Shown here: positions 1 to 64,000 of the stretch, in pieces
Position numbering within the stretch: the stretch's first letter is position 1
Layout: each line of letters starts with the position of its first letter
Source of the DNA: Onthophagus taurus
Lineage: Eukaryota > Arthropoda > Insecta > Coleoptera > Scarabaeidae
Length of the DNA stretch: 64,000 bases
Assembly (NCBI RefSeq): GCF_036711975.1
Contig: NC_091967.1
Location: forward strand, 16,678,001 to 16,742,000
Direction of reading: 5' to 3'
Notes under the pieces: generated by a model
Told to the model about the DNA's origin: nothing
Seen by the model: the letters and a program-made list of their open reading frames with translations, nothing else
Database searches by the model: none
Position numbers and translations under genes: made by a program

Positions 1-847
1 ATCAAAAGAATTTAAATGTTCCGTCTGCAATCAAGGTTTTGAACAAAGAGCAAAATTAAAAAATCACATGCGTAAACATAAACCAAAAAATCGATGTTGT
101 GACGTATGTGGAAGTAAGTTTAAAACCAATCAGGAATTAAACAAGCATCAACGAACCCATAATTCACAAAAAAACATCCCATGTACACTTTGTGAAGCAA
201 CATTTATAACGGAGGTTGGCATGAAACAACATATAACAAGCGTTCATCTTAAAGCGTATCCCTTTAAATGCGATCAATGCGATAAGGGTTATTTATTCGA
301 ATATATTTTGAACAACCATAAAAAATCGGCTCATTTAGGAACGGTTTATAAGTGTGAGAAATGCAATAAAAATTATAAATGCAGGGTTGCGTTTAAACAT
401 CATTTAAAAACGCACGAAGTGGGGTACAAAAAACCGGAATACTCCTGTTCGATATGTTCAAAATTGCTGTCTTCAAAGAGATGTTTAGAATCACATCTTC
501 GTACTCACGAAGATTCAACAAGATATGTATGCAAGTTTTGTGGGAAAGCATTAGGTTCTCGGCATTACTTACAAATCCATGAACGCACACACAAAGGAGA
601 CAAACCTTTTGTGTGTCAATATTGCCCTAAAGCTTTCGTTTCAAGTTGTTTGCTTAAAATGCACGAACGCATTCACACCAATGAAAGGCCGTATGTTTGT
701 AAAGTCTGTAATAAAGCATTTAATCAACTTGCACCGCTTACAATTCATACCAGAATTCATACAGGTGAGCGACCGTATGGTTGTCATCTTTGTGATCAAC
801 GATTTTCTTCAAGAACTAATTTAAATTTGCATCTAAAAAAGCATTAA
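1..847 (+). CDS. C2H2 zinc-finger terminal exon, 5' end outside window
   Basis: The reading frame is open from base 2 to the TAA at 845-847 and encodes about ten C2H2 fingers, the last ones joined by TGEKP-type linkers (TNERP, TGERP). It is probably a nuclear DNA-binding transcription factor; that role is inferred from the family. The first in-window methionine (68) lies inside finger 1 and is not the true start: the paralogous exon at 5545 shows the frame running up to a splice acceptor. The two proteins are very similar throughout, so this is a recent duplicate pair. AATAAA signals follow at about 890. The acceptor and any upstream exon lie beyond the window. Confidence 0.85.
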   Translation, partial: SKEFKCSVCNQGFEQRAKLKNHMRKHKPKNRCCDVCGSKFKTNQELNKHQRTHNSQKNIPCTLCEATFITEVGMKQHITSVHLKAYPFKCDQCDKGYLFEYILNNHKKSAHLGTVYKCEKCNKNYKCRVAFKHHLKTHEVGYKKPEYSCSICSKLLSSKRCLESHLRTHEDSTRYVCKFCGKALGSRHYLQIHERTHKGDKPFVCQYCPKAFVSSCLLKMHERIHTNERPYVCKVCNKAFNQLAPLTIHTRIHTGERPYGCHLCDQRFSSRTNLNLHLKKH

Positions 848-1545
848 TTTAATTTTAGTTATGAATTCAGTATTTCTTTAATGACAATTAATAAATAAAA
901 ACGTAAGATCAATCCTTTGGGTATTTTTATTTTTAAGAATAATGTTAACAAGTAGTTTTTGTCCTAAGTAATTTGTTCTTTTTTTGTAGTTTAAATTCAA
1001 CATTGTAATATATGTTTGATTTATAAATAAAATCAGCTCCAGCTATATACAGGAAGATTCAAAAAACCGCTGACAGACTTCTAGAGCAGGTAATACATCA
1101 AAAATTAAAATGAAAAGAATTAATATATATGGGGTCGCAAATACATCCTTAACGAGATATAGGAGGTCAAAGTTTCTTTAAAATTAAAATTTATCTGCGA
1201 TAAAAAGCCCTTTTTAAAAATATTTTCAACGCCACTGCTAATTTTGTTAAACGAGCAGTATTTTCGTGTAGTGATTAATTATCTATCAATTGGGCACTTA
1301 CAAAACTTTGATTAAAGCAACAGTTTTTGATTGGATTTACACATTTTCTACAAACATGTTTTTCTTAAAAACTATTTTAATTATGAACTCAGTATTTCTT
1401 TAATGATAATAAATAAAAACGTATTAATATTAACATGTGATTTTTGTCATAAGTAATTTGTTATTTTTTTTTATGGTTTTAGTTCAACATTATATATGTT
1501 TAATTTATAAATAAAATCAGCCCCAGCTATACAGGGTGATTCACA
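848..1545 (+). repeat. Duplicated 3' flank of the zinc-finger exon
   Basis: About 180-200 bp of 3' untranslated/flanking sequence (roughly 860-1060) recurs in diverged form at about 1375-1545; the block from the 'cagtatttctttaatga' stretch to the 'aaaatcag' stretch is recognisable in both. A further copy follows the paralogous exon at 6407. The piece between (about 1046-1310) starts with a motif like the terminus of the foldback element at 1530 and may be a decayed relative of it. No coding potential seen. Confidence 0.55.
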
Positions 1546-2580
1546 TAAGAACCGACACAGAGCAGGGACATGTAGAGGACAATAAATTAAGATGATTTAA
1601 CGCAACTTATTTCTATACTAAGTAGTACCCCCGAGGAATTATAGGCGTTCAAAGTTAGGTCTTAAATTTTTAAAGCATTGAATATCTTCGTAATACATTA
1701 AGGAAAAACCAAATTCGGTATACGTTATGAGTGTACCGAAGGTATTAATTGGTAGCAAATTGAGACCAATTGAGGCATTTCAAAGGGTTGATTAAGGGTG
1801 ATGGTCCCCTCAATGTTGACAGATTTTTTTAACCTTTTGGTGGATTTAATACAGTATTACCTCATTTCGTGTGGAATTTAATTCTAAAACTTTTTTTACT
1901 CTTATTATTTTTTAAAAAACATTGTCGTTTTCATAAAAACGCATATAACTAAAGACACGTGTTTCGTTAATGCTACTTAAAATCATCGAAAATTCAGTAG
2001 TCGGCTATGAAATTGTACGTCAAACTTGACAAATAGGTTATAAAACCTTGTTGTCAAATGATTTTATAACCTATTTGTCAAGTTTGACGTACAATTTCAT
2101 AGCCGACTACTGCATTTTCACTTATTTTAAGTAACATTACGAAATAAGTGTCTTTAGTTATTTAAGTTTTTTATGAAAACGACAAAGTTTTTTAAAAAAT
2201 AATAAGAGTAAGAAAAGTTTTAGAATTAAATTCCACATGAAATGAAGTAGTAATGTATTAAATCGGTCAAAAGGTTAAATAGATCTGTCAAAATTTAGAG
2301 TACCATCACCCTTAATCAACCCTTTGAAATGCCTCAATTGAGTTCAATTTGATACCAATTAATACCTTTGGTACACTCATAACGTATACCAAATTTGGTT
2401 ATTCTAGCTTAATTTATTACGAAGATATTGAACTTTTTAAAAATTTAAGAGCCAACTTTGAAGGCCTATAACTCCTCAGGTATACAACTTAGTATAGAGG
2501 TAAGTTACTTTAAATCATCTTAATTTATTGTCTTCTACATGTCCCTGCTCTGTGTCGGTTCTTATGTGAATCACCCTGTA
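1530..2580. mobile_element. Foldback MITE, about 1.05 kb, TA target site
   Basis: The left arm (1532 to about 2045) and right arm (about 2063-2578) are long inverted repeats of each other, meeting at a short loop near 2050. The termini read CAGGGTGATTC... and ...GAATCACCCTG, each flanked by TA (1530-1531 and 2579-2580). A TA duplication with CAGGGTG termini points to mobilisation by a Tc1/mariner-type transposase. There is no transposase gene inside, so it is non-autonomous. Confidence 0.85.
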
Positions 2581-3039
2581 TAATGTTATTATCAAAAACA
2601 AATATCATGTTCGCTATGAAGAGATGTATTGTCATGTTGTTATACTCTATGTTAATAGAAATAATTAATTATTTTAGAAAAGTTTTCTATTATTAATGAG
2701 GATTGAAAATAAAATCCAGTGTTTTTAAACTAACTTTTAACGTTTACAGATTGTTCTTTTTATTGGGATATACGGTTGTTATAAAACTAATGTATAAAAT
2801 GATCTTTGACTGATGGTAGCATTGTGAAGAAAAGATGTTTGTGTATTAGAGAAGGTATATTAGACCACAGATACCATTCTAAATATACTAAAACCCCATG
2901 TAATTTTTTAACATCAGGTAAAATTGTTTTAGATTTAACGGCATATAAAATACGCCAATAGAATAAATCATCTTTCTTCATTCTATACGATTTTGACGTA
3001 AGACCTACTTAGAAGTCACTTTATTGCATACAGAATATG
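2581..3039. other. Intergenic, nothing recognised
   Basis: AT-rich DNA between the foldback element and a broken zinc-finger exon. The open frame on the minus strand at 2787-2981 resembles no family I know, so I do not call it. Confidence 0.4.
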
Positions 3040-5415
3040 TTCTGTGGAAGAGGAAATTCGAAGGCATTCGAAGAAATTAATTCCGCCACACGAAGATTCT
3101 GCAGAATCGTTGAAAACTAAGGAAGCTCATATAAATGCGAAAAAGCTTACAGATATAAAGCCTGAGCACGTTTGTATAATATGAATTGATATATATCGAT
3201 CGATAAAACGTTATATGTGTGAAATTTGTGGAAAAGAAGTTACATCGCTAGAATCATTGAAAATTTAAACGTGGTCATAGAGGAGAGAAACCTTTCGCTT
3301 GTAAACATTGTTCAAAGAAATTCATATCAAACGGCTTACTGCAACCTCACGAACATATTCATTCCACTCTCCTTTGAAAAGGCAAAGGGTTTTCCCACTT
3401 GGTTTTCATATAATACCATTAGAGTAATTCAAAAGAAAAGGAGGGCGCACTGTAAATGAAAGCGTTTTGGCAACCGACTTGACTACCTTACTTTTTCAAT
3501 TCTAAGGAGTCGTGTAAAGTTTCTAATCCATCACAATTACATGGAGTATGTTAGAAGAACTGAAAGCAATTTCCAATCTGACCCAAAGGCGTTTTGTGCT
3601 TTTACTAAGTCTAAGAAGCGATGATCCTTCTACGATGTCATGGAATGGAACTGTTGTCAGCGACGGTGTCTGAGTATGCTCATTGTTCGCTGATTTCGTT
3701 TCTTCTGTTTTTGATGATCCTGCTCCAATCCAGCAGAATGTAGATTGTGTAGAAATGGATGCCCTTCCTTTTAGTCAGATGTAGTTTGACAGAATTGAGG
3801 TTGAGAAGGCCCTGATGGTATTCCATCAATTTTAATCAAGGAATGTTCACACTCTCTGTCCCTTCCTTTAACTATTTTATTTAATGCTTCATTAATAATG
3901 GGTGTCTTTCCTTCATTGTGGATGCGGGCTGTTGTTCTTCCCATTTTTAAATCAGGGGACCGTGGTGTTATATCTGATTACCACCCCATATCTGTTTTGC
4001 CAGCATTTGGGAAAGTGTTTGAGAAAGTAGTTTATGCACGTCTATTCTTTGCCTTTAAGTCTAAAATCAATTGTAGATCACATGGTTTTTTGTTGGTCGC
4101 TCGGTTGAGAGTAACTTGCTTGAATATACCCAGTACATCTTATCTTCTCTGGATGATTCTTGTCAAGTTGATTCAGTTTATACGAATTTTAGTAAAGCTT
4201 TCGACCGGGTGGATCACAACTTACTTCTGTTTAAGCTAATGAAGTTTGGTGTTGGCTTGCTTCCTATCTGAAGGACAGATGCCAGATTGTTTCGGTTAAT
4301 GGTTTTTTTTCTAATCTTGTGTCGGTTCGTTCTGGTGCTCCACGGAGTAGCCATCTGGGCCCTTTACTGTTTACTATTTATGTTAACGACATATTTGACG
4401 TCGTTAATTATGCCCAATATTTAATGTATGCTGACGATTTAAAACTCTTTCTCCGTATCTCCTCACCTCGTGATTGTTCTAGACTGCAATCTGACTTAAA
4501 CAATCTACATGCTTTTTGCTTAAATAATAGCCTTTCATTAAACTTATCAAAGTGTAATATTATTTTCTTTTCTAGGAGGGTGAACACAATCCACTACAAT
4601 TATAGCGTCGCTGGTGAGAGGTTGCAACGTGTCTCATTTATTAGAGATTTGGGTGTTACATTTGATTATAAATTATTATTTGATAAACATATTAATACTG
4701 TTGTCTCCAAAGCCTGGCGTATGTTAGGATTTATTATGAGATCTACGGTAGCTTTTTGTAACATTGATGCAATTAGAAATCTCTATTTTTAAATTTTCCA
4801 TTCAATACATTGATTACGAATCAACTTGCACTTCTTTTCGTATATTAACCCTCAACAAGCGTCGCTTTTGTGGGGGTATGTTATATTTTTACAAACTTTT
4901 GAACAACAAGCTTTTCGCTTTGACTTTCTATTTATGACACCTACTCCTAGAACCAATGCCTGTCAAAACTCTCCTTTATTGAGAATGGCAAAATCAGCAA
5001 ATCGTGTTAACATAGATCTGCTTCAGCATTCTTTCTATGCATTTAAAAAACTGCTCTTTGCTGCAGTTGGTGTGTTGCCTCTAGCGTTCATTTGATATTT
5101 GATTTATGATATATTTATATCATCTAGGCTTAGTTTTAGTTTTTTCCTTTTGATTCACTTTTGTACCATTAATATTAATTCATTATTATTGTTGTGAATT
5201 GTAATTTTATTTGTATACAATTGGTTGTTTGTGGTACAGTGTTATTGGATTCGACCTGTTTCTGTACCCACATGAGATAAATAAATAAATAAAATAAATA
5301 AATACCAATGAAAAGCCTTACGTTTGCCAAACTTGTTAAAGCATTTAATCAGTATGAGTCATATAAAATTCATACAGGTAAAAGGCCGTATGGTTGTCAT
5401 CTAAAAAAACATTAA
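3040..5415 (+). pseudogene. Zinc-finger exon split by a retrotransposon
   Basis: The 5' part (about 3040-3366) gives an acidic/basic leader, then CEICGKEVTSLESLK, a stop and shifts, then GEKPFACKHCSKKF and LLQPHEHIHS. The 3' part (about 5307-5415) resumes with NEKPYVCQTC and ends in remnants of the GERPYGCH finger and the terminal KKH plus stop seen in its neighbours at 1-847 and 5545. The join falls in the linker after the finger's last histidine: the intact paralogue reads HERIHTNERPYVC at the same place. A non-LTR element fills the gap. Several stops and deletions make this a dead copy. Confidence 0.75.
3367..5306 (+). mobile_element. 5'-truncated non-LTR retrotransposon (Jockey-like)
   Basis: Broken frames encode a reverse transcriptase. 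The order is a WF(S)..IR..KK linker region near 3390-3450, PIFKSGDRGVISDYHPISVLP (two frames), a KAFDRVDHN-like block at about 4195-4215, SGAPRSSHLGPLLFTIYVNDI at about 4330-4395, and the catalytic YADDLKLF at about 4427-4450. The 3' end is an (AAATA)-type tail at 5277-5306. The 5' endonuclease region is missing, as is usual for target-primed insertions that stop early. Stops and frameshifts show it is inactive. The boundaries are inferred from the interrupted zinc-finger exon. Confidence 0.8.
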
Positions 5416-5544
5416 CTTATATAAATTTTAATAAAATTTTATTTGTAATGAAACAGTTTTGTATGTCTACACCTCGTTTGTATAAATAGTAAAGCAAATA
5501 AAACTTATTTAATAATTTATACAATACTAATACAACATTTTTAG

Positions 5545-6406
5545 GAATCTTTTATCATCATCAAAAGAATTTAAATGTTCCGTCTGCAATCAAGGTTTTG
5601 AACAAAAAGCAAAATTAAAAGATCACATGCGTATACATAAACCAAAAAATCGATGTTGTGACATATGTGGAAGTAAGTTTAAAACCAATTATGAATTAAA
5701 CAACCATCAACGAAGCCATAATTCACAAAAAAACATCCAATGTACACTTTGCGAAGCAAAATTTTCATCGGAGATTGGCAAGAAACAACATATAACAAGG
5801 GCTCATCTTAAAACGTATCCCTTTAAATGCGATCAATGCGATAAGGGTTATTTATTCGAATCTGTTTTGAACAACCATAAAAAATCGGTTCATTTAGGAA
5901 TGGTGCATAAGTGTGATAAATGCAATAAAAATTATAAATGCGGGTTTGCGTTTAAACAGCATTTAAAATCGCACGAAGTGGGGTACAAAAAACCGGAATA
6001 CTCCTGTTCGATATGTTCAAAATTGTTGTCTTCAAAGAGAAGTTTAGAATCACATCTTCGTACTCACGAAGATTCATCAAGATATGTGTGCAAGTTTTGT
6101 GGGAAAGCATTAGGTTCTCGACATTATTTACAAATCCATGAACGCGCACACAAAGGAGAGAAACCTTTTGTATGTCAATATTGCCCTAAAACTTTCGTGT
6201 CAAATTATTTGCTTAAAATGCACGAACGCATTCACACCAAAGAAAGGCCGTATGTTTGTAAAATATGTAATAAAGCATTTAATCGACATGCGTCGCTTAC
6301 AATTCATACTAGAATTCATACAGGTGAACGACCGTTTGGTTGTCATCTTTGTGATCAACGATTTTCTTCAAGAACTAATTTAAAGGTGCATCTAAAAAAG
6401 CATTAA
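5545..6406 (+). CDS. C2H2 zinc-finger terminal exon, ten fingers
   Basis: The exon starts after the acceptor ending TTTTTAG at 5544. Base G5545 completes an upstream codon and the frame is open from 5546 (N-L-L-S-S-S-K-E-F...) to the stop at 6404-6406. It contains about ten C2H2 fingers, the last three with TGEKP-class linkers, followed by a short LKKH end. It is a close paralogue of the exon at 1-847; most changes are single residues, some in finger helices (for example SSC to SNY, QLAP to RHAS), so the DNA preference of individual fingers may differ. The upstream coding exon is not identified. A predicted start at 5627 would cut finger 1 and is rejected. Confidence 0.85.
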
Positions 6407-7489
6407 TTTAATTTTAATTATGAACTCGGTATTTCTTTAATGATAATAAATAAAAATGTGTTTAGATAAATCCTGTGGCTATTTTTATTTCTAAGAATAA
6501 TATTAACAAGTATTTTGCCATCTCGATTTAATTATTTTAAGTCCAATTTTATTCCAAGTAAGGACGACCATACATCAACGAATCAAAAAAAAAGCTCTCA
6601 ATCTGTCAATCCGGAAGTCTCTCGTATTGAGTCAAATTAAGTGCGACCCAGTTTGTTTAATCAATAGAGAATAGTGTACCATGTAAACCAGAAAAATTGT
6701 GTTATGTTGTTTAAATGAAGTAATAAAAATCAAGTAAGAGGATTGATTCTATGTTTAAAGAAATAATTAAATTAAAAAAAACACCATATATCATATCTAT
6801 ATCACGTAGCTATTAACACAACTGATGAAAAGTTAGTTCTATGAGAGGAAAAAAATTATGCGAGCTTTATACGGTGGATATGGAATAGATGTGGGAGGAA
6901 AAAGCTGGGTGTGATATTTGGACAACGAATTGATGCAAGGATGTTCAAATTTATTTTCTTAGGAGATTTTGGAAAGGTTGCTAAGAAGTCAAAGGAGAAG
7001 TGTTGTGGTGTTTGAGGCAGATTCATAGGAAGAGAAAAATATTTTAAAGACAAACTCTTTTAACATGACGAAGAATGGGCCTTAATAAATTAGGAAATTG
7101 TATTAGTTAGCGAATTCAATCTAAAACAACAGTATAATTCTTCAGTTTTATTTCAGATTTTGTTGATCAAAATTATCACTGAATTACTTTAGATTCAAGC
7201 TTTATTATAAAACATATTTATCGTATATGTATTTGTTTAGATATATAGAAAACTATAAGAATATATTTTAATAAACAATAAAATAAATAATTATGTTTCA
7301 TATATCCCTTTTATATCCTTTATTATTTTTTATTTATTTTTTCGTAACATATTCAAGACTGATAAAATGAAGATCACATTTAATTTTGTGTAATTTTAAT
7401 CATCTTTATAACATCGCTTTACGTATGTGTTCTTTTATGTTCTCAATTTAATGAAAATTATTTCTTAACTAATAAATATACTTTTGTAG
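6407..7489. other. Intergenic/intron, no gene recognised
   Basis: A 3' flank related to that at 848-1060 with AATAAA near 6443, then AT-rich sequence ending in the polypyrimidine/acceptor of the next zinc-finger exon (TTTTGTAG, ending 7489). No convincing coding sequence on either strand. Confidence 0.45.
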
Positions 7490-8504
7490 GAAATCAAAGA
7501 AAATTGGTAAAAGGTGTATACTTACACGAAAAAGAAAGGATAATAATAATACTTCACACGATGATGCAACAATTCGATTAAACGAGCTTATCATAAAAGA
7601 TGAGCCATACGATGTAAATTCCGATGGAGAAATTAACCAAGTTGAAAACACCAAGAAAGAAAGTGAAGAGAAAACATCGGAAGCGATACTTTGCGAAGTT
7701 TGTGATCAAACATTTACCAACAATATCGAATTCTGCTTACACACGATTACTCATAGTGAAGATGGTAAATATCATTGTTATCTATGTAATTATAGAAGTG
7801 CTTCGAAATATAGTATCGAATCACATATCAGAACTCACGATGGCACTGCTAAGTACAAATGTGAAATATGTAATAAAGGTTTTGGAATAAGGACACATGC
7901 TTCACAACATAAATATTTTCATAGCGGAGAAAAACCGTTTCAATGTGAAATATGCGGAAAACATTTTATGTTTTCCTGGTTCTTAGCATCTCATCGAAGA
8001 TCTCAACATTGGGAAATACTAACCGGAAAGCCATTAGTCAAGTACGATTGTCGAATTTGTAAAAAACATTATACATCATCAACTGGATTAAAACGCCACC
8101 AAGCTAGCATCCATAATATGGGGAAACGTGAAGCATCGCGCTTGTGCGATATTTGCGGTAAAAGTTTGTCTAGTAAAGAAAAATTGAAATTTCATAGAAG
8201 AATTCATACCGGATACAAACCATACGCTTGTACGGTGTGTTCAAAAGCATTTACAAAAAAAGAACAATTAAAAGAACACGAAAGAGTGCACACCGGTGAA
8301 AAACCGTATATTTGCAACTTTTGCGGAAAAGGATTTAGTCAAAGAAGTCCTTTAAGAATACACGAACGTATACATACCGGTGAACGTCCATATAGTTGCA
8401 AAATATGTTTTAGGGGATTTGTTTCTAAAGGAGTCATGGACATACACATGAAATCTTGTCAAGGACAGACTCGACAAAGTTCTCGCAACACAAATAAAAT
8501 ATAA
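7490..8504 (+). CDS. C2H2 zinc-finger terminal exon with acidic leader
   Basis: The acceptor TTTTGTAG ends at 7489; G7490 completes a codon and the frame is open from 7491 to the stop at 8502-8504 (337 residues). Residues 1-65 are a charged leader containing IIKDEPYDV, where IKDE fits the SUMO-acceptor consensus psi-K-x-E. About nine fingers follow from CEVCDQTF, the later ones with TGEKP/TGERP linkers, and the last is a CCHC variant (CKICFRGF...HMKSC). A start at 7968 would remove the leader and about four fingers. The first fingers are less canonical ([10 protein letters not shown]). Probably a nuclear DNA-binding regulator. The upstream exon is unknown. AATAAA follows at about 8635. Confidence 0.85.
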
Positions 8505-9120
8505 ATTATCTCTAATTTTTTTCTTATGTTATTCATATATTAGTATATTTTTATGCACATCATTAAAATTTATGAATTATTTCCAATTATGGGTTTGCTG
8601 AAATAGTTTAAAAAAATGTATGTTATTGAAATTGAATAAATAAAATATCTAAATAATATTGATGTTTTAAATATAAATGTTTTATTTTTATATGCAAAGG
8701 TACGTTCGCATGTTGGCCATCGATAAAAATACAAAACACTAATCCGAACATTTTTTAGGATAATAGAAGACATTAATTTCCAAGAAATTAAACGAAAAAG
8801 TTTAAAAATGAAAGTTTAAGAAGTGATTATGTTTTACATTATTTATTTGTACATCTCCTGATCACCATTCAGATTTATAATGATTTTTAAAGTTGCTATG
8901 TGAAAATAAAGACATAGGTGTTACTCAAATAATTTATTATTAATTTGAAAAACAAAATTAGCAGTAAAGTACATGACAGGACTAGGTAAATAAAAAGATT
9001 TTTCTTCCAAGTTTAAACTTTTAGCTTCATAATTAATAATCTATATCAATTGGTAACGAAGAAGTTAGTTTTTACTGGATTAGCTGCGCTGATTACCACA
9101 TTTAGTATATTGTCCAAATG
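8505..9120. other. Intergenic, no gene recognised
   Basis: AT-rich 3' flank and spacer before the Penelope-like element. I see no coding sequence here that I can support. Confidence 0.4.
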
Positions 9121-9217
9121 ACTTTCAGGTTAAGCCGTGCGTTTTTTGAAAAAATGTTTGACGTTTCGGATGCCATGTTGCAACCTTTTTCAGAAACAAG
9201 TTCGAAGTGAGGAATTC
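9121..9217 (-). repeat. Left inverted arm of the Penelope-like element
   Basis: About 97 bp whose reverse complement closely matches 10612-10710, sharing the TTCGAACTTGTTTC, GGTTGCAACATGG and CGGCTTAAC blocks. Terminal copies like these are known as pseudo-LTRs in Penelope elements; here they face each other. Confidence 0.75.
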
Positions 9218-10611
9218 GGTTAAAATTTGACAATAAATACATGAAAAGGTAATTAATAAATAGTTGACATTAAGTTGACAATTAGTGTCTAATTGTCAAC
9301 TAAGTTGTTTTTGTCAAATCCGGGTGGAGAAGGCTTCATTGAGTTCACTAACATCTTCCGCACACACAAGAGGAAAAACAACGATTTGCCAATTGAAACA
9401 GTCGTTATCAGCCGATCAAGCGTCCCATTAACAGAGGAGGAAACTAAAGTACTCGCTAAAGGCTTAAATTACGCAGTCGCTCCAAAGAGGGTTCCCAAAG
9501 AAGAAATTATATGTGAAGTGGAAGCGGCTATTCGCAGAATACCTGCAGTTAAAGCAGAAAAAATTCTTCAAGACATAGAGAGTGCTTAAAACAGCAAAGC
9601 CACCAAAATCAAACTTAACAATGAACGAAAGAAGAGCACTAAGAACGATAAGGGAAAAACTAGACAATATCATCCTACCAGCGGACAAGGGGAATGCGAC
9701 CGTGGTTATGGACAGAAAGGATTACGACCTTTCAGCCACCTATAAGAAAATAAAAAAGGACCCAACCAAGAAGATAGCAAGAAAAATGAAAGAACTGGTA
9801 AAATCCACAGAAATCCCAGCAGATTAACAGAGAAGCTTCTTCGTACAGGCTCCAGTACTACCAAGGATATATGGATTACCCAATTTCCATAAACCAGACG
9901 TTCCACTATATCCTATTGTCAGTGCCATAAATTCTCCCACCTATCAGCTAGCAAAACACCTTTCCAAGATTCTGTCTCCTTTTAAAGATAAAACAGAGTC
10001 ATATGTCAGAGACTCCACACATTTTGTAGAATCAATTAGGAGTATGAAGCTAGACCCTCAGGATATGCTGGTAAGTTTCGACGTGGAATCTCTATTCACC
10101 ACAGTACCAGTCAAAGATGCCGTGGATGGTCTTCGCCAGAAACTCATCCTGGAGGGTTTGCTCAAGTATGTCCCGTCGACATATTTTAGCTGGAATAGGG
10201 AATTCTACGAGCAATGCGAAGGGGCAGCCATGGGATCACCTCTGTTTTCTGTGATAGCAAATTTTTACATGGAAATGTTTGAAGAGGAAGCGTTAAATAA
10301 GAGTTCTTCAAAACCGAAGCTCCGTTACGTCGATGACACTTTCGTCATCTGGCTACATGGAAAAGAGCAACTCCGAGAATTTCTAGACCACTTCAATTCA
10401 CAGCAGCCCATCATAAAATTTACCATGGAAACAGAAACTGTAAAACAGCTGCACTTCCTGGATGTGTTAGTCACTAGGAAGACAGATGGGGGCATGGAAC
10501 TGGAAGTACATCGAAAGAAGACGCATACGAATAGGTACCTGCAGGCTTCATCCTACCACCACCCACAACAGAAGAGGTCCGTGATTCAAGCCTTATTCCA
10601 GCTAGCAGAGA

Positions 10612-10710
10612 GAATTCGTCACTTCGAACTTGTTTCTAAAGAAGGTTGCAACATGGTATCCGACACGTCAAATATGTTTTCAAAAAACGTACGGCTTAAC
10701 CCGAAAGTTT
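10612..10710 (+). repeat. Right inverted arm of the Penelope-like element
   Basis: Partner of the left arm. It lies within the 3' end of the reverse-transcriptase frame, which reads through it and ends at 10793. Confidence 0.75.
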
Positions 10711-10793
10711 CTAGGTCTAGTTTTAGTTCTAGTGATACTGCTAGTTTTAGTTTAATTAACACCGGCCGTGAAAGCCTTCGTACTTATATATAA

Positions 10794-12247
10794 AGCAACT
10801 TTACTATGTAGGTACAACTACTTGTGAAGATTTATTTGAAGCATTATGTTTCCTTACAACCAAAATATTTCGTCCCTGTCGTTATGAAGTTGCAAAGTGC
10901 CGAAGAAAATTGTAAAAAAGGTCCAAGAATGCGTTGAAGAACAGAGTTGTCCAAAAATAGACAGTAACAGGTGACTTGAAATAACGTTATTTTAGTGAAA
11001 AGAGAACTTTTATGATTTATCTTCGCTTGTCTGTGACCTGGAAGTTATTTCCAGCGTAAGGCTACCTTTTTGAGGCCTCCCAACTGTTGATTACTTGTTT
11101 TAGGAGTCTTTTGTAGTCCACAACAGGGTTGGAGTCCAATGAAGGGCGTTGTTACTCTTTGGCCAGCTTGTCCATCTTTTCTCTTCATTGCCCGTAACGA
11201 GTTCTCTCTGGTTGCTGGTACACTCTCTGATCAGTGCGGAGAGTGATAGACAATTTAATTTATACTTTAATATTCAGTCTCCTGGGCCGATTCTACCTCG
11301 AAACACTATTCTTTTGTAAAGTAGAAACCTTCGCAATACAGCTTTCGAAATATCAACGAAAAGAATCCCACGAGATGGCAAAGTCCCAATGCCCAGCGAT
11401 CAGCTATTCATTCTTCATGAGGACTTGAATTGTCACCCATACAAAATTGCTGTTATTCAAGAATTACAGCGTCAAGATTTCGCAACTTCTTGACCCATCT
11501 TTTGTTGGGTCCATCTAGGTGGCAGTCTGCAAATTCCTTTTATATGGGTTTGGTTTCAGCAGAATGAATCACTTGCGTTTATGGCCCAGCTAAGAAAATT
11601 ATTTCTCATTACGTTGATCTCACACCGAGGTGACATTCCATGGCCGGTCATTCGCTAGATATCTTGTAATATATTATTTATAGATATTCCGTCCAGATAA
11701 TCAGGGAAAGCTATTTTGATTGCTGAAAATTGGTGCAAATGTATTATTGACTAGGAGATTTGTCTTTGCACATGTCCTGATCATTCGTTACAAAACTTGC
11801 TTTACCTTATAGTTATTGGTGTTATTGGTCTATTAAATTTGTTTATTAAAAAAGAGAAGAAAATAAGAAAGTAGGTCTTCACAGCAGATTTACAAGCGGT
11901 GCTCCTAAATTGACACACTTTTGAAACATTTCTTGTTATTTATGGAATGCGATCGAAGGTGCCATGATAGGTATATAGTGCCTAGAAAATACAGTACTTT
12001 TTTAAATTATTAATCCATACAGTGAAACAACTACCATTTCCATGCCGATTATATTGCTGTATGTGGGCAAAGAAGATTTTATTTATTTGATTTATTTCGA
12101 CTTATGATTATTAAGTCATTTTAAAAAAATGAAAACAAATAAAAAATGTTTTTGTAAAATCGTTGTTTTACTTTTTATTGTTCTAATTAATACTATACAT
12201 TAGATATTCACATTAAAGTATAGTTTTACTCAATAATATCATTTTAG
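10794..12247. other. Long spacer, nothing recognised
   Basis: About 1.45 kb less AT-rich in its first half, perhaps further transposon debris, but no domain motif is readable in any frame. It ends in the acceptor CATTTTAG of the next exon. The open frame at 11234-11428 has no recognisable features. Confidence 0.35.
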
Positions 12248-12956
12248 GTTAAGCTGGGCTTACACAGATCCACTCGAAGTTAAATACATATGTGAGGGAG
12301 GAATTAAATTGGAGTACGATGAGAAAGAATATGATGAAAAAGAGGTTGATGCAAAAGAGTATAATGTTACAATTGAAAATAAATTCATAGTAAATGAAAC
12401 ATTAATTAAACCACCTTTACAAACAAGTAGTATTCTTAGAACACTTCTTAGTGGTAGAAGTTCTCAACAAGTGAAAGTCGAATGTCCAGAACAACAAGAA
12501 ACTAGTTCTTCAGTTATTTGCGTAGTTTGTAAGAAATCTTTTACGGATCCTTGGGCTTTAAGAACACATCAGCGTCGCTCGCATAAAGTTACAACAGATG
12601 GTAAAGAAAAGAAAAATAGAACTTATTTATGTGAAGTGTGTGGGAAAGCATGTACGGGAAAATTAACACTTGATGATCATTACAATTTTGTTCACACTGG
12701 TACAAGACCTTACACGTGTCCTCATTGTCCAAAAAGTTTTGCAACGCATAAATATTTGGTAATTCATCAACGAATTCATTCGGGGGAGAAACCTTATGCT
12801 TGCAAACATTGCGGGAAAAGTTTCACCCAACGATGTACGTTAAAAATACATGTTCGTGGACATACCGGTGAACGACCATATGTATGTCATAAATGCAAAA
12901 ATTCTTTTGCATCTAGAACGGTGTTGAACAAACATTTAAAAATTTGTGCAGTATAG
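12248..12956 (+). CDS. C2H2 zinc-finger terminal exon, five fingers, LxxLL leader
   Basis: Acceptor CATTTTAG ends at 12247; G12248 completes a codon and the frame is open from 12249 to the stop at 12954-12956 (235 residues). The leader has an acidic repeat (EYDEKEYDEKEVDAKEY), two SUMO-consensus sites (IKLE, VKVE) and the block LQTSSILRTLLS, which contains LRTLL (an LxxLL motif) and recurs in the exon at 28722. Five fingers follow: CVVCKKSF, CEVCGKAC, CPHCPKSF, CKHCGKSF, CHKCKNSF, the last ending H...C. The final four use TG/SGEKP-type linkers. Probably a sequence-specific regulator. A poly(A) signal lies at about 12979. Confidence 0.85.
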
Positions 12957-13655
12957 TTTGTATTATTCAGTTAATTCCTAATAAAATTTATAAATTACTC
13001 TTAATATTATTGATTAATCAAAAATATTTTTAATTAGAGTAAATTTCTTGTTTCAGAACTTTACCAAATATTATTCGTATTTATTATTTTATTGATATGT
13101 TTTTTGATTCAGATTATTAACTCATTAAGTACACGGTTTGTTTTCGTATAATTTATAAATATCAATGAGAAAAGAAAATATAATCAAATATTTATCTTGT
13201 TTAACAAGTAGTGTCAAAAACTCCACAAAACTAGCTCAATGGTGGAAAAGTCTTTTGACGGACACTACTTCGTTTCTTAAATGCTTGTATACTCAATACT
13301 ATGTATGATGTAATTGTAGTTAATTTTTGAAACATACTTATCGATTGGTGATCTATTTTTTATATTGCTTCGCCGGTTTTTATCAAAAAAGGTTTTAAAT
13401 GTTATAGTTTAGATTTAAACTTTTATTGAAACGTTCATCTTTGACCAATTAAGACTGATTCTGGAGTAAACTAAAGTTTGTTACCGATTTAACTAAATTA
13501 TGTAACTTTCATGTATTTATATTTTGGTGCAATAAACTTAATTTATTATATGAGTCGACGTCTAAAAGACAGATCTAATAATTTCTAATTGCCTTAAATT
13601 TACAAACCTATCTATATTTTGCAATATTTTCCAATCGTTTTAAAAATAATTATAG
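12957..13655. other. Spacer, nothing recognised
   Basis: AT-rich 3' flank and intron-like sequence ending in the acceptor AATTATAG of a broken zinc-finger exon. No coding sequence supported. Confidence 0.4.
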
Positions 13656-14539
13656 GTACTCTTCAGACCAAAGGCTTGTAACAATATATAAAAGAAAAAA
13701 TTCATTTGTGAGTCATAAATATGTATGCTCAGTTCGAAATAAGTCAACCAAAGTCTTGTACGATCTATAGTCAACAAAAATTATCAATCTAGATGTCCAC
13801 CAGATCCACTTAACAAGATCATCTATAAAATGAGTTGTATTCGTTGTAGGTGACCATATAAATCAAAGTCATCTTTCTTAAGACCTTTTAATAAATGTCA
13901 ACGTACAGCAGTTCATGTGAGGTGTGTCAAAAATTGTTTAAAAGCGTACACACATAATAATAAATATAGCTGATAGTAAGCTAGATACTGCTAATAGAAG
14001 ACTGGGTCTGCTTAGAATTGATGAAGTACTGCTTGCATAAGATTGTACACTGCTAGTAGATGACTAAATGTTGCTTGCAGAAGACTACTTCCTGCTTCCA
14101 GAAGGCTAAATACTGCTAGCAGGAGCAGAATACTGTTAATAGAACTCTGGGTCTGCTTGCTGATGATTAATTCCTGCTCTAAGAAGGCTAAATACTGCTA
14201 GCAGAAGCAGAATACTGTTAATAGAACTCTGGGTGTGCTTGAAGATGATTACTTACTGCTCTCAGAAGGCTAAATACTCCTGACAGAAACAGAATGCAGC
14301 TAATAGAATGTATGGGTGAGAGATCATTTAGTTGTAAAATATGTAAGAAGTCATTTAGAACGAAGACCATTTTAAAGGAGCACATGAGAATCCATACTAA
14401 CAGCAAACCATTTGTTTGCAATATATGTCAAAAAAGTTTTGCCCAAAGACGTGGTTTACATATACATATTAGAATACATACTAACTCTACATTAAGAAAG
14501 CATTGTAAAATACATATCATATCTTTAAGTAATATTTGA
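13656..14539 (+). pseudogene. Zinc-finger exon with internal fingers replaced by minisatellite
   Basis: It begins after AATTATAG (ends 13655) with the same phase and the same Y-S-S-D-Q leader as the functional exons at 14668 and 16950, but hits a stop within about 45 codons. Traces of the leader, MSCIRC and CEVCQKLFK (about 13918-13950) are followed by an 82-bp tandem repeat. The frame resumes at about 14309 with two good fingers (CKICKKSF, CNICQKSF) and ends in a truncated third and the terminal SLSNI. Compared with 14668, fingers three to about seven are missing. A non-functional copy, unless the 3' part is used on its own. Confidence 0.75.
13970..14305. repeat. 82-bp minisatellite, about four units
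   Basis: The core CTAAATACTGCT...CAGAAT...CTGTTAATAGAA recurs at 14106, 14188 and 14270, an exact 82-bp spacing, with more diverged units before. The same family occurs at 16340-16690 and inside the duplicated units at 22660 and 25449. Confidence 0.85.
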
Positions 14540-14667
14540 TGTATTAAACAATCTCGATTAATAAAATAATTCTATTACATATCTAATTTTATTGCGGACA
14601 TAATTGTAACAAATTAATCCAATTATCATTATTATTAGAGCTTAAACTAAATTTTTTATAATTATAG

Positions 14668-15664
14668 GTACTTCCCAGAGCAAAAGTTTGAACCGAGGAC
14701 TTGTATGGGCTGTAACAAAACATATACTACAACAGATTCTTCATTTGTAGCCCATAAATGTAACTGCACAGCCGATCCGCTCACTCTCAAGGTCGTCGAA
14801 GAAATGTGTTGTAACCGTTGTGAAAGAAGTTACGAAACGAGAGAATCATTTATTAAACATATTCAAAAGTGTAAACGAAATAATGCGCAATGTGAGGTGT
14901 GTCAAAAAATATTTAAAACTGTGGCTGAAAAAAAAATGCACATAAAATTGGTTCATAAAAATGGCGAAAACTATTTATGCGATATATGCGACGAAACTTT
15001 TCAATATAAATCAACATTTATCAACCACACAAAGCGACATTTAAACCAACGCGACTTTACGTGCGATGAGTGCGGTGAGAAATTTCTCGTGAAGCGTACC
15101 TTTGATTATCACGTTTTGTCAAAACATAAAGGTGTTAGATATGCTTGTAAAGATTGCGGACAAGTATTCGCTAGTAAACGGTATCTTAAAATACATTCTG
15201 TCAAACATAGCGATGGTTATGAACAACAATACTTCTCATGTTCTGAATGTAACAAGAAGTTTACGCTAAAAAGGACTTTAAACCAACATATTAGACGTTG
15301 CCATTATGGCAAAACCTTAAATATCTGTGAAGTATGCGGTAAAGGTCTGAGATCCAAGTCAACTTTACGAAGTCATATGAGGATTCACACTGGGGAAAAA
15401 CCATTCGAGTGTGAAGTGTGCAAGAAACCATTTAATACCAGACAGTTATTAAGGGTCCATATGAGAATACATACTAACAACAAACCGTTTACTTGTAACA
15501 TTTGTGGAAAGGCATTTACACAAAGAACTACTTTAGTTGTTCATATCAGAACTCATACTGGAGAGAAACCTTATCCTTGCGTAGTTTGTAATAAAAGATT
15601 TTATACTAGTTCTTCACTAAAAGTTCATTCGAAAAGTCATGGTTTACCTTTAAGCAATATTTAA
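14668..15664 (+). CDS. C2H2 zinc-finger terminal exon, about ten fingers
   Basis: Acceptor TAATTATAG ends at 14667; G14668 completes a codon and the frame is open from 14669 to the stop at 15662-15664 (331 residues). The leader YFPEQKFEPRTCMGCNKTY contains a degenerate finger, followed by CNRCERSY, CEVCQKIF, CDICDETF, CDECGEKF, CKDCGQVF, CSECNKKF, CEVCGKGL, CEVCKKPF, CNICGKAF and CVVCNKRF. The end HSKSHGLPLSNI is shared with the exons at 16950, 20986, 31649 and 32811. Same subfamily as 16950 but clearly diverged. Poly(A) signal AATAAA at about 15689. The methionine at 14705 is internal to the first degenerate finger. Confidence 0.87.
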
Positions 15665-15769
15665 AAGTATTGTAATAATGAAGTGAACAATAAAGTATTT
15701 CTAATACAAATTGTGTTGTGTAGTTTGTACTATGTTAATTGATGTAAAATAAGATGTTGAAGAATGAGT

Positions 15770-16335
15770 AGTATCCCTCCCTTTCCTGCCTCAATCTCTT
15801 TACGGCACTAAATCTGTACCCCAAGTATGTGTACTCTCTTACTTCCCCTCCCATCTTCAATCCTCAGTCTTTCATCCATCTCCCTTACAAAACTTCATCA
15901 TCTTCGTTTTGTCTACGTTTACTGCATCATTCGTCCAAGTCATCGGTACACTTGGATCAATTCAGTCTGTTCCCCACTCCAGTCTCTCGTCTATATCTGC
16001 AGTGTACAAAGCAAACAGGACGGGACTAAGCCTCTTCTACCACCTTTATTCTGGCTGCCGTGTCCACATATATCTTTCTCTCCTTTTCTATCTTTCTTCC
16101 CAAAATCCCCCTTTTCTCTCCATCTCGCTCCATAACATATCTCTATTTGCCCTATGAAACGCCGCCATTAAATCTATAAATGGAGCATAAAACTTTCGAC
16201 ACATTGTCTATTGTTTCCCTTCCCTTTCTAAAGCCTGCCTGACCATTTGGTAGAAAGTCCATCTCCTCTACAGTACCACTCCAAAGTGTATCATATTTTG
16301 TAAAATTTGGCATAACTTTTTTGTAATTTGACCAA
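15770..16335 (-). mobile_element. Decayed non-LTR retrotransposon fragment
   Basis: On the minus strand, broken frames give an RT block with NGQAGFRKGRETIDNV (about 16195-16245), followed downstream by EYTYLGYRFSAVKRL (about 15795-15840), the order expected for the thumb region of an RT. Stops are frequent. This explains the C/T-rich look of the plus strand. Confidence 0.65.
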
Positions 16336-16339
16336 TCAA

Positions 16340-16690
16340 GAAGAAGGCAAAATACTGCTGGCGGAAGCAAGATACTATTAATCGAATTGTAGATCTACTT
16401 GCAGAACACTACTTTTTTCTTCTAAAAGGCTAAATACTGCTGACAGAAGCAGGATACTGTTAATAGAATTCTGGATCTGCTTGCAGAAAACTACTTATTG
16501 CTTCCAGAATGCTAAATACTGCTGACAGCAACAAGATACTGTTAATAGAATTCTGGATCTGCTTCCCGAAGATTACATATTGCTTCCAGAGGGCTAAATA
16601 CTACTGGCGGAAGCAAGATACTATTAATAGAATTGTAGATTTGCTTGCAGAACACTACTTATCGCTTCCAGAATATCAAGAATATACAAA
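16340..16690. repeat. 82-bp minisatellite, about four units
   Basis: The CTAAATACTGCT-type core recurs at about 16348, 16430, 16512 and 16594, again 82 bp apart. It is the same family as at 13970-14305. The left end of the later duplicated segment (16532) lies inside this array. Confidence 0.85.
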
Positions 16691-16949
16691 TGTTATTATT
16701 ATTATATCCCACTAAGTATTAAGTTGGTGTTCAAATAAAATTGTTATAAATTATTTTGTTTATAAAAACTGGTGTGATTAGTATAATTGATTGTAAACCT
16801 TCAATTACCAAATAACGTTAGAACATATTTTAAGGTATACCAGAACATACATATAAATAACTGCTGATATATTTGAGATGGGATCATTGGTACTGATTCC
16901 TATCAATTGATTATTGACGTTGTTTAAACTCAATTTATTATAATTATAG

Positions 16950-17952
16950 GTCCTCTCCAGATCAAAAATTTCAACCAAGGACTTGTACCAGTTGTAATAG
17001 ATCGTATACAACGCAATCATCATTTAAAACCCACAAATACAGATGTCCAGCTAACCCACTTATTACAAAGGTTACGGAAAAAATGAGTTGTATCCGTTGT
17101 GGGAAAACGTTCCTAAAAAAAGCAGCTTTTTCAAAACATTTTAGAAGATGTCAAAGAGGTAGAACGATACCATGTGATGTATGTCAAAAACTATTTAAAA
17201 CTGTTGCCGAAAGAAACACACATAAAAAAAGGGTCCACGATGCAGAAAATTGCCAAAAATATCCGTGCGACATTTGCGACCAAACGTTTCGAGATAAGCC
17301 AACACTTACGCACCATAAAAAACGTCATTTGAATCAATATGATTTTACATGTGATGAATGTGGGGAGCAATTTGTCGTGAAGAGCTCGTTTGAGTATCAT
17401 ATTTTATCAAAACATAAAGGTGTCAGACATGCTTGTAAAGATTGTGGAAAAATATTCACTACTGAATGGTATCTTAGAGAGCATTCTGTCAAACATAACG
17501 ATGATTACGAGCAACAATATTTTTCATGTTCTGAATGTGAAAAAAAGTTTATGGTGAAAAGTAGTTTAAACCAACATATTAAACGTGTCCATTGTGGCAA
17601 AGGTTTAAGCATATGTGAAATATGCGGTAAAGCTGTGACATCAAAGACAAGCTTACGCGATCATATAATGATTCACACTGGTGAAAAACCATTCAAGTGT
17701 GAAGTGTGCAAGAAACCATTTAAAACGAAGAACTTATTAAAGATCCACGTGAGAACCCATACTAATAGTAAACCGTTTGTTTGCAACATATGTGAAAAGG
17801 CATTTACACAAAGAACATCTTTAGTTGTTCATATCAGGCAACATACTGGAGAGAAACCTTATCCTTGCGTAGTTTGTAATAGAAGATTTTATACTAGTTC
17901 TTCATTAAAAGTTCATTCGAAAAGTCATGGTGTACCTTTAAGTGATATTTAA
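16950..17952 (+). CDS. C2H2 zinc-finger terminal exon, parent of tandem copies
   Basis: Acceptor TAATTATAG ends at 16949; the frame runs from 16951 to the stop at 17950-17952 (333 residues). The leader SSPDQKFQPRTCTSCNRSY holds a degenerate finger; then CIRCGKTF (ending in a Cys ligand), CDVCQKLF, CDICDQTF, CDECGEQF, CKDCGKIF, CSECEKKF, CEICGKAV, CEVCKKPF, CNICEKAF, CVVCNRRF and the tail HSKSHGVPLSDI. The methionine at 17083 is not a start: both nearly identical copies (23078, 25867) have Lys there while the rest of the frame is kept. Poly(A) signal at about 17973. Confidence 0.88.
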
Positions 17953-18171
17953 AGTATTGTAACATTGATGTGAATAATAAAATATTTTCAATATAAATTG
18001 TGTTGTGTAATTTATACTAGGTCAACTGATAAATAAGATACTGACTATATTCGTAAACAACTATTAAAATATAACGAAGGTCTTTAATGATGTAAACATT
18101 CAATCACAAGGTAATGTTATAAATTTGCTTTAAGATATGTTGAAACGTAAATCACTTCTGATATATTTTAG

Positions 18172-20165
18172 GTGGAAATTATGCAGAAACATCCGCAAAT
18201 AGGAAAGGTTCGTTTTCTCTCTAAGTCCAAACATTATCGCAGAATTCTGCTGGTACCATTGCGTACTAAAGTTGATTTGGAGGAAGACTTGAAAGAAACT
18301 TTAAAGACAAAAAAATCACACCAAAAAGAGGAAGACTTGAAAGAGACTGGTTATAGAAGAAAAAAATTGAGAAAGAAGAGGGCTGGGCAGACAAGAAGGA
18401 GTGTGAAAAGACACTGTAAGAGCAAGAAAGGAACTAGATAGCGAAGAGGAAGAATGGAAAGGGTCGTTAAAGGCAAGAAAATAACTGAACAAGATTTAAA
18501 AAAAAAACATTGAACATAAAGGGAGACAAAATAGAGACTGTATAGGCAAGAAAGATCCAGAAAGGAGGAAGACTGGAAAGAGAATGTAAAGTTAAGGAAA
18601 TAATTGAAAACGAAAGAAGAAGACTGAGCAGAAAGGAGTAGGGACTACAAATACAAGAAAGAGGCTCTAGAGATAGAAGCTTTAAATACAGAAAAATGAC
18701 TGGACAGAACAAAAATCTCGAAAGTTGCAGTAAAGATAAGAAAGAGAGTAGATACTGAAATGAAAAGATAAAGAGTGGACAGAAAGAAGGGTTGGGTTGG
18801 GTTGGGTTGGGCTGCGTTTTGTTGGGTTGCGTTGAGTTGAGTTGGGTTGAGTTGGGTTAGTTCTTGACAGGAACTTATGGGGTAAGATAGGGACCAAACA
18901 GAAAAGAGGAAGATTGAAAAGAGACTGGTGCTAGAAGAATAAGTCTAAACAGAGACAAGAAATATTCTGTAAAGACAAGAAAGGAACTAAATAGGGTAAA
19001 GGAAGAATAGAAAAAGAGTGTAAAGGTAAGAAAATGACTGAATAGCAATTGGAAAAAAAAGAAAAAGACTAGCCATAAAAGAGGAAGACTGACTGGAGAC
19101 TTTAAACGCAAGGAAGATACTGAGCAGAAACTAAACAGCGACTGAAAAGTTAAGACAAAGACTGAACATAAGCTGGAAAGGCAAAAAAATCATTGGGGAG
19201 AAATAAGGGAGACAAGAAAGAAACTGTAAAGGAAAAAAAGAGACTGAACAGAGATTGAAAATAGAAGCAGTATAGAAGCTGGAATGATGACAACGATATT
19301 GTAAAGGCAAATTAAAAAAATTAAAAATTTGCCTGTAAAGGCAAAAAATGGCCGAACAGAGACTTTACAACAATAAATAGACTGAGTAGAAGCGAAACAA
19401 GACTGAAAAAAGAATAAAAAAAGATTAAACGTAAGCTGGGTACACACGAAGATTTGATCACTGGGTAGAATTTGGATTTTGGACATTCGGTAGAAAAAAA
19501 GGATACTGGAAAGAGACTGTAAATGCAAGCAGGTGACTAGAGGAAGGAGTTAGACTGAAATAAGGGTGTGAAGGTAAGCCAATAACTGAATAGTGATGGA
19601 AATGAAAAGAAAAAGATTAATGAAGAAGGATGACGAGTGTAAAGACGCTAAAAAAGAATAAAAAGACTGAATAGAAGCTGGAAAGACAAAAAGGATATCA
19701 GGTGGAAAGAAGAGAAACAATAGACAGATTATAAACACAAGAAAGAAACTGAACATCAGCTGAAATGACTGATAATCATTGAAAAATACTTGTCAGAAAT
19801 GAGTAAGACTTAAAAAAAAATTAAAGAGAGAAGAATACGGCGAAATAGTAGATAAAAAAGATAATTGGAGAGAAAGAAGAGAGACTAGAAAGAGACCATA
19901 AAGTCAAAGAAATAACTGAAACGCAAAAAGAAGAACTGGGTAAAACGGAGTAAGCCTATAATGGTAAGAAATAAACTAAAAATAGTAGATAAGGACTGAA
20001 CAAGACCTGAAAACGCAGAAACATGATTGGACAGACTAAAAAGAGACTGGGAAGAGATCGTAAAGACAAAAAGGAGACTGTGCAGAAAATTGAAATATAG
20101 TAAGAAGGATAACCTGATGAACAGAAAAAAGGATGACTAAAAAAAGACAAAGATAAAGAGTTACA
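18172..20165 (+). repeat. Purine-rich degenerate tandem repeat tract, about 2 kb
   Basis: The plus strand is strongly purine-biased, with a loose unit of roughly 40-50 bp resembling GACTGAAAAGAGACTGTAAAGGCAAGAAA spread over several variants. The mirror pyrimidine bias makes long meaningless Ser/Leu/Phe frames on the minus strand. The first 345 bp (18172-18517), starting right after an acceptor-like TATTTTAG, is present again in both duplicated units (24300, 27089). The short frame at 18172-18441 is Lys/Glu/Arg-rich and lacks family features; I do not call it a gene. Confidence 0.6.
18789..18862 (+). repeat. Interstitial TTGGG-type repeat
   Basis: Five GGG runs separated by TT (18789-18811) followed by degenerate TTGGG/TTGAG units to about 18862. 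TTGGG is reported as a telomeric repeat in some beetles, and the spacing also fits an intramolecular G-quadruplex. Confidence 0.6.
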
Positions 20166-20757
20166 AAAAAATTACTTTCAGTTTTTATAGCGTCTAATTA
20201 AAAATAAGTTCATTTATCTAATCTACCAATTAGCATTGTTCATAATTTGCATCTTGAGTCATACCGACGAAATGACACATGAACAAGTACAAGCAGTCAG
20301 TGCAAAACTGCTTGTAGTTGGAATTTTCTTTGTAATGTCACTCCAGATATTTTCTTGCTGTTTATAGTTTTGCTAAATACATTATTAGACAAATAATAGA
20401 GAAGATATTGCACTGTAAGACCGATTCTTCTTCGTTTGAGATGGATGGTGAAAGTAACCTCGGTCGACTTCGAACATGTAGACCGCACTAAGTCTTACGA
20501 CCAGGCTGGTTTGGATTGATTATAGTTCATCTATAAAATAATATAGACTCAGTCTCATGGGGTCAAGTGTCTAACAGGATTCACATAGTCTTGTTCTTCG
20601 TTGTACTCGGTGTCGGCCAATTCTCTTCGAAGATGGCCCTGGTCAGTGTAGTTCATAATCTACAGCTAGAATCATATCAGAGTATCAATGAAAATGAAAT
20701 AGCAGTGTACTAAAGAATGAGTTATGAATTTTGCCAGAGTTGTTCCAGACATTTTCT
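20166..20757. other. Spacer, nothing recognised
   Basis: No coding sequence that I can support in this stretch, which follows the purine tract and precedes a zinc-finger remnant. Confidence 0.35.
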
Positions 20758-20861
20758 TAGGAGAAAAGCCTTTTGCTTGCCAAATTTGTAGTTTCAAATT
20801 TATTTCTAGTGTTATATTGAAAAATCATAATAGTACACCATTAAGTTATGTCAAAAACTAA
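20758..20861 (+). pseudogene. Single zinc-finger remnant
   Basis: Translation gives GEKPFACQICSFKFISS, VILKNH and a terminal TPLS, that is one TGEKP-linked finger plus the PLS tail typical of the last finger of this subfamily. The second zinc histidine is gone and nothing intact precedes it. A relic of another terminal exon. Confidence 0.6.
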
Positions 20862-20985
20862 AAGAATTGTAATAAATAAATTTTGTTGTTTACAGTTTAA
20901 TGTGTTTAAATTATTTATCTTGAATATACAAAATATTAATTTTTTATTTGAATTAAATATTAAAATTAATAAGTTTGTTTTGTAG

Positions 20986-21892
20986 GACAAATTTAAAACA
21001 AAAAGAAGATGTGGTTAAAAATACAAGTTGTAACCGTTGTAATAAAAGTTATTCTACACGAAGAGCCTACACGAAACATCGACACAGATGTAATAAAATT
21101 AAAAGTATACCCTGTAATATATGCGAAAAATTATTTAAAACGTTTCAAGAAAGAAATCGCCATGTGAAAGCATTACACAATGAAAATAGAAACGTTTATG
21201 CATGCGATATTTGCGACGAGTTCTTTTTAACTACATCAGCATTAGAACGTCATGAAAACAAACATCTCAACAAACACAAATTTCAATGCGATGAATGCGG
21301 TAAAAAATTTCACATAAAATCAAGTTTAAATCATCACATCGCTTTACAACACAAAGGTGTTAGATATACTTGCGAAGAGTGCGGAAAATCGTTTGCTAGC
21401 GAACCTTATTTTCGCAAACATTGCGTTACACACAAAGAAGATTATGTACCACCTAACTTTCATTGTTTGGAGTGCGGTAAAATTTATAACAGAAAAAGTT
21501 CTCTTGCCATGCACATACAAATACATAGGGATCCTAGCAAAAAATTTTTCGTTTGCGAAGTTTGTGGTAAATCCGTCGCTTCGAAAACTAGTTTAAAACA
21601 ACACGTTATGTTACATACAGGAGAAAAACCATTTAAGTGCGATGTGTGTGGAAAATCGTTTAATAAACAAACAATTTGTAAAAGTCATATGAGAACGCAC
21701 ACAAAGAGTAAACCATTTATTTGTAATATATGTGGTAAAGGATTTTCTCAAAGAACGCCTTTAACTGTTCATTTAAGGTATCATTCGGGCGAGAAACCGT
21801 TTACTTGTTTAGTTTGTCAGAAAACATTTTATACAAGAACGTTATTAAAAACTCATTCTAAAATACATGGTATACCGTTAAGTTGTTTTTAA
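20986..21892 (+). CDS. C2H2 zinc-finger terminal exon, about ten fingers
   Basis: Acceptor TTTTGTAG ends at 20985; G20986 completes a codon and the frame runs from 20987 to the stop at 21890-21892 (301 residues). Order: short leader TNLKQKEDVVKNTS, CNRCNKSY (C-terminal ligand Cys), CNICEKLF, CDICDEFF, CDECGKKF, CEECGKSF, CLECGKIY, CEVCGKSV, CDVCGKSF, CNICGKGF, CLVCQKTF, tail HSKIHGIPLSCF. It is in the same subfamily as 14668 and 16950 but lacks their first degenerate finger. Its last 13 codons are included in the duplicated segment C at 21854. Poly(A) signal AATAAA at about 21899. Confidence 0.87.
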
Positions 21893-23077
21893 AGATATCA
21901 ATAAAATTTTAAAATGATTATTTGTTTTTTCTTTATTATGTAGATTTAAATTTGATTTCATATTGTAGTAATATTACACCATTAAATGTTGTCTGAAGAT
22001 CTTTGGCCACGTACGAAGTTTAAATATTTTCTTATTTCTTACCAAAACTTCTGGCTTCTTGTACAGTTTTTCCTTTTTTTGTGATTATCTTGTTTATTGC
22101 TGTATCCCCAGTCTTACGCTCTCCTATCTTTCCACTTCACAGCTTTCTTGCCAACATAATGGGGTCATCTCTTCAGTATTCTGATTTATCTGTAGATGTC
22201 TCCACAAACTGAGCTGCCACTTCTCTATAAAATCATCCAGAGCCTCAATATTTAAATTTTTCTTTATGCCAAGTTATAAACCTTACTTAGTTAATTACAA
22301 ATAAGCATTTTGAATTGTTGCTTACTAAATATCTGGCTCCAAATTGGCGATTTCTTCTTCAAGCTCAGCTTACAAAACTTGCAAGGTTTGCAAATCTGGG
22401 TTATTAGATCTGACGATATGGTCGGCCAAACATCAAAAACAAGCAATATTCCTCAACGATTTTTCTTCATGTATCTGAGACTATTAATAAAATATAGCGA
22501 AAAGGGTTACTCCATAAGCTAAATAAAACGCTACCAGCTCAATATGTCCAAGTCTTTTCCAAGACGATTTTTTAGAGTGCAAACAGGAAACAAAATATTC
22601 AAATTTTAAAGACACCAGACTTGCTCCTTATGGTTATTTACTAATCATATCGATTCCTGCAAGATACTGTTAATAGAATTCTGGATCTGCTTCCCGAAGA
22701 TTACATATTGCTTCCAGAGGGCTAAATACTACTGGCGGAAGCAAGATACTATTAATAGAATTGTAGATTTGCTTGCAGAACACTACTTATCGCTTCCAGA
22801 ATATCAAGAATATACAAATGTTATTATTATTATATCCCACTAAGTATTAAGTTGGTGTTCAAATAAAATTGTTATAAATTATTTTGTTTATAAAAACTGG
22901 TGTGATTAGTATAATTGATGGTAAACCTTCAATTACCAAATAACGTTAGAACATATTTTAAGATATACCAGAACATACATATAAATAACTTCTGATATAT
23001 TTGAGATGGGATCACTGGTACTGATTCCTATCAGTTGATTATTGACCTTGTTTAAACGCAATTTATTATAATTATAG

Positions 23078-24080
23078 GTCCTCTCCAGATCAAAAATTTC
23101 AACCAAGGACTTGTACCAGTTGTAATAGATCGTATACAACGCAATCATCATTTAAAACCCACAAATACAGATGTCCAGCTAACCCACTTATTACAAAGGT
23201 TACAGAAAAAAAGAGTTGTATCCGTTGTGGGAAAACGTTCCTAAAAAAAGCAGCTTTTTTAAAACATTTTAGAAGATGTCAAAGAGGTAGAACGATACCA
23301 TGTGATGTATGTCAAAAACTATTTAAAACTGTTACCGAAAGAAACAAACATAAAAAAAGGGTCCACGATGCAGAAAATTGCCAAAAATATCCGTGCGACA
23401 TTTGCGACCAAACGTTTCGAGATAAGCCAACACTTACGCGCCATAAAAAACGTCATTTGAATCAATATGATTTTACATGTGATGAATGTGGGGAGCAATT
23501 TGTCGTGAAGAGCTCGTTTGAGTATCATATTTTATCAAAACATAAAGGTGTCAGACATGCTTGTAAAGATTGTGGAAAAATATTCACTACTGAATGGTAT
23601 CTTAGAGAGCATTCTGTCAAACATAACGATGATTACGAGCAACAATATTTTTCATGTTCTGAATGTGAAAAAAAGTTTATGGTGAAAAGTAGTTTAAACC
23701 AACATATTAAACGTGTCCATTGTGGCAAAGGTTTAAGCATATGTGAAATATGCGGTAAAGCTGTGACATCAAAGACAAGCTTACGCGATCATATAATGAT
23801 TCACACTGGTGAAAAACCATTCAAGTGTGAAGTGTGCAAGAAACCATTTAAAACGAAGAACTTATTAAAGATCCACGTGAGAACCCATACTAATAGTAAA
23901 CCGTTTGTTTGCAACATATGTGAAAAGGCATTTACACAAAGAACATCTTTAGTTGTTCATATCAGGCAACATACTGGAGAGAAACCTTATCCTTGTGTAG
24001 TTTGTAATAGAAGATTTTATACTAGTTCTTCATTAAAAGTTCATTCGAAAAGTCATGGTGTACCTTTAAGTGATATTTAA
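23078..24080 (+). CDS. Duplicate C2H2 zinc-finger terminal exon (copy A')
   Basis: Nearly identical to the exon at 16950: same acceptor, same phase, frame from 23079 to the stop at 24078-24080, exactly the same length (333 residues plus stop). Differences include Met to Lys at the position of 17083, Ala to Thr in KTVAERN and His to Arg before the finger-4 helix end. All zinc ligands are kept. Likely to have the same DNA preference as the parent. Starting it at an internal codon (23457) would remove three to four good fingers. Confidence 0.87.
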
Positions 24081-25866
24081 AGTATTGTAACATTGATGTG
24101 AACAATAAAATATTTTCAATATAAATTGTGTTGTGTAATTTATACTAGGTCAACTGATAAATAAGATACTGACTATATTCGTTAACAACTATTAAAATAT
24201 AACGAAGGTCTTTAATGATGTAAACATTCAATCACAAGGTAATGTTATAAATTTGCTTTAAGATATGTTGAAACGTAAATCACTTCTGATATATTTTAGG
24301 TGGAAATTATGCAGAAACATCCGCAAATAGGAAAGGTTCGTTTTCTCTCTAAGTCCAAACATTATCGCAGAATTCTGCTGGTACCATTGCGTACTAAAGT
24401 TGATTTGGAGGAAGACTTGAAAGAAACTTTAAAGACAAAAAAATCACACCAAAAAGAGGAAGACTTGATAGAGACTGGTTATAGAAGAAAAAAATTGAGA
24501 AAGAAGAGGGCTGGGCAGACAAGAAGGAATGTGAAAAGACACTGTAAGAGCAAAAAAGGAACTAGATAGCGAAGAGGAAGAATGGAAAGGGTCGTTAAAG
24601 GCAAGAAAATAACTGAACAAGATTTAAAAAAAAAACACTGAACATTCTAAAATACATGGTATACCGTTAAGTTGTTTTTAAAGATATCAATAAAATTTTA
24701 AAATGATTATTTGTTTTTTCTTTATTATGTAGATTTAAATTTGATTTCATATTATAGTAATATTACACCATTAAATGTTGTCTGAAGATCTTTGGCCACG
24801 TACGAAGTTTAAATATTTTCTTATTTCTTACCAAAATTTTTGGCTTCTTGTATAGTTTTTCCTTTTTTTGTGATTATCTTGTTTATTGCTGTATCCCCAG
24901 TCTTACGGTCTCCTATCTTTCCACTTCACAGCTTTCTTGCCAACATAATGGGGTCATCTCTTCAGTATTCTGATTTATCTGTAGATGTCTCCACAAACTG
25001 AGCTGCCACTTCTCTATAAAATCATCCAGAGCCTCAATATTTAAATTTTTCGTTATGCCAAGTTATAAACCTTACTTAGTTAATTACAAATAAGCATTTT
25101 GAATTGTTGCTTACTAAATATCTGGCTCCAAATTGGCGATTTCTTCTTCAAGCTCAGCTTACAAAACTTGCAAGGTTTGCAAATCTGGGTTATTAGATCT
25201 GACGATATGGTCGGCCAAACATCAAAAACAAGCAATATTCCTCAACGATTTTTCTTCATGTATCTGAGACTATTAATAAAATATGGCGAAAAGGGTTACT
25301 CCATAAGCTAAATAAAACGCTACCAGCTCAATATGTCCAAGTCTTTTCCAAGACGATTTTTTAGAGTGCAAACAGGAAACAAAATATTCAAATTTTAAAG
25401 ACACCAGACTTGCTCCTTATGGTTATTTACTAATCATATCGATTCCTGCAAGATACTGTTAATAGAATTCTAGATCTGCTTCCCGAAGATTACATATTGC
25501 TTCCAGAGGGCTAAATACTACTGGCGGAAGCAAGATACTATTAATAGAATTGTAGATTTGCTTGCAGAACACTACTTATCGCTTCCAGAATATCAAGAAT
25601 ATACAAATGTTATTATTATTATATCCCACTAAGTATTAAGTTGGTGTTCAAATAAAATTGTTATAAATTATTTTGTTTATAAAAACTGGTGTGATTAGTA
25701 TAATTGATTGTAAACCTTCAATTACCAAATAACGTTAGAACATATTTTAAGATATACCAGAACATACATATAAATAACTTCTGATATATTTGAGATGGGA
25801 TCACTGGTACCGATTCCTATCAGTTGATTATTGACCTTGTTTAAACTCAATTTATTATAATTATAG

Positions 25867-26869
25867 GTCCTCTCCAGATCAAAAATTTCAACCAAGGACT
25901 TGTACCAGTTGTAATAGATCGTATACAACGCAATCATCATTTAAAACCCACAAATACAGATGTCCAGCTAACCCACTTATTACAAAGGTTACAGAAAAAA
26001 AGAGTTGTATCCGTTGTGGGAAAACGTTCCTAAAAAAAGCAGCTTTTTTAAAACATTTTAGAAGATGTCAAAGAGGTAGAACGATACCATGTGATGTATG
26101 TCAAAAACTATTTAAAACTGTTACCGAAAGAAACAAACATAAAAAAAGGGTCCACGATGCAGAAAATTGCCAAAAATATCCGTGCGACATTTGCGACCAA
26201 ACGTTTCGAAATAAGCCAACACTTACGCACCATAAAAAACGTCATTTGAATCAATATGATTTTACATGTGATGAATGTGGGAAGCAATTTGTCGTGAAGA
26301 GCTCGTTTGAGTATCATATTTTATCAAAACATAAAGGTGTCAGACATGCTTGTAAGGATTGTGGAAAAATATTCACTACTGAACGGTATCTTAGAGAGCA
26401 TTCTGTCAAACATAACGATGATTACGAGCAACAATATTTTTCATGTTCTGAATGTGAAAAAAAGTTTATGGTGAAAAGTAGTTTAAACCAACATATTAAA
26501 CGTTTCCATTGCGGCAAAGGTTTAAGCATATGTGAAATATGCGGTAAAGCTGTGACATCAAAGACAAGCTTACGCGATCATATAATGATTCACACTGGTG
26601 AAAAACCATTCAAGTGTGAAGTGTGCAAGAAACCATTTAAAACGAAGAACTTATTAAAGATCCACGTGAGAACCCATACTAATAGTAAACCGTTTGTTTG
26701 CAACATATGTGAAAAGGCATTTACACAAAGAACATCTTTAGTTGTTCATATCAGGCAACATACTGGAGAGAAACCTTATCCTTGTGTAGTTTGTAATAGA
26801 AGATTTTATACTAGTTCTTCATTAAAAGTTCATTCGAAAAGTCATGGTGTACCTTTAAGTGATATTTAA
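25867..26869 (+). CDS. Duplicate C2H2 zinc-finger terminal exon (copy A'')
   Basis: Third copy of the 16950 exon: acceptor AATTATAG ends 25866, frame 25868 to the stop at 26867-26869, length identical to the other two. It shares the internal Lys with A' and differs by a few substitutions (for example EQF to KQF, EWYL to ERYL, RVHC to RFHC). The uninterrupted frame in all three copies means they are either very recent or still under constraint. Confidence 0.87.
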
Positions 26870-28238
26870 AGTATTGTAACACTGATGTGAACAATAAAAT
26901 ATTTTCAATATAAATTGTGTTGTGTAATTTATACTAGGTCAACTGATAAATAAGATACTGACTATATTCGTAAACAACTATTAAAATATAACGAAGGTCT
27001 TTAATGATGTAAAGATTCAATCACAAGGTAATGTTATAAATTTGCTTTAAGATATGTTGAAACGTAAATCACTTCCGATATATTTTAGGTGGAAATTATG
27101 CAGAAACATCCGCAAATAGGAAAGGTTCGTTTTCTCTCTAAGTCCAAACATTATCGCAGAATTCTGCTGGTACCATTACGTACTAAAGTTGATTTGGAGG
27201 AAGACTTGAAAGAAACTTTAAAGACAAAAAAAATCACACCAAAAAGAGGAAGACTTGAAAGAGACTGGTTATAGAAGAAAAAAATTGAGAAAGAAGAGGG
27301 CTGGGCAGACAAGAAGGAGTGTGAAAAGACACTGTAAGAGCAAGAAAGGAACTAGATAGCGAAGAGGAAGAATGGAAAGGGTCGTTAAAGGCAAGAAAAT
27401 AACTGAACAAGATTTAAAAAAAAAACATTGAACATTCTAAAATACATGGTATACCGTTAAGTTGTTTTTAAAGATATCAATAAAATTTTAAAATGATTAT
27501 TTGTTTTTTCTTTATTATGTAGATTTAAATTTGATTTCATATTATAGTAATATTACACCATTAAATGTTGTCTGAAGATCTTTGGCCACGTACGAAGTTT
27601 GAATATTTTCTTATTTCTTACCAAAATTTTTGGCTTCTTGTATAGTTTTTCCTTTTTTTGTGATTATCTTGTTTATTGCTGTATCCCCAGTCTTACGGTC
27701 TCCTATCTTTCCACTTCACAGCTTTCTTGCCAACATAATGGGGTCATCTCTTCAGTATTCTGATTTATCTGTAGATGTCCCCACAAACTGAGCTGCCACT
27801 TTTCTATAAAATCATCCAGAGCCTCAATATTTAAATTTTTCTTTATGCCAAGTTATGAACCTTACTTAGTTAATTACAAATAAGTATTTTGAATTGTTAC
27901 TTGCTAAATATCTGGCTCCAAATTGGCGATTTCTTCTTCAAGCTCAGCTTACAAAACTTGCAAGGTTTGCAAATCTGGGTCATTAGATCTGACGATATGG
28001 TCGGCCAAACATCAAATACAAGCAATACTCCTCAACGATTTTTCTTCATGTATCTGAGACTATTGATAAGATATGACGAAAAGGGTTACTCCATAAGCTA
28101 AATAAAACGCTACCAGCTCAATATGTCCAAGTCTTTTCCAAGACCTTTTTTTAGAGTGCAAACAGGAAACAAAATATTCAAATTTTAAAGACATCAGACT
28201 TGCTCTTTATGGTTATTTACTAATCATATCGATTCCTG

Positions 28239-28721
28239 TAAAGCCGATTGTTTTCGCCAGGGGTGGGGTTATCCGCTCTTGAGAAATGTCCACGCTTGCT
28301 CTTCCTCTTTAGCAATCCAGTCGTAGTGTTGTAGAGACTAAATCATAGGATTTAGTTGGTTGGGATTATTTAAAGAAGTTTCATTTTGGTTTTTAGATAG
28401 AAATCTTCTTCGCGGCTTAGCCGGATCTGAATCCCTTACTCTAATTTGTAGAGGAACTTCATCGAAGGGTTTTCTAGCATAGGATGTTTCCGAAATTTAG
28501 GACGGTAAATATGATTTAATTTTTTTATTTTTGGGAGGCTCAATTATTAACTCAATAAATCATTAACCCAATGAATTAGTTTAGTACCTACTCTATATCT
28601 TGTAAAAAATAATAGTAAATGTAATAAAACACCAAATAAATAAAAACTCCATTGTTATTGCTTTGCCTTATTATAAAATAAATTTACTCGTAAATTATAG
28701 TTACTAATAGCATCATTTTAG
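28239..28721. other. Spacer, nothing recognised
   Basis: Unique sequence from the end of the tandem array to the acceptor CATTTTAG of the next exon. The first 250 bp are less AT-rich and may be transposon debris, but no motif is readable. Confidence 0.35.
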
Positions 28722-29157
28722 GTTGACCTTGGAAAATGTAGAACCATTGATGGACGTTGACCGTGGAAACAAAGAAATCATATATGATAAACAAAACTGG
28801 GTGGAAGACATAAAGATTCATTTTAATTTCGAAGAAGAATTTGATGAAACCACGATTTCAATTGAAAATAATTCCCTTGTGGAGGAACCATCCGATCAAC
28901 CAGCTTTACAAAAAAATAGTATTCTAAGGACACTTCTTACTAGTGCTACTTTTCATCAAAACTATATTTCTAACGCTGATTCGAATTTGATGAGTGGATT
29001 GTGTCAATGTGCCGACAAAAATAATCATAAATGTTTAAATATTTTTGATATTACTACAAACGGCCTTTGTCAGCAATTAAATAATAATTTCATTTCTAAT
29101 TCCTCAGATGTTGTCGAAATAATTGATAGCGATGACGATATTTTCATTGTAAACTAA
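28722..29157 (+). CDS. Fingerless terminal exon with LxxLL block and SIM-like tail
   Basis: Acceptor CATTTTAG ends at 28721; G28722 completes a codon, same phase as the finger exons, and the frame runs from 28723 (L-T-L-E-N-V-E-P...) to the stop at 29155-29157, 144 residues. There is no C2H2 finger. The leader is acidic; LQKNSILRTLLTS at about residues 66-78 matches LQTSSILRTLLSG of the exon at 12248 and contains LRTLL (LxxLL). The C-terminus DVVEIIDSDDDIFIVN has the hydrophobic-then-acidic pattern of a SUMO-interaction motif. AATAAA overlaps the stop region. It could be a genuine finger-free isoform or an exon that lost its fingers. Confidence 0.65.
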
Positions 29158-29289
29158 ATAAAACATTCTAGATATACCTTTTGAATTTAATAATCATAAT
29201 TATTTATATTTTTTATATTTGAGTTAATTTGTACTTATTTAAAATAAATATATTATGTAGTTTAACGATTTTTTTTATTACAATTATAG

Positions 29290-29660
29290 GTATTTGCCAA
29301 AAATGAAAAATAAAACACTCCAAGATACAGGACCAACCCTAACAGTCATAAAAATTGAAAGTAATATAGAGAAAATAAGTAAAGTTTGGCTTGACTTACC
29401 ATATATCAGTAGTCCATAAAGGTATTAAATATCAATGCAAAGAATGCGGAAAACTTTTTACAGCAGAACACTACTTGAAAAAACACATAACGACGATTAT
29501 GTACAGAAACACTTTTCATGTTCAGTGTGAGTACAATATTCTGGTGATAAGCCTTTTCTCTGTGATATTTGTAACAAACGATTTTACACTAGAACGGTAC
29601 TAAAGAAGCATTCTAAAACTCATGGTGTTTCATTAAGTTCTGTATTGTGTAATATTTAAT
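29290..29660 (+). pseudogene. Degenerate zinc-finger terminal exon
   Basis: It follows ATTACAATTATAG (ends 29289) in the usual phase: Y-L-P-K-M-K-N..., with VIKIES as a SUMO-type site, then a stop after about 39 codons. Shifted remnants of fingers follow: CKECGKLFTAEHYLKKH, then a jump to CDICNKRFYTRTVLKKHSKTHGVSLSS (about 29558-29645, with a frame change). Middle fingers are deleted. It belongs to the 31649/32811 subfamily by sequence. Confidence 0.7.
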
Positions 29661-29760
29661 AAAATATTTCCAAGAATAAGCTATGGACGTATTAATTTAT
29701 AATGTTTAATAATATTTTTCAACTTTAACAGATAACTCTATTCCCAGCCGTTTTCTCTAA

Positions 29761-29815
29761 CCTCTAGCACGGCTTAACCCGAAATTTCTAGATCTAGTAT
29801 TAGTTCATTTAGACA
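29761..29815 (+). mobile_element. Fragment of Penelope-like element end
   Basis: CGGCTTAACCCGAAA followed by TTCTAGATCTAGTATTAGTTC matches, with a few changes, the right end of the Penelope-like element at about 10692-10730. A solo terminal fragment without RT sequence. Confidence 0.5.
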
Positions 29816-29912
29816 TCAAGATTTCTAACGCATTTTCCGATTAATTCCACCGTTTCATAAATTAAAAAGTGGTTGCATTTATTATTTCTATTAATCCCTC
29901 TATAGCTTTCAA

Positions 29913-30330
29913 GAAGTCAAATGTCAAAATTAAATATAACGTTTTTTTGATAAATATTGAAATGATCTTAATAAGAATAAAAAATGCTATAATTTGATAC
30001 CAAACATGATATATTTGGGTTAAAAAATAAAAAGTTAGGTTAGAAACTGTCAAATGTCAAAATTAAATATAATGATTTTTTGATAAATATTGAAATGATC
30101 TTAATAAGAATCAAAAATGCTTTCATTTGATACCAAGCATGATATATTTGGGTTAAAAAATAAAAAAGTTAGGTTAGAAACTGTCAAATGTCAAAATTAA
30201 ATATAATGATTTTTTGATAAATATTTAAATGATATTAATAAGAATCAAAAATGCTTTCATTTGAAACCAAACATGATATATTTAGGTTAAAAAATAAAAA
30301 AATTTAGGTTAGTAACTGTCAAATGTCAAA
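29913..30330. repeat. 134-bp tandem repeat, three units
   Basis: The start CTGTCAAATGTCAAAATTAAA recurs at about 29913, 30047, 30181 and 30316, spacing 134-135 bp. Units include TTGATACCAAACATGATATA and end in a GTTAGGTTAG block. No coding sense. Confidence 0.8.
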
Positions 30331-31089
30331 TAATCGCCATTTTTTTTTTTTTGCTAAAAATGAAGATATTTCGATAACGGTTGGAGATAAGTAAGCCGAG
30401 TTTGGGTTCATTTTAAAGGATTTTTAATTTTCTATCCATTAATGTTAAAAAAGAATAGCTTTATAACTAAAAAAAATTTCTTATTCAAAAATTCATGGTA
30501 TTCAGTTCTATGTATGTATGTATAATACATAATAAAATATTTCTAAATAAAAATGTTGAAATCGTATTTTTTGTAAAATTCTTAACAATTGTTAAAGCTA
30601 TGTAATTACGTATAGTTCGTTTTTTTTTCTATAATACTTGTCAATTTAAATTTTTTAGGGTTTCTGTTGGTATTATCTAGGACTCTTATAAAATTTATGT
30701 TCTTTTCCTGATTTTTAGTAACATTTTCAGTAACTAAATAGTTGAGGTTAAAATACTAATAAATTTTTAGATAAATACGATTTTAACGAAGTACATATTT
30801 GTTGTAAAAACGTGCTACAAAGTAATTAAATAGAACAAAACACCTTTTCTAGGTAAATAAATGGCAAATAAGCACCCCACAACATTTTTTATGCACCTTT
30901 TCTTTTTGAATAACGAAAGCTCAAACGTCAGTGTGACATATTTATTTCAAAACATGATAAAACAAAACACTCTGTTAATTTTGCCAACTTTACAACAATT
31001 TGGCAGGTATTATGGAAAAAAAATGAACTATATTCATATCTTAGTTATCATTAAAACAAAAAAAATAGCTAATGTTGCTAACTATACCG
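30331..31089. other. Spacer, nothing recognised
   Basis: AT-rich DNA after the 134-bp repeat. The open frame at 30861-31142 partly overlaps the dispersed repeat at 31090 and shows no known domain. Confidence 0.35.
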
Positions 31090-31600
31090 TAAGTGCTGTA
31101 ATGAGACTCCTTACAGCATCCAATACTATAATGAGATTTTAGTAACATTTTATGGAACCAATTCAAGTTGGTGACATTGGGTCATTAATTTTTCTAGTTG
31201 TCAAAGTGACAATTTGAATTGTAATTAATTAATATTAATAAATAAAAAAAATTAATTATTATTTTTCTCTGGAAGTAGTGTTTTAATAGAACTCTGAGCA
31301 ATTTCTCTTATTTCGAGAGGTGCACATGAAACATTTTTTTCAGGTGAATACATTTTGTGTTTTGAATTCAAATTTCTATTTTCATGTGTTACGGTGTTAC
31401 CAACTGCTACATACCTATTTCCCTACATTGTCAAAATTTATTTTATTTTTGTTAAAAAAAAAAGGATAAAAACGCGAATTACAAAAAATAGCATAAAAGC
31501 ACGTTTTATAAGATTTAAAGCACTCGTTCATTAAAACTTAAACTTAAATTCGTGGATTTCAAACGTGTCTTACGAAACTAGTTTTTTAATATACTATTAT
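31090..31600 (-). mobile_element. Dispersed repeat with recombinase-like 5' ORF start, copy 1
   Basis: This block matches, in reverse orientation, 63010-63490: shared parts include the ACTAGTTTCGTAAGACACG end (31590 side) and the segment around TATAGTATTGGATGCT. Read on the minus strand, ATG (about 31360) starts MYSPEKNVSCAPLEIREIA, then QSSIKTLLPEKN. The pattern IA..S...LLP.K resembles the N-terminus of tyrosine-recombinase-like ORFs in insect mobile elements (compare 34173-34358). No catalytic domain is present. Confidence 0.55.
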
Positions 31601-31648
31601 GCAATTATTTCTTTAAAATACTTAATTTGCTTTTCATTACAATTATAG

Positions 31649-32582
31649 GTCTTCATCATCTAAAGAGGATCAAACATGCCAAGAAGAAATCGGATGTATT
31701 GAAACAATGAGTTGTATTAAATGTAAAAATACGTTTGATACAAAATCATCATTTTCGAAACATTTTCCGAAATGTACAGGATCAAGACTGATACCTTGCG
31801 AGATATGTCAAAAGAAGTTTGAAAGTAATACAGAAAAAATGTACCATGTAAAGAGAGCGCACGATCCATCTCGGATTACTTTTGCATGTACGATTTGCGA
31901 TAAAACATTTATGACTCAAATAGGAGTTAAACGTCACGAGGGTACACATGTAAACCAATTCAAGTATGGCTGCACAGAGTGCGATAAAAAATATAATCTT
32001 AAGACTAGCTTGGATCATCATGTAGCAGTTGAGCATAAAGGTATTAGGTATCAATGTAAGGAATGCGGAAAATCGTTTACAGATAAAAGGTATATGAAGG
32101 AACATTCTTTTACACACAAAGAAGATTATGTTCCGAAAAGATTTACATGTACAGTATGTGACAAAAAAATGACGTCCAAACACTATTTTTTACGTCACGT
32201 GGCATGCCACAGTAATCCTAACGTAACATCAGTCGTTTGTGAAGTGTGCGGTAAAACTGTGACATCAAAATCAAGCTTAAGAGATCACATGATGATTCAC
32301 ACGGGCGAAAAACCATTTGAGTGTAAAGTATGTGGGAAAATGTTTAATAAAGCCCGCTTATTAAAAATTCACATAAGAATTCATACCAAGGAAAAGCCAC
32401 ACGTTTGTGATATCTGCGGCAAAGCATTTTCTCAAAGATCAACGTTAGTTATTCACAATCGACTACATTCTGGCGAAAAACCTTTTGTTTGCGTAATATG
32501 TAATAAACGATTTTACACGAAATCAATATTAAAAACTCATTCGAAGTCTCATGGTGAACCGTTGAGTTCTACAAAATTATAA
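31649..32582 (+). CDS. C2H2 zinc-finger terminal exon
   Basis: Acceptor ATTACAATTATAG ends at 31648; frame from 31650 (S-S-S-S-K-E-D-Q...) to the stop at 32580-32582, 310 residues. Fingers: CIKCKNTF (Cys-ended), CEICQKKF, CTICDKTF, CTECDKKY, CKECGKSF, CTVCDKKM, CEVCGKTV, CKVCGKMF, CDICGKAF and CVICNKRF, then HSKSHGEPLSSTKL. The last four have TGEKP/TKEKP/SGEKP linkers. Close paralogue of 32811. The methionine at 31707 is not required as a start, since the equivalent position in 32811 is Ile. Confidence 0.87.
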
Positions 32583-32810
32583 AAAAAACCTAATAGGAAG
32601 AAAATGAATACTTTTTGAAGCAACTCTTTCACACATGAAGAAACGAAAATGTTTAAGTTTAAATAAACGAATTAGTAGTACTTTAACTGGTTTTATTATC
32701 GAAATTTTTTTTAAATCTGACTAGTTATGAATCGTTAAAACAAAAACAGTAAATTAATTTATTCAATTATTTATTTAAAATAGTTAATTTGCTTTTCATT
32801 ACAGTTATAG

Positions 32811-33750
32811 GTATTCATCATCTATAGAGGGTCAAACATGCAAAGAAGAAATGGAATGTATTGGAACAATAAGTTGTATTAAATGTAAAAGTACATTTGA
32901 TACAAAATCATCATTTTCGAAACATTTTCGGAAGTGTACAGGATCAAGATTGATACCTTGCGAGATATGTCAAAAGAAGTTTAAAAGTAATACAGAAAAA
33001 ATGTACCACGTAAACAGAGCGCACGATCCATCTAGGACTACTTTTGCGTGTACGATTTGCGATAAAACATTTGTGACTCAAATAGGATTTAAACATCACG
33101 TGTGTATCCTACATGTAACCCAATTCAAGTATGGCTGCACAGAGTGCGATAGAAAATATAATCTTAAGAGTAGCTTGGATCATCATGTATCAGTTGAGCA
33201 TAAAGGTATTAGGTATCAATGTAAGGAATGCGGAAAATCGTTTACAGATAAAAACTATTTGAAGAAACATGCTGTTACACATAAAGAAGATTATGTTCCG
33301 AACATTTTTAAATGTACAGTGTGTGACAAAAGTATGACGTCCAAACACTATTTTTTACGTCACGTGGCATCCCACAGTAATCCTAACGGAACATCAGTCG
33401 CTTGTGAAGTGTGTGGTAAAACTGTGGCAACAAAATCAAGCTTAAGAGATCACATGATGATTCACACGGGCGAAAAACCATTTAAGTGTAAAGTATGTGG
33501 GAAAATGTTTAATAAAACCCGCTTATTAAAAATTCATATAAGAATTCATACCAAGGAAAAACCATACGTTTGTGATATCTGCGGCAAAGCATTTTCTCAT
33601 AGACCAGCATTAAGTACTCATAATCGAGTACATACTGGTGAAAGACGTTTTGTTTGCGTAATATGTAATAAACGATTTACCACGAAATCAATATTAAAAG
33701 CTCATTCGAACCGGTCTCATGGTGAACCGTTGAGTTCTACAAAATTATAA
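32811..33750 (+). CDS. C2H2 zinc-finger terminal exon, paralogue of 31649
   Basis: Acceptor ATTACAGTTATAG ends at 32810; frame from 32812 (Y-S-S-S-I-E-G-Q...) to the stop at 33748-33750, 312 residues. Finger order is the same as in 31649, with high identity in the exon and also in the preceding intron border and the 3' flank (AATAGGAAGAAAATGAATAC), showing a tandem duplication of about 1.15 kb. Differences cluster in a few helices (IGFKHHVCILH against IGVKRHEGTH; HRPALSTHNRVH against QRSTLVIHNRLH). The extra Arg before the last His changes the final finger spacing (HSNRSH, H-x4-H). Last exon of the array seen here. Confidence 0.87.
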
Positions 33751-34169
33751 TAAAAACGTAATAGGAAGAAAATGAATACTTTTTGAAGCAACTCCTTCAC
33801 ACATGAAGAAACGATAATATTTAAGTTTAAATAAACGTATTTGTAACATTTTAACTGGTTTTATTATCGAAAAAATTTGTAAGTCTGACTAGTTTCGCCT
33901 ATAATGGCATCCTCAGAGATCCTCAAATACAAATTCATAATTTGTTGAATAAGCCTCCACTCAACGATGATTAGTGTTCTCTAACTAGAACTGTTTATTG
34001 ACACTGGCTTATTATTGCAGATGATTGAGAATTTCGATCAGATAGGATCAACTCCTGAATCTGCTAATAAGGTAGCAGAAGAATTCAATAGTTCAATGCT
34101 TCCGCAAGAACATTAATCCTATTTAACTTATTCAGATTTATTGTTGAAATACACAGACCATAATGTACT
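33751..34169. other. 3' flank and spacer
   Basis: 3' flank shared with the exon at 31649 (AATAAA at about 33825), then unique sequence with no recognisable gene. Confidence 0.4.
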
Positions 34170-34370
34170 TCGCTACACGTTACCTTCGAACCCAGTATTC
34201 AATTTCTTAGAGGTGCACCAATCCTTAAATTCTTTATAATCAAACCTATATTCCCTTGCTGATTTGCTGGGAATAACTCCAAAAATTGTAGTTTTTGCTG
34301 CTTCAGACACTTGTAAGGTGTCTAAAGGTAAGTACTTCATAAGATAAGTCTTCATCACTTTCGGACGTCA
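34170..34370 (-). mobile_element. Fragment of tyrosine-recombinase-like ORF
   Basis: Minus-strand frame (34358 to 34173) gives VSEAAKTTIFGVIPSKS, then a Y..DYKEFKDWC block. The pattern P.KS..Y...Y..F..W is typical of the core-binding N-terminal domain in tyrosine-recombinase-like proteins of insect elements. Only about 60 residues remain and no catalytic Arg/Tyr region is seen. The family is inferred from pattern alone. Confidence 0.45.
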
Positions 34371-35009
34371 TATTCTTTCTGACTTCCCATTCATTGTGGA
34401 TTATATTTTCCATCAAGATCTTGATGACTAAAATTGGTCCAGTAATAAAGGAGATAATTGATGTGTTTGATTACTTACTTTTTCAAATTTCACCATATCA
34501 AGTTCCTCCCGTATTGCTGAGCTTCTTATTTGATCTCCCAAGGTTACTCCAGTAATCGTCCTTTGCGTTCATTTCGGTGGCTCCTAGCATGCTCTTGGTT
34601 TTTGAGGTATTTGCCCTAGCTTCTGATGCATAACTCAGTACCGAACTCACTGCCATTCTTAAACGTGTATTTCTTTCTCCATACGATGTCTCTTAGATAT
34701 CCAGATATTCTCTAGCCTTTATTGATTGTTCCTATAACTTCTTGGTGCAATTTCTGCATTCTAGAGATGTCAACCCCAAGTACTCACAGTGTAGGCTCTG
34801 TCTAATGGGGCGATTATTCACTGCCAATTTGTACCTGATAGACTCTGGACCTAAAAACTTCAGTGTTGAATAATATAACGTATGTTATAGCGCTAGTTAT
34901 TACTTCTTCGTAACGAATAACAATTTGCTGCTTTTTGTTGTAACGAATTATTTATTTTAAAATACGACATGACTCAAACGACGCTCTTACAAAAAATCTA
35001 TTGCTAGTG
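34371..35009. other. Probable transposon debris
   Basis: Moderately GC-richer stretch at 34480-34870 that on the minus strand looks like scrambled non-LTR C-terminal sequence; no frame is long enough to name a clade. Confidence 0.3.
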
Positions 35010-35855
35010 ATAGATATCAATAGATTCGGAGCATATTGTAAAAAAACTTTTAAAACTAAAGTTGTTGCAAATTTTATTCTTAACAATACTGCTCTCTTTC
35101 ACTATTGTTCTCAGATGCGTAAATATCGAGAAAAATACAAAAATATGAAAATTTGATGAATTTGTTCCTTTTTCAAGCTATTAATGGTAACACTAGAGAG
35201 TCGGCGTATTTTACAAAAAAACTTTTATAACAAAAGTTGTAGCAAATTTTATTCTTAACATTATTGCTCTCTTGCACTTTTGCTCTGAGCTTCGTAACTA
35301 TCGAGCAAAATACAAAAATGTGAAATATTGATGAATTAGTTTTGCAAGTTGATAATGGTAACACTTGAAATTCGGAGTATATTGCAAAAAAACTTTTAAA
35401 ACTAAAATTGTTGCAAATTTTATTCTTAACAATATCGCTCTCTTTCAGTTTTGCTCTCAGATGCATAAATATCGAGAAAAATACAAAAATGTGAAAATTT
35501 GATGAATTCGTAGTTTTAAAGTTTGTTAATAGTAACAACCGGGACTTAGAGCATATTACAAAAAAACGATTTTAGAACAGAAGTAGTTGCAAATTTTATT
35601 CTTATCAATATTGCTCTCTTGAACTTTTCCTCTCAGATGCGTAAATATCAAGAAAAATATAAAAATATGAAAATTTGATGAATTTGTTGCTTTTTCAAGT
35701 TATTAATGGTAACACTAGAGAGTCGGCGTATTTTGCAAAAAAACTTTTATAACAAAAGTTGTAGCAAATTTTATTCTTAACAATATTGCTCTCTTGCACT
35801 TTTACCCTGAGATTCGTAACTGTCGAGCACAATACAAAAATGTGAAAATCTGCAA
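35010..35855. repeat. Satellite-like repeat, about 174 bp, five units
   Basis: The block AAAAAAACTTTTAAAAC...GTTGCAAATTTTATTCTTAAC...GCTCTCTT recurs at about 35029, 35203, 35373, 35548 and 35723, spacing 170-175 bp. Units are about 80-90% alike by eye. The length is near the nucleosome repeat, as is common for satellites. The open frames across it on the minus strand are artefacts of the repeat. Confidence 0.8.
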
Positions 35856-35859
35856 GTCG

Positions 35860-36540
35860 TTCTCGTTCTGCATAACATGACTTTTGTAAGGATTTTTGTC
35901 CCATGGTGTATCCGGCCTTAATTTGGTTGACGCTTTGGATTATTTTGTCCATAATCAGATTGAATAGAAATGGACTCATATTGTCGCCTTGTCCGATTCC
36001 TGCTGTTATAGGTACCTTCTTGAATACGTGTGGTTGACAGGATTCTGCAGATTGATGTGGTCAAGGGCTATTCCAGATACAGCCCTTCATACTTTAGTAT
36101 TTCTTTAGTTACGTCATTTTGTATTTTTCATATTCGTCCATACTTTCTGCGTGTTTTAGTTCTAAGTAGGTCTCCCTCTTTTGGTTTGTCTTTACCTCTT
36201 CTGTGAATCAAAGCTTATTGTTCTTTTTCGCGTTTGGGTTATCGTTTTCTGTAATTGGGTTTAGAAGTAGTTTTTCCCTTAGTTTGTTCTGATATAGCAT
36301 CATGATTGGTGTTTTTTTCTTTTGGAAATTGGGCTTAAATCGATATTGCCATAGAACTAAGCTGTGCTCTGTTGTCGCGTAGTATTCTTATATCCAGAAT
36401 CTGACTGGGATGAACTTCCCTACTGGTTATCATATATATAATCATACTGTTTATGATCAAACGTATGATTGATTCGTAGCTTATCGTGAATAGTATGTTC
36501 TTTGAAGCGTTGCATTACAGCTGGGATAGAGGTATTTCCA
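35860..36540 (-). mobile_element. Decayed non-LTR retrotransposon (RT fragment)
   Basis: On the minus strand about 35870-36000 reads G.GQGDNMSPFLFNLIMDKII then GYTMGQKSLQKSCYAE, the RT block B-to-catalytic region with the expected YADD degraded to YAER. Upstream (to about 36540) are short pieces of the RT N-terminal part. Inactive. The satellite at 35010-35855 abuts its 3' side. Confidence 0.65.
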
Positions 36541-36957
36541 ATTGTTGAATTAAAATGGGAAAAAATTGAGAAACTAATGGAAGAAACTATGGCGAATGGA
36601 ATGATGTATAAGTCTTAATAATCGAATACATCGTTTATGAGTTATGACCATCTAAAAAATATTACTTTCGTGTACTTTGACAATATTTTTTATTTTTCGT
36701 CAAAATCGGTTCAGAGGTTCTCTTGTTATAATCAAAATCCTATCTAATTGGGAGTTAACTTCGTATAGATCACTTATTGATTGATTTTACACTAAAATAT
36801 TATTAAAACCTCAATACCATGTTTAAAGATATTCAATAATAAAAATTTAATAAAGTAAACAATGAGTTACAAAATTACAAATTTATTTACAATTTTATTT
36901 AAATTATACATGAAATTTTAGCCTCCTTACATATTAATAACAATTTAATTTCTTTAT
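36541..36957. other. 3' flank of the RING gene
   Basis: AT-rich. Reverse-strand poly(A) signals (TTTATT on the plus strand, about 36892) fit the 3' end of the gene at 36958. Nothing else recognised. Confidence 0.4.
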
Positions 36958-37881
36958 CTATGTATAAACTCTCATAGTACGTTCTGCATAAGCTCTACAA
37001 ATAGGACACCTTCTATTATAAAAATTTATAGTTTTTGAGCACTCATTACAAAGGCACAAATGTTTACAAGGTAAAATTAGTACACATTTCTTTCTATCCT
37101 GACAAATTACACAGTAATGATCAGAAGATTCAGAGTGATGTGATTCATTTATGTTCCGTTTTAGTTTTACTTTAAAGATTTTTAGGCACAATGTCAACAT
37201 TTTTCGTACATATGAAACAATTAATCTGGTTAAAAATAAATGAAACTTCATTACAAGGTATATGATGCATATTATAAACAATAACCCACCGAAAGCTTCT
37301 AATGGAACATCAAAAATAAATAAAATTATTGCTTTTATTGTTGACCTAGCTTTAAATATACTATATGTGGTAAATTTGATAATATTCTGAATAATTAAAT
37401 CAATCAATACAACAGGAAGTACCAACATATTGTTTAAAAAATAAGGGATATATTCTAAAATAAACCAAACTCCTGAACCAAACAATATAAGCAGTTCTTT
37501 AAATTTCAAACATATCGTTCCTAAATTAACAAACAACTTCTCTGTTAAAGTCACAATTCCTCCAAAACATCCGTACACACCAGATAGCATCGTTGCAACA
37601 CTTTCTAAACTTAAAATAATTGAATTTATCAATAAATCCACAGTCGTAATCAATCCAGAAATTATACTCTTTCCACTCGATGTAACATCGTTAAGAAACA
37701 GGTGAAAGTCTTCTAACATTACAATTAATAAAGTTTTTAGAACATTTAAGGTTTGTCCACAAACTTCACATATATACACAAGCCCATAAAAAATTCCTTT
37801 TCCTGTCCCGTAGCTTAACAATAGGATATAATAAATTAACTGTTTCGCCCAAAATATAACATTTAATAATACTTGAATCAT
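36958..37881 (-). CDS. RNF26: RNF26-like membrane RING-type E3 ubiquitin ligase
   Basis: Single-exon gene, 307 residues, start at 37881. Several hydrophobic segments across residues 1-225 (for example around IYYILLLSYG, LLINSIILSL, LLFIICIIYLVM) suggest a polytopic membrane protein. A C3HC5-type RING sits at about 257-295: CVIC...CVLILPCKHLCLCNEC...RRCPIC, with a short tail ending MRVYT. This matches the build of RNF26: membrane domain followed by an extreme C-terminal RING with the LPCKHLCLC core. Vertebrate RNF26 acts in the ER membrane on endosome positioning and STING; the insect role is inferred. It lacks introns, but the frame is clean, so it is probably functional. Confidence 0.8.
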   Translation of the reverse strand: MIQVLLNVIFWAKQLIYYILLLSYGTGKGIFYGLVYICEVCGQTLNVLKTLLIVMLEDFHLFLNDVTSSGKSIISGLITTVDLLINSIILSLESVATMLSGVYGCFGGIVTLTEKLFVNLGTICLKFKELLILFGSGVWFILEYIPYFLNNMLVLPVVLIDLIIQNIIKFTTYSIFKARSTIKAIILFIFDVPLEAFGGLLFIICIIYLVMKFHLFLTRLIVSYVRKMLTLCLKIFKVKLKRNINESHHSESSDHYCVICQDRKKCVLILPCKHLCLCNECSKTINFYNRRCPICRAYAERTMRVYT

Positions 37882-38300
37882 TTTTATACGACTTTAGAAT
37901 TTGTTTACAATAACATTTAGTTGGTTTTGAATTGAGGTTATGTTACAGCACCCTTCAAAATTAACGTTTTAAATGTGTTGATAAAGAAGTATTTAGCTTA
38001 TTTTTGGTTCTAATAATAATAGATGGCGCTACTTTATATATTTGGAAATATTAAAATTTTAAAACATTATTTTAATAAATTTAAAGTTATTTCTATAATA
38101 GATGATATTATTCTTAAATATTTTCATAAATTTCAAATGATTCCAACATTATTATTAAATCATAGAATATTTAAGTATTTCAATGTTTGTAAGAGTTTAA
38201 AAAGACATTCAATAACTTCCTAAGATTTATCAACTTAATATACAAAGAATAATCTAGGAATAACACTTACAATTAAGTTAGACATAAAGCCCAAAAGAAA
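37882..38300. promoter_or_regulatory. Upstream region of the RING gene
   Basis: About 400 bp upstream of RNF26-like. A 66-codon plus-strand frame (38023-38223) starts at a good context (AATAGATGGCGC) but is extremely AT-rich (Ile/Lys/Phe/Asn) with no family resemblance. A divergent gene cannot be excluded. No promoter element is certain. Confidence 0.3.
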
Positions 38301-38389
38301 AAAAACCTGCATTGCTCATAAGGCTCCATCAATCCATGAATCTATTCAGACTCACCCTGATGAAAATCTTACTAAGAACTCTTTGCAAG

Positions 38390-38690
38390 TTTATTGCTCT
38401 TCAATATTGCTGCACTCCTTCAAGCCATTTTGCAGAGAATGCCTCGGTATTCCAGATATCCTGGATTAAGGGGTAGGTATAGCAACTTAACAGAAGCTTC
38501 TTCACCCGCCTTCAAAATTTCAACTGGTATCCCGTCAATACATGGTGCTCTTCCGTTCTTCATTTCGCTGATAGCCTTTGCAATTTCTTGTTTGGATAAA
38601 TGTTTACTGTGTATATTTCTATCAGGTCAACGATATATCCCAGAGGAGCTGTTCGATGTTCGATGGGGTGATGCAGTCTCCTTGAACACC
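38390..38690 (-). mobile_element. Non-LTR retrotransposon fragment
   Basis: On the minus strand: HLSKQEIAKAISEMKNGRAP, then IDGIPVEILKAGEEASVKLL, the classic N-terminal RT block (KA.G.DGIP.E.LK). Only this block remains. Confidence 0.65.
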
Positions 38691-38692
38691 TC

Positions 38693-39235
38693 AAGGAATG
38701 TTACGTAAGGTTAGTTCTGTTTACAAACATTTAATTATAGCGTGAAGTTTTCTTTAGTAATTAGTAATGCCAATCATAGCGTGAAGTTTTCTTTTGAAAT
38801 GCCAATTAAACGGCGAAGGAATGTTACTTAAGGTTAGTTCCGTTTACAAACATTAATTATAGCATGAAGTTTTCTTTAGTAATTAGTAATGCCAATTATA
38901 GCGTGAAGTTTTCTTTTGAAATGCCAATTAAACCGTGAAGGAATGTTAGGTAAGGTTAGTTCTGTTTACAAACATTAATTATAGCGTGAAGTTTTCTTTA
39001 GTAATTAGTAATGCCAATCATAGCGTGAAGTTTTCTTTTGAAATGCCAATTAAACCGTGAAGGAATGTTACGTAAGGGTAGTTTTGTTTACAAACATTAA
39101 TTATAGCGTGAAGTTTTCTTTAGTAATTAGTAATGCCAATCATAGCGTGAAGTTTTCTTTTGAACTGTCAATTAAACCGTGAAGGAATGTTACCTTAGGT
39201 TAGTCCTGTTTACAAACATTAATTAATGTTTGTAC
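38693..39235. repeat. About 122-bp tandem repeat, 4.4 units
   Basis: GGAATGTTA..TAAGGTTAGT recurs at about 38693, 38818, 38939, 39062 and 39183 (121-125 bp apart). Each unit holds two copies of ATAGCGTGAAGTTTTCTTT, showing an older internal duplication. Confidence 0.85.
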
Positions 39236-39639
39236 ATACGTTCACAGGCGGTGCTGAAGATATTCCAGACATGTTTCAGACACATTTGTAGCGAAATGTT
39301 TCAAATGAAATGTTTCTGCTACATATTTTAATGATATTTCATAAATATTTCTACTGAAATGTATTTGATACATATCTTTAGATACGTTTCGTAAAAATCG
39401 TATCTGTCACGTATATGAAACGTATTTCTAAGATGTTTCATTTAATTCACTGTACGTTAAAATTGAAATGTTTCAGAGAGGTTTCTTGTTTACTGGGTCC
39501 TCAATGTAAATTTATGACTTGAAAGATTGTAAAAAGTGAAAATAAGTCGCTAAGTATGCACGAATAAAATATGGTAACCTCAATAATAAAAATAAATGGA
39601 AATTTAAATTATTTTTAATTTTTTTCTTTTTGCAAGGCA
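39236..39639. other. Spacer with GAAATGTTTC-type short repeats
   Basis: Variants of GAAATGTTTC/GAAACGTATTT occur repeatedly at about 39290-39480. No gene. Confidence 0.35.
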
Positions 39640-39881
39640 AGTGACTTCAATACATTGCATTAAGATAAAATATCAAAGCTCCTATTCATAAAACTAAATA
39701 TAAAGATAATCTCGATAACAAAAATAAATGAAAATTTAAAATAAAATTTATTTTTAATGTTAATCTTCGATAAAACTAAAAAATATATACTTCCTACTGT
39801 TCCTACTTCCTACATCTCGACTGATATCATTTGTAGAGTCCTACTTGTATCTGGTCTTGTCTCTGCCGCATACGTTATGAT

Positions 39882-41133
39882 CAGTGTTGTTAAATACCCG
39901 GGTATTTATTTTCAAGAGTAAATTTCCTGGATATATACCCGGGGGTATTTACCCAAGATGGGTATTTAGAGGTATTTATAAAATCTGATTTAAATTGAGT
40001 TGATGGCAGTTTTGCAAGCACTTCAAGAATGCAGAGTTGATTATCGATATACCAAACTTATTTATAACATCTACAAGAATGCTACAATGACGGTAAAATT
40101 TCATGAAAGTACTGAAGAGATTAGAAGTAGTAAAGTACTGATTGTGAGCAAAAGAAGGCGACACACTGTTGAACCCAAATTGTTCATCACAGTCGTGGAG
40201 AGTGCATTTACACAACTGGATTGGAGCCAAAAAGGCATGAACATTGACGGCAAATGCTTAAGTAATTTGCGCTACGCGATTTTGGATAGCCTTGGAGAGA
40301 TTAAACTAATGCTGAACGACTTAAAAGAGGTGTGTGCAAGAGTCGGGTGACTAATAATAATATCAACGAGGAGAAATCAAAATTTATGACAAATCTTGTT
40401 CCCAGCTGTAACATCAACATTGGGGATAATGAGATGGAGAGGATTGACAGCTCTGTATATCTTGACTATGAGGTTCGTGTGACGAGAGATAATCAAACAA
40501 GCGAACTAAACAGAAGGATTACACTCGTATGGGCAGCTTCAAGAGAAAAGGCCAAGAAAGGCTTTCAATCAATGCGTGTTTCCGGTTACATACGGCTCCG
40601 AAACATTAACATTAACGGTAGCCACTACCGATCCTGAGTGTAACTCTGAGAGACTACATACGAAATGAAGACCTATGAAGAAGTACTGGCGTAAATGATG
40701 TGGTCAACATTGTGGCAAAGCTTAAGTGGAACTGGGCGGGTCATGTCGCGCGAATGAAGAATGAGTAGTGGACAAAACGGTTGCTTGAGTGAAGAGCGAG
40801 CGAACAGACGAAGTAGACGTCAAAAGAATGACCAACAATTGGATTCAGACAGCACAGAATAGAATCGTCTATGTCTATGTCCAACAATGGACGCAGAGGG
40901 CTGCTTGATGATAATAATTATTATAATAACATGATCTAGTCTAAATTACGACAGATTCGTCTGATAATAATACGTTTCTGATTGTTGACAATTCCTCGTC
41001 TTCAACGTCCATTTCATCACCACATTTTTATACACACTGTTTCGGTATTTACCCTGGGCCGGGGTAAATACCCGGATAAATACCCATTTTAGAAATAATT
41101 ACCCGCCGGGTATTTACCCAGCGCCCATCACTG
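39882..41133. mobile_element. hAT-type non-autonomous element with 8-bp TSD
   Basis: The ends are CAGTGTTG... (39882) and ...CATCACTG (41133), fitting the hAT terminal pattern CAGNGNTG. The sequence GTTATGAT is present directly outside both ends (39874-39881, 41134-41141), an 8-bp target duplication as expected for hAT. Subterminal regions are rich in TACCCGGGTATTTA-like motifs on both sides. There is no hAT transposase; the interior carries an RTE-like fragment. Confidence 0.85.
39990..40925 (+). mobile_element. RTE-like retrotransposon fragment inside the hAT element
   Basis: Degraded frames: AVLQALQECRVDYRYTKLIYNIYKNATMTVKFHEST (two pieces), ...PKLFITVVESAF..LDWSQKGMNIDGK.L.NLR (about 40168-40275; the catalytic YADD/FADD is lost), LNDLKEVCARVG, then N.NEEKSKFMTNLVPS and the C-terminal NWAGHVARMK, NWIQTAQNR, WTQRAA pieces, ending in a TGATGATAATAAT tail at about 40905-40930. 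This block order and tail type are those of RTE-like non-LTR elements. It lacks the endonuclease. Confidence 0.7.
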
Positions 41134-41141
41134 GTTATGAT

Positions 41142-41893
41142 AGATCTTATATGTCTTGATTTTGCTGTCAGTGTGAAGATATTTGTTCTTCCAAACAGTC
41201 TCTTGTAGACATTTCGCTTTTATTGTTTGCTATCTCACTACATTAAACAGATTTGCCTGACTCGTTGTTTCTGCCCCCAAATATTTGAAACGATTCATCT
41301 GTTCAACAGTGTTAGAGTCGATCTCGTGCTTACATCTTATCGGTTCCTTGGATGTTACTAAATATTTGATCGTCTTGGTATTAATTATTAAATTTGAGGT
41401 TGTCCTCAGAATCTTATTGCAAAATCTGAGACAGAATCGTCAGATGGCATGGAAGAATGTGTTTCCCATTTTAAATCCAGTTGTTCTGGGATATATATAC
41501 TATATAAATATAAGATTCCTTAATTGCTTACTTTCATTCGAACAGAAAAATTCCGTATTGGAGATCAAAAGATTATGATAACTTTGACCTAAAATTGGAT
41601 TAATTTGAAAACAAACATTAAAATGAGCCATAAAATGTACTTGTTTTTTTATTGTCTCTGTTTATTATTTTTATGATTTCAAATTACGGAAAAAAATGTG
41701 TTTACAATAAGTAGTAACACCACCAATAAAGCTTGATAAAATAATAATTGTATGTGTTTTTTTGTTGATAAAGATATAAATGTTAAATATATGTTGATGC
41801 GTTTATAAATGGATAAATTAGTATTACCTTGATAAGAACTGCATAAAAGTATTAACAACGGCCGGTAAAGTCACGTTTAAAGAATAACACACA
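41142..41893. other. Spacer upstream of first GMC gene
   Basis: After the non-LTR piece (to about 41430) the region is AT-rich and holds the presumed promoter of the gene at 41894. I see no certain TATA box or initiator. Confidence 0.35.
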
Positions 41894-43899
41894 ATGTGTT
41901 TTTGGGTAAGTTCTTATCTTTTCAAAAACAAAAAGAAGTAATTTTAAAAGTAAAATTTTAGTTGCTAAAAAGTTTAACCATCATCTCCTTATTAAAAATA
42001 ATCGAAATAAAAGGATTCTTACCAATTAATTATGATTTTATCGTCGTTGGATCTGGTTCTGCCGGATCTGTTATAGCATCTCGATTATCAGAAAATCCAA
42101 AATGGAAAGTTTTATTATTAGAGGCAGGTACAGAACCTACAGACTTAACTGATATTCCAGCTTTATGCGCTACTTTTCAATTCACCGATTATAACTGGGG
42201 TTATTTAATGGAAGAACAAGAAAATATGTGTTTAGGTAAATTAATAAAAAAAAATTTAATTAATTTTTCGATTAAAATCAACTAATTTTAGGATTGCAAG
42301 ATAAACGAATGCATTGGCCCAGAGGAAAAGCACTCGGTGGAAGCACAATAATTAATTACATGATGCACATAAGAGGGAATCATTTAGATTTCGATCGATG
42401 GTCTGAAAATGGCAATGAAGGTTGGTCTTACGAAGAATTGCTTCCGTTATTTAAAAAATCCGAAGACTCATTTGTGAGAGTACAAGATCAAGAATATAGA
42501 AATAAAGGCGGTGAAATTGGGGTTGAAGATGTCGCTTTTAGAACAAAATCGGCTGAAGCTTTCGTGGAGGCGATGCAAGAATACGGTTATAAATATGTTG
42601 ATTATAACGGGGCGACTCAAATGGGGGTTTCTTGGGTTCAAGCTACCACTAGGAGAGGAAAACGAGAAAATGCAAAAAAAACGTTTTTAGATAAAGCTAA
42701 ATATAGACCAAATTTAACGGTTATTACATCGGCAAGAGTTAATAAAATTGTTTTTGTAGATGGAGGAAATGGCAAAGTATTTATTTTAATTATAGATTTT
42801 TTTTTTTATAATTTGTAAAAAAAATTAATTTTAGTTGAAAGCTCAAGGTGTCGAATTTATTAAAAGCGGAATCAAATTTTACGCCAAAGCAAATAAGGAA
42901 ATAATCATAAGCGCAGGAACTTTGAATTCGCCACAAATCTTAATGTTATCGGGAATTGGTCCAAAAGATCATTTAAATTCTTTAGGAATTCCAGTACTTA
43001 AAGATCTTCCTGTTGGTAGAAAACTCTACGATCATTTAACATTCTTAGGATTACCATTTACGGTGAATGGAACAGACGTAACGCTAAATTACGATGATTT
43101 GTACGATCCAAGATCAATGGTGGAATATCTATTAAATGGTGAAGGACCTTTAACAACCTTGGGTGGAGTTGAAGCTTTAGGAATAGTTAAAACAAATGTT
43201 TCGGATGATTGTAATCCGACTTATCCGGATATAGAACTTATTTTTTTGGGTGGCAGTTTACATTCGGATAAGGGGGACATTTATAGGAAAACTTTGCGTG
43301 TTACTGATGAGGTTTACAATACAGTTTGGGGCTCTTTAGAAGGAAAACAAGTGTTTAGTATAATGCCGATGTTATATCATCCGAAATCTTATGGAAAAAT
43401 CGAATTAGAATCGAAAAATCCTTTCGCAAGGCCGAAATGTTACGGAAATTATTTCACCGATAAAAATAATTTTGATGTCAAAACGTTTATTGCAAGTATA
43501 AGATTAGTTCAAGGTAAAATTTTAATGATTTTATTTTCAATTTTTATTAAAAATTTATTTTAAGATATCGTTAAAATGCCTGCTTTTCAAAAATACAATG
43601 CAACCCTTGTGGATACAAAAATTCCAGGATGTGAAATGCATGTTTTTAATACCGACGAATATTGGGAATGTGCTTTGAGACATTTATCGGTTACGTTACA
43701 TCATCAAGTTGCAACTTGTAAAATGGGAAATAATACGGATCCTGAGGCGGTCGTCGATGATACTTTAAAAGTTTATGGAACGGAAAATTTAAGGGTTGCT
43801 GATGCAAGTATTATTCCGGAACCAATAACCGCACATACGAGTGTCCCAACTTTTATGATCGGAGAAAAATTAGCTGAAATCATCAAAAAAATTTATTAA
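41894..43899 (+). CDS. GMC oxidoreductase (glucose dehydrogenase-like), gene 1
   Basis: Five exons: 41894-41905, 41962-42235, 42292-42776, 42835-43513, 43565-43899; all borders are GT-AG and the phases add up to 594 residues. The first coding exon is only 12 bp (MCFW). It starts with a short hydrophobic signal-like segment ([11 protein letters not shown]), so the protein is probably secreted. An FAD-binding GSGSAG follows at about residue 34, then GMC signature 1 ([20 protein letters not shown] region), signature 2 ([16 protein letters not shown]), and C-terminal [10 protein letters not shown] and ITAHTSVP with the catalytic His pair. The family oxidises alcohols or sugars (glucose, ecdysone and others) using FAD; the substrate cannot be told. 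Confidence 0.9.
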
Positions 43900-44097
43900 A
43901 TTAGAACTAAATTCAAAGAATTAATCACACTAAGAAATTGGGTTTTTCAAATTGTTGTTTTTTCTTGCTAATTACAATGTAGTGTGATAATCGTTAAATA
44001 AATTATTTCATTTTGACCTCGGTTTTATATTAAAACTCCAATCAGACACCAATTTTTCATAGTTTGTCACCCGCCAGTGAGAAAATCGTTAAAAATC

Positions 44098-46878
44098 ATG
44101 ATTACTCTTGTAAGTTAAATCTTTATTTTTATGCAATTTAACCAATTTTTATTATTTTTAGAACATCAAAATTGTCATATTAATAATAACTTTATGTAAA
44201 ACTAATTCCCAAATAACTTTTAATGCAAATTTTTCGTTAAATTTTAATTATTACCACACTTTTTTCGATTATGTAATCGTTGGATCTGGAGCAGCTGGTT
44301 CTGTTGTAGCATCTCGTTTATCGGAAAACCCAAATTTGAACATTCTAGTTTTAGAAGCTGGAATTGAACCAATTAAATTAGTTGATATACCAGCTATTTG
44401 CGCTACCTTTCAATTCACCGATTATAATTGGGGTTATTTAATGGAAGAACAAGAAAATATGTGTTTAGGTAAATTTAACATAATCAAATTTTTTGACTTA
44501 ATTTTAAAGTAATAAAAATATTTTAGGATTACAAGATAAACGAATGCATTGGCCCAGAGGAAAAGTAATCGGAGGATCAACAGTCATTAATTACATGATT
44601 CATATAAGAGGAAATCGTTTAGATTTTGATAGATGGGCTAAAAATGGTAATAAAGGCTGGTCGTATACAGACGTACTCCCACTGTTCAAAAAATCCGAAG
44701 ATTGTTCCGTTGAAAGGCAAGATAAAGAATTTAGAAATATCGGAGGTGAACTTGGTGTTCAAGATGTTGCTTATCGAACGAAATCTGCTGAAGCTTTTGT
44801 TGAAGCTATGCAAGAATACGGGTATAAATACGTCGATTATAACGGAGAAAGTCAAATAGGGGTATCTTGGATTCAAGCCACTACAAGAAGAGGTAAACGA
44901 GAAAGTGCTACGAGAGCTTTTTTAGATGTCGCCAGAAGAAGAAGTAATTTAAGAATTATTTCGGAAGCTAGAGCTGAAAAAGTAGTTTTTTATGAACAGA
45001 AAGAGCAGAATGATAAAGTAAGTTGTTATTATACACAGTCCATGTCAAAAGTTTATCCACCCTATACATGGTTCATTCACTTGAGTTACCATGAATTTCT
45101 TCGCTTTGGCACATAATTTAACTTTAAGCTGTTTCTGGCACCTCCACGCCCTTTGTTTGAAGATAAGCGAGAATTTCTGGTGTCTCTTCACTTTTAATCT
45201 ACACCAATAACTAAATTTTTGGGTGAATCTGTCTGTTACAAACTGATTTTCATTATCAATGGGTCAGTCAACACATAGCATATTTATAGAAGTGAGTCAA
45301 AGTAAAACAATGTTGTAAAGCATTGAAATCAAAACTACAAACAATTATTATATCAGAAGTTGCATGCAGTCTGATTTGTTATTCTCCATCACTCACCATT
45401 AGTAGGCGAAAAACAAGCTGTAGAGAGAGCACAACAACGAAAAAAGTATCAAATCTTAGGAGCTAGTAGAACTTGTGGAAATACAAAAAAGGATCAACCA
45501 AAGACCATCATACAGAAATATGTATATTAAACTCAAAAAAAGTCCTGAAGTCGAAAGTATCCACCACTAAGTTGTACAAAATCCCAATCAACCCAAGAAT
45601 CATTTAAATTTCATTTACAGGAAAAAAATATTGTTCTTTCTGCCATTGCTTCTACATTTTGATGTTGAAGGTTTCGTAACTTTTTCAACACTTACATCTT
45701 GATTCCCCACTTTTTGTAACAGAAAAAGTAATAACCTTCTAGTATTAGAACATATCTACATAACTTGTAAATTTTTGGTGTCTCATATTAATTTTTTTTC
45801 TTATTTTAAGTTAAAAGCTCATGGTGTTGAATTTTATAAAAACGGTCAAAAATACATAGCAAGAGCAACCAAAGAAGTAATTTTAAGCGCGGGAGCTTTA
45901 AATACTCCTCAAATTTTAATGTTATCCGGAATTGGACCAAAAAATCATTTAGATGAATTAGAAATTCCAGTACTTAAAGATCTTCCTGTTGGTAGAAAAC
46001 TTTACGATCATTTAGCATTTCTTGGACTCATGTTTACAATGGATGGGTCTGATTTGACCATAAATTATGATGAGTGGTTCGAGAGTAATACAATTTTACG
46101 ATATATTATTTGGGGAGATGGTCCATTATCGGGTATTGGTGGAGTGGAAGCTTTAGGAATAGTTAAAACGAGACTTTCCGATGATCCCGATCCAAATTTT
46201 CCGGATATAGAACTTATTTTTCTAGGCGGAAATCTTGCTTCAGATAGAGGGGATGTTTTTCGAAAATCATTTAGAATTTCTGATGAAGTTTACGATGCAT
46301 ATTATAAGCCGCTAGAAGGTAAACAAGCTTTTACCATCATACCGATGTTGTATCATCCAAAATCTTATGGAAAAATCGAGTTGAAATCGAGAAATCCTTT
46401 CGCAAGACCAAAATTTTATGGGAACTATTTTACTGATAAGGATAATTTTGATGTTAAAACTTTAATAACTGGAATAAGATTAGCTCAAGGTACTCGTTGT
46501 TTATTCTTTTGGATTTTTTTGCTATTAATTATTGTTTTTGTTTTAGAAATTGTATCGATGCCGGCATTCCAAAAATACAACTCAACAATTGTAAGTAGAA
46601 AAGTTCCAGGGTGTGAATACTTTGTTTTTAATTCTGATGAATATTGGGAATGTGCTTTGCGACATTTATCGGTAACTTTGCATCATCAAGTGGCTACTTG
46701 CAAAATGGGAAATACTACAGATCCGGAAGCGGTTGTTGATGATACTTTAACGGTTTACGGAACAGAAAATTTAAGAGTTGCTGATACAAGCATCATTCCT
46801 GAACCAATAACAGCTCATACAAACATTCCAGCTTTTATGATAGGTGAAAAATTAGCTGATATTATAACGAGAATATAA
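44098..46878 (+). CDS. GMC oxidoreductase (glucose dehydrogenase-like), gene 2
   Basis: Five exons at the same positions as gene 1: 44098-44109, 44162-44468, 44527-45017, 45811-46489, 46547-46878; 606 residues. The 12-bp first exon encodes MITL, followed by a signal-like NIKIVILIITLC. Motifs: [58 protein letters not shown]. It is about 70% similar to gene 1 by eye, with the main differences in the leader and in the middle (VDGGNGK against YEQKEQNDK). Intron 3 is enlarged to 793 bp by transposon sequence. A model that reads through the last intron would add a hydrophobic stretch; the GT-AG pair 46490/46546 removes it. Tandem duplicate of gene 1. Confidence 0.9.
45025..45800 (-). mobile_element. 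Tc1-like transposon remnant in intron 3 of GMC gene 2
   Basis: The left end ATACACAGTCCATGTCAAAA (about 45029) has the look of a Tc1-type terminus; the next 80 bp on the minus strand resemble the end of a transposase (L.AKAKKFMVTQVNEP). The right terminus is not found. The intron is about 50 bp in gene 1, so the excess is insertion DNA. Confidence 0.45.
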
Positions 46879-47911
46879 AAATTTATAATTATGAATCAAT
46901 AAATTGTGTTCTATTAATAATTTTTCTTTGATAATCCATACAATTTTCCGTGACCATATTAAAATGAGAAAAAAAAGATTGTCAATTTTGACAAAGAAGT
47001 TCATACCAGCGTCAAGAAGACGAAAAAAACGAGCAAAATTATTGTATCAAGTTGAACCAGTCGTGTTAATAACGATAGGAGAAAATGGAGGAGGATCCGA
47101 ATCTTGTTTTGGATAAACCAATGTCCGGAAAGGTTTCTAAATCCGTTTCGAATCGTTTACGTTGACTTTTTGAATACAAATGACAGTGTTTTAGAGTAAC
47201 GAACAATTGAAAAGGCACACGTTGGATTCGAACTTTGAAAATAAACCGGTTGAGAGAGCACTATTTATTCTTACGTAAGTTATTTTACAAATTGATGCGA
47301 TTATATCAAAAAATAACGGTAAACAAACAGATTAAAAAGGTTTTAACAAGATTTAACAACTTTGTAAACAAATATTCAATTATTTTAAAGGTCAACCATA
47401 AACGATTTTAATTTTAACTTTATATTTTTAATTAAATTAGGTATATTTACTAAATCATCTAATTGAATCGAAAAAATAACTAATTTCAAAATTTAGGGAA
47501 TTACCGCTTACTTTAATTTAACTTTCCAACAATAGATGGCGAATTTTGTCAATTTTCTATTAAAAGTAAATTTTCATATAAAAATGTAATAAAATTAAAT
47601 GACTAATTAATGTTTTAATAATCCAAAGAAATTATAAAAATATATAAAAGTATTTTAAATTACAAAATAAACGACCACATCCATGTTTTTAAAATGATTG
47701 AACCTGTCAACTGTCAAAATAATCTAAACAATTAACAGTAACCAAAAAACTTAAGAATCTTTACAAGCAACAAACATGTAGTCGGTTTAATTACATCTTA
47801 AATTTTAATTAAAAATTATCAGTTTTCGATCTTCAAAATTTATTTAAGCGCAACAAAGCAATGCAATCGGTTCGGAATAAAACATAAACAATTCGGAAAT
47901 AGTTGACGAAA
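46879..47911. other. Intergenic between GMC gene 2 and PPP4R4-like gene
   Basis: Poly(A) signal at about 46898. A 50-codon Arg/Lys-rich frame (46963-47116) has no known relatives that I recognise. The rest is AT-rich and includes the probable promoter of the next gene; no element is certain. Confidence 0.4.
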
Positions 47912-50900
47912 ATGGAACTTGAAACGGTTTCGGTTTCTGGTGTTGATGAGAAATACACCATCATTCAAAACATGTTTCTGTATGTATTTTATTAAAATGA
48001 ATAGATTTTAACACCGCATTGAATTGCTTATCATTTAAATATTTGTTTACAGAAAAGGCGATGATATACAAAAATTGAGCATAATTCAAACATTGCCACA
48101 ACTGGTTAAGATCGATCAACAGGCAACATTCACCAGAATCGTACCTAAAATACAACAGGAATTACCAAAAGCTTCCGCTGAATTTCAAATAACCACAAGC
48201 CAAATATTTCGTGTTCTTATTGAAAGAAAAGTACCCATCAATTTGCTTAGTGCTGTTATACAAGGTGTGGATTCGAAAGATCCTCTTGTTTCATCTGCTT
48301 GGATGGATACTTTACTTGCTGTTACCCCTTATTTAGGTATTGAAACAATAAAACGTGATGTAAGTCGACTATTTTTTTATTTTATTCAATGTTTGCATGA
48401 TTATTAATTATTTTTTTTAGATAATACCATTGATTAGTACAAAATCTCAGTTATCACAACCAGTTATTCAACGAGTTGCTGCTTGTCGTATTATAGGAAA
48501 AATTTCAAACCATAAAAATTTAAATTCAAATGAGTAATATAGTTAAAAAAACAGTACAGGGTGTACTGAAGATGCTGTGTGAAAAGAAATTTCCATTAAA
48601 AATTTCATTTTAATACATTAGTTACCAAATTAACCTTATTCTATGTATTTTGTATGACTCACTGATTAATTCCAACTAACCTATCAGCAAGGTGGATGTC
48701 ATCCTGGATTTGTTTTAATTGTGTGCTCATGTAGGGTACACCACACATTATTTTAGAGTTTTTAAATTATTTCTGATGTCTTACATATAGTTGTTCAGAC
48801 TTTTTACTTGGCTTAGTTTTACTTTCTGACTTCTCCAGTATACATTCAATTCTGTTTTTATGTGACAGATATGGGGGATAAATATATATAAATAGGGGAT
48901 AGGTTCCAAGATCTAAAGAAGCAACATGTTCTAAAACATTGTGATTAAAGTGGGAAAATTCGTCTTTCTTAATTTGCTTTTATTTAAAACTTTGTTTAAA
49001 AATAATTCATAAGTTCAAAGAATGAACAAATAAAAATAAAAAAAAAATCATTCTTTATTGGAACAGACACATACAAAAATGAGTTTTAAATAACTATAAC
49101 TTTTTGATGCGCTTTTGTTCTCAAGTGCTATTGTTTTAGTGGTTCTAGTTACAAATTCTCTTATCAATCCTTGTGTTCCAGATTTTATTGGGCTGTTATA
49201 TAATTCCCAATAACTTTCCATTAATATTTCATGTCACATTGAAATTTGGTAGAACTTCTCTCACTAGGAACTGGAATTTTTATTTTTTCTTTGATTACAT
49301 CTGCGGTAATGGAGCGAACCTCGTCGTCATTTTTACTGGATTCTTTGACATCAATCTCAAAAACAAACTAATGATTGCTTTATCGATTAGTAATTTATCA
49401 ATATCTGCAAACATATCATTAAATCCTTCTTCGCCTATTTCATGACCTAATGCTATTATGTTAGAATATTCAACCTTATTATTATTAACATGCTTTCAAA
49501 GTTGACGGTTTTAATTCAGATGACTAATCCAGCATGTTTGATACAATCATTTATAGAAAATTTCTTCCATGTATCAATTTTTTTCAATTATTTTAGCAAA
49601 TTTTGCAGGTCATTCTTTAGCTGCTTTATCTGCAGATCCAATTTCACCCTTAATCTTTATACAATGCAGCGCGTGTCTTTGTAAAAACCGTTCATCCATC
49701 CAAAAAAATTCAAATTTGGTTCTTTTCTAGGCTGACGTTTGTGGTTCCACTTTTTTAATCAGGTTGTAGATTCTTAATGCCATCTGCTTAATACTATTTC
49801 CGTCAACTGGTATTCGTCTTTAAGACGCATCCTCCATCCATATTACCAGAGCCTTTTCCATTGCATTTTGTAATTGCATCCTCATTTTTCTTTATAGTTC
49901 TTATGGTGGATTCTGTTAAACTGAAACGTTGCCCTACAGAGATTTTCTTGATTTTAACCTCCCTAGAAATAGTTCTTTTCGTTTCTTTTGTTTCTAAGTC
50001 TTATTCAAAACTTTCATAAATTTCTCTATAATATCCTCTGTTGCCTCCAGCTATGCCTCATTCTGTAACCCATCCTCCCTTGCCGCCTTTCCTCTCTCAA
50101 CCGCGTCAGTATCCCCATCCCTCCTCTGTCTGTCTTCACACCCCTCCAACAATTGCATACTCATAGATGTTATTTATCTTCTCCCGCTTCTTTCTCTTTC
50201 TGTTTATATATTATGTTGATATTATACATTATATTACGTCTCTTTGCTCTACATACTTCTTTATATTTCCTCCTTGCTTTCCTGTATTGAACCTCCAACG
50301 CTCTAAATTTTCTCCACCATATCATCTGTCTTCTTGCCTCATAGCATTAATTCGTTGTACTAGTGTAGGCATCACTCGTTTTCTCTCCATCCGCGTCTAC
50401 GTCTACTCATATATTCTTTCTCCACTATTACTTATTTCATTACCTCGAATATCTCTTTCATACACTCTATGCGTTCTATCTTTCTATGTACTTTTCTCGT
50501 CCGCCCACTCATCTACGTCTCTTATTCCTCTACCCCCTTCAAATCAAGTTCTAACGGATAGTGATCTCAATCCACAGATTACCCCACCATGTTTCCTGAT
50601 TCATTTGATCACCACATAATCAATTACCGATGCTCCTCTTGCCACAGTATAAGTGTAAAATCTTCCATCTCTTGTATCCATCGCGACATTTCTCTACCTT
50701 CCTTGATCTGCACTTTATCTTTTGACCATCGCTTCCCGTTTTCTCCCGCCACTTCCATATTCACTTCTCGCTTTATCACATCGATAACGCCATCTCTTCT
50801 TTGACCCCCGTTATGATTCCATTCTTCTCCTTTTTTCTACTTCAGTATTTTAGTTCTTAGTAGCAGGTTACTTTTAGTGTTTCAGCTACATTCTTTCCAT

Positions 50901-53900
50901 TCAGGTGGCTTTCTGGGTTCTTTAAAGTTGCAGTGAAGAAACCACTGGGTGTATTCTTTCTTCTCTGTCTGGGTGCACTAAATCTACTGGCAAATTCTAT
51001 ATGTTAAAAGTGTTGAGAGAAATTGTGTATCAGATGTTACTGCTTTTATACTATTGTGCCATGTGTAACAATACCCACTATATTTTAAGTTATCTCATTA
51101 AACAAAATATTTTGATATACTTTGTAGCCAAAATATTATTTAAGTAAAAGTAAGAGATTAAATTTCCAAATTTTGAAATGAGTATTTTATGGAGATCTTT
51201 ATTACACAAATTCTTCATACTCCCTGTAATACTTGATCATTTCATTATTCTTTTTTTAGTATCAAAAAAGACATCTTACCATTTGTTCATAGTTTATGTC
51301 AAGATTGTAGTGTTGAAGTGCGTGCGATAATGTGCGTTCAATTACCATCTGTGGCTGAAGGGATTACAGCCCCATTTGTTAAAGCAAATCTGTTACCGTC
51401 GTTTATAGAATTAGCTTCCGATACAAGTCCATTAGTAAGAGAAGCTGCAGTATTAACAATTGTCAATTTATTACCATTTCTTGAAAAAGGTTTCTATTTT
51501 TTTCTAAAATTATGATAGAATTAAAATTTAAATAAAATGTATTCTTTAGATGTTCTTGCAACAACTGTTATACCTTTAATAAGAAGATTTTGTGAGAAAA
51601 CTGTACCGGATGATAACACAGCAGCTATTATTTCCAGTCAATTTGGAAGGATATTGAAATTTTTAAGTCCTGTTTTAACCAATGATAACAAAATTTGGTT
51701 TTTGAATTATTTTAAAATTCTATCACGTAAAGGGTTTGATAATAGGCCGACAGCGAAGACTGCAAGCAGTGCGTTAGATGCTTCGAAGGTATATAATCAG
51801 ATAAATATTTATAAAATTATTAAATACAAATTATTTTTTTTTTAGGATGTTATTTGTAGAGAAAATTGCGCGACAAATTTACCAGCTGTTGCGGAATTTG
51901 TTAGATCAGGAATACCAGATCAAATGGATTTTTTATATACAATTTTTAGGGATTTAGCTGGAGATCCTTGTTACATTGTTCGTAAAGCTGTTGCTAGTTG
52001 TATTCATGATACCACAAAAGTTTTAGGTAAATAAAAATTGATGAAAAGTTAAGAATTAAAAAACAATTTTTTAAATTTCTTAGTTGTCCAATGTAAAACA
52101 TTAAAAGCAGATATAGTTAGATTGTTAAGAGATGATGCCGAGGATGTTTTACAAATGTTAGTACCGACCTTAAGCAATACTTTACAATTATTAGCTCAAA
52201 ACGGGTATTTATCGAGAGATAGAACTGATCAAACCACTATGGAAATAGGTAGAGCATTGTTGAAGTGCCAAATCGAACTTTCAAAAGGTTATAATTGGAG
52301 ATTATTGGTAACGTTTCTTCAACAAATGGAATGTTTGCCAAAATGCATTCCTGGTGATTTTATTCATCAACACTTTTCACCAATGATTCTCGGAACGGCT
52401 ACAAATGGGGTACAAAAAATAAATAAGTATTAAAAAATGTTACTTAGACTTTTATATTTATAGAGGTCCAAACCAATAGTTTATCAAGCAACAAGAACTT
52501 TATTGGTATTTTTAAGATACAATGGAAAAGAAAATCAACAGAAATGGATGAGAGATTCACTCATAAATCAATTTTGTTACTCGGACAATTGTTATACACG
52601 TCAAACATTCGTAAAAATATGTTTTGCTGTCCTCGAAGTGTTTAGTAGTAAATATTTTAAAGAATATTTTTTTATACCACTGTTATGTTTAGCGAGTAAG
52701 TATTAAAAAATATACCTCAAATTAACGTTAAAAAATATATATTCTTAGGTGATCGTGTATCAAACGTTCGATACAGTTTTTTAACAATCTTTCCAAAATT
52801 AAAATTAATAACGCTCTGTCCGCCCCTCGATCCAAAACACAAGATTCTTTTGCAAGAAGCGATTCAAAAATTGGAATCGACCGAAAAGACAGCGTACGTA
52901 TCAAATCTTTTAAAGACAACGTTAAAACAAACCGCAAACATGTCAATAGCAACCAATAGAGATTTTTATTCGAAAGATTTAATTAAACAAGAGGAAGAAG
53001 CTAGCGGTAGTCCACTAACTGCTACGTTCACAGGTAATTAAAAAAAACGATTTTTGTTAGTAGAAAATGATTTTTGTTTTATCAATTTTCTTATAAATTA
53101 GGAAAACGAAAATCTATTACACATATTTTTAAACCACTAAACCTGTCCTAAGTTGCTGTCAATGTTATCAAAGAGTAGCCTTAAGTAATTTAACACGAAT
53201 TCTCACACAACATTATTTTAGTGTTTAGCAATTTTGAAAGGTTGAAAGCTCAGAGAGGACTGTTGGGCGGAATATTCCTTCTGCATCTATCAGAAAGTCG
53301 CGGGGAAAATGAGAAAGTTTCATTTTCCTCAATATTGCAGAGGAAATAAATCAAGCCCCTAAAATATTGTTGGTCAAATCAAATTACGATTTTTTGATTT
53401 TAGTGTCCATGTTGGTAGTCTGTAAATAATTTATTAGTGTTCAAGTATATCTATAGCTATTTATAGCTCATTTACTCTAATCTATAATATACAGTGTCCG
53501 CCAAAAAGTCAGCAACACCCGTTTTATTTCATATATATCATTTTTCTGGATGGTGGAAAATTAAGCTTTAAAAGAACTTTCTACACACTGTTCAATGCTT
53601 TGTAAATCCCACATACTACTTGTGTAACGATTGAAAAAAATCAGTTTCTGATTGTAGAGGACTAAATATTACTAATGCAGAACTGGATATTTGAAAGAGA
53701 CTATTCAATTAGTCTGACAATCACCTATTATAGAAGACACGAGATGGTGTTCACAGTAGACCAGATGTTCAATGCTATAAATTGGATACTTATTATACAA
53801 GATTAGCTGCTTACTGCTTGGAAAAGGCTGCATGAGTCTTGAGTCTGTATGTGTGTTTGTCAGACTGTATCCTTCTAGAAAGAGACTTATTAATATTACG

Positions 53901-56900
53901 TCGATTATCTCATTTGCATAAAACATAATCAAGTAAAACAATAAGATGATCAGTCCATCCTATTAATCAAGATCGACACGAAACTGGACAATTACATTGT
54001 TTGCACAAAAACTGAGAGGATATCCCGAAAAGTTTAGTCATTATTTTAAAATATCAATACCAACATTTAATAAAGTATTTCTATTAGAAATTCTATTAGC
54101 GTCGAAAAGCGCTTGGTTATTACAATAAGGTATGATAAAAAGGATATTAACGTAAATAAACTTGTAAAATGATTTTATTTGTAACAAGTTTTCATGTGGT
54201 TGGAATAAGTGTGGCTTTGAAGTTAATTGTTCTGGAGAAGAAATTGTTGATAAATTAGAATACTGTGTGTACGAAGAGCAAGGATTGTTTGAGGAAGAAC
54301 ATTTTGTGCTGTAAATATGATGGCATACTAGTTGTTGCATTTCCATTTGTAAGCACAACGGCTCCCGACCGTTTAATTTTTCGGTATGGAGTATAAAACT
54401 TTTAAAGAAGTGTTTTGCCCCTCTTCCAAAAGAATTTTTTTTTTTTCAATTTGTAATAGCTTAGCTCCAATCTCATTTTATGAAGAATGTGTTTTTTTAA
54501 AGCTGTCTTTTGACTAGCTTGTTTTACTAGTTTAATAGTTGTTTCTGAATGGATCGCGAAGGACATGTAGGCACAGAACTGGTGGAGTCTTGATGGAAGG
54601 AAGGCTCATCAAATTCTGTGGTGGTTGAGGAACCATGAGAGGGTATTTGTACAGAATGATCAAATGTGGATAGGAATATGATACCCTTATTCTACTGTCT
54701 ATCTCCTAAATTGGATTTGGAAATTTCTTTTGCCAAGATTACGAAAAGTGAAAGTTCAAACTCTTTCACATCCTTTTCTGTAAATGTATCATTCTTTGTA
54801 GTTGAGTATTACAATGAATTTGTGGATAAACAATTTAAATTTAATCTAGCAATATAAAAAATATTTTACAAATATCATTATAGATACCTCGCACATGATA
54901 GAGGTTTTAAATATTTGGCAATAACGTTTAAATTGGGGCTTACAACTGTTTCAAAAATCATTAAATGTACGGTAGTAGTAGCATTGTGGGGGTGTTTTTT
55001 AACCGTGTAGACAATTGCTACTATTGAAACATCTTCGTGTCAGAGTCTGGGACAGTTCTTTAATTATAAGAAGTAAATGATTAAGTTCACGTTACGACAG
55101 TTTTCAAAATTTTCAGTATTTCGTTGGCCCTCATTGATATTGTATAACTGCGCACAGGCTTCGTGGTATTGAAGCCACTAAGTTTGTTGTCTCTTATGCT
55201 GGTATTTCAGCCCATCATCTCTGCCGAATCCTACGCTCTAAAAGCTTCCAACCATGTTCAATCAGTTATACATCCGTGCTCTGAGGAGGTGTATTGAGAT
55301 TCCTGGGTGCATAATATAGCAACCAATGTTTGACAATGTTTGTTGTATGCTTGGGATCCTTACCAAGTTGGGAAGCCCAGTGATCCCTAAGGCCCCAACT
55401 ATTCATTGATGGCTTCAAATTTTATAATGTTTGATTCTACTGAAAACGTCATTATCGCGTAAAATCTCTTTGAAATGGTTCTTGTATGTTCAGAGTTTTT
55501 AGACATAATTACTAGGTGGTCAGCTAATTTCGGTGCGCTAATTCTAGGGTTTTGGCACATTTCTTTTAATATGGACCTAACATCTCTTCTAGATAGTTTC
55601 TTTGGCCGGACTGTATGTATTTTGCCATCGAAGGAATCTTAGCTTCTTGCTTACTTTAGATTTACAATTTTGGCAATTTTGCAGTAAAATTTTTTTCAAT
55701 CTTTCTGTTTTTAAACAGAACAATTATGTGGTATACTCTGGAAGAATGTGGGGTCCCTCTAAAGATCATCAGTATTATCAAGGAGATGTATGAGGGCTAT
55801 GAGTGTTAAGACAGAGACAAGGATGTATACAGTCATTCATACTGTTTCTCCTGGTATGGGATAAAGTGATGAGAAGGGTTGCAAAACGAAGGAGTTTATA
55901 CACTAATATGTATTTACTTGCCATTTGTACTTCATTCTCCACTTCTTGCCATAGTTTTTCTAAGCTAAATCTATTGCGATGATTATTAGTCCATATATCA
56001 CTTGCTTGAAGATTGTAAAAGATATATTGTAAAGACTACTTAGATACTTTTAATGATAGACAAGACATCGATTGAAGAAGACTATATACTGTTTAACGCT
56101 TTACAAAGGCAAGGTATTGCTAAAGAAGTGATTTTGATTTGCTACTAACAATTAAATGTGAGAAACATGTAAATTATTATTTTTATTTCATTTGAAAAAC
56201 ATATATATTTTTCCTTTTCCTAATTAGAAATACAATTAAGTTTAATTATTTTCATCATTCTGTTTTATTACTTTATGATACATAATTTTTGAGTGTTAAC
56301 TTATACAGCTGGAGGTGCTAAACCAAAAGCCGCTGCTCCTAGTCGACCTGCTGGACCAGCAGCACCTCAGGGAAAAGCACCTCCACCTAAAGCGGGTCCT
56401 CCTGCCAAAGTGGGCCCTCCTGCACAAGTAGCCCCTTCTAAAACTGGTCCCCCAATACAAGTAGCTGCTTCAAAAACTGGCCCACCTGTAAAAGTACCTC
56501 CTAATCAACAGTCTGTGTAAGTAAAAAAATTTGTCGTTTTATTCTATTATGAGAAAACTATATACAGAATGATATATTAAGTTTCTCATAAAGAAATGAA
56601 ACTGCTATAGAATTTTTTGTTTATTTTAAATGTTGGTCAGAAAGGTTTTTTTGGTTTTCCCTTTTTAATTAAAATTTTGTAATATCACTAACCAATAGGA
56701 TTTTTCTCACTAACTTTATTCAATTTAAGTTTAATATTATTATATACATATCAATAGTTTATACACAACACTTTCTTCAAAATAATTATTAAAATCATTA
56801 GCATCTATGTAAATTAATTTATTGCTCATTATGAAAATATTTTAATTACCTTTCTGATCTTCATTTAACATATTGTTTTACTCCATAAATATTCTTTGTG

Positions 56901-57743
56901 TGTATATTTTTTTCTAGTGATATGAGCATCCTTGAACAGCACTTTTACATAGATGCTGGTGTAGTACTACCAGAAACACTGGTTCCAAGCGATACTGAAA
57001 CAACATCAATCGACACCAATATAGAAACCATTCTACCACACATACCAACGACCGTTCAGGTTCATCATCGCAAATCTATCCACCAACCAATCTTAACAAT
57101 GGATACGATAGAACATCCATCAATAGTATCAGATAATTTTTCTGACGTTGACATTCACATGATCGAAAGTATAACGCCAAACATGACCGATGACGTGAAA
57201 GTAAATTTGAGAAAAATCGGTATAAAATCGGCTAATAATAACGAGATGAATCCCGTTAAAAGTAAATCGAGCATTCCGGTGTTGAATCATTCAAATATTA
57301 CGGATAATAATAGTCATAATAGTGCGACGACATTAAAAAGGAATAAAAGACATTCGAGTGTTTTTTCGGCGGCTTGTTTAGAAACGGGTTCCAAAAATCT
57401 TTATAAAAGACATAGTCTTAGTTTTCAAACGGGAGAATGTAGTAAAATACCAATATGTACCAGAAGTAAAAATTTTCAAAGGAATGTTTTGGCCGAATTT
57501 CTCGATTCTTCCGTTAAAATTTCCAAAGATATTAATGAAATTGAACGTAAAGTTAGTGAGATTTATCTTGACAAAGATAACAATGTTTCGACAGATGAAA
57601 CAAATAATGCTAAAGATCATGATGATAATACTCAATTAATATGTACAAAATCTTCAGGGTTGCCAATTTTAATAAGGTACAAATTAAAAAAGACAACGAT
57701 TTTAATTTAAAGATTTTTTTTTTGTTTCAGGAGACGAAAGTGA
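47912..57743 (+). CDS. PPP4R4: Protein phosphatase 4 regulatory subunit 4-like, HEAT-repeat protein
   Basis: Twelve exons join in phase: 47912-47979, 48053-48359, 48421-48533, 51260-51489, 51550-51788, 51846-52026, 52084-52409, 52464-52695, 52749-53033, 56309-56516, 56918-57676, 57731-57743; total 986 residues. HEAT-like helical repeats run through exons 2-9, with PPP4R4 landmarks: LISTKSQLSQPVIQRVAACR, LPFVHSLCQD.SVEVRA, RRFCEKTVPDD, FLRYNGKENQ, FYSKDLIKQEEE. Exon 10 encodes a Pro/Ala/Lys repeat (PP.KV..SKTGPP). Exon 11 is a polar, probably disordered tail. PPP4R4 binds the PP4 catalytic subunit in vertebrates. If the last intron is retained the end is IRYKLKKTTILI instead of IRRRK. Introns 3 and 9 (2.7 and 3.3 kb) are full of transposon remains. 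Confidence 0.88.
49150..49990 (-). mobile_element. Tigger/pogo-type transposon remnant
   Basis: Minus-strand pieces in order: FSLTESTIRTIKKNE (about 49925-49880), MEKALVIWMEDA (about 49863-49828), IPVDGNSIKQ.ALRIYNLIKKVEPQTSA, WMNGFLQRHALH, IKIKGEIGSADKAAKE (about 49650-49600), later IDKLLI and LRLMSKNPVKMTT-like text (about 49400-49320). This is the order of CENP-B-type TIGD1/Tigger transposases. Frameshifts and stops throughout. It lies in intron 3 of the PPP4R4-like gene. Confidence 0.65.
50030..50850 (-). mobile_element. Non-LTR retrotransposon, endonuclease region, decayed
   Basis: The plus strand is C/T-rich; on the minus strand fragments such as ..RGASVIDYVV-like (about 50640-50610) followed by GLRSLSVRT and an RKARRKYKEV..K-like linker fit the end of an apurinic-type endonuclease and the linker before RT. 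Many stops. It lies in intron 3 of the PPP4R4-like gene. Confidence 0.5.
53485..54420. mobile_element. Unresolved DNA-transposon debris in intron 9
   Basis: TACAGTGTCCGCCAAAAAGT at about 53491 resembles a Tc1/mariner terminus after TA. No transposase motif is readable and the right end is not found. Confidence 0.3.
55715..55885 (+). mobile_element. Non-LTR RT fragment in intron 9
   Basis: Translation gives MWYTLEECGVPLKIISIIKE, then MYEGYE and VIHTVSPGMG, the RT stretch just before the catalytic region (LW..L..YGVP.KII..IK..YEG). No YADD follows. Confidence 0.6.
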
Positions 57744-57905
57744 TTATTAAATGGAATATATTTACATTTATATACATATTTAAATAACTTATTAAAGAGT
57801 TCTACAAAAACATATTTATATTCAATTGTTGTTTTTAATTATTTAGGGATATATATTAGCCATACATATTTTATATTTATTATAAATAATAAAAATTTAT
57901 TAAAT

Positions 57906-58845
57906 TTAAGTACTTTTCTTTGTTTTTATATTTTCATTATGGCCTAAAAGTTTTTGTACAGCTTCTACAAAACTTGGTACGGTATTCCAAGGTGCTGGAT
58001 TTATTTTAGCCTCATCTCCAGATTGATATTTGCCGGTTTGTACTAAAATTCCTTTCATACCGATTTTTTGTGCCCCATCAATATCATCTGTTACATCCTA
58101 CAAAAATTTCTTAAATTTATAACATCAAAATGTTAACAAAAATTACATCTCCTATCATAACACATTCTGATGGCTGGATATTGTCTACTGCAGATTTAAA
58201 GAACCCTTCTGTTGGTTTTCCAATAACTTGGGCAGTACATTTAGCTGAATATTCGAGACCCTTTACAAAACAACCAGGACCTAAAGCTAATCCATCAGGT
58301 CGTTTATAATATTTACCAGCATGGATTGCTATTAAAGGTGCCCCATCAAGTAATAATCTAAAATAATTCTCAAAATTAATTATTAAAAAGATTTTTTAAT
58401 AAATTAAATAACCTAAAAGCTTGATTTAATTTATCATAATGGAATTCTGAAGGAGCTAAACCAATAACGACAGCATTGTGATTACTTTCATAATTTAATC
58501 CCTCAAAATCTTCGAGGGCTTCCTTAGACACTAACAATAAAGGGTTCAATTTTTTCTCATCAATTACTTTTCTAGCTGCGATTAAAGAAGTGTGAATTTC
58601 ATCTAATTGCACGTCAAATCCTAACTTTTGCAGACGATTATAAAGAATATTTTTGCTTTCTTTTGTGGTATTCGTAACAAATTTAATTTTTAAATCCGAT
58701 TTTCTTAATCTACAAATAATCAATTAGTTTACATAATTTTCTTAAAAAATATATTTTACAGCTTTAATGCTTCAATTGCTCCTGGTATTATTTGATTATC
58801 GATATGAAGAGTCCCACTCAAATCGATTAAAACCGCTTTTATCAT
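57906..58845 (-). CDS. HDHD2: HDHD2-like HAD-superfamily hydrolase
   Basis: Four exons on the minus strand: 58845-58760, 58709-58413, 58357-58147, 58097-57906; 261 residues, close to the usual 259-260 of HDHD2. HAD motif I is [15 protein letters not shown] (first Asp kept, the usual second Asp is Ser, as in HDHD2), motif II is FVTNTTKES, the cap region contains [41 protein letters not shown] and the Lys of [10 protein letters not shown], motif IV is MIGDDVTDD, end GILVQTGKY. Probably a cytosolic Mg-dependent phosphatase of unknown substrate. All introns are about 50 bp. Convergent with the PPP4R4-like gene (about 160 bp between stops) and divergent from CMTR1. Confidence 0.92.
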
Positions 58846-59342
58846 ATTAAGCATAGAAATATTTTACTTAAATTTTGTTAAAATCAAAATTTTTTGAGAT
58901 TTGAGGTTATGTTGTTAAGAATTGTTAAAAAGTGTTCGATTTATATCGAAGCAATTTAATTACAGCTTACTATTATTTATAAAAAGAATATATTTTATTA
59001 ATTTAATTCGTTATTTTTTAAAAACCATAATAATTAATTTTTATTATTTAAATTTTTTGTATAAGATGTGATAAATAAAACTTGGTATTCAATCGAACAT
59101 CACTAATGATAGTTAGTCCACATCTCTAAAATGTAGTAATAAAAAAGTGCGTATTATAAACAAATAATCTAGTTAATACGGTTATTACGTTTCATTTTAT
59201 CATTTACGCAGTAATAAAATTAATTTTTTTCTTTTAGAATTTTACCCTACCTTGGTTTATAATGATTCATAACCTCACTTTGTAAAGTCATTTACTTAAT
59301 CTGAATTGGACAAAGTAATAATGTAATAATAATTAATACAAG
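58846..59342. promoter_or_regulatory. Shared upstream region of HDHD2 and CMTR1 with 5' UTR exon
   Basis: About 500 bp between divergent genes, so likely a bidirectional promoter. The CMTR1 side ends in a probable untranslated exon whose donor (ACAAG followed by GTATGT, 59343) pairs with an acceptor TCTTCAG ending 59395. No TATA box is certain. Confidence 0.5.
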
Positions 59343-59395
59343 GTATGTGTTATTTCCATATAGATATTCGAATTAAAATTTTTGATAATCTTCAG

Positions 59396-62300
59396 ATGAC
59401 AAATAAACAATTAGACGATTTATATTTAATGGAACAAGATGTACAAGACTTTAAATACGAAGTGATTAACATCAAAGAAAATTTAGAATGGTTAGAAAAC
59501 AAACACGACTTTGAATTCTCTTATGAAGATTTATTGAATTGCATTAAAATGGCCCCACCAAAACAAGATATCAATAATGAAACCGATTTTGTTGATGCGA
59601 ATCTCTTACAAGAAATCTTACAGGGAAAAGAAATCTTTAACGAATTAAGCCAAATGACGTTGTGTAAAGCTCGAGCTCGAGCTAATCCGTTTGAAAAGAT
59701 TAAAAATGTGTTTTTTATGAACCGGGCTGCTTTAAAAATGGCTAATATCGATGCGGCGACTAATTTTATGTTTACTAACATCGATTATGATCCAAGACAT
59801 AAAAATCCTTACAGTCCATATTTCTTCGCGGATGTTTGTGCAGGACCTGGTGGTTTCACTGAGTACATTTTATGGAGAAAAAAGTGGTGTTTTAAAGGAT
59901 TTGGCTTTACTTTGAAAGGACAACATGATTTTAAATTGAACGAATCTACATGTATTTCACCAAATACATTTCAAGCGTATTATGGGGCGGCAGAAGATGG
60001 GGATATTTGTAATTTAGATAATATTAGGGATTTTAAATCGAAAGTTTTTTGTCAAACTGGTGGGTTAGGGGTACATTTTATGATGGCTGATGGGGTAATT
60101 ATTTTTAACCTTCAAGCGGGCGCGTGTCATAAATTTTATGACAACAGGTTCGTATTAATAAGTATTAGGTTATTAAAATATTTAATACGTATGTAGTGTG
60201 TTAATTAATTATCATACCCGAGACGTCATCATTGCAGGTATGCAACCAATATCACACTACTGACATTATTGGTATTGCAATACGCGATTTGCGTATTTGG
60301 TTGCATACTTGATGACGTCGGGTAGCAAGGTATATAAGAGGTTGTCTAGGTTTATACGCAACCTACTGTACATTACGTCATTCAACTCTTGCTAAACATG
60401 ACCTTGAGGTTGCGCGCGCAATCCGTGGCCACTACGTCACGAAACACTCTTGCTCTTGCCCCTCGCCCACAAACTAAAATCAAAGTATTGCAGCATAGGA
60501 ACTTAGACAACCTTTAATATACAGGGTGTTTCGGTGACTCGGGGAACAAATGTAACCACATATACTAGAGTGAAAATGATGACGATTCATGTAAAAAAAA
60601 ATTAGTAAAAGTCCTCAAATTGCAAAGATACAGGCCATCAAAGTTATGAAATTTTAACACATTTTTGTAAATATCTTAAACACTATTTATGGTAAAGCGT
60701 TGAAATTTGGTACAGCGTAAACTAACGTCACGTAAAATCATTAGGCAATTTTTGAGTTGGATCAGTACGCGGGAACAATGCTATACAGGCTGTTCATAAA
60801 GTTTGTTTGCTCAGAACTTATCCTATCATAACCCTACATTTATTTTTGCATTTTCTAATAGTAAATTTAGTTTAGAAACTTTTATCACTCTTAGAGAATA
60901 TTGCTAAAAACCACCGTTTCCATATTAAATGCAAAAATGGTAGGCTCCGAATTCAATAACACTAAAAAAAATAAATAAATAAATAATTTGAATTAGCAAT
61001 GACAAGTGAAAATCGAACTGAGCTGTCATAACTATTATGTATGCAACATGTCCAAGTGTAGATTTAGCTAAATCACATTTTTAATTTGTTTTAGTTGGTT
61101 TAAAAAAGAATCCAAAAACAATAAATTAAAAATCAACAAAAAACCAACAACACTAACAGAAATAATAAAAGAAGTACATAAAATAACAAGACAAGTAATA
61201 AAAAATACTAAAGGAAGTTCAAAAACTTACGTTTCTTTTTTTTAGTAATAGCACTATTGAAATCGGATCCCAACATTTTTGGATTTAACACGAAAACGGT
61301 GATTTTTATGAATATTATCTAAGAGTAATAAAAGTTTCTAAACTAAATTTACTATTAGAAACTGCAAAAATAAATGTAGGGTTATGAAAGAATAAAAAAG
61401 TTCTGAGCAAACAAACTTTAGGAACAGCCGGTAAGCATTGTTCCCGCGGACCGATCCAACTCATAAATTGCCTAACAATTTTACACGACATTGATTTATA
61501 CTGTACCAAATTTCAGCGCTTTACTGTAAATAATGTTTAAGATATTTGGAAAAATGTGTTAAAATTTCCTAACTTTGATGGCCTGTATTTTTGAAATTTG
61601 AAGACTATTACTATTTTTTTTTACATGAATCGTCATCATTTTCACTCTAGTATATGTGGTTAAATTTATTCCCCGAGTCACCGAAACACCCTGTATAAAC
61701 CTTGGTCGGGTAGGATAATTAATTAACACAGTGTACATTAAACAACTGTTGAAAACATACAGGGGTTTTAACGCTTTGTAGTATTTATTACATGAAACTT
61801 TATTGAACAACGTGACCACCGTTGAACACTTGTAAGCTTCACACGCCACACTTCAAGTCGATATATGACGTTCAACCAATCGCGTACTTCGTTATGCCAG
61901 TGAGACGGTTCACCATCTTGCTGCCAAATGAAGTTATTTGGTTTGTCTTCTACCAATTGCAATAATAGCCATAGTTGTAGAGAAAGAAACCCATACACTT
62001 TCCGCAGAGATGGCACAAAAAGCATTCAATTTAGGGGAGTCTCATTGCAACGACAATGTCATTAGGATTTTCCAAGTCCCAGGTGCGCACATTATTCATC
62101 ACTGAAAACAACATGATCCAGAAAATGATTGTGCAACAACGTTTCATGTGCAAAGTTGGCACGATGGCTTTAGAGCCTGTAATAACTGAAAACGAGACGG
62201 AAATAGTTGTAAGCGTTTCTGTAACTTTCTAAACGGTCTCTCTCTCTCACACTCGCTCAACTCTTTCTTCACTAACCGTTGGTCGTCGCGTACTCTTTCC

Positions 62301-64000
62301 TTTACAACGGCAACCGGTAAAACACCCTATATAATGAAATCAATGAAATGCATTCATTTTTGAAATCTAACAACTGGTGGTACCACAAACTCTAACAAAA
62401 ATAAGTAGTACAAATGAAGGGAAGAACATCAAAAACTTTTGAAATGAGCAAGGGAATAAATCAAGAGGATAGCCTAAGCCCCTTGTTATTTATAATATTA
62501 ATGGACAGAGTGATAAAAAATACAAGAACAAAAACAAATAAATATCAAACAGTAATAGGTTATAAAAGTTTGGAACCAGTAAAAATAGATAAATTACTAT
62601 ATAATAATAAATTCTTTATTGTTCCTCACTCTTATAACATTACAGCAAAAACAAAAGACATATACATATATGTGTAAGACGAAAATATATAACATCGAGT
62701 GAGAAAACAAAATGGTAGAAATTCAGCTCATTAGCTGGTCTTCCATACCCCCATAAAAAATAAACAAAATAATAAATAATAATAAAACAAAACATGACTA
62801 CTAGATATGACTGGCAGGTATGGCTGGGACAAAACAAAGAGATGAGAAAAGAAAAGAAAGAAAAAAAAAAGAATCATAATAAATCCAGTAACTCGCTATA
62901 TGCTGATGACATGGTGCAGATAGCAGAGAACCATAAAAAGGCAAGGAAGTTGGTTGAAATATGGTTAGAAGAAATTAAAAAAATGGACTTAGAATTGAAC
63001 GTAATAGTATATTAAAAAACTAGTTTCGTAAGACACGTTTGAAATGCACGAATTTAAGTTTAAGTTTTAATGAACGAGTGCTTTACATTTTATAAAACGT
63101 TTTATGCTATTTTTTGTAATTCGCGTTTTTATTCTTTTTTTTTAACAAAAGTAAAATTAATTTTGACAATGTAGGGAAATAGGTATGTATGTAGCAGTTG
63201 GTAACACTGTAACACTTGGAAATAGAAATTTGAATTGACAGTTAGAAATTGTCAAAACACAAAATGTATTCACATGAAAAAAATGTTTCATGTACACCTC
63301 CAGAAATAAGAAAAATTGCTCAGGGTTCAATGTCCTCATCATTGTGGACGTTATATTCGATGCTAAGAACGTGTTTAAACATCTGGTTCCATAAAATGTT
63401 TCTAAAAACTCATTATAGTATTGGATGCTATAAGGAGTCTCATTACAGCACCCGTTTGAGTAGCGAGTTAATGAGAGCTATTACAGGCTCTCATTAACAA
63501 TTCTGATGGGATTTCTCACTTATTCTTTTTTGTTGTTCCAGTCAGTGTTATTTCTGTTCTAATTTTCTATTGGTTTCACTAATCTTTTTACAACATCCAT
63601 CACTTTAGTAGATACCACAAATGGACCATCTGGTTGCTTACCGCAATAAATTTCTATGTTGAATGTATAAAAGGTTTTAAAATCGTAAAATTGAAATCAC
63701 GTCCGCTCGAGAAATATTGAACCTTTGAATATATTGAATATTTCTACAAATACGGCAATTGATGTGTAAAAATACATAATTGCATGAATATTTTAGCATT
63801 AAATCCTTTCAAATGCATAATATAAGGCAGTATATTATAAAACAAAAATTGTCATAAATTTTATGAAATTTTATGTGCGCCCGCTCGAAGGTTAATTAAT
63901 TTTTTGCTTTGTTGATGATTTAGTATTAGAATTTTTTAGGGGTTTTCGGTTGAAGGAAACGAGAATTTACAAGAAGTTTTATCGAAACAATTGTATACGT
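59396..64000 (+). CDS. CMTR1: Cap-specific mRNA 2'-O-methyltransferase 1 (cap-1), partial
   Basis: Two coding exons in the window: 59396-60094 (233 codons) and 63940-64000, running past the end. Start chosen at 59396, directly after a 53-bp intron (59343-59395). The protein has the RrmJ/FtsJ-type fold: [20 protein letters not shown] and [14 protein letters not shown] (catalytic Lys region), SAM motif [41 protein letters not shown], then across the intron [18 protein letters not shown]; the Asp of MADG is one of the K-D-K-E residues. It methylates the 2'-O of the first transcribed nucleotide. Compared with CMTR1 of other animals, the N-terminal G-patch part is not seen. The 3.8-kb intron (60095-63939) holds several transposons. 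Confidence 0.9.
60215..60324. mobile_element. Short palindromic element
   Basis: The ends are inverted: TACCCGAGACGTCATCA...GTATGCAACCAA at the left against TTGGTTGCATAC..TGATGACGTCGGGTA at the right, with a loop of about 45 bp. Probably a tiny MITE within the CMTR1 intron. Confidence 0.6.
60522..61693. mobile_element. Foldback MITE, about 1.17 kb, TA target site
   Basis: The left arm (60522 to about 60900) and right arm (about 61315-61693) are inverted repeats; termini CAGGGTGTTTCGGTGACTCG and its complement, flanked by TA at both sides (60520-60521, 61694-61695). The middle (about 60900-61310) is not palindromic and is AT-rich without a transposase. Same terminus class (CAGGGTG) as the element at 1530 but different inner sequence. 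Confidence 0.85.
61750..62335 (-). mobile_element. Mariner/IS630-like transposase remnant
   Basis: On the minus strand (about 62025-61850) the frame contains [20 protein letters not shown], the catalytic-domain block (QQDGA.PH....V..WL) of mariner-related DDE transposases. The 5' part is broken by stops. The right end AAAACACCCTATATA (about 62322) resembles a CAGGGTG-like terminus, now decayed. Confidence 0.6.
62400..63010 (+). mobile_element. Non-LTR retrotransposon RT fragment
   Basis: [20 protein letters not shown] (about 62444-62505) is RT block B (G.RQGD.LSPLLF..IMD); [20 protein letters not shown] at about 62888-62950 is the catalytic block, and between them lies inserted or degraded sequence (about 62600-62880). 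The downstream frame stops at 63013. It lies in the CMTR1 intron. Confidence 0.7.
63010..63490 (+). mobile_element. Dispersed repeat with recombinase-like 5' ORF start, copy 2
   Basis: Reverse-orientation match to 31090-31600. ATG at about 63264 starts [20 protein letters not shown]; the frame then diverges from copy 1. It abuts the non-LTR fragment upstream. It lies in the CMTR1 intron. Confidence 0.55.
63491..63939. other. End of CMTR1 intron
   Basis: AT-rich intron sequence ending in ATTTTTTAG at 63939. Nothing else recognised. Confidence 0.4.

Follow-up and report, generated by a model that had tools for sequence, protein, structure and literature searches.

A probable complex locus of the lola/mod(mdg4) type with a ZAD as its common domain and about 25 alternative terminal exons in Onthophagus taurus

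Introduction

Do the zinc-finger exons that follow one another on a single strand of Onthophagus taurus DNA belong to one gene with a choice of 3' ends, or to many small genes standing in a row? The question arose from a 64,000-nucleotide stretch of contig NC_091967.1 (positions 16,678,001 to 16,742,000), referred to below as the window. A sequence-only reading of the window had proposed a complex locus of the lola/mod(mdg4) kind. Here, the array was followed beyond the window and joined to a candidate common 5' part. Judged from the genome sequence, the stretch is probably (at roughly 85%) a complex locus of this kind built on a ZAD, about 72 kb long and with about 25 alternative terminal exons.

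Materials and methods

Coordinates are window positions, and negative numbers lie upstream of window base 1. A slash marks an exon-intron boundary. The search for fingers covered both strands, and hand-made matrices served to score the splice sites. The tree was calculated from 23 of the 26 terminal exons (-28898, -23423 and 28722 were left out), a piece of the frameshifted exon (its second half) and the fingers of an intronless gene on contig C11. Contigs C1 and C2 each have CCCAA (TTGGG) repeats at one end, and contigs C32 and C33 are repetitive. Such end repeats would suit a scarab-like beetle (PMC8233369), although the motif is also listed for a lacewing (PMC12564400).

Terminal exons of the array

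The scan recognised 26 terminal exons, all on the plus strand and all in one phase (Table 1). The array extends 29 kb upstream of the window, with an acceptor at -14 and 14 more back to -28898; the open reading frame that opens the window forms the body of the exon with the acceptor at -14. Eleven exon starts had been proposed before, from 5545 to 32811, and each proved to be a plus-strand AG/G acceptor in the same phase, at which a single base completes the codon. Over the whole array this first base is G in 25 exons and A in one (-24671). Of these eleven, described as finger or finger-like exons, ten carry C2H2 fingers, the exception being 28722. Each exon had also been said to carry its own stop and AATAAA. 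This held in full for the stop (26/26) and in part for the signal: 23 of 26 exons have it within -12 to +120 of their stop, versus 124 of 511 control windows.

The frame is unbroken from acceptor to stop in 25 of the 26 exons; the frameshifted one is the exon nearest the ZAD. Among those scored as unbroken, some fall short of the length of their relatives. Eight to ten C2H2 fingers are carried by 17 of the 25 unbroken exons, four or five by six and none by two. Finger motifs are present in 24 of all 26 exons, and Pfam zf-C2H2 matched four of the five exons submitted. Fingerless exons could be recognised only by a long open reading frame, so short ones may have been missed; exon 28722 had no Pfam match at E 0.01. 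An in-frame ATG before the first finger is absent from 17 of the 24 finger exons. Scoring of 136 of the 497 first-look candidates placed relatives of exon 5545 (E ≤ 1e-30) at no fewer than 17 sites in the locus, itself included, and at least one in the C11 gene. Because most of the exons are paralogues, their common phase is partly inherited and does not represent 26 independent events.

An acceptor score of at least 3 was reached by 24 of 26 claimed sites versus 125 of 610 other AG/G sites in the locus. When the best-scoring acceptor of each open reading frame was taken blind to phase, the claimed site was chosen in 16 of 26 cases and phase 1 in 18. A branch-point motif showed no clear enrichment (4/26 claimed acceptors versus 53/610 other sites).

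Table 1. Features of the array locus in window coordinates.
Feature	Position	Strand	Remark
Common exons (ZAD, linker), predicted	-38157..-34259	+	upstream of window
14 further terminal exons	-28898..-141	+	upstream of window
Terminal exon, 10 fingers	1..847, acceptor -14	+	with 5545, sister of the C11 gene's fingers
Finger fragment of broken exon	3300
Terminal exon, 10 fingers	5545..6406	+
Terminal exon, 8 fingers by strict pattern	7490..8504	+
Terminal exon, 4 fingers	12248..12956	+	SILRTLL segment
Remnant of broken finger exon, 2 fingers	14249..14536	+
Terminal exon, 9 fingers	14668..15664	+
Terminal exon, 9 fingers	16950..17952	+	near-identical to 23078 and 25867
Terminal exon, 9 fingers	20986..21892	+
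Terminal exon, 9 fingers	23078..24080	+	near-identical to 16950
Terminal exon, 9 fingers	25867..26869	+	near-identical to 16950
Fingerless terminal exon	28722..29157	+	VVEIIDSDDD motif; N-part homologous to 12248
Remnants of broken finger exon	about 29400..29623	+
Terminal exon, 9 fingers	31649..32582	+
Terminal exon, 9 fingers	32811..33750	+	duplicate of 31649; last of array

Common 5' exons

A BTB exon with a donor of matching phase had been suggested upstream of the window. A phase-matched exon for a pairing domain was indeed found there, but the domain is a ZAD, itself a pairing domain, and not BTB. It lies at -38157 to -37545 (zf-AD, PF07776, E 2e-15, 57.1 bits versus a cut-off of 28) and weakly matches the solved fly ZAD chains 7pok_A (E 2e-4) and 7po9_A (E 6e-3). 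In genome-wide searches the locus held one of the 40 zf-AD places listed, namely common exon 2, and none of the 82 BTB places listed, the nearest of which is on contig C2 at 11.4 Mb. BTB was rejected as the common domain on this ground, and the earlier statement that neither domain occurs between the finger exons was borne out.

The ZAD is followed by a linker exon at -34395 to -34259 with the phase-2 donor CC/GTGAGT. The two Cs would make the join tolerant, since proline results whatever base begins the next exon. A search for a linking exon under strict splice criteria returned nothing and missed this one; a relaxed splice and phase scan ranked it second of 14 candidates, and tblastn from the C11 gene recovered it as well (E 9e-7). 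It was chosen because it is homologous to the C11 linker, not because of its score. Exon 3 (-37488, AAAAG/GTTTTT) had been considered as the phase-2 donor, with a score of -3.3, and was abandoned once the linker exon was found; it may be an optional cassette. The nearest terminal exon is 8.6 kb from common exon 2. Joined to the common exons, each of the 26 terminal exons continues in frame with one stop. A single upstream ZAD and linker with a donor of the matching phase support the proposal of a shared 5' part.

An intronless relative

Where the array locus carries its three introns, the C11 gene has none. The ZAD and linker of the C11 gene correspond to exons 1 and 2 plus the linker exon of the array locus, with a dN/dS of 0.28 between the two. 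Its fingers nest within the -1005/-14/5545 exon group (tree support 100/99 and 97/92), and the long branches flagged by the tree program in six rows all lie outside this group. The C11 gene is therefore younger than the diversification of the terminal exons. It reads as an old retrocopied transcript, a reading taken from its intronless state and not from a poly(A) tail or target-site repeats, and seems to preserve, as a fossil, one of the splices of the array locus. Just past the junction the gene has diverged: counterparts of the first two fingers and of one middle finger are missing. It displays at most one type of junction and lends indirect support, for one exon group, to transcripts in which the common part is linked to terminal exons.

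Proposed model

In the proposed model, three common exons would encode the ZAD pairing domain and an acidic linker. From the last common donor, splicing would lead to any of about 25 alternative 3'-terminal exons, which all bring their own stop and nearly all a close poly(A) signal. Depending on which terminal exon and cleavage site are chosen, each isoform would carry a DNA-binding array of its own on the common ZAD. Most terminal exons, if not all of them, are expected to occur in transcripts linked to the common exons. Joining is presumed to occur mainly in cis because all terminal exons lie downstream on one strand, and the common ZAD may permit mixed dimers between isoforms.

Alternative explanations

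The array could also be a plain tandem family, in which every finger exon comes with a promoter and a tiny first exon of its own, while the ZAD gene makes use of just one or a few finger exons. A tiny first exon was described for the neighbouring GMC genes in the sequence-only reading, and the larger gaps could accommodate a small ATG-bearing exon that ends in a phase-2 donor. The distances from stop to next acceptor exceed 1 kb in 16 of 25 cases. The other nine measure only 95-341 bp and all contain a poly(A) signal, which leaves little space for private first exons. A formal ATG..GT pair is held by three of these short gaps, including the one before 32811, but the other six are without any ATG followed by a phase-2 GT and an intron of at least 45 bp. 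The duplicated block of 31649/32811 begins only 52 bp 5' of the acceptor, and the C11 gene joins a ZAD of the array-locus type to fingers of the array. At an ordinary tandem ZAD-ZNF cluster of the same genome (C6:5741346-5784825), moreover, a ZAD piece is in frame with or just upstream of six of eight finger ORFs, the two others being 5755832 and 5775093. Private first exons for every finger exon are unlikely, and the tandem family as a whole is very improbable. Trans-splicing would leave the same anatomy as the favoured reading and differs in the mode of splicing: terminal exons would be transcribed from their own promoters and spliced to a separate common transcript, as in mod(mdg4). That locus likewise has a common part and phase-matched exons, all of its fly isoforms are said to arise in this way (PMC12692577, excerpt), and the gaps above 1 kb offer space for promoters. 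The short gaps offer little, and with 26 of 26 exons on the same strand downstream of the common part, unlike mod(mdg4), trans-splicing is not needed. We regard it as unlikely.

The locus might instead be a graveyard, with no more than one or two terminal exons in use and the remainder unused duplicates on their way to decay. One exon is frameshifted, and precisely the one nearest the ZAD, while others are reduced to remnants. Two recently duplicated exon pairs have dN/dS values of 0.86 and 0.95, so some copies may be decaying. Against this stand the 25 unbroken frames and the values of 0.19 and 0.31 for two older pairs, the first with near-saturated dS. Changes are concentrated at DNA-contacting residues in three of five exon pairs (Fisher p 0.0005, 0.005 and 0.0006; the other two gave 0.08 and 0.85), which suggests shifting specificity more than decay. 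General decay is thus a highly doubtful account of the array.

Comparison with known systems

As read from the genome sequence, the array locus resembles lola in having a common N-terminal pairing domain and many alternative C-terminal parts; the domain is BTB in lola and ZAD here. Terminal exons of lola usually carry one or two fingers, whereas 17 of the 25 unbroken exons of the array locus have eight to ten. Different C2H2 fingers are carried by 17 of 20 lola isoforms, according to an excerpt of PMC11426971. In mod(mdg4), common exons serve more than 30 isoforms with alternative 3' exons, partly encoded on the opposite strand and trans-spliced (PMC12692577, excerpt). These exons are mostly FLYWCH (PMC11426971, excerpt) and occupy both strands, whereas the array locus has long C2H2 arrays and all 26 exons on the plus strand.

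The order of a ZAD followed by C2H2 fingers is shared with cucoid and other ZAD-ZNF genes: zf-AD stands at the N-terminus and the fingers are C-terminal. In cucoid the isoforms carry shortened versions of a single five-finger array, without exchanging it for a different array, unlike those expected here. The usual ZAD-ZNF form pairs each ZAD with a single nearby finger array; the array locus has one ZAD for 26 terminal exons. Among other ZAD loci (11 examined of 24 places listed), at least two fingers lie within about 3.2 kb in eight and not in three. The C6 cluster likewise shows tandem duplication of ZAD-family fingers, but with ZAD pieces at most ORFs. Among the literature matches listed, in a search that covered few subscription journals, none concerned a ZAD locus whose terminal finger exons are alternatives.

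ZAD-ZNF genes usually multiply by whole-gene duplication. In the array locus, growth would come from terminal exons added to a single gene, whose products would all have the ZAD, the promoter region and the splicing decision in common. Two questions become testable: by what means a single donor selects from about 25 acceptors spread over 63 kb, and whether a common pairing domain gives mixed dimers. With about even odds, this is an independently arisen lola-like ZAD locus for about 25 proteins with mostly long and differing finger arrays, able to form mixed dimers, in which specificities were added by copying little beyond the unit of acceptor, exon and poly(A) signal, with selection on the DNA-contacting residues. 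If this is confirmed, lola and mod(mdg4) would be examples of a design that has evolved more than once.

Probable common 5' part

The finger array and an upstream ZAD very probably form one complex locus with a shared 5' part (probability about 0.86, judged from sequence). The sequence-only reading had proposed a complex locus and suggested an upstream search for a BTB exon with a phase-matching donor. The search yielded a single ZAD, split over two exons, and a linker exon with a phase-2 donor; BTB was absent from the locus, with none of the 82 places listed in a whole-genome search falling there. The protein from joined exons 1 and 2 matched zf-AD with E 2.1e-15 and 57.1 bits (cut-off 28). 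In the stretch from the ZAD to the first finger exon, a stricter splice scan for a linking exon gave no candidate; a relaxed scan (entry after a phase-0 or phase-2 donor, exit in phase 2) gave 14, among which the linker exon ranked second. It is entered in phase 0 and encodes LEHESDDENVDDPEPNFVSVGTS...NAEM.

When exons 1, 2 and the linker were joined to each terminal exon, one frame with one stop resulted in 26/26, a count including frameshifted exon -28898, which stops early. These joins and the single ZAD support the proposed complex locus. The donor leaves CC, so a proline codon is completed by any first base and the A-starting exon fits too. The open frame at -37488 encodes an acidic, KRRKR-rich peptide. 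ORFs at about -44.7 to -39.6 kb, upstream of the ZAD, resemble, by eye, those of a glutaminyl-tRNA synthetase, a GPN-type GTPase and a Rieske protein.

Common exons and upstream terminal exons (zero and negative coordinates lie upstream of the window; genome position = 16678000 + coordinate; terminal exons run from acceptor to stop end, fingers counted by strict pattern)
Feature	Coordinates	Strand	Remarks
Common exon 1	-38157..-38011 (C2:16639843-16639989)	+	ATG, CRLC half of ZAD, donor ACG/GTAAGT
Common exon 2	-37841..-37545 (C2:16640159-16640455)	+	ICDGC half of ZAD, donor CAG/GTAAAA
Possible cassette exon or alternative end	-37488..-37351	+	Open frame between exon 2 and linker exon
Linker exon	-34395..-34259 (C2:16643605-16643741)	+	Donor ATGCC/GTGAGT
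Terminal exon	-28898..-27885	+	Broken; 1 + 9 fingers, two frames
Terminal exon	-25852..-24949	+	10 fingers
Terminal exon	-24671..-23612	+	5 fingers
Terminal exon	-23423..-22844	+	No fingers
Terminal exon	-21679..-20725	+	4 fingers
Terminal exon	-20564..-19424	+	9 fingers
Terminal exon	-17004..-15711	+	10 fingers
Terminal exon	-15369..-14274	+	10 fingers
Terminal exon	-11700..-10662	+	10 fingers
Terminal exon	-10566..-9795	+	4 fingers
Terminal exon	-9523..-8698	+	4 fingers
Terminal exon	-6597..-5823	+	4 fingers
Terminal exon	-5709..-4671	+	10 fingers
Terminal exon	-1005..-141	+	10 fingers
Terminal exon	-14..847	+	10 fingers

Terminal-exon array

Locus sequence comprised the window, C2:16678001-16742000, with flanks of 70 kb (upstream) and 20 kb (downstream), from a genome of 290.8 Mb in 33 contigs. 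All 11 acceptors previously read in the window were recovered on the plus strand at AG/G, with one base completing a codon. The array's 3' end at 33750 also held, the strict finger motif being absent from 33750 to 84000 on both strands; its start lies outside the window, with plus-strand finger exons as far upstream as -28.9 kb and none on the minus strand. Altogether 26 terminal exons were recognised, of which 24 contain finger motifs and 2 do not, and 25/26 have a single unbroken frame (-28898 is frameshifted). Phase is identical in 26/26 (first base G in 25, A in 1), partly by inheritance, as the exons are largely paralogues. AATAAA lies close 3' of the stop in 23/26 versus 124/511 control windows, and the acceptor scores at least 3 in 24/26 versus 125/610 other AG/G sites. 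Phase-blind acceptor scoring chose the claimed site in 16/26 and phase 1 in 18/26. Branch-point motif enrichment was not clear (4/26 claimed acceptors, 53/610 other AG/G sites).

The motif [IV][IV]EI[LVI]DSD, presumably akin to a SUMO-interacting motif, is common to exons -23423, -21679 and 28722 (28722..29157). Fingerless exon 28722 aligns with the N-part of exon 12248 (window 12303-12470; tblastn E 3e-5), with SILRTLL in both, and is possibly a former finger exon whose fingers were lost. Reverse-transcriptase-like fragments were seen by eye inside the array on the plus strand (window 3805-4792 and 9828-10793), and local direct repeats of 80-91% identity at 29903-30377 and 35001-35852.

Private first exons or a shared 5' part

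That each finger exon instead has a private first exon is unlikely. Nine of the 25 stop-to-next-acceptor gaps are short (95, 113, 126, 160, 188, 228, 271, 277 and 341 bp), and each holds AATAAA or ATTAAA. An ATG followed by an in-frame phase-2 GT leaving an intron of at least 45 bp is present in three, before -23423, -14 and 32811, but missing from the other six. An in-frame ATG upstream of the first finger is absent in 17/24 finger exons. The duplicated block of 31649/32811 begins 52 bp upstream of the acceptor, so little upstream DNA was copied along; other blocks reach further, 304 bp before -14 and 418 bp before 16950.

The whole-genome zf-AD search points the same way, with a single one of 40 listed places in the locus. 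An ordinary tandem ZAD-finger cluster (C6:5741346-5784825) is a good contrast case: a ZAD piece is in frame with 5/8 finger ORFs, a sixth ORF has its zf-AD match just upstream, and none was found for two, 5755832 and 5775093 (the latter abuts ORF 5775400). In 8 of 11 other ZAD loci examined, at least two fingers lie within about 3.2 kb.

Intronless relative on contig C11

Contig C11 was reached through a DNA search that used a segment of exon 5545 as query. At E<=1e-30, the locus has 17 places matching this exon, counting the exon itself, and C11 has one, among the 136/497 first-look candidates scored. The C11 gene (C11:22256478-22257689, minus strand) is an intronless single open frame of 398 codons from Met, with ZAD, linker and C2H2 fingers. 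In tblastn it matched exon 1 at E 3e-13 and exon 2 at E 1e-24; for the linker exon, E was 1e-5 when the whole N-part was used and 9e-7 for the linker by itself. A midpoint-rooted tree places its fingers within the group of exons -1005, -14 and 5545 (support 100/99), as sister of -14 plus 5545 (97/92); the gene is therefore younger than the split of the terminal exons into groups. It lacks equivalents of fingers 1 and 2 and of one finger in the middle.

The molecule that gave rise to the C11 gene had already lost both common-part introns and the long intron to a terminal exon. Most simply, the gene is an old retrocopy, apparently made from spliced mRNA of the ZAD locus. It documents one junction type, not 25. 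Poly(A)-tail and target-site-repeat traces should have faded at dS ~1. With dN/dS against the locus of 0.28 (ZAD plus linker) and 0.26 (-14 fingers), the gene is possibly functional.

Divergence of terminal exons

Older pairs gave dN/dS of 0.19 (dS 1.8) and 0.31, recent pairs 0.95 and 0.86, and the near-identical trio (16950, 23078, 25867) 0.48-0.60 on very few changes; one further pair was saturated in dS. Positions assigned to DNA contact in the finger helix changed oftener than other finger positions in 4/5 usable pairs: 10/40 vs 22/172 (Fisher p 0.08), 14/40 vs 19/173 (p 0.0005), 21/40 vs 50/174 (p 0.005) and 27/40 vs 64/173 (p 0.0006). The fifth had no excess (11/44 vs 52/190, p 0.85); a sixth, with the broken exon, was left out for having 4 contact positions only. 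Three copies of about 2 kb and ~99% identity (window 16532-18517, 22660-24645, 25449-27435), partly inside a 2.8-kb tandem duplication, point either to an expansion of very recent date or to duplication introduced by the assembly.

Telomere-like CCCAA (TTGGG) repeats stand at the starts of contigs C2 and C1; available parts of two sources describe this motif in some scarabaeoid beetles (PMC8233369) and a lacewing (PMC12564400). Contigs C33 and C32 consist of repeats of an open-frame-like unit, with G+C near 50% in the portion of C33 that was read, and are apparently satellite DNA.

Mode of splicing and known systems

On the favoured reading, one common donor would be spliced to alternative terminal exons, coupled with poly(A)-site choice. 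ZAD is a pairing domain, and a shared one would let all isoforms pair with each other. Trans-splicing of independently promoted exons may operate, as in Drosophila mod(mdg4), for which the available part of PMC12692577 describes alternative exons with independent promoters, partly on the opposite strand; here, however, every terminal exon lies downstream of the common part on the same strand, which makes splicing in cis the simplest mode.

Among the papers listed in literature searches, which cover few subscription journals, none described a ZAD locus with alternative terminal finger exons. The locus would work like lola and mod(mdg4), as far as the available parts of PMC11426971 and PMC12692577 describe them, but is a member of neither, since its common domain is ZAD and theirs BTB. 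Its domain content makes it a ZAD-ZNF gene, but it departs from their usual form of one ZAD and one array.
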